Shown: one piece after another, positions 1-46,934 of the stretch | How positions within the stretch are numbered: position 1 is the stretch's first letter | How the letters are laid out: each line of letters opens with the position of its first letter | Origin: an archaeon | Lineage (GTDB): Archaea; Nanobdellota; Nanobdellia; Pacearchaeales; GW2011-AR1 | Direction of reading: 5' to 3' | Assembly (NCBI GenBank): GCA_018697295.1 | Contig: JABHTJ010000006.1 | Span: 69,133-116,066 of the forward strand | DNA length: 46,934 bases | Translations under genes and position numbers: made by a program | Notes under the pieces: generated by a model | What the model saw: the letters and a program-made list of their open reading frames with translations, nothing else | The model's database searches: none | Told to the model about the DNA's origin: nothing

Positions 1-252
1 TTTAACTTAAGAAGATCTCTAAAACTTTTCCTAGAAAAACATTCAATGCTTGAGAAAAACTCTCTGCGTTGCGTCTCATGTAATGAACCCAGAACAAACC
101 TCTGCCCATATTGTTTCACAGAAATACTTCACAAAATGACTAAAGAAGCTGGAGCCGGAGTAAAAATCCTCTCAGAATTCCTATTCATGTTTAACTTCGA
201 TTTCGATCACAAAGGTTACTTTCATGAACTAGAATGTTATGGCGGCTACTAA
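1..252 (+). CDS. 5'-truncated small protein with paired CxxC motifs
   Basis: The reading frame is open from base 1, so the ATG at 46 need not be the start; fifteen more codons precede it and the gene probably begins outside the window. The visible protein has two closely spaced pairs, CVSC and CPYC, separated by about ten residues, which is the spacing of a small zinc ribbon or zinc finger. The rest is helical, then ends in an aromatic stretch (FNFDFDH and YFHELECYGGY). I do not recognise the family. It is followed after 37 bases by the PP-loop gene on the same strand. A zinc-binding role is inference from the cysteines alone. Confidence 0.6.
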   Translation, partial: FNLRRSLKLFLEKHSMLEKNSLRCVSCNEPRTNLCPYCFTEILHKMTKEAGAGVKILSEFLFMFNFDFDHKGYFHELECYGGY

Positions 253-289
253 CCAAAACTCCTAAAAAGGAAAATTTTCTTCTAATAAC

Positions 290-1201
290 ATGGAAGAAAA
301 CAAAAAAGCAGTCGTCCTCTATTCTGGCGGACTAGACTCTCGATTAGCAATCTGTCTCTTAGCCGAGCAAGGTTTCGAAATCACCGCACTCTACTTTAAT
401 CTCCCGTACGGATGCGGATGCTGCAACTTAAACTGCAACTTCAACTTCACGCAAAAAAATGAAGTCAAACTAAAAGTATTCGATGTAACAAAAGAACCTT
501 ATTTATCTGAATACTTAGAATTAATAAAAAACCCTAAATACGGAACAGGAGCCGGAATAAATCCTTGTAGAGATTGTAAGGCTTACATTTTCAAAAAGGC
601 CAAAGAGTTCGCGGATGAGAATAATATTGATGTTATAGCGACTGGAGAAGTCTTAGGACAGCGTCCAATGTCGCAAGTCGGTCCAGCAATGAAAATAATC
701 GACAATGAAATAGGTTATGAAATGCTAAGACCACTTTCAGCAAAACTCCTAAAAGAAACTTCGTGGGAAAAATCCGGTTTAGTCGACAGAGAAAAGCTCT
801 TAAAAATTCAAGGAAGGGGAAGAAAAGAGCAAATGGCACTTGCCGATAAATTCAAAATCAAGTATCCAACACCTGGCGGAGGATGTCTTCTTTGCGAAAA
901 AATTCCAGCAGCTAGACTTAAAATTCTCTTAGAAAAAAATCTCGTTAACGAAACAACACTTCCACTTAGCATCTGCGGAAGACATTTTATGATTGATGAT
1001 GTTTGGTTTGTGGTTGCAAGAAATGGGAATGAATGCGACGTAGTTGACAAATTCGAAAATTCGATTATCGGAGATAAAGGCCAACCTTCGGTTTATTTTT
1101 CAAACGAATCGGGAAAAGATATTGCCGGAAAATTACAAATAGCGTATGAAACCGGAGATAATGAAGAGAAAAGAGATAAGTTTGAAAAGTTTAAAATTTA
1201 A
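290..1201 (+). CDS. PP-loop ATPase, ThiI/MnmA-like tRNA thiolation enzyme candidate
   Basis: 303 residues. The N terminus carries the PP-loop signature SGGLDS (12-17), which binds ATP for adenylating a substrate such as a tRNA base. Cysteine pairs follow at 42-45 (CGCC), 93-96 (CRDC) and in GGGCLLC (197-202); they could carry sulfur or bind metal. The segment ATGEVLGQRPMSQ (117-129) is typical of the ThiI-like branch of PP-loop proteins. The C terminus (about 225-285, with ICGRHFMIDD and VVARNGNE) resembles the NFACT-R type RNA-binding domain known to be fused to some ThiI-like proteins. The likely job is sulfur insertion into tRNA; the target base cannot be read from sequence. The stop overlaps the convergent neighbour by four bases (TTAA). 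Confidence 0.75.
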   Translation: MEENKKAVVLYSGGLDSRLAICLLAEQGFEITALYFNLPYGCGCCNLNCNFNFTQKNEVKLKVFDVTKEPYLSEYLELIKNPKYGTGAGINPCRDCKAYIFKKAKEFADENNIDVIATGEVLGQRPMSQVGPAMKIIDNEIGYEMLRPLSAKLLKETSWEKSGLVDREKLLKIQGRGRKEQMALADKFKIKYPTPGGGCLLCEKIPAARLKILLEKNLVNETTLPLSICGRHFMIDDVWFVVARNGNECDVVDKFENSIIGDKGQPSVYFSNESGKDIAGKLQIAYETGDNEEKRDKFEKFKI

Positions 1202-3357
1202 TTACCGCTACGTTTCAACAATTCCTTCAACTTTGCTTGGTCAGCACTACGATCCTTAATTTTCAAAACTTCAAATAAATTCTTCTCTCCAATAGATCCA
1301 CCATTACCAACAGTCACCTCTCGGAGAAGTTTCTTTCGAATCTCATCTGAAACCAAAACTTTTTCCCGAGCAGAATCTGAAATTCGTTTAGCAAATGAAA
1401 TAGTATTCCCAACACTTGTATATTTGAGTTTATTATTTGTCTTAGAGGCAATTAGTTCTCCAGAATGAACACCAATGCTAAAGTCAATTTTTTCCTTGTA
1501 TTTTTTATTATATTCTCGTAATTTTCCAAGAAGACTAACGGCAGATTTAACTGCCAAAATTTCATTCTTATATGTTCGAGTAACAATCGGAGAATAAAGA
1601 ACGAACACAAATTCTCCTCGCCAATCAACAAGGCCTTTCGTAGATTCTAAGCCATAAATTATTTTTTGCAATTCTCCTTTTGCATGTTCCTTAAGGTCAC
1701 CATAATTTTTAATCGAAAGAGAAATTACTGAAGAGATATGTTTTTCTCCTTTCAAAACTAAAGAAGATTCTGCAACAACGGCATGTTTCTTTGTCATGTC
1801 AACCAAAGTTTTATCTTCAACATTTTTCCCGCCTTCAAGTCCAGCAACTTCTGGAGATTTTTTTGTAAAATTAAGGCTGTTATCTATTCCCGATTTTACT
1901 CCAGGACTCAAATGAGAAGCAACACCTTTTTTCGCCCGAGTCATAGTCTCCATAATTTTTTTCCCAGACTTAGAGGCAACGCCATCTCCTTTCCCACCAA
2001 CATCTTTCATTAGATTACTTTTCTTCCCAAGATTCTTCGTTTTTTTAGAACGCACAAATAATACAATAACAATTGATCCAAGGATTACAATCAAAAAGAC
2101 CCAAATAATTGAATAGTTCTTAAAGAATCCAACATCTTCTAAGTCACTAATTCCAACAGCATTTCCCGTAACTAATGAAAGTTGCCTCTCAACTGTTTGT
2201 TCTCCATCATCTACAAGAACATTATATTCTCCAGGATTTTCTCCCTTAAGCGCAAATTTTCGTGTTTCTCCAAGACCTAATTGAATTTCAATATCAAAAA
2301 GTTCCTCGCCAATCGTAACCGAAATCGTTTTATTAAAAACTACATTCCCAACATTTTTTACAATTAAAACAGAGTCCTCGAAATCATAGGTAGCTTTCAT
2401 ATTAGCAGCAACTTCGAACTCTCGAACTTCTTCAATATCGTGGAAATTTGCAATCACCATCCACGCACCTGCTGTAGAGTTTGGTAAAAATTCAATAGTC
2501 TTAAATGAATTTGCAGGAACACTCAATAAAATATCCTCTTCAGTATCGCTTGGAGAAACAATCGTAATACTTGTAAGACCTTCCATAATTTTTCCTGATT
2601 GGTCCACTATTTCTGTTCCAATATCAAAACTTTCTCCAGGAATTGCAACTGAATCAGATAGGCTAAGTAAAATTGAGCTCGGAATTTGATTAATCTCAAA
2701 AGCAACCTCTGTAGTGCCGGAATTCAAAATCTCTCCATCGACAAAATCATAGGTATATACTGTAAGAGAATAAGGTCCTGATTCGATAGTTTCAGGCATA
2801 TAAAATGTATGAACTAAATTTCCATTGCTCACTTCTTCACTAAAAAAAGTAGCTCCAGAACCTTCGATAAATCCTGCTAAGTTATCTCCATTAAATTTCG
2901 TAGCTTGGATGGAAACAGTAATCGGATCTCGAGGGTCAAAGGCAGTCTGATTAAGGGTAGCAATAACATTTACCTCTTTACTCACAACAAAACTTCCTGT
3001 TGAAATATACTCTGGACCAAGCGAAACTCCAATTTGACAGTTACCAACTACTGAAGTCAAATTTTCTACTTCTAAATCTGCTCGTATTAACTGTTTTTTA
3101 ATTTCTAAAGAAGATTCAGTCTCAAGGTCAAATGAAGTTGCAGGAAACCGAGCTAAATTAATAGTATTATTTTTACATGCAAGGTTCACATTAAGATTTC
3201 CAATCGTCGTCCCAATAATCCCATCAATTCGAATATAGATTTCGTCTCCGAGGTTATATACTGGGTCTGGCTCATTAATACTAATAGCTGCAGACGAAAG
3301 AGAAATAGCCAAAACACTAAATAAAAATGCGATCACCAAAATCCTTTTTTGTTTCAT
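1198..3357 (-). CDS. Receptor-like membrane protein with degenerate class III cyclase domain
   Basis: 719 residues. A signal peptide (1-23) is followed by an extracellular part of beta-rich, Ig/macroglobulin-like segments (about 25-395), the motif VTGNAVG (396-402), one membrane span (about 415-436), a basic cytoplasmic linker and a C-terminal domain (about 540-700) resembling adenylate/guanylate cyclases, e.g. FSIGVHSGELIA and YTSVGNTISFAKRI. The residues that class III cyclases use for metal and base are mostly replaced: the first Asp position reads SLSI, the second reads RGE instead of GD, and the GDxVN motif reads GNTIS; only the Arg remains. It is therefore probably a sensor or scaffold, not an active cyclase. 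Residues 310-404 are similar to the protein at 18886-19698. A TATA-like TTTAAATAC lies about 22 bases before the ATG. Confidence 0.75.
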   Translation of the reverse strand: MKQKRILVIAFLFSVLAISLSSAAISINEPDPVYNLGDEIYIRIDGIIGTTIGNLNVNLACKNNTINLARFPATSFDLETESSLEIKKQLIRADLEVENLTSVVGNCQIGVSLGPEYISTGSFVVSKEVNVIATLNQTAFDPRDPITVSIQATKFNGDNLAGFIEGSGATFFSEEVSNGNLVHTFYMPETIESGPYSLTVYTYDFVDGEILNSGTTEVAFEINQIPSSILLSLSDSVAIPGESFDIGTEIVDQSGKIMEGLTSITIVSPSDTEEDILLSVPANSFKTIEFLPNSTAGAWMVIANFHDIEEVREFEVAANMKATYDFEDSVLIVKNVGNVVFNKTISVTIGEELFDIEIQLGLGETRKFALKGENPGEYNVLVDDGEQTVERQLSLVTGNAVGISDLEDVGFFKNYSIIWVFLIVILGSIVIVLFVRSKKTKNLGKKSNLMKDVGGKGDGVASKSGKKIMETMTRAKKGVASHLSPGVKSGIDNSLNFTKKSPEVAGLEGGKNVEDKTLVDMTKKHAVVAESSLVLKGEKHISSVISLSIKNYGDLKEHAKGELQKIIYGLESTKGLVDWRGEFVFVLYSPIVTRTYKNEILAVKSAVSLLGKLREYNKKYKEKIDFSIGVHSGELIASKTNNKLKYTSVGNTISFAKRISDSAREKVLVSDEIRKKLLREVTVGNGGSIGEKNLFEVLKIKDRSADQAKLKELLKRSGN

Positions 3358-3479
3358 GGTGTAATGAATAACTTTTAGTATTTAAATTTTATGAAGCCCA
3401 AAAATTCTCAAAATTCTGCCAACATCTTTTAAAATATTCTCCATAAAGTTTTTTATACGTCATTTTCGCAATATAATCA

Positions 3480-4616
3480 ATGAAAAGTAGTAAAAAAACA
3501 AAAGTAATCGTCGCAATGTCTGGCGGAGTTGATTCATCAATCGCAGCTTTGCTAATGAAAGAAAAAGGTTATGATTGTATTGGAGTTTTCTTAAAATGCT
3601 GGAGTCCAAGCAAAACATTTTCTGGAGAATGTCAGTGGAAAAGTGAGCGAAGATTTGCACAAAAAATTTGCGACAAGTTAGACATGCCATTAATCACTGT
3701 CGACGCTGAAAAAGAATATCGGACTTATGTAATTGATGAAATGTTTAAGGATTATCAAAAGGGAATTACTCCAAATCCAGATGTATTATGTAATGAGGCT
3801 GTCAAATTTCCTTTTCTCCTCCGAGAAGCAAAAAAATTCCATGCAGATTATGTAGTTACTGGCCACTTTGCACGAATAAAAAAATCAAAAAACAAAGTAT
3901 ATATGTATCGTGCAAAAGACGAATTCAAAGATCAATCCTACTTCCTCTACAGATTAAAGGAGGCAGATCTAAAAAAAGTTCTCTTTCCAATAGGAGAATA
4001 TACCAAGGAACAAGTCAGAAAAATCGCTAAAGAAAATGGATTTCTAAATCACGAAAAAAAGTCAACTGTTGGAATCTGCTTTATCGGTAAAACAAACATG
4101 AAAGATTTTCTAAAAACAAAAATCAAACCAAAAAAAGGAAATATTCTTGATACAAACGGGAATATAATCGGAACTCACGACGGTGTTTATTATTATACAA
4201 TTGGGCAAAGACTAAGGCCAAAAATTGGGCTAAAAATCCCAAAATCAACCGATAATCCCAAACTAATGTCAAAATGGTATGTCGCAAAAAAAGACATCAA
4301 GAAAAATATTCTAATTGTAGCGCCAGAAGGAAATAAAAATCTTCTAAAAAATTCTTTTGAGATTTTAGAATTCCACTTAATCACTGATAGCGTTCCAGAT
4401 TTCAAAAAAAGCATTTCAAAAAAAGCAAAATTAGTCCACGCAAGAATAAGGCATGTCGGAGAATTAATTCCTGCTTTAATCTCCTACGATAAGAAAACAA
4501 AAAAAACCTCACTAAAGCTAAAAAAGAAATTAACTGGAGTCTCAGATGGCCAAGCAGTAATAATTTATCAAGGAAAAAAGGTTCTCGGCGGCGGCGTAAT
4601 CTCTGAATCTGCCTAA
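3480..4616 (+). CDS. mnmA: tRNA-specific 2-thiouridylase MnmA
   Basis: 378 residues, close to the usual MnmA length. MnmA makes 2-thiouridine at the wobble U34 of tRNA, using ATP and sulfur relayed from a cysteine desulfurase. SGGVDSS (14-20) is the PP-loop. The two catalytic cysteines are present: C104 in NPDVLCNEAVKF and C200 in STVGICFIG. GHFARI and the DQSYFLYRL segment are family hallmarks. The C-terminal half matches the central and beta-barrel tRNA-binding domains. MnmA is a bacterial and organellar enzyme that is uncommon in archaea, so transfer into this lineage is likely (inference). A TATA-like TTTTTTATACG lies about 24 bases before the ATG, consistent with a leaderless mRNA. Confidence 0.93.
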   Translation: MKSSKKTKVIVAMSGGVDSSIAALLMKEKGYDCIGVFLKCWSPSKTFSGECQWKSERRFAQKICDKLDMPLITVDAEKEYRTYVIDEMFKDYQKGITPNPDVLCNEAVKFPFLLREAKKFHADYVVTGHFARIKKSKNKVYMYRAKDEFKDQSYFLYRLKEADLKKVLFPIGEYTKEQVRKIAKENGFLNHEKKSTVGICFIGKTNMKDFLKTKIKPKKGNILDTNGNIIGTHDGVYYYTIGQRLRPKIGLKIPKSTDNPKLMSKWYVAKKDIKKNILIVAPEGNKNLLKNSFEILEFHLITDSVPDFKKSISKKAKLVHARIRHVGELIPALISYDKKTKKTSLKLKKKLTGVSDGQAVIIYQGKKVLGGGVISESA

Positions 4617-4657
4617 ACCACCAAAATATTTTAAAACGTCATCAACAGTTCTTTCTA

Positions 4658-5386
4658 ATGGCAGAAAAAAGAAGAATCGTGGTCGGGACAACAATTTACA
4701 ATGTCTTTATTGATGAAGAAAGAAGAAATTCGTTCAAAGTTTCAATAACTAAGCGAGGAATTAATATCCGTGTTCCAAAAGGATTAAAGAAAGTAGAAAA
4801 AGAACCTCAAATTCAAGAATTTCTAGATTGGGCAATTACAAAAATAAAAGCAAATCCTCCAAAAAAACAAAAACAAAAAATTTACACTCATAATGATTTA
4901 GTCAGAACTCATTCAAGAATCTACAAATTAGATATCCAAGTTCGTCCTTCAGAGAAAAACTTTGCAAAAATATCTAACAATTTGATTATCTTAAAAATCG
5001 CAGATCACCATGGGGAAACAATAAAACAAAAATATATCTCCAAACAATTACAAAAACTCTTAAAACATAATCACTCACAAGAACTACACGAAAGAGTTCA
5101 CCATATCAACAAATTACATTTTGGAAAAGAACTGGGAAAGATATCCTATCGCCACACAATTTCCCGATGGGGAGTATGTAAAATGGACAAAAAAGAAATC
5201 GAACTCTCAACAAAACTTCTCTTGGCACCTCAAGTCGTCCTAGATTATGTAATTCTCCACGAACTCGCACATCTAATAGAACCAAATCATTCAAAACGAT
5301 TTTGGAATGTCGTAAAATCTGTCGATCCGCACTACAAGAAAAAAATCAAATGGCTCAAAGTGAATGGTGAGAAGTTAGTTATTTAG
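4658..5386 (+). CDS. YgjP-like zinc metallopeptidase (UPF0758/DUF45 type)
   Basis: 242 residues. The C-terminal half has the zinc motif HELAH (201-205), with a third likely ligand, H211, in EPNHSKRFW, as in the YgjP/WLM-type gluzincin-like proteins. The preceding SRWGVCKMDKKEIELSTKLLLAP segment carries the family's characteristic SRWG. The N-terminal half is basic and lacks a signal peptide, so it acts in the cytoplasm. The substrate is unknown for this family. A TATA-like ATTTTAAAAC lies about 27 bases upstream of the ATG. TAG is the stop, and the nitroreductase starts 44 bases later from its own promoter. Confidence 0.85.
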   Translation: MAEKRRIVVGTTIYNVFIDEERRNSFKVSITKRGINIRVPKGLKKVEKEPQIQEFLDWAITKIKANPPKKQKQKIYTHNDLVRTHSRIYKLDIQVRPSEKNFAKISNNLIILKIADHHGETIKQKYISKQLQKLLKHNHSQELHERVHHINKLHFGKELGKISYRHTISRWGVCKMDKKEIELSTKLLLAPQVVLDYVILHELAHLIEPNHSKRFWNVVKSVDPHYKKKIKWLKVNGEKLVI

Positions 5387-5430
5387 CCGAGAAACAACAC
5401 CTTTAAAATCTCTCACAACTTTCTAGTGAA

Positions 5431-6027
5431 ATGGAACTACACGACATCATAAAAAAAAGACATGCGGCAAAACTTTTCACTGGAGAAAAAATTTCTAGTG
5501 AACATCTTGAAAAATTAAAAGAATCAATCAGGCTCGCACCTTCTTCATTTAATTGGCAACCATGGAAAATAAAAATTGTCTCTGATAAAAAAGTCTTAGA
5601 AAGTTTATACAAAGCGTCATACGACCAACCACAAGTAAAAACTGCGTCACATCTTTTCGTCTTCTGTTCATTCAATAGCCTTCAAGATAATAATAACAAA
5701 TTATTAGATGAAATGAAACCAAATATGCCTAAAGAAAAATTTGACGGTTTCAAAATAATGCTTGAAAGCGCACTAAAAAATATGAGTCCAGAAGAACAAG
5801 AAAGAATGAGTGAGAGGGAATTGTTCTTAGCAGTTCAAAACCTATTATTGACTGCAACAAGTCTCGAATTAGCAAGTTGTCCAATGGGAGGATTTGCCCA
5901 TGCAGAATATGCAAAAATTTTAGAACTTCCAGAAAATCTAAAAGCAATAGTTGTAGTTCCAGTCGGAATCTCTGTAGAAGAACCACGACAAAAATTTAGG
6001 TTCGCACACGAAGATATTTTTTTCTAA
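5431..6027 (+). CDS. Nitroreductase-family FMN oxidoreductase
   Basis: 198 residues. The start IIKKRHAAKLF and the segment LKESIRLAPSSFNWQPWKIKIV match the first conserved block of nitroreductases, which binds FMN phosphate and ribityl groups. A second block, LFLAVQNLLLTATSLELASCPMGGF, and the C-terminal VVVPVGISVEEPRQKFRF complete the fold. These enzymes are FMN dimers that use NAD(P)H to reduce nitro compounds, quinones or flavins; the real substrate is unknown. It lies just upstream of ApbE and a blue-copper protein, suggesting a small redox neighbourhood. TTTAAAAT sits about 25 bases before the ATG. Confidence 0.88.
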   Translation: MELHDIIKKRHAAKLFTGEKISSEHLEKLKESIRLAPSSFNWQPWKIKIVSDKKVLESLYKASYDQPQVKTASHLFVFCSFNSLQDNNNKLLDEMKPNMPKEKFDGFKIMLESALKNMSPEEQERMSERELFLAVQNLLLTATSLELASCPMGGFAHAEYAKILELPENLKAIVVVPVGISVEEPRQKFRFAHEDIFF

Positions 6028-6063
6028 CAATACAATTTTAAACAAGTAATCCTTGCATCTCAG

Positions 6064-6882
6064 ATGAAAGAAGTGAAACTAAAAAAGAAATTATTTGGGG
6101 CATTCATAGAAATAATTTTATACGACTTTTCAAAAAAAGAAGCAGATACAATTCTCAAAAAAACATACAAAGAAGCACTCCGGCTCGAAAAGATATTCAA
6201 CATCTACGACACTTCTTCTGAACTCTCAATTTTAAACAAATCAAAAAAGAAAAAAGTAAGCCCAGAGCTTTTATTCGTCTTAAAAAAAGCACTCACACTT
6301 TGTAAACTTACAAATGGAAAATACGATGTTAGTCAAGGTGAAGAATTTCTCGCTCGAAAAAAAGGATTAAAAATCTCGCAGAAAAAATGTTCTTATAAGG
6401 ACATCAAAATAACAAAAGATGTTGTCACAATAAATAATTCTGAGGCTAAAATAGATTTGGGAAGTATTGCAAAGGGATATATCACAGATAAAATAAAAGA
6501 ATTTTTAATTAAACAAGGAGCAAAATCCGGAATCATCAATTCACGCGGAGATATTGCATTGTTTGGAAATTCAACAACAAATGTTAAAATCCGGCATCCA
6601 AGAAATCCAAAAAAAGTCATCGGCTCAATTAATCTTAGAAATACAAGTGTCGCAACATCGGGAGATTACACACAATACAACAAATCCTTCGAAAATTCCC
6701 ACATAATAAATCAAAATAAATTTATTTCAGTAACTGTTATCGCAAAAACACTAATTGAAGCAGATTTATACGCGACAGTTTTCATGATTTGCTCAGATTC
6801 TCTAAGAAAAGAAATTCTAAAAAATAAAAAAGGTCTTAAGTTTCTCGGAATTAAATCCGATTTAACGATAATAAAAGTATAA
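6064..6882 (+). CDS. apbE: FAD:protein FMN transferase ApbE
   Basis: 272 residues. ApbE cleaves FAD and attaches FMN covalently to Ser/Thr of target redox proteins. Visible family blocks are NIYDTSSELSILNK near the N terminus, the core KIDLGSIAKGYITDKI, and SGIINSRGDIALFG, which together bind FAD and Mg2+. The DLY...A block (EADLYATVFMI) close to the C terminus is also present. There is no signal peptide or lipobox, so the enzyme should be cytoplasmic, unlike exported bacterial forms. It is shorter than many bacterial ApbEs (about 300-350 residues). Its stop overlaps the ATG of the next gene, so the two are probably translated together. No classical FMN-bind domain partner is in the window. 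Confidence 0.88.
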   Translation: MKEVKLKKKLFGAFIEIILYDFSKKEADTILKKTYKEALRLEKIFNIYDTSSELSILNKSKKKKVSPELLFVLKKALTLCKLTNGKYDVSQGEEFLARKKGLKISQKKCSYKDIKITKDVVTINNSEAKIDLGSIAKGYITDKIKEFLIKQGAKSGIINSRGDIALFGNSTTNVKIRHPRNPKKVIGSINLRNTSVATSGDYTQYNKSFENSHIINQNKFISVTVIAKTLIEADLYATVFMICSDSLRKEILKNKKGLKFLGIKSDLTIIKV

Positions 6883-7142
6883 TGAATAAAGCAAATATCG
6901 TAAAGGAAAAACACGAAGCAGATAATTTTTTCTCACAAAATCTAGAGAATAACAAAAAGAAATCAAAAATTGCAACTGTAGAAGTAAGTGAAGATGAAGG
7001 CTATTCAAGTCACGAACCAAAAGAAAAAGAAGCAGTGTGGTTTATTGACAAAGAACCTCCAAAAGATAATGTACGGGAGATATTTGTCAGACCGCCAAAA
7101 GATGACGATTATGGCGAAGGTGTAATCACAAGCGCATCCTAA
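6882..7142 (+). CDS. Small charged protein coupled to ApbE
   Basis: 86 residues, unrecognised. The ATG shares its A with the apbE stop (TAATG), which indicates translational coupling. The protein is rich in Lys, Glu, Asp and Pro, has no hydrophobic segment, and looks largely disordered. Its C terminus reads DDDYGEGVITSAS. The final ITSAS is loosely like the small Thr/Ser-containing site that ApbE flavinylates, but it lacks the usual Gly-Ala-Thr core, so that role is speculative. It has no other obvious motif. It could instead be an adaptor for the redox genes around it. Confidence 0.6.
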   Translation: MNKANIVKEKHEADNFFSQNLENNKKKSKIATVEVSEDEGYSSHEPKEKEAVWFIDKEPPKDNVREIFVRPPKDDDYGEGVITSAS

Positions 7143-7148
7143 CATAAA

Positions 7149-7157
7149 TTATATAAA
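7149..7157 (+). promoter_or_regulatory. TATA box of the cupredoxin gene
   Basis: TTATATAAA is centred about 25 bases before the ATG at 7179, the distance expected for an archaeal leaderless transcript. The same arrangement recurs before most genes that start a transcription unit in this window. Confidence 0.6.
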
Positions 7158-7178
7158 CTTCTCAGACCTAAAAAACAA

Positions 7179-7691
7179 ATGAAAAAAAGCACGTTTATTA
7201 GTTTAATAATCGTAATACTTCTGCTCGGAGGAATACTGCTCTATAATTCTGTTAATTCTATTATCGAAAAAGGTGGTGATATCGGAGAATATAATGAATT
7301 CACAGAAAACTCTGGAGAAGAAAATTTTCAAGGCATTGATCCAAATCATCCTGAAGGTGAACTAGAAGAAGTCGGAGATGGTGCACCAAATGACCCGGAT
7401 GAAGTAAAAACATTTATCATAACCGGAGAAAATTACAAATTCTTAGTTAATGGGGCAGAAAATCCAGACATAACAGTCAAAGAGGGAGACAGAGTTCACA
7501 TTGAATTCAAAAGTACTGGAGGTTTTCATGATTGGTCACTTGATGAATTTGACGCAGCAACACAAAAAGTAAGTGAAGGAGAATCTTCTTCGGTCGACTT
7601 TATCGCAACAAGCACCGGAACATTTCAATATTATTGCAGTGTTGGAAATCACCGAGACCAAGGAATGAAAGGAAATTTAATTGTCGAATAA
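7179..7691 (+). CDS. Membrane-anchored plastocyanin-like cupredoxin
   Basis: 170 residues. A single N-terminal membrane segment (about 6-22) anchors a Glu/Asp/Asn/Gly-rich linker (to about 75) and a C-terminal cupredoxin domain on the outer face. All four type 1 copper ligands are visible: H117 in GGFHDW, then C153, H158 and M163 in YYCSVGNHRDQGM, with the C-x4-H-x4-M spacing of blue-copper proteins. Such domains shuttle single electrons outside the membrane. No copper oxidase or respiratory complex is in the window, so its partner is unknown. Its neighbours, nitroreductase and ApbE upstream, suggest a redox context. Confidence 0.88.
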   Translation: MKKSTFISLIIVILLLGGILLYNSVNSIIEKGGDIGEYNEFTENSGEENFQGIDPNHPEGELEEVGDGAPNDPDEVKTFIITGENYKFLVNGAENPDITVKEGDRVHIEFKSTGGFHDWSLDEFDAATQKVSEGESSSVDFIATSTGTFQYYCSVGNHRDQGMKGNLIVE

Positions 7692-7729
7692 CCCCAAAAT
7701 CTTTAAACTATTTATAACAATATAATTTT

Positions 7730-8314
7730 ATGAAGGGGAAAAGTGCGAAACAAAAAAATCTTATAAAAAATCTTATAATTATAGCAATTATAATTTTGCT
7801 TATTGTAGGATTCTTAAGTCTATTATTTTTTTGGAGCCCTGAAGAGCTCGTAAAAAAACTAGGGGTTCAAAATGCCTATTTGTTCTTATTCTTCATTTCA
7901 TTTTTCGGAGGATTCTCGGCATGGGGCTCAGTTTCTTTTATTGCAACGCTCATAACTTTCGCAACCTCGGGCCTAAATCCTTTATTTGTCGGAATAACTG
8001 CAGGAACAAGTTTATTTATGGGGGATCTCCTAATGTTATATCTTGGAGGAAAAGGAATAAAAGCACTCGACAAAAAATGGGATAATCGATTACAAAAATT
8101 CTCAAAAAAATTCAGTAAAAAAACTATGCTTTTAATCCCATTTATCACATTTTTCTATATTGCATTTGTTCCACTTCCAAACGATATTATGATTGCATTC
8201 ATCGCAATAATGCATTACCCCTATAAAAAAGCTGTAGTTCCAATCATCCTCGGAGATTACGTCTTCGCAATTCTTGTTGCCATATTAGCCAGTCAGGGAA
8301 TTTTATTGTTCTAA
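7730..8314 (+). CDS. VTT/DedA-like integral membrane protein
   Basis: 194 residues with about five hydrophobic spans, beginning at residues 13-35. The segments FISFFGGFSAWGS, GITAGTSLFMGDLLMLYLGGKG and the late FVPLPNDIMIA match the re-entrant-loop plan of the VTT (SNARE-associated/DedA) family, whose members act as lipid scramblases or flippases, or in membrane homeostasis. The charged loop between spans (KALDKKWDNRLQKFSKKF) is the usual amphipathic linker. The function in this organism is inferred only at family level. It ends four bases before the convergent pgk stop. Confidence 0.72.
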   Translation: MKGKSAKQKNLIKNLIIIAIIILLIVGFLSLLFFWSPEELVKKLGVQNAYLFLFFISFFGGFSAWGSVSFIATLITFATSGLNPLFVGITAGTSLFMGDLLMLYLGGKGIKALDKKWDNRLQKFSKKFSKKTMLLIPFITFFYIAFVPLPNDIMIAFIAIMHYPYKKAVVPIILGDYVFAILVAILASQGILLF

Positions 8315-8318
8315 AACT

Positions 8319-9473
8319 TTATTTTTTCATTCCTTTCTCGAGCGAGACCAATCCAGGCAATTTCTCTCCGCAAATATAAGCAACTAACGCACCACCAGAT
8401 AAACTAACATAATCTCTTCGCTTTAATCGAACATTCCATTTCTCTAAATAGGTTGACGAATGTCCTCCTGCAACGATTACTTGAGCTTTCGTTTTCATGA
8501 AAGCTTTGTAAATTGTTCTCGTAGCATAGGAAAAATTCTCATTCTCAATTCTCCCAAGCGGCCCCTTAACAAAAATAACTTTAGCTTTCATTATTTCTCG
8601 AACATAGTTTTCAACAGTTTTTTTTCCAACATCAAAAAAATATTCGTCTCGAGGCAAATTTTCAACCAAAATCTCTTCACGCTTTCTGTTCTTTTCATAA
8701 GCAAAATCAGTCGGCAAAATCAAATTATTTTTAAATTTTTTAAGGGTCTTCAATAAACTTCTTTCTTTTCTCAGAAGAGTCTCATGCTTTCCAAGTCGTT
8801 TTCCAGAAGCTAAAATCCCAAGCAAAGAAATAGTTCCACCAGACAGAATTTTTTTATTCCCAAGAAGACAAATTAAATCTTTAGTTTTATTTCCTCCAAT
8901 AATATACAAAACATTTTGCCGAGATTTAATTTTTCTAGCATTTGAAATTTCCTCTTCAAAAGTCAAACCAATATAGCTTGGCAAAACTTTGGGAAAGCTA
9001 ACAAGCGAAGTTTCTTCACGATGACTAACCGAAAAAGCATCATTAACATATAAATCACAAGAAAGCGATAAAATATTTAAGAGTTCATTAGGTTTTTTCA
9101 AGGGTTTATCTTCATCTTTATGAAAACGAATATTTTCTAAAAGTAAAGCTTCTCCATTCTTCATCGAATCAATTGCGTTAAGCGCCTTCTTTCCAACAAT
9201 ATCTTTAACAAAATTAACTCGAACATATTTACTCAAAAGTTTAGCATGATTTTTCAAAGAAATAAAATCTCCTCGTCCTCGTTGTCCTTGATGTGCAATC
9301 AAAATAACTTTCGCACCATGTTTTTTCAAAAAAGAAATAGTTTTGACAGCCGCCTTAATTCTAGGATTCATCATCGGCTTTTTATTTTTCAATGGAGAAT
9401 TAATATCGACACGCACAAGAACTCTTTTTCCACTAAGAGTTTTCCCATTAAGCGAAGATAATTTTTTCATCAT
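8319..9473 (-). CDS. pgk: Phosphoglycerate kinase
   Basis: 384 residues. PGK moves a phosphate between 1,3-bisphosphoglycerate and ADP in glycolysis/gluconeogenesis. RVLVRVDINSPL near the N terminus is the substrate-binding signature; VILIAHQGQRGRGD, LLLENIRFH and YVNDAFSVSHR follow in the expected order; the C-terminal domain has VIVAGGHSSTYLEK and SGGALVAYI. The wording of the N-terminal blocks (HQGQRGRGD) is the archaeal type. The ATG overlaps the gap stop (ATGA), and GGAGGTG sits five bases upstream inside gap, so pgk is the second gene of a gap-pgk operon and uses a real Shine-Dalgarno site. Confidence 0.95.
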   Translation of the reverse strand: MMKKLSSLNGKTLSGKRVLVRVDINSPLKNKKPMMNPRIKAAVKTISFLKKHGAKVILIAHQGQRGRGDFISLKNHAKLLSKYVRVNFVKDIVGKKALNAIDSMKNGEALLLENIRFHKDEDKPLKKPNELLNILSLSCDLYVNDAFSVSHREETSLVSFPKVLPSYIGLTFEEEISNARKIKSRQNVLYIIGGNKTKDLICLLGNKKILSGGTISLLGILASGKRLGKHETLLRKERSLLKTLKKFKNNLILPTDFAYEKNRKREEILVENLPRDEYFFDVGKKTVENYVREIMKAKVIFVKGPLGRIENENFSYATRTIYKAFMKTKAQVIVAGGHSSTYLEKWNVRLKRRDYVSLSGGALVAYICGEKLPGLVSLEKGMKK

Positions 9474-10474
9474 GCACCTCCTTCTAAACGCTCAATCATT
9501 CCAATAACATCAACAACTCTTGAAGAATAGCCAAATTCATTATCGTACCATGAAAGTATGCGAACTGATTTTCCAATTTTTTCAGTTTTCAATGAATCAA
9601 AAACACTCGAATGAGAATTTCGAATAACATCGCTTGATACAAGTTCGTCTGTTGAATATTCTAAAATTCCTCGAAGCTGTTTTTGAGAAGCATCATTAAA
9701 CGCCTTGTTAACCGAAGCAACAGTAAACGGTTTTTTTAACTGCGCAGTTAAATCAATAAGAGAACCAACATCAACAGGAACCCTAACTGAACGTCCAATA
9801 ATTTTTCCTCTTAATTTTGGGAATATGACTTGTATTGAATTACTCGCCCCAGTAGTCGTCGGTATAATATTCTGAGCCGCACTTCTTCCACGCCTAACTT
9901 TGGTCTTGCTACTATCAAGCAAATCTTGGTCATTAGTATATGCGTGAATAGTTGTAAAAGTTGTTTGCACAACCCCAAAATTCTCTTCTAAAACCTTAAC
10001 AACTGGTGCAAGACAATTTGTAGTACAAGACGCAACAGAAATTATTTTATGAGATTTTTTTAATTTAGAACCATTAACGCCCGGAACAATCGTCAAATCT
10101 GGTTTACTCCCAGAACACGGGGCCGTAATAATCACTTTTGTAGCACCAGCTTTTTGATGAGCGCAAGCTTTTTTTGGATCGGTAAACATCCCCGTAGCCT
10201 CAACAACAACATCAACGCGAAGTTTTTTCCAAGGGAGAGTAGCAGGATTTCTTTTTTTCAAAACTAAAATTTCTTTCCCATCCACAACTAAATTGTTTCC
10301 AGAAATTTCTACTTTCTTGTTCAACTTACCATAAATAGAATCATACGTCAATAAATAACGAGCGTCTTTAACTCCATGAACATCATTTACTGCAACAACA
10401 TCATATCCTCCTTCAAGTAAAATCCTCGTTACAATTCGCCCAATTCGCCCAAATCCATTCACCGCAATTCTCAT
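9470..10474 (-). CDS. gap: Class I (bacterial-type) glyceraldehyde-3-phosphate dehydrogenase
   Basis: 334 residues, the normal class I length. NAD-binding GFGRIGR (7-13) begins the Rossmann fold; the catalytic cysteine is C150 in SVASCTTNCLAP; the HAYTNDQ and WYDNEFGYSSRVVD blocks are canonical. Most archaea use the unrelated class II enzyme, so a class I enzyme here points to ancient acquisition from bacteria, as in several DPANN lineages. The stop is TGA and overlaps the pgk ATG. Upstream, GGTGA lies a few bases before the ATG and AT-rich boxes lie at about 10495-10515, suggesting a short leader rather than a leaderless start. Confidence 0.96.
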   Translation of the reverse strand: MRIAVNGFGRIGRIVTRILLEGGYDVVAVNDVHGVKDARYLLTYDSIYGKLNKKVEISGNNLVVDGKEILVLKKRNPATLPWKKLRVDVVVEATGMFTDPKKACAHQKAGATKVIITAPCSGSKPDLTIVPGVNGSKLKKSHKIISVASCTTNCLAPVVKVLEENFGVVQTTFTTIHAYTNDQDLLDSSKTKVRRGRSAAQNIIPTTTGASNSIQVIFPKLRGKIIGRSVRVPVDVGSLIDLTAQLKKPFTVASVNKAFNDASQKQLRGILEYSTDELVSSDVIRNSHSSVFDSLKTEKIGKSVRILSWYDNEFGYSSRVVDVIGMIERLEGGA

Positions 10475-10568
10475 TTCATCACCTAACGAAAATAAGATTA
10501 TAATCTATTTAAGTGTAGCGATTTTTATCAAACGAAAGTCTTATAACTCCTAAATTTTTTAATTTTTT
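10475..10568. promoter_or_regulatory. Divergent promoter region between gap and the 10569 gene
   Basis: This 94-base gap separates divergent genes. For the rightward gene, CTTATAAC (10540-10547) is centred 25 bases before its ATG. For gap, AT-rich boxes read on the minus strand as ACTTAAATAG and ATTATAATC, followed by GGTGA just before the ATG. The two start regions are close enough for a shared regulator, but I see no clear operator palindrome. Confidence 0.45.
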
Positions 10569-10922
10569 ATGGATGAAAGAATAAAAGCTCTAGGGGAGTT
10601 AAATGACAAGATTACCAGAATAGGTGCAGTTCTTTGTGATTTAGATCTTGGAGAAGAAGTTGAAATTGAAGGAGTAAAATATCTTCATGAAAAAAATGAA
10701 ATTGATAGAAGCATAATTAAGGCTACAACTCCTTCTGGAAGAACCCTAAGGGGGCTTTGCAGTACCGATCCCCTTGAGCCATACCATATCCATAATCTTG
10801 CACCTCAATGTTTGGGGCAATCAGTTTCTATGGTCGGAGAAGTTTACCACGATCTTGGAAGAAGAGAAGCATTTTCTCCAAAAGGACGTTATCTCGAAGG
10901 AAGAGCAAACCATTTATCTTAG
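10569..10922 (+). CDS. Conserved-looking hypothetical protein
   Basis: 117 residues, soluble, with no signal peptide or membrane span. The N-terminal half is acidic and helical (KALGELNDKITRIGAVLCDLDLGEE) and then gives way to beta-like segments. The centre contains TTPSGRTLRGLCSTDPLEPYHIHNL, where the His-x-His and two Cys could bind metal. I do not recognise the family. It has its own TATA box and is divergent from gap. The next gene downstream is convergent, so it is monocistronic. Confidence 0.65.
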   Translation: MDERIKALGELNDKITRIGAVLCDLDLGEEVEIEGVKYLHEKNEIDRSIIKATTPSGRTLRGLCSTDPLEPYHIHNLAPQCLGQSVSMVGEVYHDLGRREAFSPKGRYLEGRANHLS

Positions 10923-10965
10923 ATATTCTCAATAACAAAATTCTCAAAAAATTAAACTCTCAAAT

Positions 10966-11499
10966 CTAACACTTAATAGTTTTGGTAGAAATCTTACAAG
11001 GCAATCGTGACTTTGCAGACTTAATCAATTTTCGAGCTTCAACTTCAGCCTTTTCATTCTTAACACCAATAACATAAAGAACTTGTCCAGGTTTAATCAA
11101 AGCTGCTCGTCCCATTGTTTTTCCAAAAGCTCGACTCATACCGGTCTGCATACGATCAGCTCCAGCACCAGTAAGCATTTTATTTTCTCGAAGAATGTGG
11201 TGTGGATAAATCTTAACTTCTAAATAAAATTCCTTTCCAACTTTAATCTGAAGAAATCGGTTAAAAAACTGTCGAACTGCTTCAATCGCATTATCTCGTA
11301 ATTGAATTTTTTCTTTAGATGAAACATGAATACAAATTGGGAATTCTTTATTATCATATCCCTTTAAGTCACCCATCTTAAATTTAACAATTCTAGCATT
11401 TGGAATAGTTTTGATATATGATTTACTTCGTTTCTTAGATTTACGGGTATATGGTCGCGCTTTTCGCTTAGTATAAGCCGATCCTTTTCTTAGTGCCAT
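10966..11499 (-). CDS. rpl10e: Large-subunit ribosomal protein L10e (uL16)
   Basis: 177 residues, the archaeal/eukaryotic L10e (L16 family) length. The basic N terminus with RKARPYTRKSKKRSKSYI and the central blocks REFYLEVKIYPHH-like (here KEFYLEVKIYPHHILREN), GAGADRMQTGMSRAFGK and AALIKPGQVLYVI are diagnostic. The protein sits at the central protuberance near the peptidyl-transferase centre and tRNA. Its ATG shares one base with the L35Ae stop, so the two form a coupled operon with L35Ae first. It ends in TAG. Confidence 0.96.
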   Translation of the reverse strand: MALRKGSAYTKRKARPYTRKSKKRSKSYIKTIPNARIVKFKMGDLKGYDNKEFPICIHVSSKEKIQLRDNAIEAVRQFFNRFLQIKVGKEFYLEVKIYPHHILRENKMLTGAGADRMQTGMSRAFGKTMGRAALIKPGQVLYVIGVKNEKAEVEARKLIKSAKSRLPCKISTKTIKC

Positions 11500-11765
11500 T
11501 ATTCTAATTTAACCTCAGTTCCAATTGCTTGTCCGGGAAGTCCTTTTTCAAAAAGAGCTCGAACAACACCATTATTTCCATGAGCTGAACTAATCTTTCC
11601 AGAAATTTTTTTCGCTTCCTTTCCAGTTGAAGTCCAAGTAACACTTTTACCTACAAATGCTGCTGCTTTCTCTCGAGAATCTGACCCAGCTATCTCTATT
11701 AAAAAATGTCGAGGAGTATAATTTTTCCGTCCTCGTCTAAATTGTACGACTGTTGCTTTAACCAT
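11499..11765 (-). CDS. rpl35ae: Ribosomal protein L35Ae (eL33)
   Basis: 88 residues. FRRGRKNYTPRHFLIEI, the central GKSVTWTSTGK and the C-terminal GNNGVVRALFEKGLPGQAIGTEV are the L35Ae beta-barrel signatures. This protein exists only in archaea and eukaryotes and is strong evidence for archaeal origin of the contig. CTTTAAAAAG on the minus strand lies 25 bases before the ATG (11786-11796), a leaderless promoter that should also drive rpl10e. Confidence 0.95.
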   Translation of the reverse strand: MVKATVVQFRRGRKNYTPRHFLIEIAGSDSREKAAAFVGKSVTWTSTGKEAKKISGKISSAHGNNGVVRALFEKGLPGQAIGTEVKLE

Positions 11766-11821
11766 GAAAAATAGTTCGTCGAATTGCTTTAAAAAGTTTT
11801 GGTTGAGAAATAAACAACTTC

Positions 11822-13702
11822 TTATTGAACCAAATCAAATTTCCCAAACGCTTTCTCAATAACTGCGAGCGCAGAAGAATCAATCACTATTTCTTTATTT
11901 TCTCGCTCTCCAAGCTCTTTTCGAAGTTCTTCAGAATCAGATTTTACAAGCTTGCTCCCAACAATCTTTTCAATCTTCGAACCATTAACTAAAAACGTAT
12001 TTTTCAAAAAGAAAACTTCTGCATTAGAATCTCGTCCCTTAACCAAAAACTTCGCTTTATCCATTGCAGCAAACTCACATCGCTGATTATATTCGATAAG
12101 CGAGTTCATAATTTCAAGGGCACCTTTCTTCGCATCTTCAACAGCTCGCGTCGTCTTAAACATTTCAACAATTCTATCGTCTTCGGATTTCTTTTTCCCA
12201 GCCTTCTTAGGTTTAGGTGCCGGCTTTCCTAAATCTTCCTTGACTCTAATAATTTTCTTAATATTGTCCAAATATCTCTGCGGAAGTTTTCCAGTTTCAA
12301 CAAATTCTTTCTTAAAATTTTGAATAATCAATTTTTCAGATGAATGTTTATTTTCAAGAGCAGCCTTAAGCATATGAAATAATTCATCATAAGTTTTCGA
12401 AATTGCATTTTCAGCAACGCGCTTTTCAATATCTAATCTAAGTTCCTTTAATCGTTTAATAAAATCTATCGCATTCTTGCTCATTTCATCAAGCTCAGTC
12501 CCATTCATTTTTTTATTTTTTCCATGTTCGTAATCCTTGTAATATCTCACAATAGATTCAATAATCTTAACATATTTTTCTTCCAAGATTTTTTCTTTTT
12601 CAAAAAATACTTCTCTAATTAGTTTAATCGTTTCTTTTGGCGTCGATGGAGCAAGACCATACAACATTAAAATTCCTTGACTCGGCGTTAAAACTCCCCA
12701 ATAAATATCCATAACAGCAATATCCAAAATTCGTCTCTCAATATTTTTCTCTAATTTATTCCCTGAACTCATAAACATATCAATTGCTTCGGGACTTGGC
12801 TTTATCTTCCCCATTCGCAAAAGAGATTTCCAAGGAAGGAATGCTCCCCGGTCATATAATGGAATCCCATCCCGAATAAAAGTAAACATAACTGGATGAG
12901 CGTCTTTTACAGAATCCCAAAATTCAGTCATAAGATAAATTTGAACATTCAAAATATTGTTCTTAACACCAGCAACAGCTTGGGCCTCTTGAATATACTG
13001 ATTAATAATTCCCCTTAGTTTTTCTTTTAATTCTAACCTCGGCATTCGTTTAACATCTGTATCATCAATAATTATGAAAACATCAACATCACTAGTTTTA
13101 ACAACATCTCCTCGAGTAAGTGAACCAGAAACGACATAACTTGTCACATATTTCTCAAATTTTCTTAAAACCATCGACTTATGAATCTGCGCAACACGAA
13201 TCATGGATAAAATTCCTTTGTCCATAAGTGGATAAGAAATCGCGAGAGCTTCAGCAACTTCAAACTTTGAATCTAGTCCTAAATTCCAAAGATCAACTTG
13301 AGTCATTACATGAATCCAAAATTTATCAGAAATTTTCTTCGCTCGTTCAACCATCTCAAGGCGAATTTCTTTAATTTGCTTAAATTTTTTCTCAGGAATC
13401 AAAACCAAAACATGTACTAATTCTTTTTTCGAATCCTCCTCGACAATTTCATATTCTTCCTCAATTTTTTTAGAAGCTTGTTTAGGAATTATTCCAATAG
13501 CTTCGATAAATTTGTATTTCTCGACAAAAGATTCATGAAGTGCTTTAACATCGTCTCCTGCTTTCTTCGCTTTTTCTTTTAAGGCATCTCCAAGCTGGTT
13601 TGAAATAGGAAGACCAGGAACTTTTGAACCAGGAGAATAATCTTTAGAAATCGTTTGCTCGACAGATTTTTCTTCTGCAGCAGATTTGTGTTCAGTTGCC
13701 AT
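11822..13702 (-). CDS. Large nucleotidyltransferase-fold protein
   Basis: 626 residues, cytoplasmic. Residues 187-215 contain a polymerase-beta-type nucleotidyltransferase core: VSGSLTRGDVV followed by SDVDVFIII, i.e. GSx3GD and a DxD pair (205-207) for two metal ions. Upstream is a basic/acidic region with an extra alpha-beta part (90-150); downstream (about 300-450) are long helices that could be HEPN-like; near 500 there is a Lys/Pro-rich linker and a last compact domain. I do not recognise a named enzyme. It could modify a nucleic acid or a protein. It starts from its own leaderless promoter (TTTATATAA at about 13720-13729), next to ribosomal protein genes but not in their operon. Confidence 0.7.
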   Translation of the reverse strand: MATEHKSAAEEKSVEQTISKDYSPGSKVPGLPISNQLGDALKEKAKKAGDDVKALHESFVEKYKFIEAIGIIPKQASKKIEEEYEIVEEDSKKELVHVLVLIPEKKFKQIKEIRLEMVERAKKISDKFWIHVMTQVDLWNLGLDSKFEVAEALAISYPLMDKGILSMIRVAQIHKSMVLRKFEKYVTSYVVSGSLTRGDVVKTSDVDVFIIIDDTDVKRMPRLELKEKLRGIINQYIQEAQAVAGVKNNILNVQIYLMTEFWDSVKDAHPVMFTFIRDGIPLYDRGAFLPWKSLLRMGKIKPSPEAIDMFMSSGNKLEKNIERRILDIAVMDIYWGVLTPSQGILMLYGLAPSTPKETIKLIREVFFEKEKILEEKYVKIIESIVRYYKDYEHGKNKKMNGTELDEMSKNAIDFIKRLKELRLDIEKRVAENAISKTYDELFHMLKAALENKHSSEKLIIQNFKKEFVETGKLPQRYLDNIKKIIRVKEDLGKPAPKPKKAGKKKSEDDRIVEMFKTTRAVEDAKKGALEIMNSLIEYNQRCEFAAMDKAKFLVKGRDSNAEVFFLKNTFLVNGSKIEKIVGSKLVKSDSEELRKELGERENKEIVIDSSALAVIEKAFGKFDLVQ

Positions 13703-13767
13703 AATTTGTAAATGTGATTTTATTATATAAATGTTATTACTATTTTTTAAGAGTTAGAAGTAGTAAT

Positions 13768-13996
13768 TTTAAGCAGATACAAATTTAAGCAATTCAAAAA
13801 TTAAGAATGCTGGCCAAACAAGAGCTTTGAGTACCCCGACAACTCCAATCCCAAAACTCGTCGCTGTACTAATATAATAAATCACTGCTCAAAGAAATCC
13901 TAGTCCATAAGTACATCCACCAGAGCAATTACTCCGAACATTAACATTAGTACAATTATCTGTTTTCATCATTTTCTTTTTTACTTTTTTCACCAT
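13768..13996 (-). pseudogene. Disrupted small hydrophobic protein with in-frame TGA and a frameshift
   Basis: From an ATG at 13996, 25 bases after the box TTTATTAATAG, the frame encodes a basic Cys-containing start, then CSGGCTYGLGFL, then TGA (13889-13891), then AVIYYISTATSFGIGVV, VGVLKALVWPAFL, where an extra base in a TTAAATTTTTG stretch shifts the frame; the other frame continues IFELLKFVSA and stops at 13768. Together these pieces give a complete small membrane protein of about 75 residues of a kind I recall as common in DPANN and CPR genomes, where the TGA position is usually Gly. Two lesions make decay or sequence error more likely than recoding. TGA is a stop elsewhere in this window. 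Confidence 0.65.
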
Positions 13997-14040
13997 ATTA
14001 TCTTTACGCTCTAGCTATTAATAAATGTTTCTTACAATAT

Positions 14041-14110
14041 GGCCCCACCAAGAATCGAACTTGGGTCTGCTCGGTGTAAGCGAGATGGTCTACCATTAGC
14101 CTATGGGGCC
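14041..14110 (-). tRNA. tRNA-Val (anticodon UAC)
   Basis: Read on the minus strand, a 70-base cloverleaf fits: seven-base acceptor GGCCCCA pairing with TGGGGCC, a D arm with GGTA, an anticodon loop CTTACAC giving UAC, and a T arm CCAAG-TTCGATT-CTTGG with a perfect stem. CCA is not encoded. The anticodon stem has four good pairs with a T-C mismatch at its base. There is no intron. It decodes GUA and related valine codons. Its promoter lies inside an inverted repeat (14125-14164). Confidence 0.93.
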
Positions 14111-14124
14111 GAGTTTGCGAGACA

Positions 14125-14164
14125 CCATAGGCTTAAATATCTTAGATATTGCTTTAGCCTATGG
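14125..14164. repeat. Inverted repeat around the tRNA-Val promoter, one arm copying the tRNA 5' end
   Basis: CCATAGGCT (14125-14133) and AGCCTATGG (14156-14164) are perfect inverted arms around a 22-base AT-rich spacer. The right arm, extended to TTAGCCTATGGG (14154-14165), is identical to 12 bases of the tRNA-Val gene at 14096-14107, 58 bases away. So part of the tRNA 5' region is present once more in direct orientation and once inverted. Confidence 0.7.
14130..14141 (-). promoter_or_regulatory. TATA box of tRNA-Val
   Basis: On the minus strand GATATTTAAGCC is centred about 26 bases before the tRNA 5' end at 14110. It lies between the arms of the inverted repeat, so cruciform formation or binding to the arms could affect access. 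Confidence 0.5.
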
Positions 14165-14215
14165 GACTGACAAGAATAAATATTTATTACTTCTTTTAAA
14201 TGTAACTAATAAGAT

Positions 14216-14446
14216 TTAATCTTTGTAATCTGTCTTAACTCTTCTAACAATCTTAGAAACTCTCAACTTGAAATTAATTATCATAATTGTCACTCCAATA
14301 ACTATGAAAATAAAACCACTGCCACTAAATATTGGGCCATCAGATTTAACAATCAAAAAAACTCCTACTAGGGTCGAAATAAGTGCTAGAAATAAAATTT
14401 TAGTTCCTCTCAACACCGAGAATATTGTTTCAATCCCATTTTCCAT
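14216..14446 (-). CDS. Small two-span membrane protein
   Basis: 76 residues from the ATG at 14446 (MENGIETIFS). A longer frame would begin at a TTG at 14467, but a TATA-like box at 14469-14478 fits a leaderless start at 14446. Two hydrophobic spans (about 14-32 and 42-58) are separated by a short Gly/Ser loop (SDGPIFSGSG), and the C terminus is basic, so both ends are probably inside. I do not recognise the family. Confidence 0.6.
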   Translation of the reverse strand: MENGIETIFSVLRGTKILFLALISTLVGVFLIVKSDGPIFSGSGFIFIVIGVTIMIINFKLRVSKIVRRVKTDYKD

Positions 14447-14539
14447 GTAATTCTTTAACAATCCCAACTTATAAATTTAATTAAAACTTATCTCTTCTAA
14501 CATCAAAAATTTTATAAATGATAAATTCTTAATCGAGTC

Positions 14540-15433
14540 ATGAAAAAAGTTTTGATGTTAGTTTTTATCTTAATCTTGGCAGGGAATGTCCTCGCTATGG
14601 ATGGTCCAATAACTGTTCAAACAGAGCCGGGAAATCATGTTAAAATCTATACATGGATGCCAGATGGAGGACCATTGCTGGATCTAGTTGAAGGAGATGC
14701 AGATGAAGAGGGATTGTTTTCTACAATCTTTTTTGCATTAAATGAACCTACAGTAAAATATCAGGTAAGAATCTTAAGTGGTCTTAGTCCTATTACTGAA
14801 GAAACATTCGAAGGAAAAGGAATCGAAAATCCGCTTTGGATTGACTGTCTTTCAGGAGAATGCATAATGACTATTGACACAAGGGTTATTGTTAAAGAAG
14901 AGCCAGAAGAAACAAATTCAACTGAAGAAATAGAAGAAGAAATCAACTCGACAGAAGAAAATGAAACAAATTCCACAAATGAAACGATGGAAGGACTTCC
15001 TCAAGAAATTACAGAAGAAGAAATTACAGAAGATTCAAGCAGTTTCCGAATTACAGGAAATGCAATTTTAACAAAAGATGACGGTTCTATAAGGAAAAGT
15101 CTCATTTATGGATCAATTCTTCTTTTCTTTTTAGTTATGGTTTTTATGATTGGAATGTCGCACCGAAAAAATCCTGAACTGAAGGGAATGCGCTATAAAG
15201 AAAAGGAGCTAAAGAAAATAGAAAAGGAAATCAAGACAAAAGAAAAAGCAATAAGAAATGTTAAGGAATCAAATGAACGTAAAATGAAAATTGAAGAAGC
15301 GAAGAATAAATTAAGAGATGATGAAAAAGAATTAGATTCCTTAGAAGAAGATAGTTCTGGATTATTGCAGGCTAAAGAAAAACTATATCAAAAAGAAAAT
15401 GAGTTAAAAGAACTCGAAGAGAAAAAAGAGTAA
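14540..15433 (+). CDS. Exported membrane protein with ITGN motif and cytoplasmic coiled coil
   Basis: 297 residues. Signal peptide 1-19, a beta-rich outer domain (20-120) with ITVQTEPGNHVKIYT and a Cys pair (CLSGEC), then an acidic linker with repeated N-S-T sequons (about 125-165) that could be N-glycosylated. The motif ITGNAI (171-176) stands about 14 residues before a membrane span (188-206). The C-terminal 90 residues are a Lys/Glu coiled coil on the cytoplasmic side. Such a layout suits a surface domain tied to an internal partner. A TATA-like TTTTATAAAT lies 25 bases upstream. Confidence 0.7.
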   Translation: MKKVLMLVFILILAGNVLAMDGPITVQTEPGNHVKIYTWMPDGGPLLDLVEGDADEEGLFSTIFFALNEPTVKYQVRILSGLSPITEETFEGKGIENPLWIDCLSGECIMTIDTRVIVKEEPEETNSTEEIEEEINSTEENETNSTNETMEGLPQEITEEEITEDSSSFRITGNAILTKDDGSIRKSLIYGSILLFFLVMVFMIGMSHRKNPELKGMRYKEKELKKIEKEIKTKEKAIRNVKESNERKMKIEEAKNKLRDDEKELDSLEEDSSGLLQAKEKLYQKENELKELEEKKE

Positions 15434-15614
15434 TCGTCTTCCAAACTTCCAAACATAAAAATATTTAAAATATTTCTCAACCAATAACTTTATAAAACAA
15501 AATTATTTTCATAAGGTATACTAAAGTAAAGAAATGTATGTTGAGTTCGAATCCTTGGACAATTTTGTCGTGGGGATTTAAAAAAATCTTGCTATTTCTT
15601 AAGAACACTAGTTA
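15434..15614 (+). promoter_or_regulatory. Promoter and leader of the first DEAD-box helicase
   Basis: CTTTATAAAA at about 15488-15497 is a good TATA box, but the helicase ATG is about 120 bases further on, unlike the leaderless genes around it. The leader would contain a 15-codon open frame (15534-15581, MYVEFESLDNFVVGI), a GATTTAAAAAAATC self-complementary run, and AAGAAAT/ATTTCTT segments that could pair. A second AT-rich box at about 15575 could give a shorter transcript. A long leader is known for some cold-induced archaeal deaD genes; regulation here is inference. Confidence 0.4.
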
Positions 15615-17093
15615 ATGAATAAAATGGAACAATTCGAAAAGTTAGGAATATGTGAACATGTCTTGAAAGTAGTGAAAGCTAAAAAGTTTGAAAAGCCAAG
15701 CGAGATTCAAGAAAAAACTATTCCCTTAATTTTAGATGGAAAAGATGTCGTCGCTGGTTCTAAAACTGGTTCTGGAAAAACACTCGCATTTGGTGCTGGA
15801 ATAATTCAAAACGTTGAACCAAAAAATGGAGTTCAAGGACTTATTTTAACGCCTACAAGAGAATTAGCAGAACAAGTGGCATCTCAAATGCAAGAATTTT
15901 CATATTATAAAAAATTAGAAGTTGTTCCAGTATATGGGGGGGTTTCAATTGAAAATCAAATCAAAAAAGTAAGCCACGCAAATATAGTTGTCGCAACCCC
16001 GGGAAGACTTTTAGATCATATGAATCGAAACTCAATCGATTTATCAAATGTTTCTTTTTTGGTCCTTGACGAGGCTGATAGGATGTGGGACATGGGTTTC
16101 AAAGATGATGTTGCAAAAATCGTAACAAAATGTCCAAAGGATAGGCAAACATTACTTTTCTCGGCAACAATTTCTGGAGAACTTGCAAGTTTTTCTGAAA
16201 AATATATGAAGGCTCCTGTCGAAATTTCGGTGGAACATTATGTCGACGCAAGCAAATTACATCAAGTATACTATGACGCGCGAGACAATGAAAAATTCTC
16301 TTTGTTAGTCCATTTATTAAAAAATGAGCAATCGAAAAATCCAGAAAACCAAAATTTAGTTATGGTTTTTTGTAACACGAGACGTAATGCAGATTTTGTC
16401 GCAAAAAATTTAAAACTAAATGCTGTCGACGCACATGTTATCCATGGTGGAATGGACCAATCAAAAAGAATGAGAGTTTTGAAAGGTTTCGATAATGGGA
16501 CTGTAAATGTTTTAGTTTGTACTGATGTTGCGGCAAGAGGACTTGACATCAAAGGAGTCTCACACATATATAATTATGACATGGCAGCAGATGCAAAAGA
16601 TTATGTTCACCGAATTGGAAGAACTGCGCGTGCCGGAGAATCAGGGGTTGCAATTAATATTATCACAAGCAGAGATTATGATAATTTCGCAAATGTTCAA
16701 AAACACAATCCTGAATTAAGAATCGAAAGAGAAATGACGCCAAAATTCGAAAGAATTTTTGTAAAGTTTGATGAAGACAAAAGAAGCTTCGGAGGAAGAG
16801 GAAATGGAAGGACAAGCTCCCCAAGCAGAGGACGACAAAGCTCAGGACGTTCATTTGGACGAAGTTCTGGAAGCAGAGATAGTTCACCAAGAAGAAGCCC
16901 AAGAAGTGATGGAAGAAAACCTTCAGGAAATTTTAGACGATCGTCAAGTAGCAGAGATAGTAATCCTCGGAGAAGTTCAGGTGAGGGTCCAAGAAGAACT
17001 CAAGGCTCATTTAGAAGAGAACAACGAGGAGAGAGAAACAAACGAACAAATAATCCTAGCTCTAATCGGTCAAGCAATTTCAAAAGAGATTAA
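15615..17093 (+). CDS. DEAD-box RNA helicase with basic Arg/Ser-rich tail
   Basis: 492 residues. It unwinds RNA with ATP. All core motifs are seen: Q motif (EKPSEIQEKTIP), motif I SKTGSGKT (49-56), PTREL, TPGR, DEAD (152-155), SAT, and HRIGRTAR near 335. The core is about 385 residues; the last 100 are almost entirely Arg, Ser, Gly, Pro and Asn (e.g. GRSFGRSSGSRDSSPRR), a disordered RNA-binding tail like those of RhlE/CsdA-type helicases. The likely role is ribosome assembly or RNA folding in the cold. A purine-rich antiphase frame overlaps the tail and is not a gene. Confidence 0.95.
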   Translation: MNKMEQFEKLGICEHVLKVVKAKKFEKPSEIQEKTIPLILDGKDVVAGSKTGSGKTLAFGAGIIQNVEPKNGVQGLILTPTRELAEQVASQMQEFSYYKKLEVVPVYGGVSIENQIKKVSHANIVVATPGRLLDHMNRNSIDLSNVSFLVLDEADRMWDMGFKDDVAKIVTKCPKDRQTLLFSATISGELASFSEKYMKAPVEISVEHYVDASKLHQVYYDARDNEKFSLLVHLLKNEQSKNPENQNLVMVFCNTRRNADFVAKNLKLNAVDAHVIHGGMDQSKRMRVLKGFDNGTVNVLVCTDVAARGLDIKGVSHIYNYDMAADAKDYVHRIGRTARAGESGVAINIITSRDYDNFANVQKHNPELRIEREMTPKFERIFVKFDEDKRSFGGRGNGRTSSPSRGRQSSGRSFGRSSGSRDSSPRRSPRSDGRKPSGNFRRSSSSRDSNPRRSSGEGPRRTQGSFRREQRGERNKRTNNPSSNRSSNFKRD

Positions 17094-17143
17094 TCGCGCT
17101 CAAGTACAATAATTCTTATAACCCTTCCCTCACATCTTCAAGA

Positions 17144-18871
17144 ATGCAACAAGAATTATACAATTTCATCTCTCGAAATGAACTCTCGCCGTTTAACGAC
17201 TCAAAGTCTCTAGTCAGAACAGATAAGGAATCAATTTTCAAAACACGAGATGCAAAACTAATTCATACAAAAGTATTAACTAAAATCTCGTCAAATTTTG
17301 TATTCGCGGAAACCCAAAGTATCTGGAACGCACTTTCATTTACAAATAATTTCTCAGATATTCTTCGAAGACAAGAATTTTTTAAATCCCTTGCAAGAAG
17401 AGATAATTCCTTTCTAAAAAATTTAAAGAAACCAAAAAAGACGTGGAAACCTCGCTATGAAATAATCGTAGTAACCGAAGACGAATCAACATTTGTGCAG
17501 TTACAAAAAATGGATTGCGTTTCCCAACTTTTAGTAAATCAAAACGACGTCGCTGATTTAGAACGCTACGATATAGTTCAAGTAGTGGATTGTGAAGATT
17601 TTCGCTTAATGCTTGAAAGACTTCCTCAAAGTATATTCATAGATTCCATTGAAAATGTATATTTAGAAAGATATCTAGAAGAAATTTCTGGGTGGAGAGA
17701 AAACTTCACAATCCTTAGAAAAAGCGACGTCTCAGAAAATATCAAGAAAGCAATACATCAGCTGGAACCATTATTTAATCTCCTAGATAACCGCGAAGGA
17801 AAAATTATTACTGAAGAAGAAGTTGAGCAAGTTTTGGAAAAAATCAATGAAAAAATATCCGCAAAAGTTAAAGATTTAACAATTTCTGGCGACGGTCTTA
17901 TGAAAATGCTTGGCGAAGGAAAAATGCCTCCAGAAATTCTAAAAATAGTTACTGACGCAATCGAAGAAAGCAAAATAAGCGAGCATATCTTCAATTTACA
18001 AATTCCTGTTTCAATAGATTACAAAGAATTAGAGGATCAAATAAAGCGTTTAAGCGCAAATGAATTCTCTGACATGGCTGAACGAGTCAAACGCTCAAGT
18101 GAACTCTTAAAAAAAGTCCCCGAATTATTGCAAGAATTAGAATCTCTTCTACTTCTCGAAGATTTTTCTCTTGGAATCGCTTCATGGATTTCTTCACAAA
18201 AAAATTCCTCTTACCCATTCGAATCAGAAAATGTACATTTCTCCGACGCATCAAACATGTTTTTATCAAATTCTCAGCCAATAAGTTTCCAACTCGATTC
18301 ATTTAATCGTTGCTCAATTTTAACAGGGGCAAATAGTGGAGGAAAAACAACTTTGCTCGAACATCTACTTCAAATTATTAGTTTGTTCCAGTTAGGGCTA
18401 CCAATTTCGGGAACCGTTCACTTGCCAATCTTTACTGACATTTATTATTTTGCAAAAACAAAAGGTTCTGCATCAAAAGGTGCGTTTGAAACACTTTTAT
18501 CTCAAATGGCGACGATAAAACCTGGAAGTAGGACACTTATTTTAGCAGATGAAATAGAGGCAGTAACAGAGCCAGGAGTTGCAGGAAAAATAATTTCAGC
18601 AACAGCACAATATTTTATTGAAAAAAATTGCTTTATGATTTTAGCAACTCACCTTGGAGGTCAAATCGCAAATAATCTCCCCGAAAAATCTCGAGTTGAT
18701 GGAATCGAAGCAAAAGGCCTAGATGAAAATTTTAATTTAATCGTCGATCACAATCCTGTCCTAGGACGACTCGCACATTCAACTCCAGAATTAATCGTAG
18801 AAAGAATGGCAATGAGCGCATCCAAAGGAAAAGATTATTTTGAATTTTTATTTAGAAATATGAAAAAATAG
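17144..18871 (+). CDS. MutS-family ATPase, archaeal MutS2-like without Smr
   Basis: 575 residues. The C-terminal ATPase has Walker A GANSGGKTTLL (395-405), the ordered GSASKGAFETLLSQM segment, Walker B LILADEIEA (about 466-474) and a THLGG sensor, as in MutS2/MutS5-like proteins. The N-terminal 390 residues hold a long helical lever and clamp region (about 200-345) but no recognisable mismatch-recognition domain with the Phe-x-Glu motif, and there is no Smr nuclease domain. It probably binds branched DNA or stalled ribosomes rather than mismatches; both are known for relatives. CTTATAAC lies about 25 bases before the ATG. Confidence 0.82.
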   Translation: MQQELYNFISRNELSPFNDSKSLVRTDKESIFKTRDAKLIHTKVLTKISSNFVFAETQSIWNALSFTNNFSDILRRQEFFKSLARRDNSFLKNLKKPKKTWKPRYEIIVVTEDESTFVQLQKMDCVSQLLVNQNDVADLERYDIVQVVDCEDFRLMLERLPQSIFIDSIENVYLERYLEEISGWRENFTILRKSDVSENIKKAIHQLEPLFNLLDNREGKIITEEEVEQVLEKINEKISAKVKDLTISGDGLMKMLGEGKMPPEILKIVTDAIEESKISEHIFNLQIPVSIDYKELEDQIKRLSANEFSDMAERVKRSSELLKKVPELLQELESLLLLEDFSLGIASWISSQKNSSYPFESENVHFSDASNMFLSNSQPISFQLDSFNRCSILTGANSGGKTTLLEHLLQIISLFQLGLPISGTVHLPIFTDIYYFAKTKGSASKGAFETLLSQMATIKPGSRTLILADEIEAVTEPGVAGKIISATAQYFIEKNCFMILATHLGGQIANNLPEKSRVDGIEAKGLDENFNLIVDHNPVLGRLAHSTPELIVERMAMSASKGKDYFEFLFRNMKK

Positions 18872-18885
18872 GATTCAATTAAAAA

Positions 18886-19698
18886 TTACTTCCGGCTCTT
18901 AACTTTCTTCTTGCTCTTCTTACCTTTGCCTTTCGCCATTCGTCGTTCAACAAAAACAAGTGCTCCAATAACCAAAACAGCAACAACAAATATCATTGTA
19001 AAAGAATATTTCTCTTTTGATGCGGCATTATTCTCTAAATTAGAGGGGTCAGTCGCTCCAGCAAATCCAGTATAACCAACTAAATCTGGATCAACAGCTC
19101 CGATAACATTTCCTGTTCCAAAAAGTTGAATATTCTCTTTTTTCAATGTTACTTCGCCATCAGTAACTTCGATATCATAAAATCCTTCAGGAGAAACAAC
19201 CTTCAATCGCTTTTCTCCTCCAACTCCAATGTTCTGTTTATAAGAATTTATTTCATCTCCAATTTTAATCTGAATTGTTTTTGTATATGCAGTATTACCA
19301 TTATTTCGTATCACAAGTTCATCTCCTTCAATCAAGAATTCTATATCCGAATTTTCTCCAACCGAAAAAGTTCGCGTAACTTCTACATCATTATATGTCT
19401 CAGTTATTTCCCAAAGTCCTGACCGAAAATCAGATTCTACAAGAACGCCTTCTTCTTCATTTGAATTAATAGTCTTCACAATTTCCTTTTTTTGCAAAGC
19501 ATCATTCAAGACAACTTCTACTTCTCCCAAAAGAATATTTGAGTCTTCCAATAAAATTACTGTAAATAAAATGTCCTCGCCAATCATATATTCTGCAGAT
19601 TGCAATCCAGAAATATCTATAGAATATTCAGCTGTTGAAAATGCTACAAGTGAAATAATCATCACTCCAATCACCAACATAAAATCTCTTAATTTCAT
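18886..19698 (-). CDS. Exported single-span protein, paralogue of the cyclase-like receptor's outer domain
   Basis: 270 residues. Signal peptide 1-23, beta-rich outer part, GTGNVIG (194-200), Asn/Ala-rich linker, membrane span 232-251 and a very basic short tail. Residues about 108-206 align by eye with residues 310-404 of the 1198-3357 protein: TRTFSVGENSDI with REFEVAANMKAT, LVIRNNGNTAYTKTI with LIVKNVGNVVFNKTI, and FGTGNVIGAVDPDLVGY with VTGNAVGISDLEDVGF. So the two share a membrane-proximal module, but this one lacks the cyclase-like part. The function is unknown. A TTTAAATAGG box lies about 28 bases upstream. Confidence 0.7.
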   Translation of the reverse strand: MKLRDFMLVIGVMIISLVAFSTAEYSIDISGLQSAEYMIGEDILFTVILLEDSNILLGEVEVVLNDALQKKEIVKTINSNEEEGVLVESDFRSGLWEITETYNDVEVTRTFSVGENSDIEFLIEGDELVIRNNGNTAYTKTIQIKIGDEINSYKQNIGVGGEKRLKVVSPEGFYDIEVTDGEVTLKKENIQLFGTGNVIGAVDPDLVGYTGFAGATDPSNLENNAASKEKYSFTMIFVVAVLVIGALVFVERRMAKGKGKKSKKKVKSRK

Positions 19699-19755
19699 AC
19701 TTGAAATAACTCAAATTCCTATTTAAATGTTTTGAAACTTTTCCTAAAAGAAATA

Positions 19756-19764
19756 TTTATATAT
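19756..19764 (+). promoter_or_regulatory. TATA box supporting the true start at 19785
   Basis: TTTATATAT is centred 25 bases before the ATG at 19785. It supports that ATG, not the in-frame ATG at 19970, as the start of the surface-protein gene. Confidence 0.55.
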
Positions 19765-19784
19765 GTCTCATACAATCTTCTTTT

Positions 19785-22429
19785 ATGAGGAGAAAAAAAT
19801 TTAGTGTTTTAGGTTTGGGATTATTAGTTGTCACTTTTTTAGTCCAATATTTTTCTTTAATGGATTTGATTTCAAAACTACTGGATTTGCAGTCTTAAGT
19901 GATTCTTCGTCTGGAGATTTTGATAATGGAATTTATGTAAATACTGTCCATAATGGGACTGGAGTTATTTTGTCAGGAGATAATCTAACAGGAAACTTCA
20001 CAAGTCAAATTTTTGATGCAACTGGAGATGCAACTTGGAATAATCTAACTTGGACAGGTTCAAAACCAAACATTATGTTCAAATATGCAGTTGACGGAGC
20101 AGGAGATATTTTTTCTTCGATAGATTTGACTACATGGACTCAGCAAGTAGATAATTATGGAAGAACGTCAGATACTCAAGAAATGTTTTCATATGGAGAT
20201 TATCTATATATAATTTCGAGTTCAAACAGAGAAGTTTGGAGATCTTCAACAGGTTCTTCTTGGTCGGTAATTAATGATACTTTTGCAGATTCTGGTCTTC
20301 TCGTCGCTGAAGCTCACTCAAATGGAGATTTATTCATCGGAGATGCTTCCGGAGACGTATATCTATCGACAGATTATGGACAAACATGGACAACAAAAGG
20401 AGATTTTAATGGTGGGTCAACAAGCAATGCAAAAGGGATGGGAATAAGTTCAACGGGAGAAATTTTTATTATCGATGGTGGCAAAGCACTTTTTTCTTCA
20501 ACAGATTCGGCAGATACGTGGTCGGAGATAACTAATGACTATACTGGAAGTGGTGCCAGTTTAGATGATTTAGAAATTGATAGTTCTGGAAACCTCTATA
20601 TCTTAGATGCAAAAGACGTTTGGAAATCAAGCAACTCGGGAGTAAGCTGGACAATCATCAATGATAGTTTCACACCATATTCAAATGAGGGTCTTAAGAT
20701 GTTCATCGATTCAGATGATAATTTTCGTATAACTGATGCCGCAGGAAGAGTTTTCTCCTCGACAGATTCCGGAGTAACGTGGATTGAATATGGCGATTTT
20801 AATGGAGGAGCTTCAAGTAACTCAAAAGGTTTTGCACTCTTTGCTCAACAAACAAATATCTCCTACCAATTCATGAATTGTTCTACATCGGACTGTAGCG
20901 ACGGAACATGGCAAACAGGAGATTTAGAAAATATCAATCTTCAATCAAGATATTTTAGATACGTGGCCTCATTCTCGACACCAGATTCAAGTTCAGGTCC
21001 AATTATCCAAACAGTAACTACAAATTATGATTTATCAAATTCTGCTCCAACAATTGACTTAACTTCTCCAACAGCAACAACATATGATTACAACACATCT
21101 CTTCCCTTAAATTTCACCGTTACCGATGCTGATAGTAATTTAGATGCTTGTTGGTATAATCTTAACGGTGGAGCAAACACTACCTTAACCAGTTGCGCAA
21201 ACACAACATTTAGTATAATTGATGGAGCTCATACGCTAAATCTTTTTGCAAACGACACATTAGGTTCGGAATCTTCGAGCAGCGTAAATTTTAACGTTGA
21301 TTCTACTGGAGTTACATCAACATTAATCGAGCCAACCGGAACAAAAACTTCAAGGACAACAATTCCGTTCAATTATACTGTTCAAGGAAATAGCCTTACG
21401 TGTTGGTATAATGTAAAAACTTCAATTGGCGGAGATGTTATTGACAACACGACACTTGCAAGCTGTGCAAACACCACATTTGACGTTTCATCCGACGGAG
21501 ATTACATCGCAAATTTATTTGTAAATAATACTTTTGGAACTTCAAATACTACAAGCACTACCTTTACTGTAAGTACTTCAGATACATCTGGGGGAGATAG
21601 CGGCTCATCCGGAGGAGGCGGCGGATCTTCTGGGGGCGGCTCATCCGGAGGAGGCGGCGGAAGTGGAAGTTATAATCAGCCTCAATTTGAAATAGGTCCT
21701 GTCTCGGCAATAATTTCTATCGGAGAAGAAAAGAATTTACAAGTAAGTGTAAAAAATACCAAACTTACTTCTGCTAATAATTGCAAACTTACTGTTTCGC
21801 AAGAATATTCAGATTATGTCGGGGCTGAAGAAATACAAAGTATAGCTGGAGGAGGAATTTTTGACTTTAGTTTTATCCTAAATGCAATCGACGAACAAGT
21901 TCAAAATGTTGGACTAAGTATCGGATGTCTAGATGAAATCACTCAGGAAATTCCTCTTGAAATCGTTTTATTATCTCCTGAGCTAGATATTTCTTTTGAA
22001 AAAATTTCTTTTGATTCAGAAGAAGAGTTACTTATTGAGTATTCTGTAGAATCATTATTTAATGTTCAAAAAGATTTAGTATTCAAATTAACAAATTCAA
22101 ATGGTGATGTCGTTAAGGAAGTTACAAAATCAGTAGATTTAGTGAGTGGAGAAATAGTTCAAGGATCTATTCTAATAGAACTTTCTGATGTTGAGAAGGG
22201 AATGGTTAAAGTTTCAATTTCAGAAGAAAATTCTGAACCAATCGTCGAAGAGAGCATAATTTATGGTGGAGCTGGAATTGGGACAGGATTTACTCTATTC
22301 AACTCCGGAGAAAATATCTCCCCAACTGGAATAGTCATTCTTGTCTTTTTAGTACTCTTATTCTTTGTTCTAAGAAGAATCTGGAAATTAAGAAAAGGTG
22401 CTAAACCTGCCAAGAAAAAGAAAAAATAA
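19785..22429 (+). CDS. Large surface protein with Asp-box propeller, frameshifted after the signal peptide
   Basis: The ATG at 19785 starts a signal peptide (MRRKKFSVLGLGLLVVTF), but that frame stops soon after. The main frame continues from there without a stop (FFFNGFDFKTTGFAVLSD) to 22429. One extra T in the T6 run at 19835-19840 would join them. The body has BNR/Asp-box repeats (STDYGQTW, STDSGVTW, SSNSGVSW), a sialidase-like beta-propeller; then two Ig-like repeats each with CWYN and SCANTTF; a Gly/Ser linker; a long beta-rich domain; and a C-terminal membrane span (VILVFLVLLFFVLRR) with a basic tail. It is probably a cell-surface binding protein. If translated from 19970 alone (819 residues) it would lack a signal peptide. 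Confidence 0.75.
21601..21660 (+). repeat. 24-base tandem repeat coding a Gly/Ser linker
   Basis: The 24-base unit beginning CGGCTCATCCGGAGGAGGCG occurs exactly at 21601-21624 and 21637-21660, offset by 36 bases in frame. It codes the GSSGGGG linker between the Ig-like and C-terminal domains and is far richer in G+C than its surroundings. Confidence 0.8.
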
Positions 22430-22471
22430 TCCCGACTTCTATATTTTTAAACTCTCAAATCATCCAATTCT

Positions 22472-23407
22472 ATGGTAAGGGTAAGATATAGTTTTGGTTC
22501 TCGTCATACTGGAAGAATCTTAAACATAAAAAAACAGCGAGCAAAATATCCTGATGTAATGAAGGACGTAATTAGAATTTCAGATATTGTTCTAGAAATT
22601 CTTGATGCCAGATATATTGATGAGACAAGAAATAAAGATATTGAAGAAGCAATCCAAAAAGAAGGGAAAAAAATCATTTATGTATTAAACAAGGCAGATT
22701 TAGTGAGTATTGCGAGTGTAAAGAGAAAACTCCCAAAAGATATGAAGCCGTACGTATTTGTTTCAGCAACGACCGGTTTTGGTGCAAAAGATTTACGGGC
22801 AAGAATTAAAATCGAAGCGAAAAGAATTGATTTAACAAATGTTGTCATCAAATCAAAAAAAGTAGGAACAAAAGACAGAACTTTAGATGAATCAGCAAAA
22901 CGAATTCACATAGGAATAATCGGATATCCTAATGCTGGAAAGAGTTCAATAATCAATATAATCGCTAGAAGAGGGGCTGTTGGAACAAGTAAGCAAGCAG
23001 GGTATACCAAGGGGCTTCAAAAGATTAGAATGAGTGAAGGAATTTTAATTATTGATACGCCAGGAGTTATTCAAGAATCAAAATATTCCTCAAGTGCAAA
23101 GATTAGAATTTCAGAAGACGCAAAAATTGGAGCAAGAACTTACAGCGATGTAAAAGATCCAGAAGACATAGTGTATTATCTAATGACACACGATATCAAA
23201 AAAGATGAAGATGGAAATGTGATAAAAGATTCAGTTATTGCAAAAAAAATAGAATCATTCTATAAAATAGATGCCAAAGGACAAAGTGATATTCTAATCG
23301 AAACACTCGGAAAGCAAAAAAACTTTCTCGGAAAAAAAGGAATTATTGATGTTGACAGAACTGCAAGAATAATTCTAAAAGACTGGCAATTAGGAAAAAT
23401 AAGATAA
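22472..23407 (+). CDS. Circularly permuted GTPase (YlqF/RbgA/Nog2 family)
   Basis: 311 residues. The G motifs come in permuted order: G4 NKADL near 71-75 first, then G1 GYPNAGKSS, then G3 DTPGVI. This order defines the YlqF/YawG family, which matures the large ribosomal subunit. The N terminus is basic (VRVRYSFGSRHTGRI), and the C-terminal helical region ends with RTARIILKDWQLGKI, like the family's RNA-binding end. A second member lies at 25076-25834. A TTTTTAAACT box sits about 24 bases before the ATG. Confidence 0.88.
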   Translation: MVRVRYSFGSRHTGRILNIKKQRAKYPDVMKDVIRISDIVLEILDARYIDETRNKDIEEAIQKEGKKIIYVLNKADLVSIASVKRKLPKDMKPYVFVSATTGFGAKDLRARIKIEAKRIDLTNVVIKSKKVGTKDRTLDESAKRIHIGIIGYPNAGKSSIINIIARRGAVGTSKQAGYTKGLQKIRMSEGILIIDTPGVIQESKYSSSAKIRISEDAKIGARTYSDVKDPEDIVYYLMTHDIKKDEDGNVIKDSVIAKKIESFYKIDAKGQSDILIETLGKQKNFLGKKGIIDVDRTARIILKDWQLGKIR

Positions 23408-23457
23408 TCTCAGCGAGATTAAATGATATAAATTAAAAAATAAAGGTGTTTGTTTTT

Positions 23458-23491
23458 GTCCTATGGGCCGGTATTCGGCTAGTTATAGGAC
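23458..23491 (-). terminator. Strong two-part hairpin downstream of the small gene
   Basis: GTCCTAT (23458-23464) pairs perfectly with ATAGGAC (23485-23491), and inside it GCCG (23467-23470) pairs with CGGC (23476-23479) around a GTATT loop, with an asymmetric internal loop between. It lies 28 bases after the stop of the 23519-23674 minus-strand gene and 50 bases after the plus-strand GTPase stop. A terminator, an RNA-stabilising 3' element or part of a non-coding RNA are all possible. Stretch 23408-23518 holds nothing else I can name. Confidence 0.45.
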
Positions 23492-23518
23492 GAAATCGAT
23501 TAAGGTTTTTCATAGTAA

Positions 23519-23674
23519 TTATTTACTAGCTAACCATCCGCCATTCTCAGACGCTTCCCAAGAAGCTCCGTTCATCACGTTATCGATCTTTCTAATGATT
23601 TCGTCTCCGAGCGCTCCACGTTCAACAGGCTCGTTTTCTCCTTCATCAGGTAAGAATTTTATCTCAACTATCAT
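23519..23674 (-). CDS. 51-residue acidic small protein with Shine-Dalgarno leader
   Basis: The minus-strand frame begins MIVEIKFLPDEGENEPVERG and ends with GGWLASK before TAA. GGAGGTG (23680-23686) sits five bases before the ATG, the best ribosome-binding site in the window, and a TATA-like CTATATAAAG lies farther upstream. The gene is clearly richer in G+C than its neighbours. The protein is acidic, has two Trp near the C terminus and no membrane segment. I do not recognise it. A plus-strand frame over the same bases looks like an antisense shadow, because it has no promoter or Shine-Dalgarno site. Confidence 0.65.
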   Translation of the reverse strand: MIVEIKFLPDEGENEPVERGALGDEIIRKIDNVMNGASWEASENGGWLASK

Positions 23675-23679
23675 CTTTT

Positions 23680-23720
23680 CACCTCCTTATAATTATTCTA
23701 ACTCTCTTTTCTTTATATAG
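23680..23720 (-). promoter_or_regulatory. Promoter and Shine-Dalgarno site of the 51-residue gene
   Basis: On the minus strand, CTATATAAAG (23712-23721 region) is followed about 25 bases later by a presumed start near 23690, then GGAGGTG (23680-23686) and the ATG at 23674. A short leader with a strong Shine-Dalgarno site contrasts with the leaderless neighbours. Confidence 0.5.
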
Positions 23721-23819
23721 AATAGTAGAATCCAAACTATAGTTGAAATCATAATTTCATTTATATAGCGTTTGACTAAAAAGTAACACTCGAGAATTTG
23801 CCAGTAGTGACGAGTAATT

Positions 23820-24242
23820 TTAAAGTGGCAATTTTCCACGGGCAAGCCTTACAGACTGATAATTTTCAAAATCTCCAGATTCAATTTTCTCAAAAATGTT
23901 TTCAAAAGAATTATATTGTGTCTGAGTCATTTTCCTATCTATAACAAGAGATTGTAAATCGCAATAATCTTTTGGTTTGGGGAAACCATCGTGCCCAAAA
24001 ACTTCGGAAAGAAGATTACATCCCTCGATTTTATAATATTCGCACGCAAATTCATATGCCACACTAAATGTACTTGCCGGAGGATTAGTTCCAACTAATC
24101 TCCAATCCTTTTGATGGTGGTGATTTAATAAACGCACCTCCTCATCAGACATAGAACTTAGCTCAGCTGTATTTGTTCTAATTCTCCTCGCAATTTCTAA
24201 CTGCCCTTCTCTCCTTCCTATCAAATTAATTAATCTACTCAT
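23820..24242 (-). CDS. Hypothetical soluble protein
   Basis: 140 residues, unrecognised. The N terminus is basic and helical (LIGRREGQLEIARRIR), followed by MSDEEVRLLNHHHQKDWRLVG with three consecutive His and a Cys-containing middle (FACEYYKIEGCNLL). There is no signal peptide or membrane span. TATA-like boxes (TTTATAATC and TATTTAAG on the minus strand) lie 20-25 bases before the ATG, so it is a single-gene leaderless unit. Metal binding through the His/Cys residues is only a possibility. Confidence 0.6.
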   Translation of the reverse strand: MSRLINLIGRREGQLEIARRIRTNTAELSSMSDEEVRLLNHHHQKDWRLVGTNPPASTFSVAYEFACEYYKIEGCNLLSEVFGHDGFPKPKDYCDLQSLVIDRKMTQTQYNSFENIFEKIESGDFENYQSVRLARGKLPL

Positions 24243-24345
24243 ATAAAATTAAAACTTAAATAGATTATAAATATTTAGATATTCTTCTTGGAATAAAACT
24301 ATTTCTCAATCACCAAATTTATAAAGTTAGAAATTATTAAGTTAT

Positions 24346-25032
24346 ATGAACATTTGGAAAAAGGTGATGGTTGGTTGGGCCCTAGCAGGTTGTTTATTTT
24401 GGCTAGTTTATATTTTAGCCGTGGAAATTGAGTTTACAGTTCTTTATTATTATTTTATTTTATTTGCAGTTGGTTTACCACTTTATTTTAATCGTGTCAA
24501 GATTTCTTCACGGCTCAGAGCATGGAAACTTGGAGGTTTTTGGAAGTTCATGATTTTAGGTTATGGGACAGTTTTATTTGAGGAAACTTTTGCCGCATTA
24601 TTTAATCATCTGAATGAAGGATTTGAAGTAGGAATTTTTGTTACAAGAATTGGACAGTTTTGGCTTTTGAATTTATTTGCGTTCACAGGATTTTATTTGG
24701 CCTTTTATTTTATGATTAAACGATACAAATTTAGCCATACCGAAATTTTCTTTTTGGCTGGACCTCTAGGAATCTTTTTAGAAAGAATTTTTACAAATCC
24801 TATGTTATTATTGACTCTTGGACCGATTATGATTTTTGTTTATGGGTTCATGATTTCTTTACCGATGCTTTCAATGGATGTTAATCGCGGAAAGGTTGTT
24901 AATCGTTGGTGGAAATACTTTATAGTTTATGTTGCAATTATCCTAGCTTCGATTATTCCGGGGGCGATTATGGGCTATCTTCGTGAGATAAATCCTCTTT
25001 GGTTTCCTCCAGCTGACATGGTTTCGTTTTGA
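24346..25032 (+). CDS. Multi-span membrane protein of unknown function
   Basis: 228 residues with six to seven hydrophobic spans, the first beginning at about residue 8. Between spans 2 and 3 there is a basic loop (NRVKISSRLRAWK). FEETFAALFNHLNEG in the third/fourth span region places two Glu and a His near the membrane, faintly like CPBP-type intramembrane proteases, but the expected Arg is missing and I would not assign that family. It ends with TGA. An ATTTATAAAG box lies 24 bases before the ATG. Codon use is richer in TTT and TTG than in its neighbours, partly because of hydrophobic content. Confidence 0.65.
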   Translation: MNIWKKVMVGWALAGCLFWLVYILAVEIEFTVLYYYFILFAVGLPLYFNRVKISSRLRAWKLGGFWKFMILGYGTVLFEETFAALFNHLNEGFEVGIFVTRIGQFWLLNLFAFTGFYLAFYFMIKRYKFSHTEIFFLAGPLGIFLERIFTNPMLLLTLGPIMIFVYGFMISLPMLSMDVNRGKVVNRWWKYFIVYVAIILASIIPGAIMGYLREINPLWFPPADMVSF

Positions 25033-25075
25033 AGCTGTCGGTTAATTTTATTAACTCTTTTTTCCTTGTTCAATC

Positions 25076-25834
25076 ATGGGATATTGGCCAATCGTTTTAA
25101 ATGTTTTAAGAAATAGCGACGTAGTTCTACTCTTAGTAGATGCACGAATGCCCGAGCTATCACAAAATTCTGAAATTGTTTCAAAAGTTGAATCAATGAA
25201 AGAAAAAAGGCTAATAGTCGTTTTCAACAAATGTGATTTAATTTCAAAAACAGAACTAAAAAAATTAGAAAAGGAATATCCAAATGCATATTTTGTTTCT
25301 TCAACAAAGAAAAAGAATGTGGAAAAACTAAAAAGACATTTAGTTAATTTAAGCGAAAATTTTGATAGGTTTAGTTTGAGGGTTGGACTTGTAGGATATC
25401 CAAATGTTGGAAAATCAAGTTTGATAAATCTTCTAGCACCAACTGCCAAAGCAAAAGTCTCTTCAGTCTCAGGTACAACGAAAAAAACCCAATGGGTCCG
25501 AGATAAAAAATTAAGAATAATGGATAGTCCAGGAATTATTCCTTTTGGAGATTCAAAAACCAAACTAGGAATGACGGCAAGTAAAGATCCCCATAAAATA
25601 AAAAATCCAGAAAACATCGCAATTAAAATAATTAATTATCTCCGAACAAAAGAAAGTAAAGCACTCCTAAACTTTTATTCAGTGGGTAATTTAAAATCCG
25701 AGGACGATTACGAAATCTTTGAAGCAATCGCAAGAAAAAAAGGTTATCTAATCAAAGGTGGAGAAGTTGACGAACACCGAACCGCAATTCAAATTATTGA
25801 CGATTGGCAGAAAGGAAAAATAAAATTAGGATAA
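25076..25834 (+). CDS. Second circularly permuted GTPase (YlqF/Nog2-like)
   Basis: 252 residues. Order of motifs is G4 NKCDL, then G1 GYPNVGKSS, then a G3-like DSPGII. The N terminus MGYWPIVLNVLRNSDVVLLLVDARMPE matches the start of permuted ribosome-biogenesis GTPases. The C terminus ends HRTAIQIIDDWQKGKIKL, very similar to the other copy at 22472-23407 (RTARIILKDWQLGKI). The G3 Thr-to-Ser difference and shorter length suggest a separate subfamily with a different rRNA target. A TTTTATTAAC box is about 25 bases before the ATG. Confidence 0.87.
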   Translation: MGYWPIVLNVLRNSDVVLLLVDARMPELSQNSEIVSKVESMKEKRLIVVFNKCDLISKTELKKLEKEYPNAYFVSSTKKKNVEKLKRHLVNLSENFDRFSLRVGLVGYPNVGKSSLINLLAPTAKAKVSSVSGTTKKTQWVRDKKLRIMDSPGIIPFGDSKTKLGMTASKDPHKIKNPENIAIKIINYLRTKESKALLNFYSVGNLKSEDDYEIFEAIARKKGYLIKGGEVDEHRTAIQIIDDWQKGKIKLG

Positions 25835-25892
25835 CCAAAGAGTAATAATTTTTTTGAAAAAACCTTATAAATATTCTTTGTAGGGTAGTATT

Positions 25893-26549
25893 ATGAAAAA
25901 AACATTAAGTCCATCAGATTATGCGGCTTGCGTAGATTTTATTCCTCCTAGGGGACTTTTAGGAGTGGAACATAGTGGCGTTTATCTTGTTGGGCAACAA
26001 GAAGATTATTTAACTGGATTAACAACCAGACTAAAACGTACAAGAAATATTTTAAGAATCTTAAGGCATCGAGAGGGAGCTTTTTTTACAACTCCAGAAA
26101 CTACTCAAAGTGTTCAAGAAGACATAGTTTATTATTCTAAACGGCATGATGGTCTAAAAAGATTAAAGAAAGACCATGACTGGAATCAGAGACTTGAAGG
26201 ATCTTATGGTCCAGATAATTCTGGGTTCGATACAACTTCTAGTAAACTTTATTTTAAGATTACTGGAGCATTCAGACAATTAGATCGATTTCTTCAATCA
26301 GGATTTCGTGCACAGTTAAAACCCGATCAACTTCCTGTAGATGAAGTCGATAGTTTTATGGTTCCCTATAGGTTTTTTCATGGATCTGAAAGTGATGCAG
26401 TTCGTAAAACACTCCTACAAGGAAATAATGCAGGAATTCTTACTGGAAATGAACGTATCATGGAAGCATATGCAGATGGAGTTCAGGAATTCGGACTAGA
26501 AGGATGTTTTATCGCAGATGCACTTCGAGCAGAAACATTCGATTGTTAA
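25893..26549 (+). CDS. Hypothetical soluble protein
   Basis: 218 residues, unrecognised. No signal peptide or membrane span. It is rich in Arg, Lys and Asp with several helical stretches (TRLKRTRNILRILRHREGAFF and SKRHDGLKRLKKDHDWNQRL). The C-terminal third (VPYRFFHGSESDAVRKTLLQGNNAGIL) could be an alpha-beta domain; the RFFHGS start is faintly like the first strand of an ADP-ribosyltransferase fold, but no complete catalytic triad can be shown. A CCTTATAAAT box sits about 26 bases before the ATG. The stop is directly next to the convergent purF stop. Confidence 0.6.
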   Translation: MKKTLSPSDYAACVDFIPPRGLLGVEHSGVYLVGQQEDYLTGLTTRLKRTRNILRILRHREGAFFTTPETTQSVQEDIVYYSKRHDGLKRLKKDHDWNQRLEGSYGPDNSGFDTTSSKLYFKITGAFRQLDRFLQSGFRAQLKPDQLPVDEVDSFMVPYRFFHGSESDAVRKTLLQGNNAGILTGNERIMEAYADGVQEFGLEGCFIADALRAETFDC

Positions 26550-28052
26550 TCACCTTAAACCATCTGCCAACTCTTGGCCTTTCTCTGTAGGATATTTTCC
26601 AGTAAGACAAGCAAAACAAAACGTGTCGCCATTTCCTCCAAGAGATTCCTTTAAACCTTCAAACGAAATAAATCCCATGCTGTCTGCATTAATTTTTTGA
26701 GCAACTTGCTTTTCAATTTCCTCTTTACTTCCATTAATATCTCCAGCAATAAGTTCTTTGTAACTTGGAAAATCAACTCCATAAAAGCAAGGAAATTTTA
26801 TCGGCAACTCAGTCACACGAAGATGAACTTCGCTAGCACCAGCATCACGAAGAAGTTTTATCACTCTTTGACAAGTTTCTCCTCGAATAATCGAATCATC
26901 AACCAAAATCACTTTCTTATCACGAACACTTTCTGGAATAATGCTATACTTTGCATTCATAATTGTCTTTCTCATTTCAGTAGAATTAATGAATCCTCTT
27001 CCAACATCATTTTTTATTAAAGAAAACGAAAATGCAACATTTGTTTCATATGAATATGCAACTGCGGCCGGAATAGACGTGCTAGGAACAGGAACAACCA
27101 TCCAATCTTCCTCGCCAAACCTTCCCTTGAGGCGTTCTTCTCTTCCCAAAATCTTCCCTAAATTTTTCCTAACGTCATTAACGAGAATAGAATCATTTAT
27201 CGAACAAGTATCTGAAAAATAAACATATTCAAAATGACAATGGGCACACCGCGAATCAATCTTAAGACTTTTACAAATCATTTCACCATTTTTTATAATA
27301 ACAACTTCTCCCGGAGCAACATCTCGAAAGTTAGTAATTCCGACCTTGTTAAGTGCCTTAGATTCTGAAGCAACTGCAAAAAACTTTTCATTTTCTCCAA
27401 TAACGAGTGGACGAAGCCCTAGAGGATCTCTAAAAACGACCAAATCTCCACTTGCATTAAGAAAAACACAATTAAAACTTCCGTCAAGTTTTGCAATAAC
27501 TTCTTCAAAACTCTTAAACAAACCTTCTGGTGTGTGCGTCAAATGTTTCTTAAGCGAGAGCGAAATTAAATGCATAATAACTTCCGTATCAACATCTGTA
27601 TCGAGAATATAACCTTCTTCAAGCAACTCTTTTTTTAACTCATCATAATTCGCAATATGTCCATTAAATGCGATCGCAAACCGCTTCCAAGGCCTACCAT
27701 GGCGTCTCAAGAACGGTTGCGCCTCTTCTAAAATCGTAAACGCATCATCATCGACATTTGAAGTTGCATAACGCACATGTCCAATCCCAATCTCGCCATT
27801 AAACTCTTTCATTTTTTGAGCAGTATAATTTTTATCCCAATTCTTGAATAAATGTGCAACTTTTCCAGCTTCCTTTAATGTCTTCAACAGTTTTTTATTA
27901 TGTTTTGAAAATGTCGCAATTCCAGAACTAGTTTGACCACGATGCTGAAGTTCACCCAAAAGATTATTCAATATCTCAGCAACATTAAATGTTTCAGCAA
28001 AATCTTCTTTGAGAACACAAGCCACGACGCCACACTCTTCTCCAACTCCCAT
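26550..28052 (-). CDS. purF: Amidophosphoribosyltransferase PurF
   Basis: About 500 residues from the ATG at 28052. That start is chosen because it gives the short propeptide MGVGEE before the catalytic Cys (CGVVAC), and because TTTATATACT on the minus strand lies about 26 bases upstream; a longer frame from 28133 would add 27 unlikely residues. PurF makes phosphoribosylamine from PRPP and glutamine, the first purine step. LGELQHRGQTSSGIA and the PRPP loop VILVDDSIIRGET are present. Cys residues in CAHCHFEYVYF, PCFYGVDFP and CFACLTGKYP match the 4Fe-4S ligands of Bacillus-type PurF. No other purine gene is nearby. The stop is TGA. Confidence 0.95.
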   Translation of the reverse strand: MGVGEECGVVACVLKEDFAETFNVAEILNNLLGELQHRGQTSSGIATFSKHNKKLLKTLKEAGKVAHLFKNWDKNYTAQKMKEFNGEIGIGHVRYATSNVDDDAFTILEEAQPFLRRHGRPWKRFAIAFNGHIANYDELKKELLEEGYILDTDVDTEVIMHLISLSLKKHLTHTPEGLFKSFEEVIAKLDGSFNCVFLNASGDLVVFRDPLGLRPLVIGENEKFFAVASESKALNKVGITNFRDVAPGEVVIIKNGEMICKSLKIDSRCAHCHFEYVYFSDTCSINDSILVNDVRKNLGKILGREERLKGRFGEEDWMVVPVPSTSIPAAVAYSYETNVAFSFSLIKNDVGRGFINSTEMRKTIMNAKYSIIPESVRDKKVILVDDSIIRGETCQRVIKLLRDAGASEVHLRVTELPIKFPCFYGVDFPSYKELIAGDINGSKEEIEKQVAQKINADSMGFISFEGLKESLGGNGDTFCFACLTGKYPTEKGQELADGLR

Positions 28053-28073
28053 CGATACAAATAGACGAGTTTC

Positions 28074-28083
28074 AGTATATAAA
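28074..28083 (-). promoter_or_regulatory. TATA box of purF
   Basis: On the minus strand TTTATATACT is centred about 26 bases before the purF ATG at 28052, supporting that start and a leaderless mRNA. Confidence 0.5.
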
Positions 28084-28118
28084 TTCTGTCGTGGTAGAAT
28101 GAAATTCTCAACCAAAAC

Positions 28119-28127
28119 CTTATAAAT
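28119..28127 (+). promoter_or_regulatory. TATA box of tRNA-Tyr
   Basis: CTTATAAAT is centred 27 bases before the first base of tRNA-Tyr. The purF and tRNA promoters point away from each other and their boxes are about 45 bases apart. Confidence 0.55.
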
Positions 28128-28150
28128 TCTCAAACATCTTCTATTTTATT

Positions 28151-28221
28151 CCCCCCATAGCTCATTGGTAGAGCAGGCGGTTGTAGCCCGCTGTGGCCCG
28201 GTTCGATTCCTGGTGGGGGGA
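28151..28221 (+). tRNA. tRNA-Tyr (anticodon GUA)
   Basis: 71 bases fold into a cloverleaf: CCCCCCA acceptor with TGGGGGG and discriminator A, a D arm GCTC-ATTGGTA-GAGC, anticodon stem GGCGG/CCGCT around TTGTAGC, and a T arm with TTCGATT. The T stem has one C-T mismatch at its third pair. The C1-G72 pair is the archaeal/eukaryotic identity element for tyrosyl-tRNA synthetase and separates it from bacterial tRNA-Tyr. There is no intron and no encoded CCA. Confidence 0.94.
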
Positions 28222-28375
28222 TGAAATAAAGGCCAGAGTAGTGCCCAAAACACTTCTAGAGGTCAAGAGAAGCTCTCAGTTAACACTTTCCAAGGTGGCA
28301 CTGTATCAATGCTCAGCGACGTTCAAGCGGTGGAAGGGAATTAATCTTTGCCAACTCCAACCAAACCCAAAAACC
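28222..28375 (+). ncRNA. GC-rich non-coding patch after tRNA-Tyr, possible structured RNA
   Basis: About 150 bases between tRNA-Tyr and the next TATA box are visibly richer in G+C than the surroundings and hold no convincing gene; the only open frame overlaps the tRNA. GTAGTGCC near 28236 pairs with GGCACTGT near 28295 (eight pairs, two of them G-T), and inside it CTTCT can pair with AGAAG. This suggests an RNA structure, either part of a longer tRNA precursor or a separate small RNA. I cannot match it to a known class; I looked for box C/D sequences and saw none convincing. Confidence 0.3.
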
Positions 28376-28405
28376 CTTTAAACCCACTACCCAATTCTAA
28401 TTCTC

Positions 28406-28570
28406 ATGGATAGAATATTTCGGACTTTACAATTCATCGTAGTAATACTAACAGCATCAATCTTTTTCCTCGTAGGAACTCTAATAGGAGGAACATTTAG
28501 AACAACGCGCAAATTATATCATTCAACACTAAAAGACGGCCAACGCCCATTCCTTAATTCAAACGAATAA
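28406..28570 (+). CDS. 54-residue single-span membrane protein
   Basis: ATG at 28406 follows CTTTAAACC by about 26 bases, the usual leaderless spacing here. The product is a short basic-aromatic start (MDRIFRTLQ), one membrane span (about 10-32, FIVVILTASIFFLVG) and a basic tail (FRTTRKLYHSTLKDG). It is not homologous to anything I recognise. Size, codon use and promoter support a real gene. Confidence 0.6.
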   Translation: MDRIFRTLQFIVVILTASIFFLVGTLIGGTFRTTRKLYHSTLKDGQRPFLNSNE

Positions 28571-28612
28571 CATATCAAAATAATTAAATACTTCTTCAAC
28601 TTCTAACTCTCA

Positions 28613-29008
28613 ATGGAAAAACAAAGAGCAATTCTAATAGCCGCAATAATAATTCTTCTCACAATTATATTCTTCACTAATTCCCAAGAACCAAAAATAA
28701 CAGCATGCACGTCAGACGCAAAAATATGTCCTGATGGTTCTGCTGTTGGCAGGACTGGCCCAGATTGCGAGTTTGCAGAATGTCCAAAGACAAACGAAAC
28801 ATATTGCGAACCAGAACAAAGAAACATCGACGCTTGCATAGAAATTTATCAACCAGTCTGCGGCTGGAATAATCCCGAAAACATCCAGTGCATCACCTAT
28901 CCATGCGCATCAACATATTCAAACTATTGTTTCGCCTGCCAAAATCCAGACGTAGAGTATTATACTCTGGGTGAATGTCCGTCAACAAATTTTATTCCAG
29001 ACCAATAA
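28613..29008 (+). CDS. Exported Cys-rich protein with Kazal-like domain
   Basis: 131 residues. An N-terminal signal/anchor (6-22) leads to an outer, Cys-rich part. The first module, CTSDAKICPDGSAVGRTGPD followed by CEFAECP, has four Cys and is a short domain I recall from other DPANN and CPR exported proteins. The second module (about 58-125) has eight Cys, including IEIYQPVCGWNN and ECP, resembling Kazal-type protease inhibitors (the PVCG signature). It may protect the cell surface from proteases or be structural. It shares the exported-protein theme with its neighbours. An ATTAAATACT box is about 26 bases upstream. Confidence 0.7.
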   Translation: MEKQRAILIAAIIILLTIIFFTNSQEPKITACTSDAKICPDGSAVGRTGPDCEFAECPKTNETYCEPEQRNIDACIEIYQPVCGWNNPENIQCITYPCASTYSNYCFACQNPDVEYYTLGECPSTNFIPDQ

Positions 29009-29103
29009 CTCGAATCAAGATTCTACTCTCCCTGAATACCAAACAAAAATTTACAAAATCATCTAACAAGAAGCATTAAATATTCATTATTCCTAAAAAT
29101 TGC

Positions 29104-30432
29104 ATGAGTCAACTAAAAGGGTGGAATTTTACATTAAACATGGTTTTCATTTCATTTTTGATTATGGGATTATTAGTCGGAACAACTTATTTTTTAACAA
29201 GGCATGAAGTTAAAGAAATTAATCAAAACGAAACATCTAATGAAACTTTAAATGAATCTGAAAGGGTCTTTGACATTTTAGATTTAGAAGTTACTCTTGG
29301 AAATGAAGAAATAGTTTTTGATTGGACAAATGACAGATGTATTGATCACGATGCCCCCGATACGACAGCAAGAGCGTTTAGAAATTTTAAAAATGAAATA
29401 GTTTTGGTTTCTGGAAATTCTCCTGATGGCCATTTCATGGTCGGAAATGATTTTGATTCGCTAGAACGAAACTGCGATCCAGTAATTTATTCTGGCGACG
29501 AAGTTGATGCAGAAAGTTTTGATAATCGCGAATGGATAACAAGCACCTACACATTTGATGGGAAAACTATCTACGCACTAGTTCACAACGAATATCACGA
29601 TCCTATTGCGATAAACTGTTTACCTCGAGATACAAGCTCACGAAATCAATGTTGGTATAATTCCATTTCCTCTGCAGAATCAACTGACGGTGGATATAAC
29701 TTTTTACAAGAAGAAACACCAAATCATGTAATTGCTTTCCCACCATTTGAATGGGATCCTTATTTTGGAGTAGATTTTGATGATTCCAGGTTTAATGAAA
29801 CAACGAGCCGGGCAAGACCCTATGGATATTTTTCTCCCGCAAATATTTTCAAGGGCCCAGAAGATTATTACTATTCATTTATACGAGCAATTCCAGATCC
29901 AAGAGGGCCTCCATCACAGGGAATGTGTTTAATGAGAACTAAGAATCTTGGAGAAAGTGATTCATGGAGGTTTTGGGATGAAACTTCTTTCCAAGGAAAA
30001 TTTTTGAATCCTTATACGAATGAAGAAGTCCCAATTTGTCCATTTATTGATGGTGTGGGAACCAATCTACGAAGTGTAAACTACAATTCCTATCTTGGAA
30101 AATATATCGGAATAACTTCAGGTAGAATGTCTAACGCGGACGATAAATCTGTGTGCGGAACTTGGCTACTCGTCTCAGATGATTTATTTGAATGGTCAAA
30201 ACCATTACTTCTCAAAGAATCGGCATTCAAATATTCTCCTTGCGATGACGAATCAATCTCTATGGATGTATATCCCACCATCATAGACCATACAAGCCAA
30301 TCAAGAAGTTTTGATGTATCTGGACAAGATATAAATCTTTATTTCGTTCGACAAAATCGCTGGACAAATAATTCATTAGATCATATGGATCGAGATTTAG
30401 TTCGAATACCAATACACCTAAAGAAAATATAA
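29104..30432 (+). CDS. Membrane-anchored sialidase/GH43-fold-like surface protein
   Basis: 442 residues. One N-terminal span (about 12-31) anchors a large outer domain after an Asn-rich linker (NQNETSNETLNESE) with potential glycosylation sites. The domain has several Asp/Trp-rich strands such as SSAESTDGGYNFLQ (an Asp-box-like element), YGYFSPANIFKGPEDYYYSF and KSVCGTWLLVSDDLFEWSKP, which suit a beta-propeller of the sialidase or GH43 type. Many acidic and aromatic residues could line a sugar site, but no catalytic set can be assigned with confidence. It may bind or trim surface glycans. Confidence 0.6.
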   Translation: MSQLKGWNFTLNMVFISFLIMGLLVGTTYFLTRHEVKEINQNETSNETLNESERVFDILDLEVTLGNEEIVFDWTNDRCIDHDAPDTTARAFRNFKNEIVLVSGNSPDGHFMVGNDFDSLERNCDPVIYSGDEVDAESFDNREWITSTYTFDGKTIYALVHNEYHDPIAINCLPRDTSSRNQCWYNSISSAESTDGGYNFLQEETPNHVIAFPPFEWDPYFGVDFDDSRFNETTSRARPYGYFSPANIFKGPEDYYYSFIRAIPDPRGPPSQGMCLMRTKNLGESDSWRFWDETSFQGKFLNPYTNEEVPICPFIDGVGTNLRSVNYNSYLGKYIGITSGRMSNADDKSVCGTWLLVSDDLFEWSKPLLLKESAFKYSPCDDESISMDVYPTIIDHTSQSRSFDVSGQDINLYFVRQNRWTNNSLDHMDRDLVRIPIHLKKI

Positions 30433-30433
30433 T

Positions 30434-31213
30434 CTATTTTTGAGTAAACTTAATTATTTTCTTCAAATTCTTTTTCGCAGCTTTTCTACCCAGTTCAATT
30501 ATCTCTTCAGCATGTTTAATATCAAACGAGTCAATGCCCCTCGTCCTTATTTGTATGAACAAATGGTTCGGATCTTTTCGATAACTAATAAGTTTATTAC
30601 TAATAATTGCAACGGACTCACTAATAATGTCGAAAACATCTGCATTCTTTTTGTAAATAAATTTATCCGGCATCGCATTTACTGCAATAACTTTATTCGC
30701 CCGCTTAGTTGCATAGTTTTGGGGCAATGGGTCAATGACACCCCCATCAACAAGAATCATTTTATTCATTCTAACTGGATTAAAGATTCCAGGAATTGAT
30801 ATACTCGCAATAATGCTCTTCAGAAGATTTCCCTTATCTAAAAAAATTTCCTTTCCAGTTTTCAAATCGGTCGCTACAGCAACAAACTCTACGCTAAGGT
30901 CTTGAATTCGCTTCGAGCCAACAAACTCTTTAAGAATTTTCTCGATTTCATGAGATTCTGTCTGGCCTTTTTTAATTTTATTAGATAATAATAATGTCAA
31001 AATTTTATTTCGAGAAATTTTCAAAATCTTTTTCTTAAATTCCTTTAATTTTCCCGCACTATAAATTCCGCCAATAAGTGCACCCATACTCGTACCGACG
31101 ATAAAATCAACAGGGATATGATTTTCTTCTAATACTTCTAAAAAACCAATATGTGCAAGACCACGAACACTCCCACCAGAAAGTGCTAATCCTAGTTTCC
31201 TCTTTTTCACCAT
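30434..31213 (-). CDS. Patatin-like phospholipase (RssA/YlbK type)
   Basis: 259 residues, cytoplasmic. The oxyanion motif SGGSVRGLAHIG (12-23), the serine elbow GTSMG (40-44) and the catalytic Asp in VDGG (about 153) form the Ser-Asp dyad of patatins. The C-terminal helix is Lys-rich. It should hydrolyse acyl groups of membrane lipids; how that fits ether-lipid archaea is unclear, since host-derived or symbiont ester lipids could be substrates (inference). The TATA-like TTTTAAAGAT on the minus strand lies about 22 bases before the ATG. It ends one base from the convergent 29104 gene stop. Confidence 0.9.
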   Translation of the reverse strand: MVKKRKLGLALSGGSVRGLAHIGFLEVLEENHIPVDFIVGTSMGALIGGIYSAGKLKEFKKKILKISRNKILTLLLSNKIKKGQTESHEIEKILKEFVGSKRIQDLSVEFVAVATDLKTGKEIFLDKGNLLKSIIASISIPGIFNPVRMNKMILVDGGVIDPLPQNYATKRANKVIAVNAMPDKFIYKKNADVFDIISESVAIISNKLISYRKDPNHLFIQIRTRGIDSFDIKHAEEIIELGRKAAKKNLKKIIKFTQK

Positions 31214-31258
31214 AGCCTGATTAAATCTTTAAAAGTTATAAATGTATCCAAGAATTAA

Positions 31259-31555
31259 TTAATCTTTCAAATAAATAACTCTAAAATCGCCATCACAATG
31301 CAATTCTTCAGTCTCATCTACTGGCTTCATTTCCATTGCAGGATCAACACAAAGTGCCTGTCCACTAGAAGGAGTACTACAACCAAAACAACCAAATTCT
31401 CCCGTCAACTCAGATTGCATCAAACCAATTCCATCATCTTTCCAATCATATTCTCCAAAAGTCTGAGTTGATTTTAATATAAAAAAAGCATTAACACTTA
31501 ATCCGACTAAAACAAGAATGAGAATTCCAATCAAAATTTTTAATGAAGTTTTCAT
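31259..31555 (-). CDS. Small exported Cys-containing protein
   Basis: 98 residues from the ATG at 31555 (MKTSLKILIGILIL). The frame stays open back to 31606, but that would overlap the upstream gene by 50 bases. The N-terminal span (5-26) is a signal or anchor. The outer part has five Cys, including CFGC (in GEFGCFGCSTPSSGQALC), which could bind metal or form disulfides. The start is one base after the stop of the previous gene, so it is the last gene of a three-gene operon with the PH-domain protein and the ITGNVIG protein. Confidence 0.65.
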   Translation of the reverse strand: MKTSLKILIGILILVLVGLSVNAFFILKSTQTFGEYDWKDDGIGLMQSELTGEFGCFGCSTPSSGQALCVDPAMEMKPVDETEELHCDGDFRVIYLKD

Positions 31556-31556
31556 A

Positions 31557-32282
31557 TTACAAACTTGAGGCTCCAAAAATCCCGCCAATTTCAATATCAC
31601 CAACAATTCCTTCGAACGTCAATTTCGGTTTTTGAACACCGATGGCATTTGAAACAAAACCATTTCCCACATCTCCAAGAAAGTTTTTAATCACAATCGA
31701 TTCGTTTTTCGCTTCAAATTGTATCTTCTTTCCATCAAGTTCAATAACCCCATTATTCGTCGTTTCAAATTTCTTTATAGTAACTCCTTCGGCAAAAAAC
31801 GATCTATATGTAAGTGGTTCTTCTAAAGAAACACTAAATGCTCTATCGACGAGAGAAACAGGCAAACCATTAACTGTAAGTTTGTCTGCTTTTCCACTAA
31901 GCCGCACTACTTGCTCACCATTAAAAGATAATCGTCCCTTAAAATTTTTGATTGAGATTTTAGTATTTTCTTCTTCAGATAAATTAATAACATTGTCTCC
32001 AAAAAAGATCTGACCAGAATTATCCTCTACTTCGATTTTTATCTCTTCAATTTCCTGATTAACCTCGATAGTGCTATCAAGCCAATCTAATTGGGCATAC
32101 AAGTCAAATGAAGTTTCTGGATCAATCGTTGTTCCAATCACATTTCCAGTTATTGGATTATCCTCAAAAGAAAATAAAATTAGCGCAAATAAAATTAATA
32201 TGAAAAAGCCAGTAACAAGTAAACTTTTTCGTCTTTTATGGTGGTGCGTATCTGCAAAATTTCCTCGTAGTTTTGTGGCCAT
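31557..32282 (-). CDS. Membrane-anchored beta-rich protein with ITGNVIG motif
   Basis: 241 residues. A His-containing basic start (HHHKRRKS), one membrane span (about 20-38), then ITGNVIG (44-50) six residues after it, and a beta-rich outer domain with alternating hydrophobic residues (IEIDGKKIQFEAK-like strands). I do not recognise the fold. Its ATG overlaps the stop of the PH-domain gene (TAATG), so the two are translationally coupled. The function could be surface scaffolding. Confidence 0.65.
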   Translation of the reverse strand: MATKLRGNFADTHHHKRRKSLLVTGFFILILFALILFSFEDNPITGNVIGTTIDPETSFDLYAQLDWLDSTIEVNQEIEEIKIEVEDNSGQIFFGDNVINLSEEENTKISIKNFKGRLSFNGEQVVRLSGKADKLTVNGLPVSLVDRAFSVSLEEPLTYRSFFAEGVTIKKFETTNNGVIELDGKKIQFEAKNESIVIKNFLGDVGNGFVSNAIGVQKPKLTFEGIVGDIEIGGIFGASSL

Positions 32283-32746
32283 TATAATCTCTCCGTTATT
32301 TTTTTAAGAAGCTCAGTTGGTTTATTAATGTTTTTAATCCCTACCGCGAGGTCAAATTGAAGAAGGTAAATATCTCCAATTCCAAGTATTCGTTGTCGAA
32401 GACTTTGCGTCATACTCACATCACTAAATGATCTAAACTTCATTCTCTGAGTTTTTTTAATTAAAATTCCATCGGTAATTATTAATTCAGTATCTGTAAG
32501 GACATATAGTCTAAGAAGTCGGTGAATTTCAGTGAATTTAATAATACCTGCAATAAAAATAGCTGCACCAATTGAAGTATACAAATTAAGAGTTAAATTT
32601 TCCTGGAAATAGATGTATCCCATTACAGAGACAATAGTTAAAATTAAAAAATAATAATAGAGATAGGATTTTCTTGATGCCCTAATCCTGATTTCTTCAA
32701 AAGACTTACTCTTCTTTTTATCGTCCCCCATTTTCCCATCTCCCAT
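32282..32746 (-). CDS. Bacterial-PH-domain (bPH2) membrane protein
   Basis: 154 residues; the start could also be the second ATG at residue 6. Two adjacent hydrophobic spans (about 30-70) with a short loop are followed by YVLTDTELIITDGILIKKTQRMKF and FSDVSMTQSLRQRILGIGDIYLL, the classic bPH2 (YdbS/YdbT, DUF304) strands. These proteins sit in the membrane with the PH-like fold inside; their ligand is unknown. First gene of the operon that runs to 31259. A TTTATATATT box on the minus strand lies about 25 bases upstream. Confidence 0.85.
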   Translation of the reverse strand: MGDGKMGDDKKKSKSFEEIRIRASRKSYLYYYFLILTIVSVMGYIYFQENLTLNLYTSIGAAIFIAGIIKFTEIHRLLRLYVLTDTELIITDGILIKKTQRMKFRSFSDVSMTQSLRQRILGIGDIYLLQFDLAVGIKNINKPTELLKKITERL

Positions 32747-32795
32747 TTATCTTCAAAGAAAATAGAATATATAAAACTATAGTGATTATTAAAAA

Positions 32796-35700
32796 CTAAT
32801 CTCCGGCAACAGAATCTCCAAAATAATCATTAACATCATCACCTTCAACATCCCAAATCCAAAGTCCTGTTTTTCCATCGTAAACTCGAACTTTAGTAGG
32901 AATAAAAAATGGCTGAGTTATTCCATATGCGGCAATAAAATCTTCATGTTCGTCATCATTTATGTCTGGAATACTCTCCAGCTTATATCCAAGAATATTT
33001 CCATTAACCCCACTTTTCTGCCACAAAAGAGTTCCGGTTTCAAGATTATAAGAAAAAATAGTCCCGGCATAATTGTTATCTTGAGAATATTGACTAACAA
33101 TCAGTCTCTCTTTTCCAATCGAATTTTCGACAATTGCAATTTGAAGGCCAAAATTATCATAGGCATCATTTCCTTCAAAAGAAGTAATAAGTTCTAAGGT
33201 ATTTGAGTCATAAATAAAGACTCTTCCTTGATTTTGTAATGTTCCACTATCATAACTTCCAGCACTAATCACAATTTCGTCATAACCATTGTCATTTAGG
33301 TCAGAGATGCTCAAAACATTTTCTCCGAAATTATCCAAGTCATTTTCTCCTTCGATTACGTGAAGTATCGTCCCATCAGAGCCATCCAAAATATAGACTT
33401 TCCCTTTAACTCCAATAACGGCACCAATTTGAGATGAGCCAACAAGAACGTCGGCAACTCCATCCCCCGTAACATCTAAAATTCCGGAAAGACCTTTTCC
33501 AAAAGATAAAACATTACTTAGGATAAGTTGATCAGTTACCCAAATGACTTCGCCGGTAGCACCATTAAGTGCATATACTCGTCTAGGATTTTGAATTGTT
33601 GGATTAATGTTATGGTAAGCCCCCACAAGAAGATCTTCAAATCCATCTCCAGTTATATCATAAATTGAAGAAACAGAGCCTCCTAAAAAATCATTATTCC
33701 CTTCAAGAGACCAAATTTCATTTCCTGTAGCGGAGTCAAATGCATAAATTTTTCCTTGGGCAAATGGAGCAACATAATCATAAAATGGGGCCGTAGAAAT
33801 AGTATACTTTTCTAACCCTCCTTGAACTGTTGTCATTGCATGCCCGAAAAAATCTCCGTCCTCTTGACCTTCGCGAAACCATCCGGCATTTCCCGTAAGT
33901 GAATCGTAAGAATAAATTTTCCCTGTATTCGAACCTGCAATTCCGTCAAAAGATCTCGCACCAACATAAAAATTATGTGGGTCGCAATTTTGACCAAGAG
34001 GGCAAAGATTTCTCTCATAAGTTATTTCTAAATAAGGGGGCCAATTAGATTCAGAAGTATAAAAGTAAGCAAATTCATTAGAGTTAGCCGTTGGAACAAT
34101 ATCGTCTGCATCAAGTTTCGAACGAATACAAATCTGGCTTTTCCCTATCAAATTCATATTAGAAATTCCATGTTCATTGAGTTGAACAGACTTATAGTTT
34201 CCTGTCTGAAGAGAATTTATATTTATCTCTCCAAGGTACTCTGTCGATGAAACTGGGTTAATTGTATCTCCACATTCATCATAATCTCCTCTAACTAATT
34301 CATCAAAATTTGTCCTAGTAGACTCTAATAAAACCAGCTCCCCACCACCCTTATTGTGCGTATTAAGATAAAGTTTTGCATCTTGAATATCCATATTATT
34401 AGGGATTGCCGCAGTATCAAAACTCATAAATCCTCGACGTATAAAAAATAAATCATTTGGTTGTGAATAATCTCCAAAGACTCCCATAAGAATTCCAAAA
34501 TAACTTGGATATTCTCCAAGAGGATAATCGTGTATAAAATTCCAATCATCACTAGAAGATAAAACATAGCCATCTCCTTCATCTGAATAAATAATTGCAG
34601 TACAAGTTCCATCCCCATGGTCCTGATGCCCCTCTCCACATTCATTATTTTCGATAGAATATCCTGAGTCAAATCCAACCGTAAGTTCATTAAAGTGGCT
34701 CGAACAATAGCTCTCTCCCATTATACTTTTTGACTTAACGGCATAGACATAATTTTCTTCAGGAACGCTCGTATAATCTCTGTATGTCATTTCCACAACA
34801 TCTTCTGCAATTGGATTTCCCCAACAGTTTTGATTTCGATAAACATCATAAGTATACCCTTCACTTAATTGCGCTTCCCAAACAATTTCAACATAATCTC
34901 TGAGTCCATCGCTTGCATCAATATTGTAGGGGGTACTGGTCTCACAATTATATTGGCAAGTTGCCCAATTAGAAACTATTCCTGCAGTATTGTCTGCAGT
35001 CAGAGCATTATCTCTTTGGGTAAGTCCGGTAGGAACGCCATCATAAGAAATACTTGGATTGGAAAAATAAGGCATAAAACTTCCAGGACTATAGGCCATA
35101 ACAGTCTTCCATTCTGTTCCTAAATTCCCTATAAATCGATGACCATGAGAATAAGAATAAACTGCTCCGCTACAAGATCCATCTCCGGGAGCATGACACA
35201 TTCCTTGATTGTGTCCAACTTCATGAGAAACAACGGAGATGGAAAAACAACCTGGATCGAATTTATTTACACTAAAGGGTCCAAGGACATTTGCATATCC
35301 ACAGGCACCAACAATATCTCCAAGAAATACTACAATATCAGCACCATATTGCGCTCTCAAGGTATGGACATTATCCATATAACCGTCTCCATTTCCTGAA
35401 AGTCTATTCATATCAGTTTGATAGCTTCCTGCCTCAACATAGTTCACTTGGGAAGTATGAACTTCTCTAAATCGGGTTATAGTCTCACTATTTTCTTGAA
35501 TCGTATTCATCTCAAGCATGATTTCTCTTATTTTGAGTTCCATTGCCGCATTTCCTCCTGCAAGAATTTTGGCTGCAGGAGTATATACGAAAAGAATATC
35601 GATTGGAACAATATCTCCTGACATCAGGGCAAGTGGTTGCCCTTTTGGTTGAGCAATAACATCTCCCGGCAAAATTCCCTCTCCGTCAATTGGTGGAAGG

Positions 35701-36266
35701 CTATCCAATCTTGTTTGAACAATTTTCGTCTTCGCAAGTCCTTCACAGGCCCGATTAGTTGCTCGAGAATATCTTCCATCAGTTCTTGGAATAAAATATA
35801 CTAGTGAATATACATAATCACTATTTGGAACATTTATTCTTCCAACAAGCGCTTCGCCATCAACAACAAATAAAACACTTCCATCATTCGCAACATAATC
35901 TGCAGTTCCATCTTCTCGTTCATCAACTTTAGTCAAGTATATTTCAAAATTCTCTCCAAATTCATCGAATAAAACAACTCCTTCTTTTAATTTTTCAATA
36001 TCGACACAAAATTCTTTCTCAGTAACCGCTGCTCCAGTCCCTGTTTTTTGTTGCAGCGAACTAAAAGGGTACAAAAAATCTGAAGAATCGGCGGGGCTTA
36101 GCTGTGGAACAGAATCTTTCAAATAAAATGAATCAATAATCAACATAAGCGCAACAGTAATAAATAAAGTGATAAAAATTTTAAACAGGAAATTACGGTT
36201 CAAGTTTGAATCAATACGAAATTTTTTATCTACCTTTTTTGAAGGCAAAACCTTTTTCTTCACCAT
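32796..36266 (-). CDS. Giant surface metalloprotease with DNRLRE-like and FG-GAP propeller domains
   Basis: 1156 residues. N-terminal anchor (26-46), a pro-like region (80-220), then a metzincin (reprolysin/M12B-like) catalytic domain (about 220-430) with zinc motif HEVGHNQGMCH (348-358) and a Met-turn VMAYS (389-393). A fibronectin-III-like domain (443-530), a DNRLRE-type domain (570-750) with FIRRGFMSFDTAAIP, and a beta-propeller (770-1156) of FG-GAP repeats such as DITGDGFEDLLVGAY follow. The first propeller blade starts half-way and the protein ends in a half-blade (DVNDYFGDSVAGD), a velcro closure that argues the stop is genuine. It likely digests host or neighbour proteins at the cell surface. 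Confidence 0.82.
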   Translation of the reverse strand: MVKKKVLPSKKVDKKFRIDSNLNRNFLFKIFITLFITVALMLIIDSFYLKDSVPQLSPADSSDFLYPFSSLQQKTGTGAAVTEKEFCVDIEKLKEGVVLFDEFGENFEIYLTKVDEREDGTADYVANDGSVLFVVDGEALVGRINVPNSDYVYSLVYFIPRTDGRYSRATNRACEGLAKTKIVQTRLDSLPPIDGEGILPGDVIAQPKGQPLALMSGDIVPIDILFVYTPAAKILAGGNAAMELKIREIMLEMNTIQENSETITRFREVHTSQVNYVEAGSYQTDMNRLSGNGDGYMDNVHTLRAQYGADIVVFLGDIVGACGYANVLGPFSVNKFDPGCFSISVVSHEVGHNQGMCHAPGDGSCSGAVYSYSHGHRFIGNLGTEWKTVMAYSPGSFMPYFSNPSISYDGVPTGLTQRDNALTADNTAGIVSNWATCQYNCETSTPYNIDASDGLRDYVEIVWEAQLSEGYTYDVYRNQNCWGNPIAEDVVEMTYRDYTSVPEENYVYAVKSKSIMGESYCSSHFNELTVGFDSGYSIENNECGEGHQDHGDGTCTAIIYSDEGDGYVLSSSDDWNFIHDYPLGEYPSYFGILMGVFGDYSQPNDLFFIRRGFMSFDTAAIPNNMDIQDAKLYLNTHNKGGGELVLLESTRTNFDELVRGDYDECGDTINPVSSTEYLGEININSLQTGNYKSVQLNEHGISNMNLIGKSQICIRSKLDADDIVPTANSNEFAYFYTSESNWPPYLEITYERNLCPLGQNCDPHNFYVGARSFDGIAGSNTGKIYSYDSLTGNAGWFREGQEDGDFFGHAMTTVQGGLEKYTISTAPFYDYVAPFAQGKIYAFDSATGNEIWSLEGNNDFLGGSVSSIYDITGDGFEDLLVGAYHNINPTIQNPRRVYALNGATGEVIWVTDQLILSNVLSFGKGLSGILDVTGDGVADVLVGSSQIGAVIGVKGKVYILDGSDGTILHVIEGENDLDNFGENVLSISDLNDNGYDEIVISAGSYDSGTLQNQGRVFIYDSNTLELITSFEGNDAYDNFGLQIAIVENSIGKERLIVSQYSQDNNYAGTIFSYNLETGTLLWQKSGVNGNILGYKLESIPDINDDEHEDFIAAYGITQPFFIPTKVRVYDGKTGLWIWDVEGDDVNDYFGDSVAGD

Positions 36267-36287
36267 TTTATTTTCAAAGAAAATCTA

Positions 36288-36297
36288 CTATATAACT
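36288..36297 (-). promoter_or_regulatory. TATA box of the metalloprotease gene
   Basis: On the minus strand AGTTATATAG is centred 27 bases before the ATG at 36266, implying a leaderless mRNA. Confidence 0.5.
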
Positions 36298-36366
36298 ATT
36301 CGCGTTTTGAAAAATTTTCACCAATCAAAAGCCTTATTAACCAAAATTTACTCTAAAATATAATCT

Positions 36367-36388
36367 AGCTGCATCTTCGGATGCAGTT
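36367..36388. terminator. cUUCGg hairpin between convergently unrelated genes
   Basis: CTGCATC (36369-36375) and GATGCAG (36380-36386) form a perfect seven-pair stem around TTCG, extended by a G-T and an A-T pair. On the plus strand the loop is the exceptionally stable C(UUCG)G. It lies about 19 bases past the stop of the YvcK-like gene read on the minus strand, where the loop reads CGAA and a T-rich stretch follows. A transcription end or RNA-stabilising element for that gene is likely; a plus-strand small RNA cannot be excluded. Confidence 0.5.
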
Positions 36389-36406
36389 CGATCCCTTTAT
36401 CTAAAA

Positions 36407-37354
36407 TTATTCTTTTTCCAAAATTTCTAAAACAACTCTCGCTAATTTTTCAGAATCATGTCGAACTAAAACTGGTTCAGTTGCAACATCTCGAGAAATA
36501 AATTTTGCATCAAATTTCTCAGCGTCAACACGAACAGGAAATGCAAGTTCTCCAGCATATTTTGCCAATAACTCTTCATCAAACTTTTTATCAGAGTATA
36601 CTACGTAATCTAAAACATTTTTCCCAAGATAATTTTCTATTTCGTAAACAAAATCTGTGACGTTAAAATTATTTGTCTCACCATTTTTCGTCATCAAATT
36701 ACAAACATAAACTTTTTTCGCACTACTTCGCGCAATCGCATCACTAATTCCTTCAACTAATAAATTTGCAATCAAACTTCCAAATAAATCTCCTGGACCA
36801 AGTATAATCAAATCAGCTCCGAGAATCGCGTCAATCGATTTTTGATTCGCAATAGCTTTAGGGGAAAGCAAAACGCGTTTTATTTTAAGTCCAGTATCGT
36901 GTTTTGGGACATCAATGTTTGTTTCACCAACAATCAATTGTCCATCTTCGAGTTCAGCAATCAAACGTGTATCATCGAGAGTTACTGGCAAAACATTCCC
37001 TCGAATATTCAAAAGCTTAGAAGCTTCAATGATCGCATTTTCATCATTTCCAGAAATTTCTTTCAAGGCAGTTAATAATAAATTTCCAAACGAGTGTCCA
37101 TTAAAAGTTCCATTTGAAAAACGATATTCGAATAATTTCTGCATCATTTCCCTATCTTCAGATAACGCAACAATGCATCTTCGAATATCTCCAGGTGGGA
37201 GGACACCATATTCATCACGCAATTTCCCTGTAGAACCACCATCATCTGCCATCGAAACAATGGCCGTAATATTCAAATCAGGATATTTTTTCAAACCTCT
37301 TAGAACCGTATAACTTCCAGTCCCACCACCAATAACAACTACATTTTTTCCCAT
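36407..37354 (-). CDS. YvcK/CofD-family UDP-sugar-binding protein
   Basis: 315 residues. VVVIGGGTGSYTVLRGLKK at the N terminus, then SMADDGGSTGKLR and PPGDIRRCIVAL, are diagnostic of the YvcK branch of the CofD superfamily, whose bacterial members bind UDP-GlcNAc and steer carbon between glycolysis and cell-wall precursors. GPGDLFGSLIANLLV is the second family block. DPANN archaea generally lack F420 synthesis, so the CofD function is unlikely (inference). Its role may be control of sugar-nucleotide flow. A CTTAATAAG box is about 22 bases upstream on the minus strand. Confidence 0.85.
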   Translation of the reverse strand: MGKNVVVIGGGTGSYTVLRGLKKYPDLNITAIVSMADDGGSTGKLRDEYGVLPPGDIRRCIVALSEDREMMQKLFEYRFSNGTFNGHSFGNLLLTALKEISGNDENAIIEASKLLNIRGNVLPVTLDDTRLIAELEDGQLIVGETNIDVPKHDTGLKIKRVLLSPKAIANQKSIDAILGADLIILGPGDLFGSLIANLLVEGISDAIARSSAKKVYVCNLMTKNGETNNFNVTDFVYEIENYLGKNVLDYVVYSDKKFDEELLAKYAGELAFPVRVDAEKFDAKFISRDVATEPVLVRHDSEKLARVVLEILEKE

Positions 37355-37386
37355 AGATAATAAAAAATCAGGAACTTATTAAGTAT

Positions 37387-37560
37387 TTAGTAAAACCAGG
37401 CAACACTCCAAAAAACGAGTGTAAAAATAACTATCCAAAGAATAATTTTCATCACAACAGACAACTTTCTCCGACCTTCCTCGAGGGGTTCTAACTCCGA
37501 AGATTCTTCAATCTCTTTTTGCACAGCATCATAATCTTCTTGTAAATCGCTCACTTCCAT
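37387..37560 (-). CDS. Small tail-anchored membrane protein
   Basis: 57 residues from the ATG at 37560 (MEVSDLQEDYDAVQKEIEES). A frame back to 37614 is open but has no promoter spacing to support it. The N-terminal two thirds are acidic and helical, likely a short coiled coil; the last 20 residues are one hydrophobic span (IILWIVIFTLVFWSVAW) ending near the C terminus, so it is tail-anchored with the coil inside. I do not recognise the family. Confidence 0.55.
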   Translation of the reverse strand: MEVSDLQEDYDAVQKEIEESSELEPLEEGRRKLSVVMKIILWIVIFTLVFWSVAWFY

Positions 37561-37664
37561 AAAGTATTTTAGGTTAAGAAGATTATAAATCTTCTGAGGA
37601 AATTTAATTAACAATCACCATAAATAAAATTAATCCTAGTTCTTTATTTCTCTTAGGAGTTTTA

Positions 37665-38291
37665 TTAACTAAAACTAACTTCTGAAGGATATAATTCAAA
37701 ATAAGCTATTAAAAGTTCTTGTTCATTAGTTTCTAGGTTATTCCTTTCAAGATTATCACGAGAACTAACAGATAATATTTTATTATTGCTATACCAGATA
37801 TAGTTAGAATCTAAAAAATTGAATGGTTCTTCTCTATCCTTGACGACCTTAAAATAATTATTTCCAGCATAATTTTCTTCAGTAATAGTATATCCGAGGT
37901 TTTCAAAACTTGCAAGACTATTAATAAATTTGGAATTTGAGAGTACTTCTAAATCTTCCTGAATTTCTAGGAAAAGAAAAAAATTATCTTCAATATTATT
38001 TTTAAGGGAATATCTTGCAAGCCAAAATTTGCAAGGGTCGTCATAATTACATTCATCGTCATCCCTTATTGAGTCAATATATTCTAATGTTCCAATATCT
38101 TTTTCAATAAGCAATTCACAAAAACCTTCTTCGTTTGAACAAGGAAGAATTTCTTCTAAATTTAAGTCATCTTCTTCAGAATAAGTTTCTTCAGAATCTT
38201 GAATACTTTTTTCAGAAATTATAAAGTATGGTGAAGGTATCAAAACTACTAAGAAAATTATAACTAAGAAAATAATCCCACGATTAGCCAT
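37665..38291 (-). CDS. Exported hypothetical protein
   Basis: 208 residues. One N-terminal span (5-25), then an acidic linker (SEETYSEEDDLNLEE) and an outer domain with Cys in CSNEEGFC and DECNYDDPC, which could form two disulfides. The rest alternates helices and strands, with no catalytic motif I can name. A small lipobox is not present, so the protein is anchored by its N-terminal span. The function is unknown. Confidence 0.6.
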   Translation of the reverse strand: MANRGIIFLVIIFLVVLIPSPYFIISEKSIQDSEETYSEEDDLNLEEILPCSNEEGFCELLIEKDIGTLEYIDSIRDDDECNYDDPCKFWLARYSLKNNIEDNFFLFLEIQEDLEVLSNSKFINSLASFENLGYTITEENYAGNNYFKVVKDREEPFNFLDSNYIWYSNNKILSVSSRDNLERNNLETNEQELLIAYFELYPSEVSFS

Positions 38292-38361
38292 ATAATCATT
38301 CTCACAACACTATTAATAAATGTTTGTCATAATTTCTTGATTAAATAAGGCCTTCTAAATT

Positions 38362-39579
38362 TCACTCAAAAACAAAAAAGTTCTCCAAAAACGTCGTCGC
38401 ATAAACGCCACTCGGCAAAGTAAACTCCAAAGTCATCTTCTTTGAACCAGAAAATTCTTCACCATCACTAATTTCAACTTCCAAATCCTTAATCTCGGTA
38501 ATCGCTCGCCTGTACGATCCTTTCATTCGAAGAAATGAAATTTCAACAACATTAAAATCGTCCAATGTCAAATTATTTTCTTCCAAAACTTGTCTTTCAA
38601 TTTCCCCAAGTCGACCATCAAAGAATCTCGTTTTATATCCTGCCAAAATACAATTTTGTTGACCTTCCTTAGTAAAATCTAAACCTTCACTAAGTGCCGT
38701 TTCCAAAATTTGATTAAAAATATGGCTCTGCACAGAATGAACAAACATCAAAACATTTTTTCGTTGAGCTCGTTTAAGTGAACCAATAAAATCTTCTGGT
38801 TTTCTCCCCAAATAAAATAATAATTCTTTTTCGAGTTTCAAAAAAGCAGGGAAATATCTCGCAGCATCGCTAAAAACATTCTTTTTTTCTTCAACAGTTT
38901 TGGCACTTCGAATCGCCTTAGCCAATTTCTCACGAGCAAAAGTAATGTCTGGTTTCTCAGTAGGTGCTGTATCTGTTAAAATCGCAAGTATCGCTTTCTC
39001 AAATTCTCTCTTCAAAATAAATGTCCCCACTCGCACATTATTTTTCCGCAAACTTCCAAATCGTTGAGGACCAAAATAATTGGGAAACCATTGCAAGCTC
39101 CGAATATTTTGTGCAGATTTAATAGCAGCTTTTGAATCCATGTCTCGCAGAATTATCCTAAAATGATTTGCTTGCAAATAACCCATCTTTATTTTTCTCT
39201 TCGACCATCGAAAGTTTTTCAAAACAATATTTGGATGATTAAAATTTCTCACACGTTCCATATCTGGTCTAAAAATCGAAATCCTCTGGCTAGTCACTGC
39301 AAACTTATCTTTCGTCCCTGCATAACCAATCGCATCAACACTCTTTCCAAGAACTCGCGCAACATCTTTTATCGCACTAAAATGATCAATCTCGCGCTTC
39401 TCCATTTCACAAAGTAAGAACTCTCTCAAACTATTTTCTTCCAAACCAGTTAAATCAACTTTGGCACGAGAATCAAACTCTTCAGAAACTTTGCAATCCC
39501 AATTATCTCCTCGTTCTTCAACGATAAAATCTCTAACTTTTGTTTTAAGTTTCGCCGGAAATTGAACTATTTCTTTCAT
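38362..39579 (-). CDS. truD: tRNA pseudouridine(13) synthase TruD
   Basis: 405 residues from the ATG at 39579 (MKEIVQFPAKLKTKVRDFIV). A frame from 39630 would add 17 residues, but TTTTATACT on the minus strand lies 25-30 bases before 39579, so I choose that. TruD turns U13 of tRNA to pseudouridine in archaea, eukaryotes and some bacteria. GYAGTKDKFAVTSQRISI contains the catalytic Asp in TKDKxA, and FPNYFGPQRFG is the second signature. The TRUD insertion lies between, and the C terminus (SGVYATTFLENFF) closes the domain. Together with the PP-loop genes it gives the window several tRNA-modifying enzymes. Confidence 0.94.
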   Translation of the reverse strand: MKEIVQFPAKLKTKVRDFIVEERGDNWDCKVSEEFDSRAKVDLTGLEENSLREFLLCEMEKREIDHFSAIKDVARVLGKSVDAIGYAGTKDKFAVTSQRISIFRPDMERVRNFNHPNIVLKNFRWSKRKIKMGYLQANHFRIILRDMDSKAAIKSAQNIRSLQWFPNYFGPQRFGSLRKNNVRVGTFILKREFEKAILAILTDTAPTEKPDITFAREKLAKAIRSAKTVEEKKNVFSDAARYFPAFLKLEKELLFYLGRKPEDFIGSLKRAQRKNVLMFVHSVQSHIFNQILETALSEGLDFTKEGQQNCILAGYKTRFFDGRLGEIERQVLEENNLTLDDFNVVEISFLRMKGSYRRAITEIKDLEVEISDGEEFSGSKKMTLEFTLPSGVYATTFLENFFVFE

Positions 39580-39649
39580 AGAATTGAATAAAAAAGTGAG
39601 TATAAAAGTTGAGCGGTTTTTAAAAATCAAGAGTTATCTTAAAAAAATG

Positions 39650-39985
39650 CTAAAGCAATTCAAAAGAGAGTTTTTCTAAATCAATTCCTGTTTGTTCTTT
39701 CATTTCAGCTCCTCGATTTTCAAAGATGGCTTGATATCTTGTAATCTGGGCCTGTAATGCTTCCCTTATTTTATTCCCTTCACCATCAAAGTAATCAAGT
39801 TCTCTGCGATATTGTTCGATATCACATTCTCGCCCAGTTTCTCGTTGTTTTTGAAATCTTAGAACATGACTATTTCGCAAGGAAGAAGAAACTTGCAATG
39901 TGGTAAGTAACCCTCCGATATTATATGAAACCTTAACAATTTCGGCTACTTCGCCTTCGCTATAAACTCTTTCATCTCTGCCCAT
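39650..39985 (-). CDS. Small coiled-coil hypothetical protein
   Basis: 111 residues, soluble and mostly helical, rich in Glu, Arg and Gln (RRELDYFDGEGNKIREALQ). No signal peptide. The ATG starts six bases after the stop of the 39992-41371 gene, so it is its downstream operon partner. I do not recognise the family. It may be a cytoplasmic adaptor for the membrane protein encoded before it. Confidence 0.6.
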   Translation of the reverse strand: MGRDERVYSEGEVAEIVKVSYNIGGLLTTLQVSSSLRNSHVLRFQKQRETGRECDIEQYRRELDYFDGEGNKIREALQAQITRYQAIFENRGAEMKEQTGIDLEKLSFELL

Positions 39986-39991
39986 TCTCCA

Positions 39992-41371
39992 TTAACCACT
40001 AACCTGTTCATTCATAAAAAATACTTTATTAGATTCGACTTCATGAATTTGTCCATCTTTTTCAAATACTGCTGTAGCGCTAGGAAGTGAAAATTTTCCG
40101 ACAATCCCGACCTTAGAATAAACAACATAACTAAACGATCTAGCTTCTCCGGCTTCTAAATCGCCAATATGCCAATGAAGTCGTCGACTCGAAGGATCAA
40201 TTTTATCTGGTTTTACAGTTCCAAATTTATTATAAATTTTCACAATCGCCGGAACCTTATCAATTAATGTAACATTCTCAACAGCCTTTTTTGAATTAAG
40301 CTCAAGGGTTATTCGAAGAGCAAACACGCCACTCTTTGTTTTCACAGGAACAACCGATTTCATTACTTCAATTTTTGTCTCGTTAAATCGCTTAAGTCCA
40401 ACAAAAAACAAAACACCAAAGATGATAATAAAAAACGGCAAGATATAATTTGTCTTAGCTTGAACAATTAAACTTTCAGTTGGATTAAGTTTTTCTTTTA
40501 ACCAAACATATTCAATAATAAATCCATTTCTATCAGTTTGTACAGGTTCCATATTAAATGTCGTAAATAAACGAGAGAAAAAATTCTTTTTAATAACTAT
40601 TCTAGCTTCCTCAACAACATTTCCAACATTTGTCTTGGTAATTGTCGTCGTCTTAATCAAAAAACCTGAGGAATCTTCAAAATTTGTCAAACCTTTCTTC
40701 TCTCCCAAATACAAATTTCCTTTCAAAGATACTTCACCTGATGGAGTCGAAAAAACAGAATCAATAATGTAAACTCCAGCTTTAGTTTTTTTAAGCGCTT
40801 CACGATCAGCTGGAATCGAAACAGCTCTTTTTTCATGAGGCCCAATATCAAATGTTTCTCCAAATGTCTCAAATAAAAGAGAGGAGAATTCGACAGTCAC
40901 ACCTTCCAATGTTACATCTTCTAAATTCTCTAAATAAATCGTAATTGATTCAGATTCAAGACCTACCTCCTCTGAATAAACTTCAAAAATATCCGCAATA
41001 CTTGCATGATTAACAGTAAATTGTTCGTTAAATTTCTCTCCAGTAGAACGTTGATGAAGTATATAGGTGAATGAATAAAGGCCTTCAACATCCAAACTAT
41101 TCATCGGTAAAATCGTAAATTCCTTTTCATACGTCCCATTTTCAAAAATAGTAAACATTTCCTGCGGTTTTAACGAAATATCTGCAAGAGTGTACAAATT
41201 ATAGAGTCCAGGTTCCGCGTCAACTATATTGAGCGTAAGCATTATTGGAGTTTCATATTCTTGAACAAGAACATTTGTATCGTATTCTGCCTGTAATTCA
41301 AGGGATTGGCCAAAACTAGCGAAGCTGAAAACAAACAAGAATAACATCGTTATAAAAGATAAATATTTCAT
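39992..41371 (-). CDS. Exported membrane protein with Ig-like parts on both sides of one span
   Basis: 459 residues from the ATG at 41371, chosen because TTTTTATAAAG on the minus strand lies about 25 bases upstream; the open frame to 41440 would hide the signal peptide. After the signal (1-20) come beta-rich Ig-like segments, a membrane span near residue 320 (FFIIIFGVLFFVGL) and a C-terminal beta domain with LHWHIGDLEAGEARSFSYVV, a DUF11/CARDB-like pattern. If there is only one span after signal cleavage, this last Ig-like domain sits in the cytoplasm, which is unusual. Alternatively the span could be a hairpin. Confidence 0.65.
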   Translation of the reverse strand: MKYLSFITMLFLFVFSFASFGQSLELQAEYDTNVLVQEYETPIMLTLNIVDAEPGLYNLYTLADISLKPQEMFTIFENGTYEKEFTILPMNSLDVEGLYSFTYILHQRSTGEKFNEQFTVNHASIADIFEVYSEEVGLESESITIYLENLEDVTLEGVTVEFSSLLFETFGETFDIGPHEKRAVSIPADREALKKTKAGVYIIDSVFSTPSGEVSLKGNLYLGEKKGLTNFEDSSGFLIKTTTITKTNVGNVVEEARIVIKKNFFSRLFTTFNMEPVQTDRNGFIIEYVWLKEKLNPTESLIVQAKTNYILPFFIIIFGVLFFVGLKRFNETKIEVMKSVVPVKTKSGVFALRITLELNSKKAVENVTLIDKVPAIVKIYNKFGTVKPDKIDPSSRRLHWHIGDLEAGEARSFSYVVYSKVGIVGKFSLPSATAVFEKDGQIHEVESNKVFFMNEQVSG

Positions 41372-41467
41372 GGGGAAAAAACGCACATTCGCTTTATAAA
41401 AATTATTGTGGTGTGAAAAGATTAAGGGGTTTCTCTGCAAAAAGAAGGAGATTTAATTCAAAAATTC

Positions 41468-41962
41468 TTACTTGCCCAATTTCAAAAAACCTTTCAATTC
41501 TCCAATAAATTCCACAGAATCTCCAGCTAAACGGTCCTCATATTCATCAATTGTCGTTCTAATAATATATCTATCATAAATTCCTCTCAAAAACTTCCAG
41601 ATTGCTTTCTTTTCCCATTCTCCGTCATAATCTCGTATAAGTGTTGATTCAACTTTAATCTTAACTTCTCCCTTATTTGTTGAAGTCCTCTTCCCATCAA
41701 TTTCAACTTCCGTATCAACCATCTTTCGAATAGACCAACTAGTTTTAATAAGATTCTTAAAATAATCACTAACTTTTTTTGGAGATTCCCATTTCAAATT
41801 AATTTCCTTTCCATCTGGAGAAATTTTTTCTTCATATTTGTGTTCCTCGACGCGATAACCCTTGTCTTTAAGAAAAGCAAATGCAGTATCGTATAACTCT
41901 CGATAATCAAAATGTCCTTTTTGCTTTAACTCTTGAGAAAATACTGTCTTTTTTATAGCCAT
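41468..41962 (-). CDS. Conserved-looking hypothetical protein
   Basis: 164 residues, soluble, basic and acidic residues alternating, with a helix at the start (YRELYDTAFAFLKDKGYRV) followed by beta strands (EINLKWESPKKVSDYF, SIRKMVDTEVEIDGK, EVKIKVESTLIRDYDGEW) and a terminal helix. I recall similar single-domain proteins in DPANN genomes, but no function. A TATATCTAAT-like box lies about 25 bases before the ATG on the minus strand. Confidence 0.65.
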   Translation of the reverse strand: MAIKKTVFSQELKQKGHFDYRELYDTAFAFLKDKGYRVEEHKYEEKISPDGKEINLKWESPKKVSDYFKNLIKTSWSIRKMVDTEVEIDGKRTSTNKGEVKIKVESTLIRDYDGEWEKKAIWKFLRGIYDRYIIRTTIDEYEDRLAGDSVEFIGELKGFLKLGK

Positions 41963-42022
41963 GACTTCTACAAATAAATTAGATATATAAATGTTTTGAG
42001 AAATCTATTCCACCAAAAGTAT

Positions 42023-43342
42023 CTAATAAGAAGTACACTCAAAAAATTGAAAATCTTTTTCTAGTTCTTCTCCAGAGGAAATTGTCAACTCCATAATATT
42101 ATTGTGGTTACCTACGGGAAGGCCAGTGATCCCAACAATATATTCTCCAGGGGTTAAATCAGTTTCATAGTCTCCGTCAACAACAGAAGTTAAGACATTT
42201 GATTCTAATAATTCTTCAAAAGATTGATCTTCAGAAATAAATTGAGCCCATTCATCAGCATCAATAAAATAAGCATCTCCATTAAATAATGAATATTCTT
42301 TCTCTGGGCAACCGACCCCACCACAAGGCATACAATCTCCGATACCTGATTTAATATTCCCTTTTATGCTAGTATCTGAATCGTCATCATCGCTATCATC
42401 ATCGCCATCTGAATCATCGTCATCATCTGAATCGTCATCGTCATCTTCTTCACCAACCACCTTTCCAATAAATTCTACTGCTTGTTTAGCAAATTTCTCT
42501 GCATTTTCTGCTAGAGATTCTGCTGCCTGAAAGTTTCCTTTCTCAAACATTTCTTTAGCTTGTCCAAGTTTCTTTCGAGCAGCCTCTAATCGTTTTTCAG
42601 AAGCAGAAGTCTCTTCACCCTCGGCAATTGCTTCATTAATCTTATTCTCAGCTTCTTCAATTTCTTTTTCGGCTTCTTCAATTTCTTCCATTGCCTCATT
42701 TTTATCAGAAATTCCATGCTTTTCCTTAAACTTAGCTTCTACTTTTTTATAATCTCCACCTTTTAGTTCAATCTTAGTTTTCGATATACCTTTTTCATTT
42801 TCTATTTTAACTTTCAATCCATCAACATCATCTCCAAAGCTCGCAATAAATTCATCCAGTTTTTGTTGTTGTTCTTCAGTTAGTTCACCTTTAATTTCAA
42901 TTTTAATCTTAAGATCTTTATTTACTGCTTCGACTTTCTTTTCATGCGCCTTAACTTTTTCTTCAATTCGTAATTTTAATTCTAATTCTTCAGTTTCATC
43001 ATCGACTTCAACCTCGTCCAAATCAGATTTAATTTTCAAGACAAGTTTAGTGTGTCGTTTTTTTGCTCGTTCCATAGCGTTTAAATTTCCTTCAAGCCCC
43101 ATTTCCCATGCTTCGGATAATCGCTCTTCAGAATTTTTTATTTCTCTCTCAAGTTGTTTTTCATCGTCAAAAGTAAATGCTAAACCGATATTTTCTGAAG
43201 CAATATCAATCAAATAAAAAACGCTATCTGGGTTAACTCCAGCGTCGATTACCTCTTCTCCTTCAATAACTGCTGCAAAGACCGGCGATACTAAGAATAA
43301 GGCTACTACAAAAAACACACTAAATTGTTTCATCATTTTCAT
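42023..43342 (-). CDS. Exported DUF5667-like protein with long helices and poly-acidic region
   Basis: 439 residues. Signal peptide 1-23. Residues 30-130 (VNPDSVFYLIDIASENIGLA and the following Lys/Glu helix) match the DUF5667-type domain of exported proteins. Long Glu/Lys helices continue to about 290, then an almost pure Asp/Ser run (about 297-328), which may bind cations, and a C-terminal Cys motif (CMPCGGVGCPEK) with a beta-rich end. There is no second membrane span. A TATA-like AATTTTATAAAT box lies about 27 bases before the first ATG. It may be a secreted or surface-associated calcium-binding protein; that is inference from the Asp run. Confidence 0.65.
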   Translation of the reverse strand: MKMMKQFSVFFVVALFLVSPVFAAVIEGEEVIDAGVNPDSVFYLIDIASENIGLAFTFDDEKQLEREIKNSEERLSEAWEMGLEGNLNAMERAKKRHTKLVLKIKSDLDEVEVDDETEELELKLRIEEKVKAHEKKVEAVNKDLKIKIEIKGELTEEQQQKLDEFIASFGDDVDGLKVKIENEKGISKTKIELKGGDYKKVEAKFKEKHGISDKNEAMEEIEEAEKEIEEAENKINEAIAEGEETSASEKRLEAARKKLGQAKEMFEKGNFQAAESLAENAEKFAKQAVEFIGKVVGEEDDDDDSDDDDDSDGDDDSDDDDSDTSIKGNIKSGIGDCMPCGGVGCPEKEYSLFNGDAYFIDADEWAQFISEDQSFEELLESNVLTSVVDGDYETDLTPGEYIVGITGLPVGNHNNIMELTISSGEELEKDFQFFECTSY

Positions 43343-43382
43343 AGAGATTAGAGTTTTCTTTTATTTATAAAATTTGTGTAAA

Positions 43383-43706
43383 TTACTTCAACTTAACTGC
43401 AGTTCCATACGCTAACATCTCGCTTGCACCCTGCATGATCATCGACGTCATAAATCGAACACCGACAACAGCATCAGCACCTTTTTCTAAGGCTTCGTTA
43501 ATCATTCGGTTAAGCGCTTCTTCTCGAGATTGCTTAATCATTTCAGTATAGGTTTTTACCTCGCCACCGATGATGCTCTTCAAACCAGCTCCAATGTCTC
43601 GGCCAATATTCCTTGCTCGAACAGTATTTCCCTTAACAACTCCCAAGTTCTCAACAATCTTTTTTCCAGGAATTTCATTAACAGTCGAAATAATTATATC
43701 TGCCAT
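43383..43706 (-). CDS. YbjQ-family small beta-barrel protein (UPF0145)
   Basis: 107 residues. The start, IIISTVNEIPGKKIVENLGVV, followed by VRARNIGRDIGAGLKSIIGGE, YTEMIKQSREEALNRM and EKGADAVVGVRF are the YbjQ/UPF0145 signature. The family forms pentamers or decamers, is sometimes called a heavy-metal-binding domain, and has no proven biochemical role. The ATG overlaps the preceding small membrane protein's stop, so they are coupled. Confidence 0.92.
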   Translation of the reverse strand: MADIIISTVNEIPGKKIVENLGVVKGNTVRARNIGRDIGAGLKSIIGGEVKTYTEMIKQSREEALNRMINEALEKGADAVVGVRFMTSMIMQGASEMLAYGTAVKLK

Positions 43707-43927
43707 TATTTCTTAGGGCTCACAGACTTTTTATATTTTACTTTTTCAATTTCGTCTTCTCGTTTGGAATTAATTAACATATATATTCCAACTCCGATAA
43801 AAAATAGCCCAAAAATTATTGAAATGATAATTTCTTCAAAACCATTCGATGTCATCAGCCCAACTATCAAAAGATATATTCCCAAAAGTCCACTAACAAT
43901 TCCACTAACAATTCCTGGGAGATTCAT
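43706..43927 (-). CDS. Two-span small membrane protein
   Basis: 73 residues from the ATG at 43927 (MNLPGIVSGIVSGLLGIYLL). A TTG 18 bases earlier opens a slightly longer frame, but CAATTTTATAGT lies about 25 bases before 43927 and supports it. Two spans (about 4-22 and 31-50) are joined by a short loop, and the C terminus is basic and charged (KREDEIEKVKYKKSV). First gene of a two-gene operon with YbjQ. The function is unknown; YbjQ might act at the membrane with it. Confidence 0.6.
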   Translation of the reverse strand: MNLPGIVSGIVSGLLGIYLLIVGLMTSNGFEEIIISIIFGLFFIGVGIYMLINSKREDEIEKVKYKKSVSPKK

Positions 43928-44005
43928 GCAATATGAAATGCCCAAGACTATAAAATTGTTTCTAATATTAAAAACATTTAAGTAGTATTTTCAACCCAAT
44001 TAAAC

Positions 44006-44538
44006 ATGGCAAAAAGAGTGATGATTGTCGATGATGACTGTGATGATCTAAGTACTATGAAGGAAGTTCTTGGAAAAGAAGATTATGAGATTGCGACCGC
44101 AAGAAATGGGGAAGAAGCATTCGATTTATTGACTAAGAAAAATTATGACTTAATTTTAATAGATATTAAAATGCCGACACTAACGGGATATGACTTATTA
44201 CGATTAATGAGAAAAAGAATTGACCACAATGCAAAAATGCTCTACATTTCAATTGTTCCAAAAAGTGATGTGGATATGAAAGATATGCGGAAATTGAAGG
44301 AGAAAAAAGTACCTTAGAATTATTAAAAGAAAAGAAAATTAAAAAACCAAGTGAAAGAAAATTAAAAGCTGAAATAAAAAAGGCAAATAAAAAAATTGAA
44401 AAGAAGGGAAAAAGAAATAAAATTTTCCTAAGTATTAGAGGATTATTCAAAAATATTTCAAAAAAGATAGGCAATAAAAAAGTAATAAATTCCAATAAAA
44501 CTAAATTTAACAAGAATAAAAATTTAAAATGGAAATGA
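44006..44538 (+). CDS. Response-regulator receiver domain, frameshifted near its end
   Basis: The frame from 44006 gives 103 residues of a receiver (CheY-like) domain: acidic pocket VDDD (8-11), phosphoacceptor D53 in LIDIKMP and S82 in YISIV. It then stops at 44317, before the conserved Lys-Pro of the last strand. One extra A in the A6 run (44303-44308) would open the frame to the TGA at 44538 and give KKIKKPSERKLKAEI, i.e. the missing Lys-Pro plus a basic tail of about 75 residues. That frame is stop-free for about 75 codons and is coding-like. No histidine kinase is in the window. The tail overlaps the start of the next gene by ten bases. Confidence 0.65.
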
Positions 44539-45560
44539 AATCTTTTAGAGTAGTAATTCCGATAAGTGTAATGCTCGGAGTAATTCTGATAATGGTAATT
44601 TTTAGTTTTCAAGTTAATCCTTCAATGAGCATAACCGGAAATGTCGTCGGTTATTCAGATGATGGAAGTCCAATTGAAGAAAAAATAGAATTCAAAAAGA
44701 TAACAAAAACAGAGGCTCAGAACTCAATTGAAGAAGCAGAAAAAATAATTGAAGAAATGTCTTCACAAAATATGCCTACAAATTACGTAAAAGATTTATT
44801 AATAGATGCAAAAACAATTATCGGACAAGCAGATAATGCAGAAATCGTAAGGGGAAGTGTGGAGGCAACAAAATATGAAGTTTCACAAGCAAAAATAGCA
44901 CTTAGTTTAATCAACTGGGAAAATATCTTTTACAGCGACGTAATAAGTTATGCCGATAAGATAAAAAATCGCCAAGAAGAAACAGTTCTCTTATATGATA
45001 AGCTCTCAATTGAGGAAAGTAAAATTAAACAAAAAGAAATAGAACTAGAAGGGAATATTTTTACATCTCCTCCAAGCGAAATTTCTTCAACAACACAAGA
45101 AATACTAGAAGAGGCAAAAATCGCATTTGAAGCAGATAGACTTACAGAAGCAGAAATCTTAATTGACGAATTCAGAAAAGTTGTAGAAGAAGAAAAAGCG
45201 CAAGAATCAACAATTTCTGGAATAAAAAGTGGAGCAAAAAATTTCTTCCAAAGATACTGGATACATTTAATCATCTTAGCGTTTTTAATTTATTTTACTG
45301 GACGTTTTATATACAAAAAATTTGAAAAAAGAATCATAAAAAATAAAATTAAGACAATGAATGCTAAAAAGATAGTTTTGACAAACCTAATAAAGAAAAC
45401 TCAAGAAGATCATTTTAAGAAAAATATAATTTCTGGATTTGTATACAAAATTAGGATGAATACCTACAAAGAAGGAATTCAAACAATAAAACAAGAGCTC
45501 CCAGTCCTAGAACTTAGATTAAGAAAGTTAAGTGGGAATAAAAAGAAGTTAAAAAAATAA
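44529..45560 (+). CDS. Membrane protein with ITGNVVG motif and long helices
   Basis: 343 residues (or from Met3). Membrane span 8-26, then ITGNVVG (35-41) nine residues later, a long outer helical region (55-235) rich in Glu/Ala/Ile, a second span (244-262), and a basic C-terminal helical tail of about 80 residues (KIKTMNAKKIVLTNLIKKTQ). Both termini should be inside with a coiled-coil outside. The C-terminal pattern, with FVYKIRMNTYKEGIQTIKQELP, recalls other DPANN membrane proteins that I cannot name. It overlaps the restored end of the response regulator gene, so the two may be an operon. Confidence 0.7.
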   Translation: MEMKSFRVVIPISVMLGVILIMVIFSFQVNPSMSITGNVVGYSDDGSPIEEKIEFKKITKTEAQNSIEEAEKIIEEMSSQNMPTNYVKDLLIDAKTIIGQADNAEIVRGSVEATKYEVSQAKIALSLINWENIFYSDVISYADKIKNRQEETVLLYDKLSIEESKIKQKEIELEGNIFTSPPSEISSTTQEILEEAKIAFEADRLTEAEILIDEFRKVVEEEKAQESTISGIKSGAKNFFQRYWIHLIILAFLIYFTGRFIYKKFEKRIIKNKIKTMNAKKIVLTNLIKKTQEDHFKKNIISGFVYKIRMNTYKEGIQTIKQELPVLELRLRKLSGNKKKLKK

Positions 45561-45586
45561 TTTGATTCAAAATCTATACTAACTAA

Positions 45587-45595
45587 TTTATATAG
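45587..45595 (+). promoter_or_regulatory. TATA box of the second DEAD-box helicase
   Basis: TTTATATAG is centred 25 bases before the ATG at 45616, the leaderless pattern. So this helicase, unlike the one at 15615, has no long leader. Confidence 0.55.
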
Positions 45596-45615
45596 GCACT
45601 TTTTCCTCAATATAT

Positions 45616-46934
45616 ATGGAATTTAAAGAATTACATCTAATAGAACCAATCCTAGAAGCTCTTACAAAAGAAGGGTATACCACACCAACACCAATTCAAG
45701 AAAAAACAATACCTTTACTTTTGGATAAAAAAGACGTTATAGGAATAGCACAAACAGGAACTGGAAAAACAGCATCATTCACAGTGCCAATACTTCAACA
45801 TTTACATAAAACGCCGGCAAAAAGTAATCATCCTAGGGCCTTAATCTTGGCTCCAACAAGAGAACTCGTAGCACAAATAAGTGAAAGTTTCAAAACCTAT
45901 GGAAAATTTCTTCATCTAAAGCATGCAGCAATATATGGCGGTGTAGGAATCATACCTCAAATAAAAAAGATCCAGCATGGAATAGATATCTTGATTGCAA
46001 CTCCAGGAAGACTAATAGATTTAATGAACCAAGGAAAAGTAAGGCTCGACAAAATAGAATTTTTAACTCTCGATGAAGCAGACAGAATGCTCGATATGGG
46101 TTTCTTAAAAGATGTAGGAAAGATAGTTTCAGCATTACCCGAAGATAGACAATCATTATTCTTCTCAGCAACAATGTCGAACCAAATAGCAGATTTAACA
46201 AGACAATTCTTGAAAAATCCGGTAAGAGTAGAAGTAACACCCCAATCAACACCTGTAGAACGAATAGAACAATGCGTATTCTTTATCGATCAAGAAAACA
46301 AAAATGAATTATTACTTGACCTAATAGTCCAAGAAAAAATGAGCTGTATATTGGTCTTTGTAGCAGCAAAATATAAGGCAGATCGAATAGCAAAAATGCT
46401 AAATGGGAATGGTATGCCTTCAGATTCAATCCATGGAAACAAATCCCAGTATCAACGGACGAGAGCATTACAAAGTTTTAAGGAAGGAAAAGTTCGAGTT
46501 TTAGTTGCAACAGATATTGCAGCAAGAGGAATCGATATTGATAACATAAGCCATGTAATAAATTACGATTTGCCAAATGAACCAGAAAATTATATCCATA
46601 GAATCGGAAGAACGGCAAGGGCAGGATCAGCAGGAACTGCATATTCATTTTGTGCAGCAGAAGATCGAAATTATTTGAATCAAATAGAACGAAAAACAAA
46701 AATGAGAACACCACATGCAGAACACAAATACCATTCATTAACTGCCAAAAATGCAAAAGGTGATGCAGCAAAACCAAAACCAAGGGGAATGAGAAATAGA
46801 AATTCAAGAGCTAACGATCGTCGAGGAGGAAGAACAAGAAGAAGAGATGGCGAAGGAGGAAGTGGCGGAAGTTATACTAATGAAGGATTTAGAAGATCTC
46901 GACCAGGACCAAGTGGAAAACCAAGAGGAGAAAG
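45616..46934 (+). CDS. DEAD-box RNA helicase (RhlE-like), cut by the window end
   Basis: 439 codons are visible with no stop, so the 3' end is outside. The Q motif (YTTPTPIQEKTIP), motif I AQTGTGKT, PTREL, TPGRLIDLM, LDEADRMLDMGF, SATM, and HRIGRTARAG are all present in order. After the core a basic Gly/Arg-rich tail begins (RNRNSRANDRRGGRTRRRDG). It is more like bacterial RhlE than the copy at 15615. Its Ile codons are mostly ATA and its Thr codons mostly ACA, a little unlike neighbours, so transfer or different expression is possible. Confidence 0.93.
   Translation, partial: MEFKELHLIEPILEALTKEGYTTPTPIQEKTIPLLLDKKDVIGIAQTGTGKTASFTVPILQHLHKTPAKSNHPRALILAPTRELVAQISESFKTYGKFLHLKHAAIYGGVGIIPQIKKIQHGIDILIATPGRLIDLMNQGKVRLDKIEFLTLDEADRMLDMGFLKDVGKIVSALPEDRQSLFFSATMSNQIADLTRQFLKNPVRVEVTPQSTPVERIEQCVFFIDQENKNELLLDLIVQEKMSCILVFVAAKYKADRIAKMLNGNGMPSDSIHGNKSQYQRTRALQSFKEGKVRVLVATDIAARGIDIDNISHVINYDLPNEPENYIHRIGRTARAGSAGTAYSFCAAEDRNYLNQIERKTKMRTPHAEHKYHSLTAKNAKGDAAKPKPRGMRNRNSRANDRRGGRTRRRDGEGGSGGSYTNEGFRRSRPGPSGKPRGE

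Follow-up and report, generated by a model that had tools for sequence, protein, structure and literature searches.

A hydrophobic-T-G-N-(V/A)-(I/V) motif on the outer face of unrelated membrane-anchored proteins is a probable recognition tag in Pacearchaeota

A short linear motif, hydrophobic-T-G-N-(V/A)-(I/V), was found to recur on the outer face of unrelated membrane-anchored proteins of Ca. Pacearchaeota, and we consider it probable that the strings represent one motif under selection with a general role in recognition. Six of them lie in a 46,934-nt stretch of DNA (hereafter the window; C9:69133-116066 of genome G000, which comprises 731,777 bases in 9 contigs), and the positions and strands given for them in the first-pass annotation all read correctly from the sequence. 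VTGNAVG (2152-2172, minus strand) lies on the outer side of carrier 1 (1198-3357, minus; 719 aa), a receptor-like protein composed of a signal/anchor, an outer domain, a span and a cytosolic nucleotide-cyclase-like domain, and stands 15 residues ahead of the second span, which was placed by hydropathy, as were the spans below, at residues 417-435 (2053-2109, minus). ITGNAI (15050-15067, plus) is on the outer side of carrier 2 (14540-15433, plus; 297 aa), a protein with an N-terminal signal/anchor, an acidic stalk, a span and a charged coiled-coil-like tail, and stands 11 residues ahead of that span (residues 188-206; 15101-15157, plus). GTGNVIG (19099-19119, minus), also on the outer side, precedes by about 32 residues the C-terminal span (residues 232-250; 18949-19005, minus) of carrier 3 (18886-19698, minus; 270 aa), which ends in a basic tail and is a paralogue of the outer part of carrier 1; the paralogy had been proposed before, and both proteins indeed match one 680-aa family member (L163:781). 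ITGNVIG (32133-32153, minus) and ITGNVVG (44631-44651, plus) were found 5 and 9 residues past N-terminal anchors, the former in carrier 4 (31557-32282, minus; 241 aa; anchor at residues 21-39, 32166-32222, minus), an anchored protein with no recognised fold, and the latter in carrier 5 (44529-45560, plus; 343 aa; anchor at residues 8-26, 44550-44606, plus), which continues with an outer helical domain, a second span and a basic tail. The sixth string, TTGFAVL (19877-19897, plus), is a variant with F in place of N, right behind a probable N-terminal anchor that comes from another frame. The 23 window ORFs with spans contained five matches to TGN[AV][IVL], against an expectation of 0.06 from 2000 shuffles, none of which gave more than two; the 27 soluble ORFs of the window contained no match.

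Three further features of the window were recorded. The cyclase-like domain of carrier 1, behind its span, is of class III (PF00211, E=2.5e-5, 24.4 bits against a cut-off of 21.9), and orthologues of the protein occur in G026, G236 and L163; in archaea this reduced, signalling cyclases would be unusual. A large exported protein (19970-22429, plus) has its apparent start in another frame (MRRKKFSVLGLGLLVVTFLVQYFS, ~19785), with a frame shift before TTGFAVL, and the frame change at 19785-19897 (plus) may reflect faulty assembly, a gene that is broken, or a genuine shift. Finally, 32796-36266 (minus) encodes a 1156-aa exported protein with a reprolysin-like metalloprotease region and PQQ/FG-GAP propeller-like repeats, which on these sequence features is a possible surface protease.

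The motif is confined to the outer parts of exported proteins across the genome and in relatives. The sample consisted of the whole of G000, parts of genomes G026, G236 and G015, and 20 further stretches of relatives (Ca. Pacearchaeota), two Candidatus Pacearchaeota records being among the closest named relatives when a MutS-like gene near the window is compared; ORFs were called greedily, topology was assigned from hydropathy and the positive-inside rule, and counts from the MAGs, which are incomplete, were pooled without correction for the kinship of the genomes. In G000, TGN[AV] was observed 13 times on the outer side within 40 residues of a span, against 0.4 in shuffled sequences, and twice on the inner side (0.1 shuffled); soluble proteins held 3 copies (2.2 shuffled) and distant outer parts 1 (1.3 shuffled). 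When 4-mers were ranked by enrichment in the outer juxtamembrane segments of this genome without guidance from the motif, TGNV and GNVV came out on top. The strict form, [ILVMF]TGN[AV][IVL], gave 58 matches among proteins of one to three spans (230,769 aa from G000 and the samples of relatives) and no match in 2,095 soluble ORFs (481,863 aa), a comparison in which the choice of the 20 stretches for holding the DNA pattern introduces a bias towards the motif and not towards exported over soluble proteins. The G236 sample had 13 outer copies and that of G026 six, with none in soluble proteins of either, while the strict form was scarce in the partial sample of G015. The density of the relaxed motif per 10,000 residues was 9.03 in outer segments near a span, 2.22 in outer segments far from one, 1.35 on the inner side and 0.19 in soluble proteins, whereas the control patterns (permuted GT, reversed, T-to-A) stayed at 0.08-0.75 in every compartment; shuffles and controls together rule out chance and juxtamembrane composition. 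By our own reading, five of the six apparent inner-side cases are topology errors, and in one G000 carrier (C7:4616) the side of the motif is ambiguous. Thus the proposal of the first-pass annotation that the strings are enriched in exported proteins and follow the outer face whichever protein end is involved was supported in the window, in the genome and in the relatives: exported proteins were far above shuffled expectation, and the cytoplasmic side and soluble proteins did not reach the same frequency.

The five strings in the window, which had been counted as four independent occurrences, all belong to a larger set, since G000 as a whole has 14 carrier proteins. Read from their sequences, the others include a parvulin-like foldase, a cupredoxin, an M64-like metallopeptidase and a signal peptidase I whose match to TIGR02228 is below the cut-off. 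This signal peptidase I is short, has VTGNVL behind its anchor and is encoded at C6:147353-147850, and a second signal-peptidase-like gene lies at C1:37085. Carriers in relatives include branched-chain-type substrate-binding proteins, a nuclease, DsbA-like proteins, a subtilase and giant surface proteins. No Pfam or NCBIfam model covered the motif in hmmscans of the window carriers and of carrier examples from relatives, and NF033506 was matched by S-layer proteins only.

The consensus is specific to position and is conserved among orthologues. A residue scan of outer segments gave observed-to-shuffled counts of 40/3.0 for T, 40/3.0 for G and 27/0.3 for N, followed by V (28/1.5) or A (12/1.5) and then I (24/1.6) or V (16/1.4); the first position is hydrophobic, with I best, and the N position also tolerates A, R, F and K. 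Orthologues of the carriers, which are about 25-40% identical overall with diverged flanks, keep the core hydrophobic-T-G-x-(V/A)-(I/V), with N, A, K, F, H or S as x at the same place. Orthologues of carrier 1 have MTGNVI, LTGAAI and LTGKAV at residues 392-398, matching VTGNAV; an orthologue of carrier 2 in RIFOXYB2_FULL_43_25 (L143) has LTGKSI for ITGNAI; those of carrier 4 have ITGNVI (G006) and ITGFTI (G025) at the same place; and those of carrier 5 have FTGFVV (G010), FTGFAV (G005) and FTGHAV (G021) for ITGNVV. Among 31 DsbA-like homologues the site behind the anchor was kept in about three quarters, in variants such as VTGNVV, ITGGAI, ITGKVV, ISGQAI and a tandem FTGSIITGGTI, and lost in the rest; since many anchored proteins also lack it, the motif is not obligatory for anchoring. 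Judged from these alignments, N is a preference and the core consists of T-G with its flanking hydrophobics. The N being replaceable in orthologues, it is unlikely to be a modified residue, and N-glycosylation at this position was rejected for the same replacements (A, K, F, H, S) and for the missing N-x-S/T: as the first-pass annotation had pointed out, position +2 is I, V or similar. STT3 is present in 46 of 56 relatives, and canonical N-x-S/T sequons on the outside had ratios to shuffled sequences of 0.73, 1.49, 1.14 and 1.26 in four genomes, so that the sequon itself is not consistently enriched outside and is uninformative as a control. The lipobox was likewise set aside, the motif having no Cys.

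These data bear on whether the threonine could be the modified residue, for example by a membrane-embedded glycosyltransferase with hydrophobic-T-G-x-(V/A)-(I/V) as its sequon. The strong preference for T, the background level of the T-to-A control and the presence of S in place of T in 6 of 29 DsbA-like orthologues all point that way, and copies that are numerous, at any distance from a span and in any topology, with flanks that look exposed, would suit co-translational modification on the outer face. In the residue scan, however, S (11/4.2) did no better at this position than V (9/3.2) or N (9/3.1), G and both later hydrophobics are as constrained as T, which is unusual for O-glycosylation, and just ~14 carriers per genome are found. 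We regard threonine modification as rather doubtful.

The motif has arisen independently in many places. Sixty strict instances were encoded by 55 distinct DNA words, which argues that the sequence is held at the protein level; together with the unrelated spans and cargo this rejects common descent of a single domain, as had been argued from the window alone. Twenty-seven of these instances follow a span, 7 precede one and 4 are in a loop between close spans, whereas for 22 the nearest span is over 40 residues away; these mostly sit in linkers rich in S, E and D, and one protein often has several of them. The distance of 6-32 residues from a span, originally given for the window, therefore does not hold for every copy. 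Of the copies behind an anchor, 22 of 27 stand 2-11 residues past the end of the span. Flanks are rich in S, G, E and D and look exposed, several carriers hold two to four copies, and giant proteins have tandem and repeated copies. A 3249-aa surface protein (L156:4802-14551, minus) carries tandem VTGSVVRGITGNSISNSGITGNVIRSFGITGNVVSG and is partly present twice. In addition, hairpins of the order span-ITGN(V/A)I-span-basic tail were found behind unrelated cytosolic domains in L150, L166/L167, L168 and G236 (C6:63439-63960), the domain in L168 being phosphoribosyltransferase-like. With the hairpin loop outside and the rest in the cytosol, the motif is almost the sole part of these proteins that is exposed. 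The C-terminal two-span hairpin looks like a reusable membrane module, and by eye the hairpins may be one related module.

This distribution is difficult to reconcile with several otherwise plausible functions. An LPXTG-type sortase signal was rejected because 27 of the 60 instances come after a span and another 22 have no span nearby, because several proteins have two to four copies, and because sortase is missing: PF04203 was over the cut-off in none of 56 genomes, G000 included, although the positive control matched three Gram-positive genomes. Cleavage after G by signal peptidase I, or by a different protease at the membrane surface, with release of N-anchored proteins, would agree with the hydrophobic residue at -3 and G at -1, with the 2-11 residue spacing behind the anchor, where a c-region would end, and with the presence in the genome of signal peptidase I (one of them a carrier), a rhomboid and a presenilin-type protease. 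Nevertheless, signal peptidase needs no V/A-I/V at +2/+3, a feature whose conservation in the motif is strong, and cleavage would leave the distant linker copies, the hairpin loops with cytosolic cargo and the copies before C-terminal spans unexplained; we give a protease site the least credence of the readings weighed here. Rhomboid was discarded as the reader, for it is over the cut-off in just 43 of 128 genomes of the phylum and is thus no lineage marker, even though all three sampled members of the family have it. A structural juxtamembrane element that needs no partner, such as a tiny G-N turn at the end of a helix or within the membrane interface, would account for a motif that is short, strand- or turn-like, hydrophobic at both ends and mostly near a span, and G-N is a favoured turn pair. 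Against it stand the 22 distant strict copies, the tandem copies within giant proteins, and the acceptance of K, F, H or A at the x position. A structural cap would also be expected throughout DPANN, whereas the motif is concentrated in one order, and this explanation appears improbable.

The pacearchaeosortase is the first named suspect as a reader. It is encoded in G000 at C7:121860-122474 (NF033505, 151.6 bits against a cut-off of 80, 2.1e-44); the exosortase model PF09721 missed this short enzyme, which the NCBIfam model finds. C92, R134 and H151 are invariant in 14 homologues, and within the family to which the window belongs, about 59 of the 63 genomes sampled have the enzyme. The adjoining gene encodes PACE-CTERM-PROT, a putative S-layer protein (NF033506), and the pair at L063:3071-5474 is the same as that at C7:120071-122474 of G000. 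If the motif were its recognition or cleavage sequence, the enzyme would cut or transpeptidate near T-G at the outer membrane surface on many proteins besides the S-layer protein next to it. In 5 of 13 loci this S-layer neighbour has the motif right before its C-terminal span, whereas among other C-anchored proteins 5 of 95 do (Fisher p 0.002); when the pattern was widened after inspection, the count for the neighbour rose to 7 of 13. The forms are FLTGGVIS, FLTGNIIS, FFTGLSIG, GITGLAIG or similar. The hairpins show the same order of motif, span and basic tail, and it is the S-layer neighbour and the hairpins that this reading fits best. Archaeosortases have been described to process a C-terminal motif-span-basic architecture (PMC11980579, PMC4343526). 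Across genomes of the class, the ratio of relaxed motif to control was 1.39 with an archaeosortase and 1.01 without (permutation p 0.005, uncorrected for phylogeny and GC), a co-occurrence that is suggestive. In contrast, the order that the architecture requires, with a span at most 40 residues behind the motif, is seen in only about 11 of the 60 instances, 27 following a span and 22 being far from one; the S-layer proteins of G000 and G026 are without the motif; other families with a pacearchaeosortase do not abound in the strict form; and in G033, which has the motif, the enzyme was not detected. Moreover, a cut behind an N-terminal anchor would mean release of the protein and not sorting. 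The S-layer neighbour data link the motif to the enzyme without making the enzyme its reader, and we consider processing by the pacearchaeosortase unlikely, though it comes second in our ranking, ahead of threonine modification. Recognition by an enzyme, as the first-pass annotation had suggested, therefore holds up insofar as the motif behaves as a recognition-type sequence, and less well in its enzymatic part, since sortase is absent and most carriers do not have the archaeosortase architecture.

The DNA pattern [IVM]TGN[AV][IVM] outnumbered its reversed control by 151 to 20 in 63 genomes of the family of the window and by 10 to 1 in seven genomes from other families of the order, while 90 genomes from the rest of the class gave a weak excess (94 against 58). 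A relaxed DNA pattern was high in some other lineages of the class and flat in many, with noisy, GC-dependent values. The best reading is that the motif is a tag concentrated in one family or order of Pacearchaeota. In the literature that was searched, no paper dealt with the motif or with the pacearchaeosortase.

We infer that one common factor reads the motif outside the membrane in all carriers. Among the possible mechanisms, our tentative first choice, made by fit, is that carriers dock non-covalently at an envelope factor they share, or are retained by it: this suits multiple copies, indifference to the protein end, loss in single orthologues and display on hairpins, and copies that are multiple, distant or in hairpin loops agree with docking without an enzyme no less well than with an enzyme. 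In such a mechanism the exposed, strand-like peptide would bind a common component of the envelope within the narrow gap that separates membrane and S-layer; anchored enzymes and receptors would gather there together with cytosolic proteins held by hairpins, and additional copies of the motif would increase affinity. We put forward with similar reserve the idea of a lineage-wide tag that is independent of orientation, whereby proteins that expose hydrophobic-T-G-N-(V/A)-(I/V), including by means of a hairpin, are gathered or processed by one envelope factor. If this were true, the motif would belong to a class of localisation signals unlike the known C-terminal tripartite signals, signal peptides and lipoboxes. 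DPANN archaea rely on cell contact, and the arrangement of their surface proteins is hardly known; the motif offers a sequence handle with which the surface set can be listed, proteins of unknown function localised and the reader searched for.

Among known systems, the closest is the pacearchaeosortase with PACE-CTERM-PROT, which occurs in the same organisms, is near-universal in the family and has an enzyme active site that is expected on the outer face, and whose S-layer target shows hydrophobic-T-G-x-x-I ahead of the C-terminal span in 5-7 of 13 loci; that system is an adjacent pair of enzyme and target, whereas the motif described here is found in dozens of unrelated proteins, mostly behind an anchor or in a linker. 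Similarly, PGF-CTERM/archaeosortase A, PEP-CTERM/exosortase, LPXTG/sortase and GlyGly-CTERM/rhombosortase each involve a short signature of unrelated surface proteins within one lineage that is read on the outside, and LPXTG shares T-G with the present motif, but these signals are C-terminal, tripartite and present once per protein, while the motif may stand at any end and be repeated. Its place directly behind the N-terminal hydrophobic segment of substrate-binding proteins, DsbA-like proteins and cupredoxins, which elsewhere are lipoproteins, recalls a lipobox; it differs in having no cysteine and in occurring also before C-terminal spans and far from any span. YSIRK-G/S of Gram-positive bacteria, a short motif as well, labels some of the surface proteins and influences their destination, although it sits within the signal peptide and not on the outer face. 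The N-glycosylation sequon of STT3/AglB likewise has an N on the outer face; the motif described here has no S/T at +2, and its N can be replaced.

Follow-up and report, generated by a model that had tools for sequence, protein, structure and literature searches.

The window (the whole stretch of 46,934 nucleotides that was analysed) carries at positions 1198-3357 of its (-) strand an open reading frame with an ATG start and no internal stops, which encodes a protein of 719 amino acids plus stop and whose features, all on the (-) strand, can be laid out from the N-terminus as follows. A signal peptide at residues 1-23 (3289-3357), with ..SLSSA before the cut and A after it, is recognised by its basic N-terminus and by a hydropathic core (scan windows from residues 3-10, with a maximum of 2.46 at starts 6-7). 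Then come an ectodomain of 377 residues (24-400; 2158-3288), made of four beta-sandwich modules of the MG/Ig-like kind, and a single transmembrane span at residues ~413-437 (2047-2121), where hydropathy climbs to 3.3 (scan frame starting at residue 417) and which is followed by a Lys/Arg-rich stretch. The signal peptide and the single span announced in the preliminary description are therefore both seen. A basic and poorly conserved juxtamembrane linker (residues 439-525; 1783-2043), 87 residues long with a net charge of +10 and a mean pairwise identity of 17%, leads to a class III cyclase fold (residues 526-701; 1255-1782), and the protein ends in an amphipathic helix, LKELLKRS at residues 710-717 (1207-1230), which corresponds to a KFIxxFLKR motif in the family. 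Judged from sequence and predicted structure, this would be a macroglobulin-like receptor with a pseudo-cyclase as its cytosolic domain.

The outer domains, first described as Ig-like, are instead macroglobulin (MG2)-like beta-sandwiches. The MG2 profile (PF01835) matches 59 of 76 ectodomain homologues, the window protein itself falling below threshold, and the AlphaFold model of residues 22-410 (pLDDT 94.9, with 76 homologues as input), which is almost all beta, has its best Foldseek matches in the MG-domain rings of C3/C5, alpha-2-macroglobulin and CD109, with E-values down to 1e-11. Whole-chain TM to these rings is ~0.3, so the modelled likeness is one of individual modules and not of the same assembly. 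An array of MG2-like modules is thus shared with alpha-2-macroglobulin and C3-C5, but the window protein has four modules only and neither the thioester domain nor the bait region of that family: the thioester motif CGEQ is absent from the 719-residue sequence, and PF07703 appears only weakly, in 5/76 homologues. The ectodomain contains just two cysteines, C61 (invariant) and C107 (near-invariant), which likely form a disulfide, and its other near-invariant residues are Y34, N212, D252-Q253, G337-N338 and T397-G398. Instead of sensing, such an ectodomain might serve adhesion or have a structural role.

A near-invariant LTGxA / TGNVIG motif lies a few residues before the span (residues 396-400; 2158-2172) and is also found in the product of another gene of the window (18886-19698, (-) strand), a small paralogue of 270 residues in which the last two ectodomain modules come with a signal peptide and a span but no cyclase domain; the motif might serve in processing or sorting. 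Several further genomes of the family have short paralogues of this kind. Elsewhere in the window are genes for (i) a 1156-residue protein (32796-36266, (-) strand) that combines FG-GAP/beta-propeller repeats with a reprolysin-like metallopeptidase domain and is probably a surface protease, (ii) an 819-residue protein (19970-22429, (+) strand) with a Vps10/sortilin-like beta-propeller match and (iii) a 626-residue protein (11822-13702, (-) strand) in which just one short stretch, residues 181-229, matches a nucleotidyltransferase.

On the cytosolic side, the Guanylate_cyc profile (PF00211) is the only Pfam match placed in the protein, with 24.4 bits against a curated cut-off of 21.9 (E 2.5e-5); it matches the isolated domain with E 4.2e-6 and reaches E <= 0.1 for 29 of the 42 homologous domains. 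The AlphaFold model of residues 506-719 (pLDDT 88.9, pTM 0.81, with 42 homologues as input) has class III cyclases for all of its top 50 Foldseek matches in the PDB, the best being CyaB (3r5g), Cya2 (2w01) and CyaC (1wc0), with E ~2e-11 and TM up to 0.66 of the query. Fold, topology and motif order are those of the class III catalytic domain, with which G633 and G650 are also shared, while the C-terminal helix, modelled at residues 704-717, is an addition. The internal cyclase-like domain of the preliminary description, for which a profile search and a structure prediction had been proposed as checks, is borne out by both, and no different fold emerged; a GGDEF fold was considered and rejected, since just two of the 42 members match it, weakly. 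There is also a weak match (E 1.4e-4) to the PADLOC profile of Pycsar PycC, which is a catalytic class III-type cyclase with an adjoining effector, whereas the window gene lacks the catalytic residues and has housekeeping neighbours; weak PycC matches of this kind reflect the cyclase fold.

What became of the active site was read from an alignment in which 124 orthologous domains stand beside 19 canonical class III cyclases from the archaeal class to which the order belongs. The altered motifs noticed earlier, SLSI (546-549), RGE (580-582) and GNTIS (650-654), fall where expected: S548 (1714-1716) occupies the position of metal-binding Asp a, E582 (1612-1614) that of Asp b and D578 that of the base-binding Lys, while in the NTISFAKR segment (residues 651-658; 1384-1407) N651 replaces the base-binding Asp, S654 replaces the transition-state Asn, and the transition-state Arg is kept as R658. 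Both metal Asps are thus changed in the window protein, as had been claimed, but only the loss of Asp a is uniform across orthologues, in 123 of 124 (K 58, S 19, R 18, H 10, N 8, D 1), the Asp b column still holding Asp in 48 (39%; the others include E 25, N 23, S 12 and G 11). The remaining columns have changed as well: Y 85 and D 24 for the base-Lys, N 59, T 38 and D 5 for the base-Asp, T 37, S 31 and N 13 for the Asn, and K 77 and R 37 for the Arg, with Asn and Arg found together in a single orthologue. Next to the latter, K657 is Lys or Arg in 123/124, a family-specific trait.

Taken together, the two metal Asps never occur jointly in any of the 124 orthologues, and at most three of the six catalytic residues survive in any one of them, so that the loss of these residues is order-wide and not the product of misalignment. 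The canonical cyclases, which serve as positive controls, align correctly and keep all six residues in 14 of 19 cases, five in 4 and four in 1, and the alignment is anchored by intermediates (L032, L037 and L047) reading VSVLL-x-ISGF .. LYGNN .. YTxIGNTxSLAxAL. The possibility raised at the outset that orthologues are catalytic and the window protein merely misaligned was therefore not borne out, and these residue counts also rule out a receptor cyclase with a divergent working site. We are confident that the cytosolic domain is a pseudoenzyme rather than a cyclase, as the preliminary description had suggested: the fold is kept, the catalytic residues are lost and the domain is under purifying selection. 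The check proposed there, whether the Asps are lost throughout while the rest is conserved, comes down on the side of a pseudoenzyme.

A cyclase working through non-canonical residues, or as a heterodimer with another cyclase domain, is accordingly very improbable. It would draw on the fully kept fold, on the Asp b still found in 39% of orthologues and on the Arg or Lys that fills the transition-state Arg column (37/124 and 77/124), but Asp a is gone from 123 of 124 orthologues and the Asn from most. As for a heterodimer, no second PF00211 domain was found in the 0.73-Mb genome (85% complete), and strong canonical-type PF00211 matches occur in only about 9 of the 180 genomes of the order. Effectors of the PF00027 type are likewise missing from view, this cNMP-binding domain being found in none of 109 genomes of the order in a search that was positive for 10 of 14 control genomes. 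The prediction is that the pseudo-cyclase makes no second messenger.

Selection bears on a different alternative, which is that the ex-cyclase is now a structural spacer or decaying remnant, that is, a folded anchor with no specific role. Its best argument is that two members of one genus (L041 and L042) have dispensed with the domain and kept the rest of the gene. Against this, dN/dS of the domain is 0.11-0.27 in 12 pairs, lower than that of the ectodomain in most of them, which indicates that the domain is selected and not decaying; it is retained across the order, and it has near-invariant residues (G537, N551, T593, N598-E599, N617, G633 and K657), several of which set the family apart from canonical cyclases (Gly there in place of N551, Leu/Met of T593 and Ser/Ala of K657) and of which N617 is kept in 119 of 120 non-gap orthologues. 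We consider the spacer or remnant unlikely, if less so than an active cyclase.

The gene is a fixture of the order. Orthologues were found in 170 of 180 genomes (94%), including 19 of the 20 that are >=90% complete, nearly always as one full-length copy per genome, and in named collections its close relatives go under Candidatus Pacearchaeota or Nanoarchaeota. No plasmid-borne homologues were found, there is no NCBIfam family for the protein, and no description of such a protein was found in the open-licence literature searched. Sequence and structural models would make it part of the vertically inherited core of Pacearchaeota, as a receptor or anchoring protein of the cell surface. Gene neighbourhood was also explored as a source of functional partners, and yielded only recurring housekeeping genes (aminoacyl-tRNA synthetases): a ThrRS/TrpRS neighbourhood is common to the order and to the class around it, with the same ThrRS family near the gene, mostly in divergent orientation, in 51 of 96 order loci and 12 of 20 class loci.

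Where the protein came from can be traced in the class at large. An alignment search with the ectodomain in 141 class genomes found it in 49, many of them outside the order, and the ThrRS family beside both sets of loci identifies the class proteins as orthologues, not chance look-alikes. In the 21 tails examined from outside the order there is no cyclase domain but a short basic tail instead, and 15 of these 21 finish with a hydrophobic GLFGMFD-type end (GxxFxMFD), against 0.5 in shuffles. This end (L260-L279) looks like a docking motif, and it is largely specific to the receptor in the genomes searched; the idea that it is a tag common to many proteins was dropped after a pattern search of the genomes returned the receptor itself and few others. 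Tails of the order have an end of their own, with the strict KFIxxFLKR motif of the C-terminal helix in 78 of 129 against 0.15 in shuffles (these being related and not independent sequences), and the two members that lack the cyclase domain retain similar ends (PFIERALRK and WFIKRSLRK). This helix is not common to the whole class, since the order's motif is present in a single one of the 21 class tails, which does not exceed the level in shuffles.

Trees tell a compatible story. In the ectodomain tree, cyclase-bearing proteins group within the order and the two cyclase-less members are nested inside, which, with moderate tree support, is best read as one gain of the domain followed by loss in one genus. 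In the domain tree, pseudo and canonical cyclases are split on one branch (SH-aLRT 87), and outside the order the domain profile matches canonical-type cyclases, not the receptor fusion. The nearest sequence relatives found for the pseudo-cyclase domain are canonical cyclases of the same class (L053-L056 and L190-L195), which keep the catalytic residues and have a different sensor part, several with a CHASE2-like N-terminus (assigned by eye). It is likely, as far as sequences can tell, that a class-wide receptor with a short tail gained a cyclase domain in this order, and that the domain replaced the tail.

This descent qualifies the resemblance to receptor guanylate cyclases from which the preliminary description had started. 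Topology (ectodomain, one span and a cytosolic cyclase fold) does hold, and is common to animal receptor guanylate cyclases and to the receptor adenylate cyclases of trypanosomes, in which a large ectodomain is followed by one span and one cytosolic cyclase domain (PMC6027212). The ectodomain and the descent do not: the former is macroglobulin-like and not a Venus-flytrap, and the latter is that of a class-wide surface protein to which a cyclase domain was probably added. Moreover, no kinase-homology domain is seen, its place being taken by the basic linker, which has no Pfam match. Compared with receptor-type cyclases generally, the window protein appears from its residues to be catalytically dead, its domain apparently having been gained independently by a surface protein of archaea.

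How such a domain might work depends largely on how the remodelled site is read. Active-site-lining columns go from a mean net charge of -0.9 in canonical cyclases to +2.8 in pseudo-cyclases, and this change from acidic to basic does not discriminate ligand binding from protein docking. The main rival to docking is a metal-free ligand sensor, in which a nucleotide or other anionic metabolite bound in the basic site would gate the receptor from inside. In keeping with such allosteric control, Asp a has given way to Lys, Arg or His in 86 of 124 orthologues, position 578 is mostly Tyr, and conservation is high at N551 and K657, which lie by the site; with Asp b still Asp in 39% and active-site columns that are not unusually variable, some ligand role is possible. 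However, the six catalytic positions have a mean conservation percentile of 65 (92 in canonical cyclases), which is not clearly above random domain positions (p = 0.11), and their residues vary by clade, with Tyr or Asp at 578 and either Asn or Thr at 651, which is not what a fixed ligand pocket would show. A percentile of 65 would fit loss of catalysis and is by itself no demonstration of a new pocket. The sensor therefore strikes us as rather unlikely, although better placed than the spacer.

The domain probably works by binding partners and not by catalysis. The explanation that we find best overall, and to which we give an even chance, is that of a Pacearchaeota surface receptor whose pseudoenzyme cyclase domain has a docking or relay role. 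The pseudo-cyclase and the C-terminal KFIxxFLKR helix, with residues 710-717 as the proposed docking helix, would form a module, probably dimeric, that passes the state or the clustering of the ectodomain to a cytosolic partner and stands in for the peptide with which the tail ends in related orders; Pacearchaeota would thus have built their dock from a dimerising cyclase domain, with catalysis lost afterwards. A weakness of this explanation is that the housekeeping neighbourhood is uninformative and points to no partner protein.

Pacearchaeota, host-dependent members of the DPANN archaea, are widespread and have very small genomes; to our knowledge, essentially nothing has been established about the means by which they sense other cells or attach to them. 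Its presence in 94% of the 180 genomes sampled makes this surface protein a strong candidate for a core function at the cell surface. More tentatively, and on balance doubtfully, it may be a near-universal receptor whose macroglobulin-type ectodomain acts through a metal-free, non-catalytic cyclase relay for outside-in signalling in the absence of a recognisable cyclic-nucleotide effector, possibly for host-cell recognition. The protein would also represent a pseudoenzyme of the class III cyclases that an entire order has fixed, and its traceable origin, from an ancestral short-tailed receptor and with canonical relatives still living, would allow the repurposing of a second-messenger enzyme into a non-catalytic module to be studied directly.
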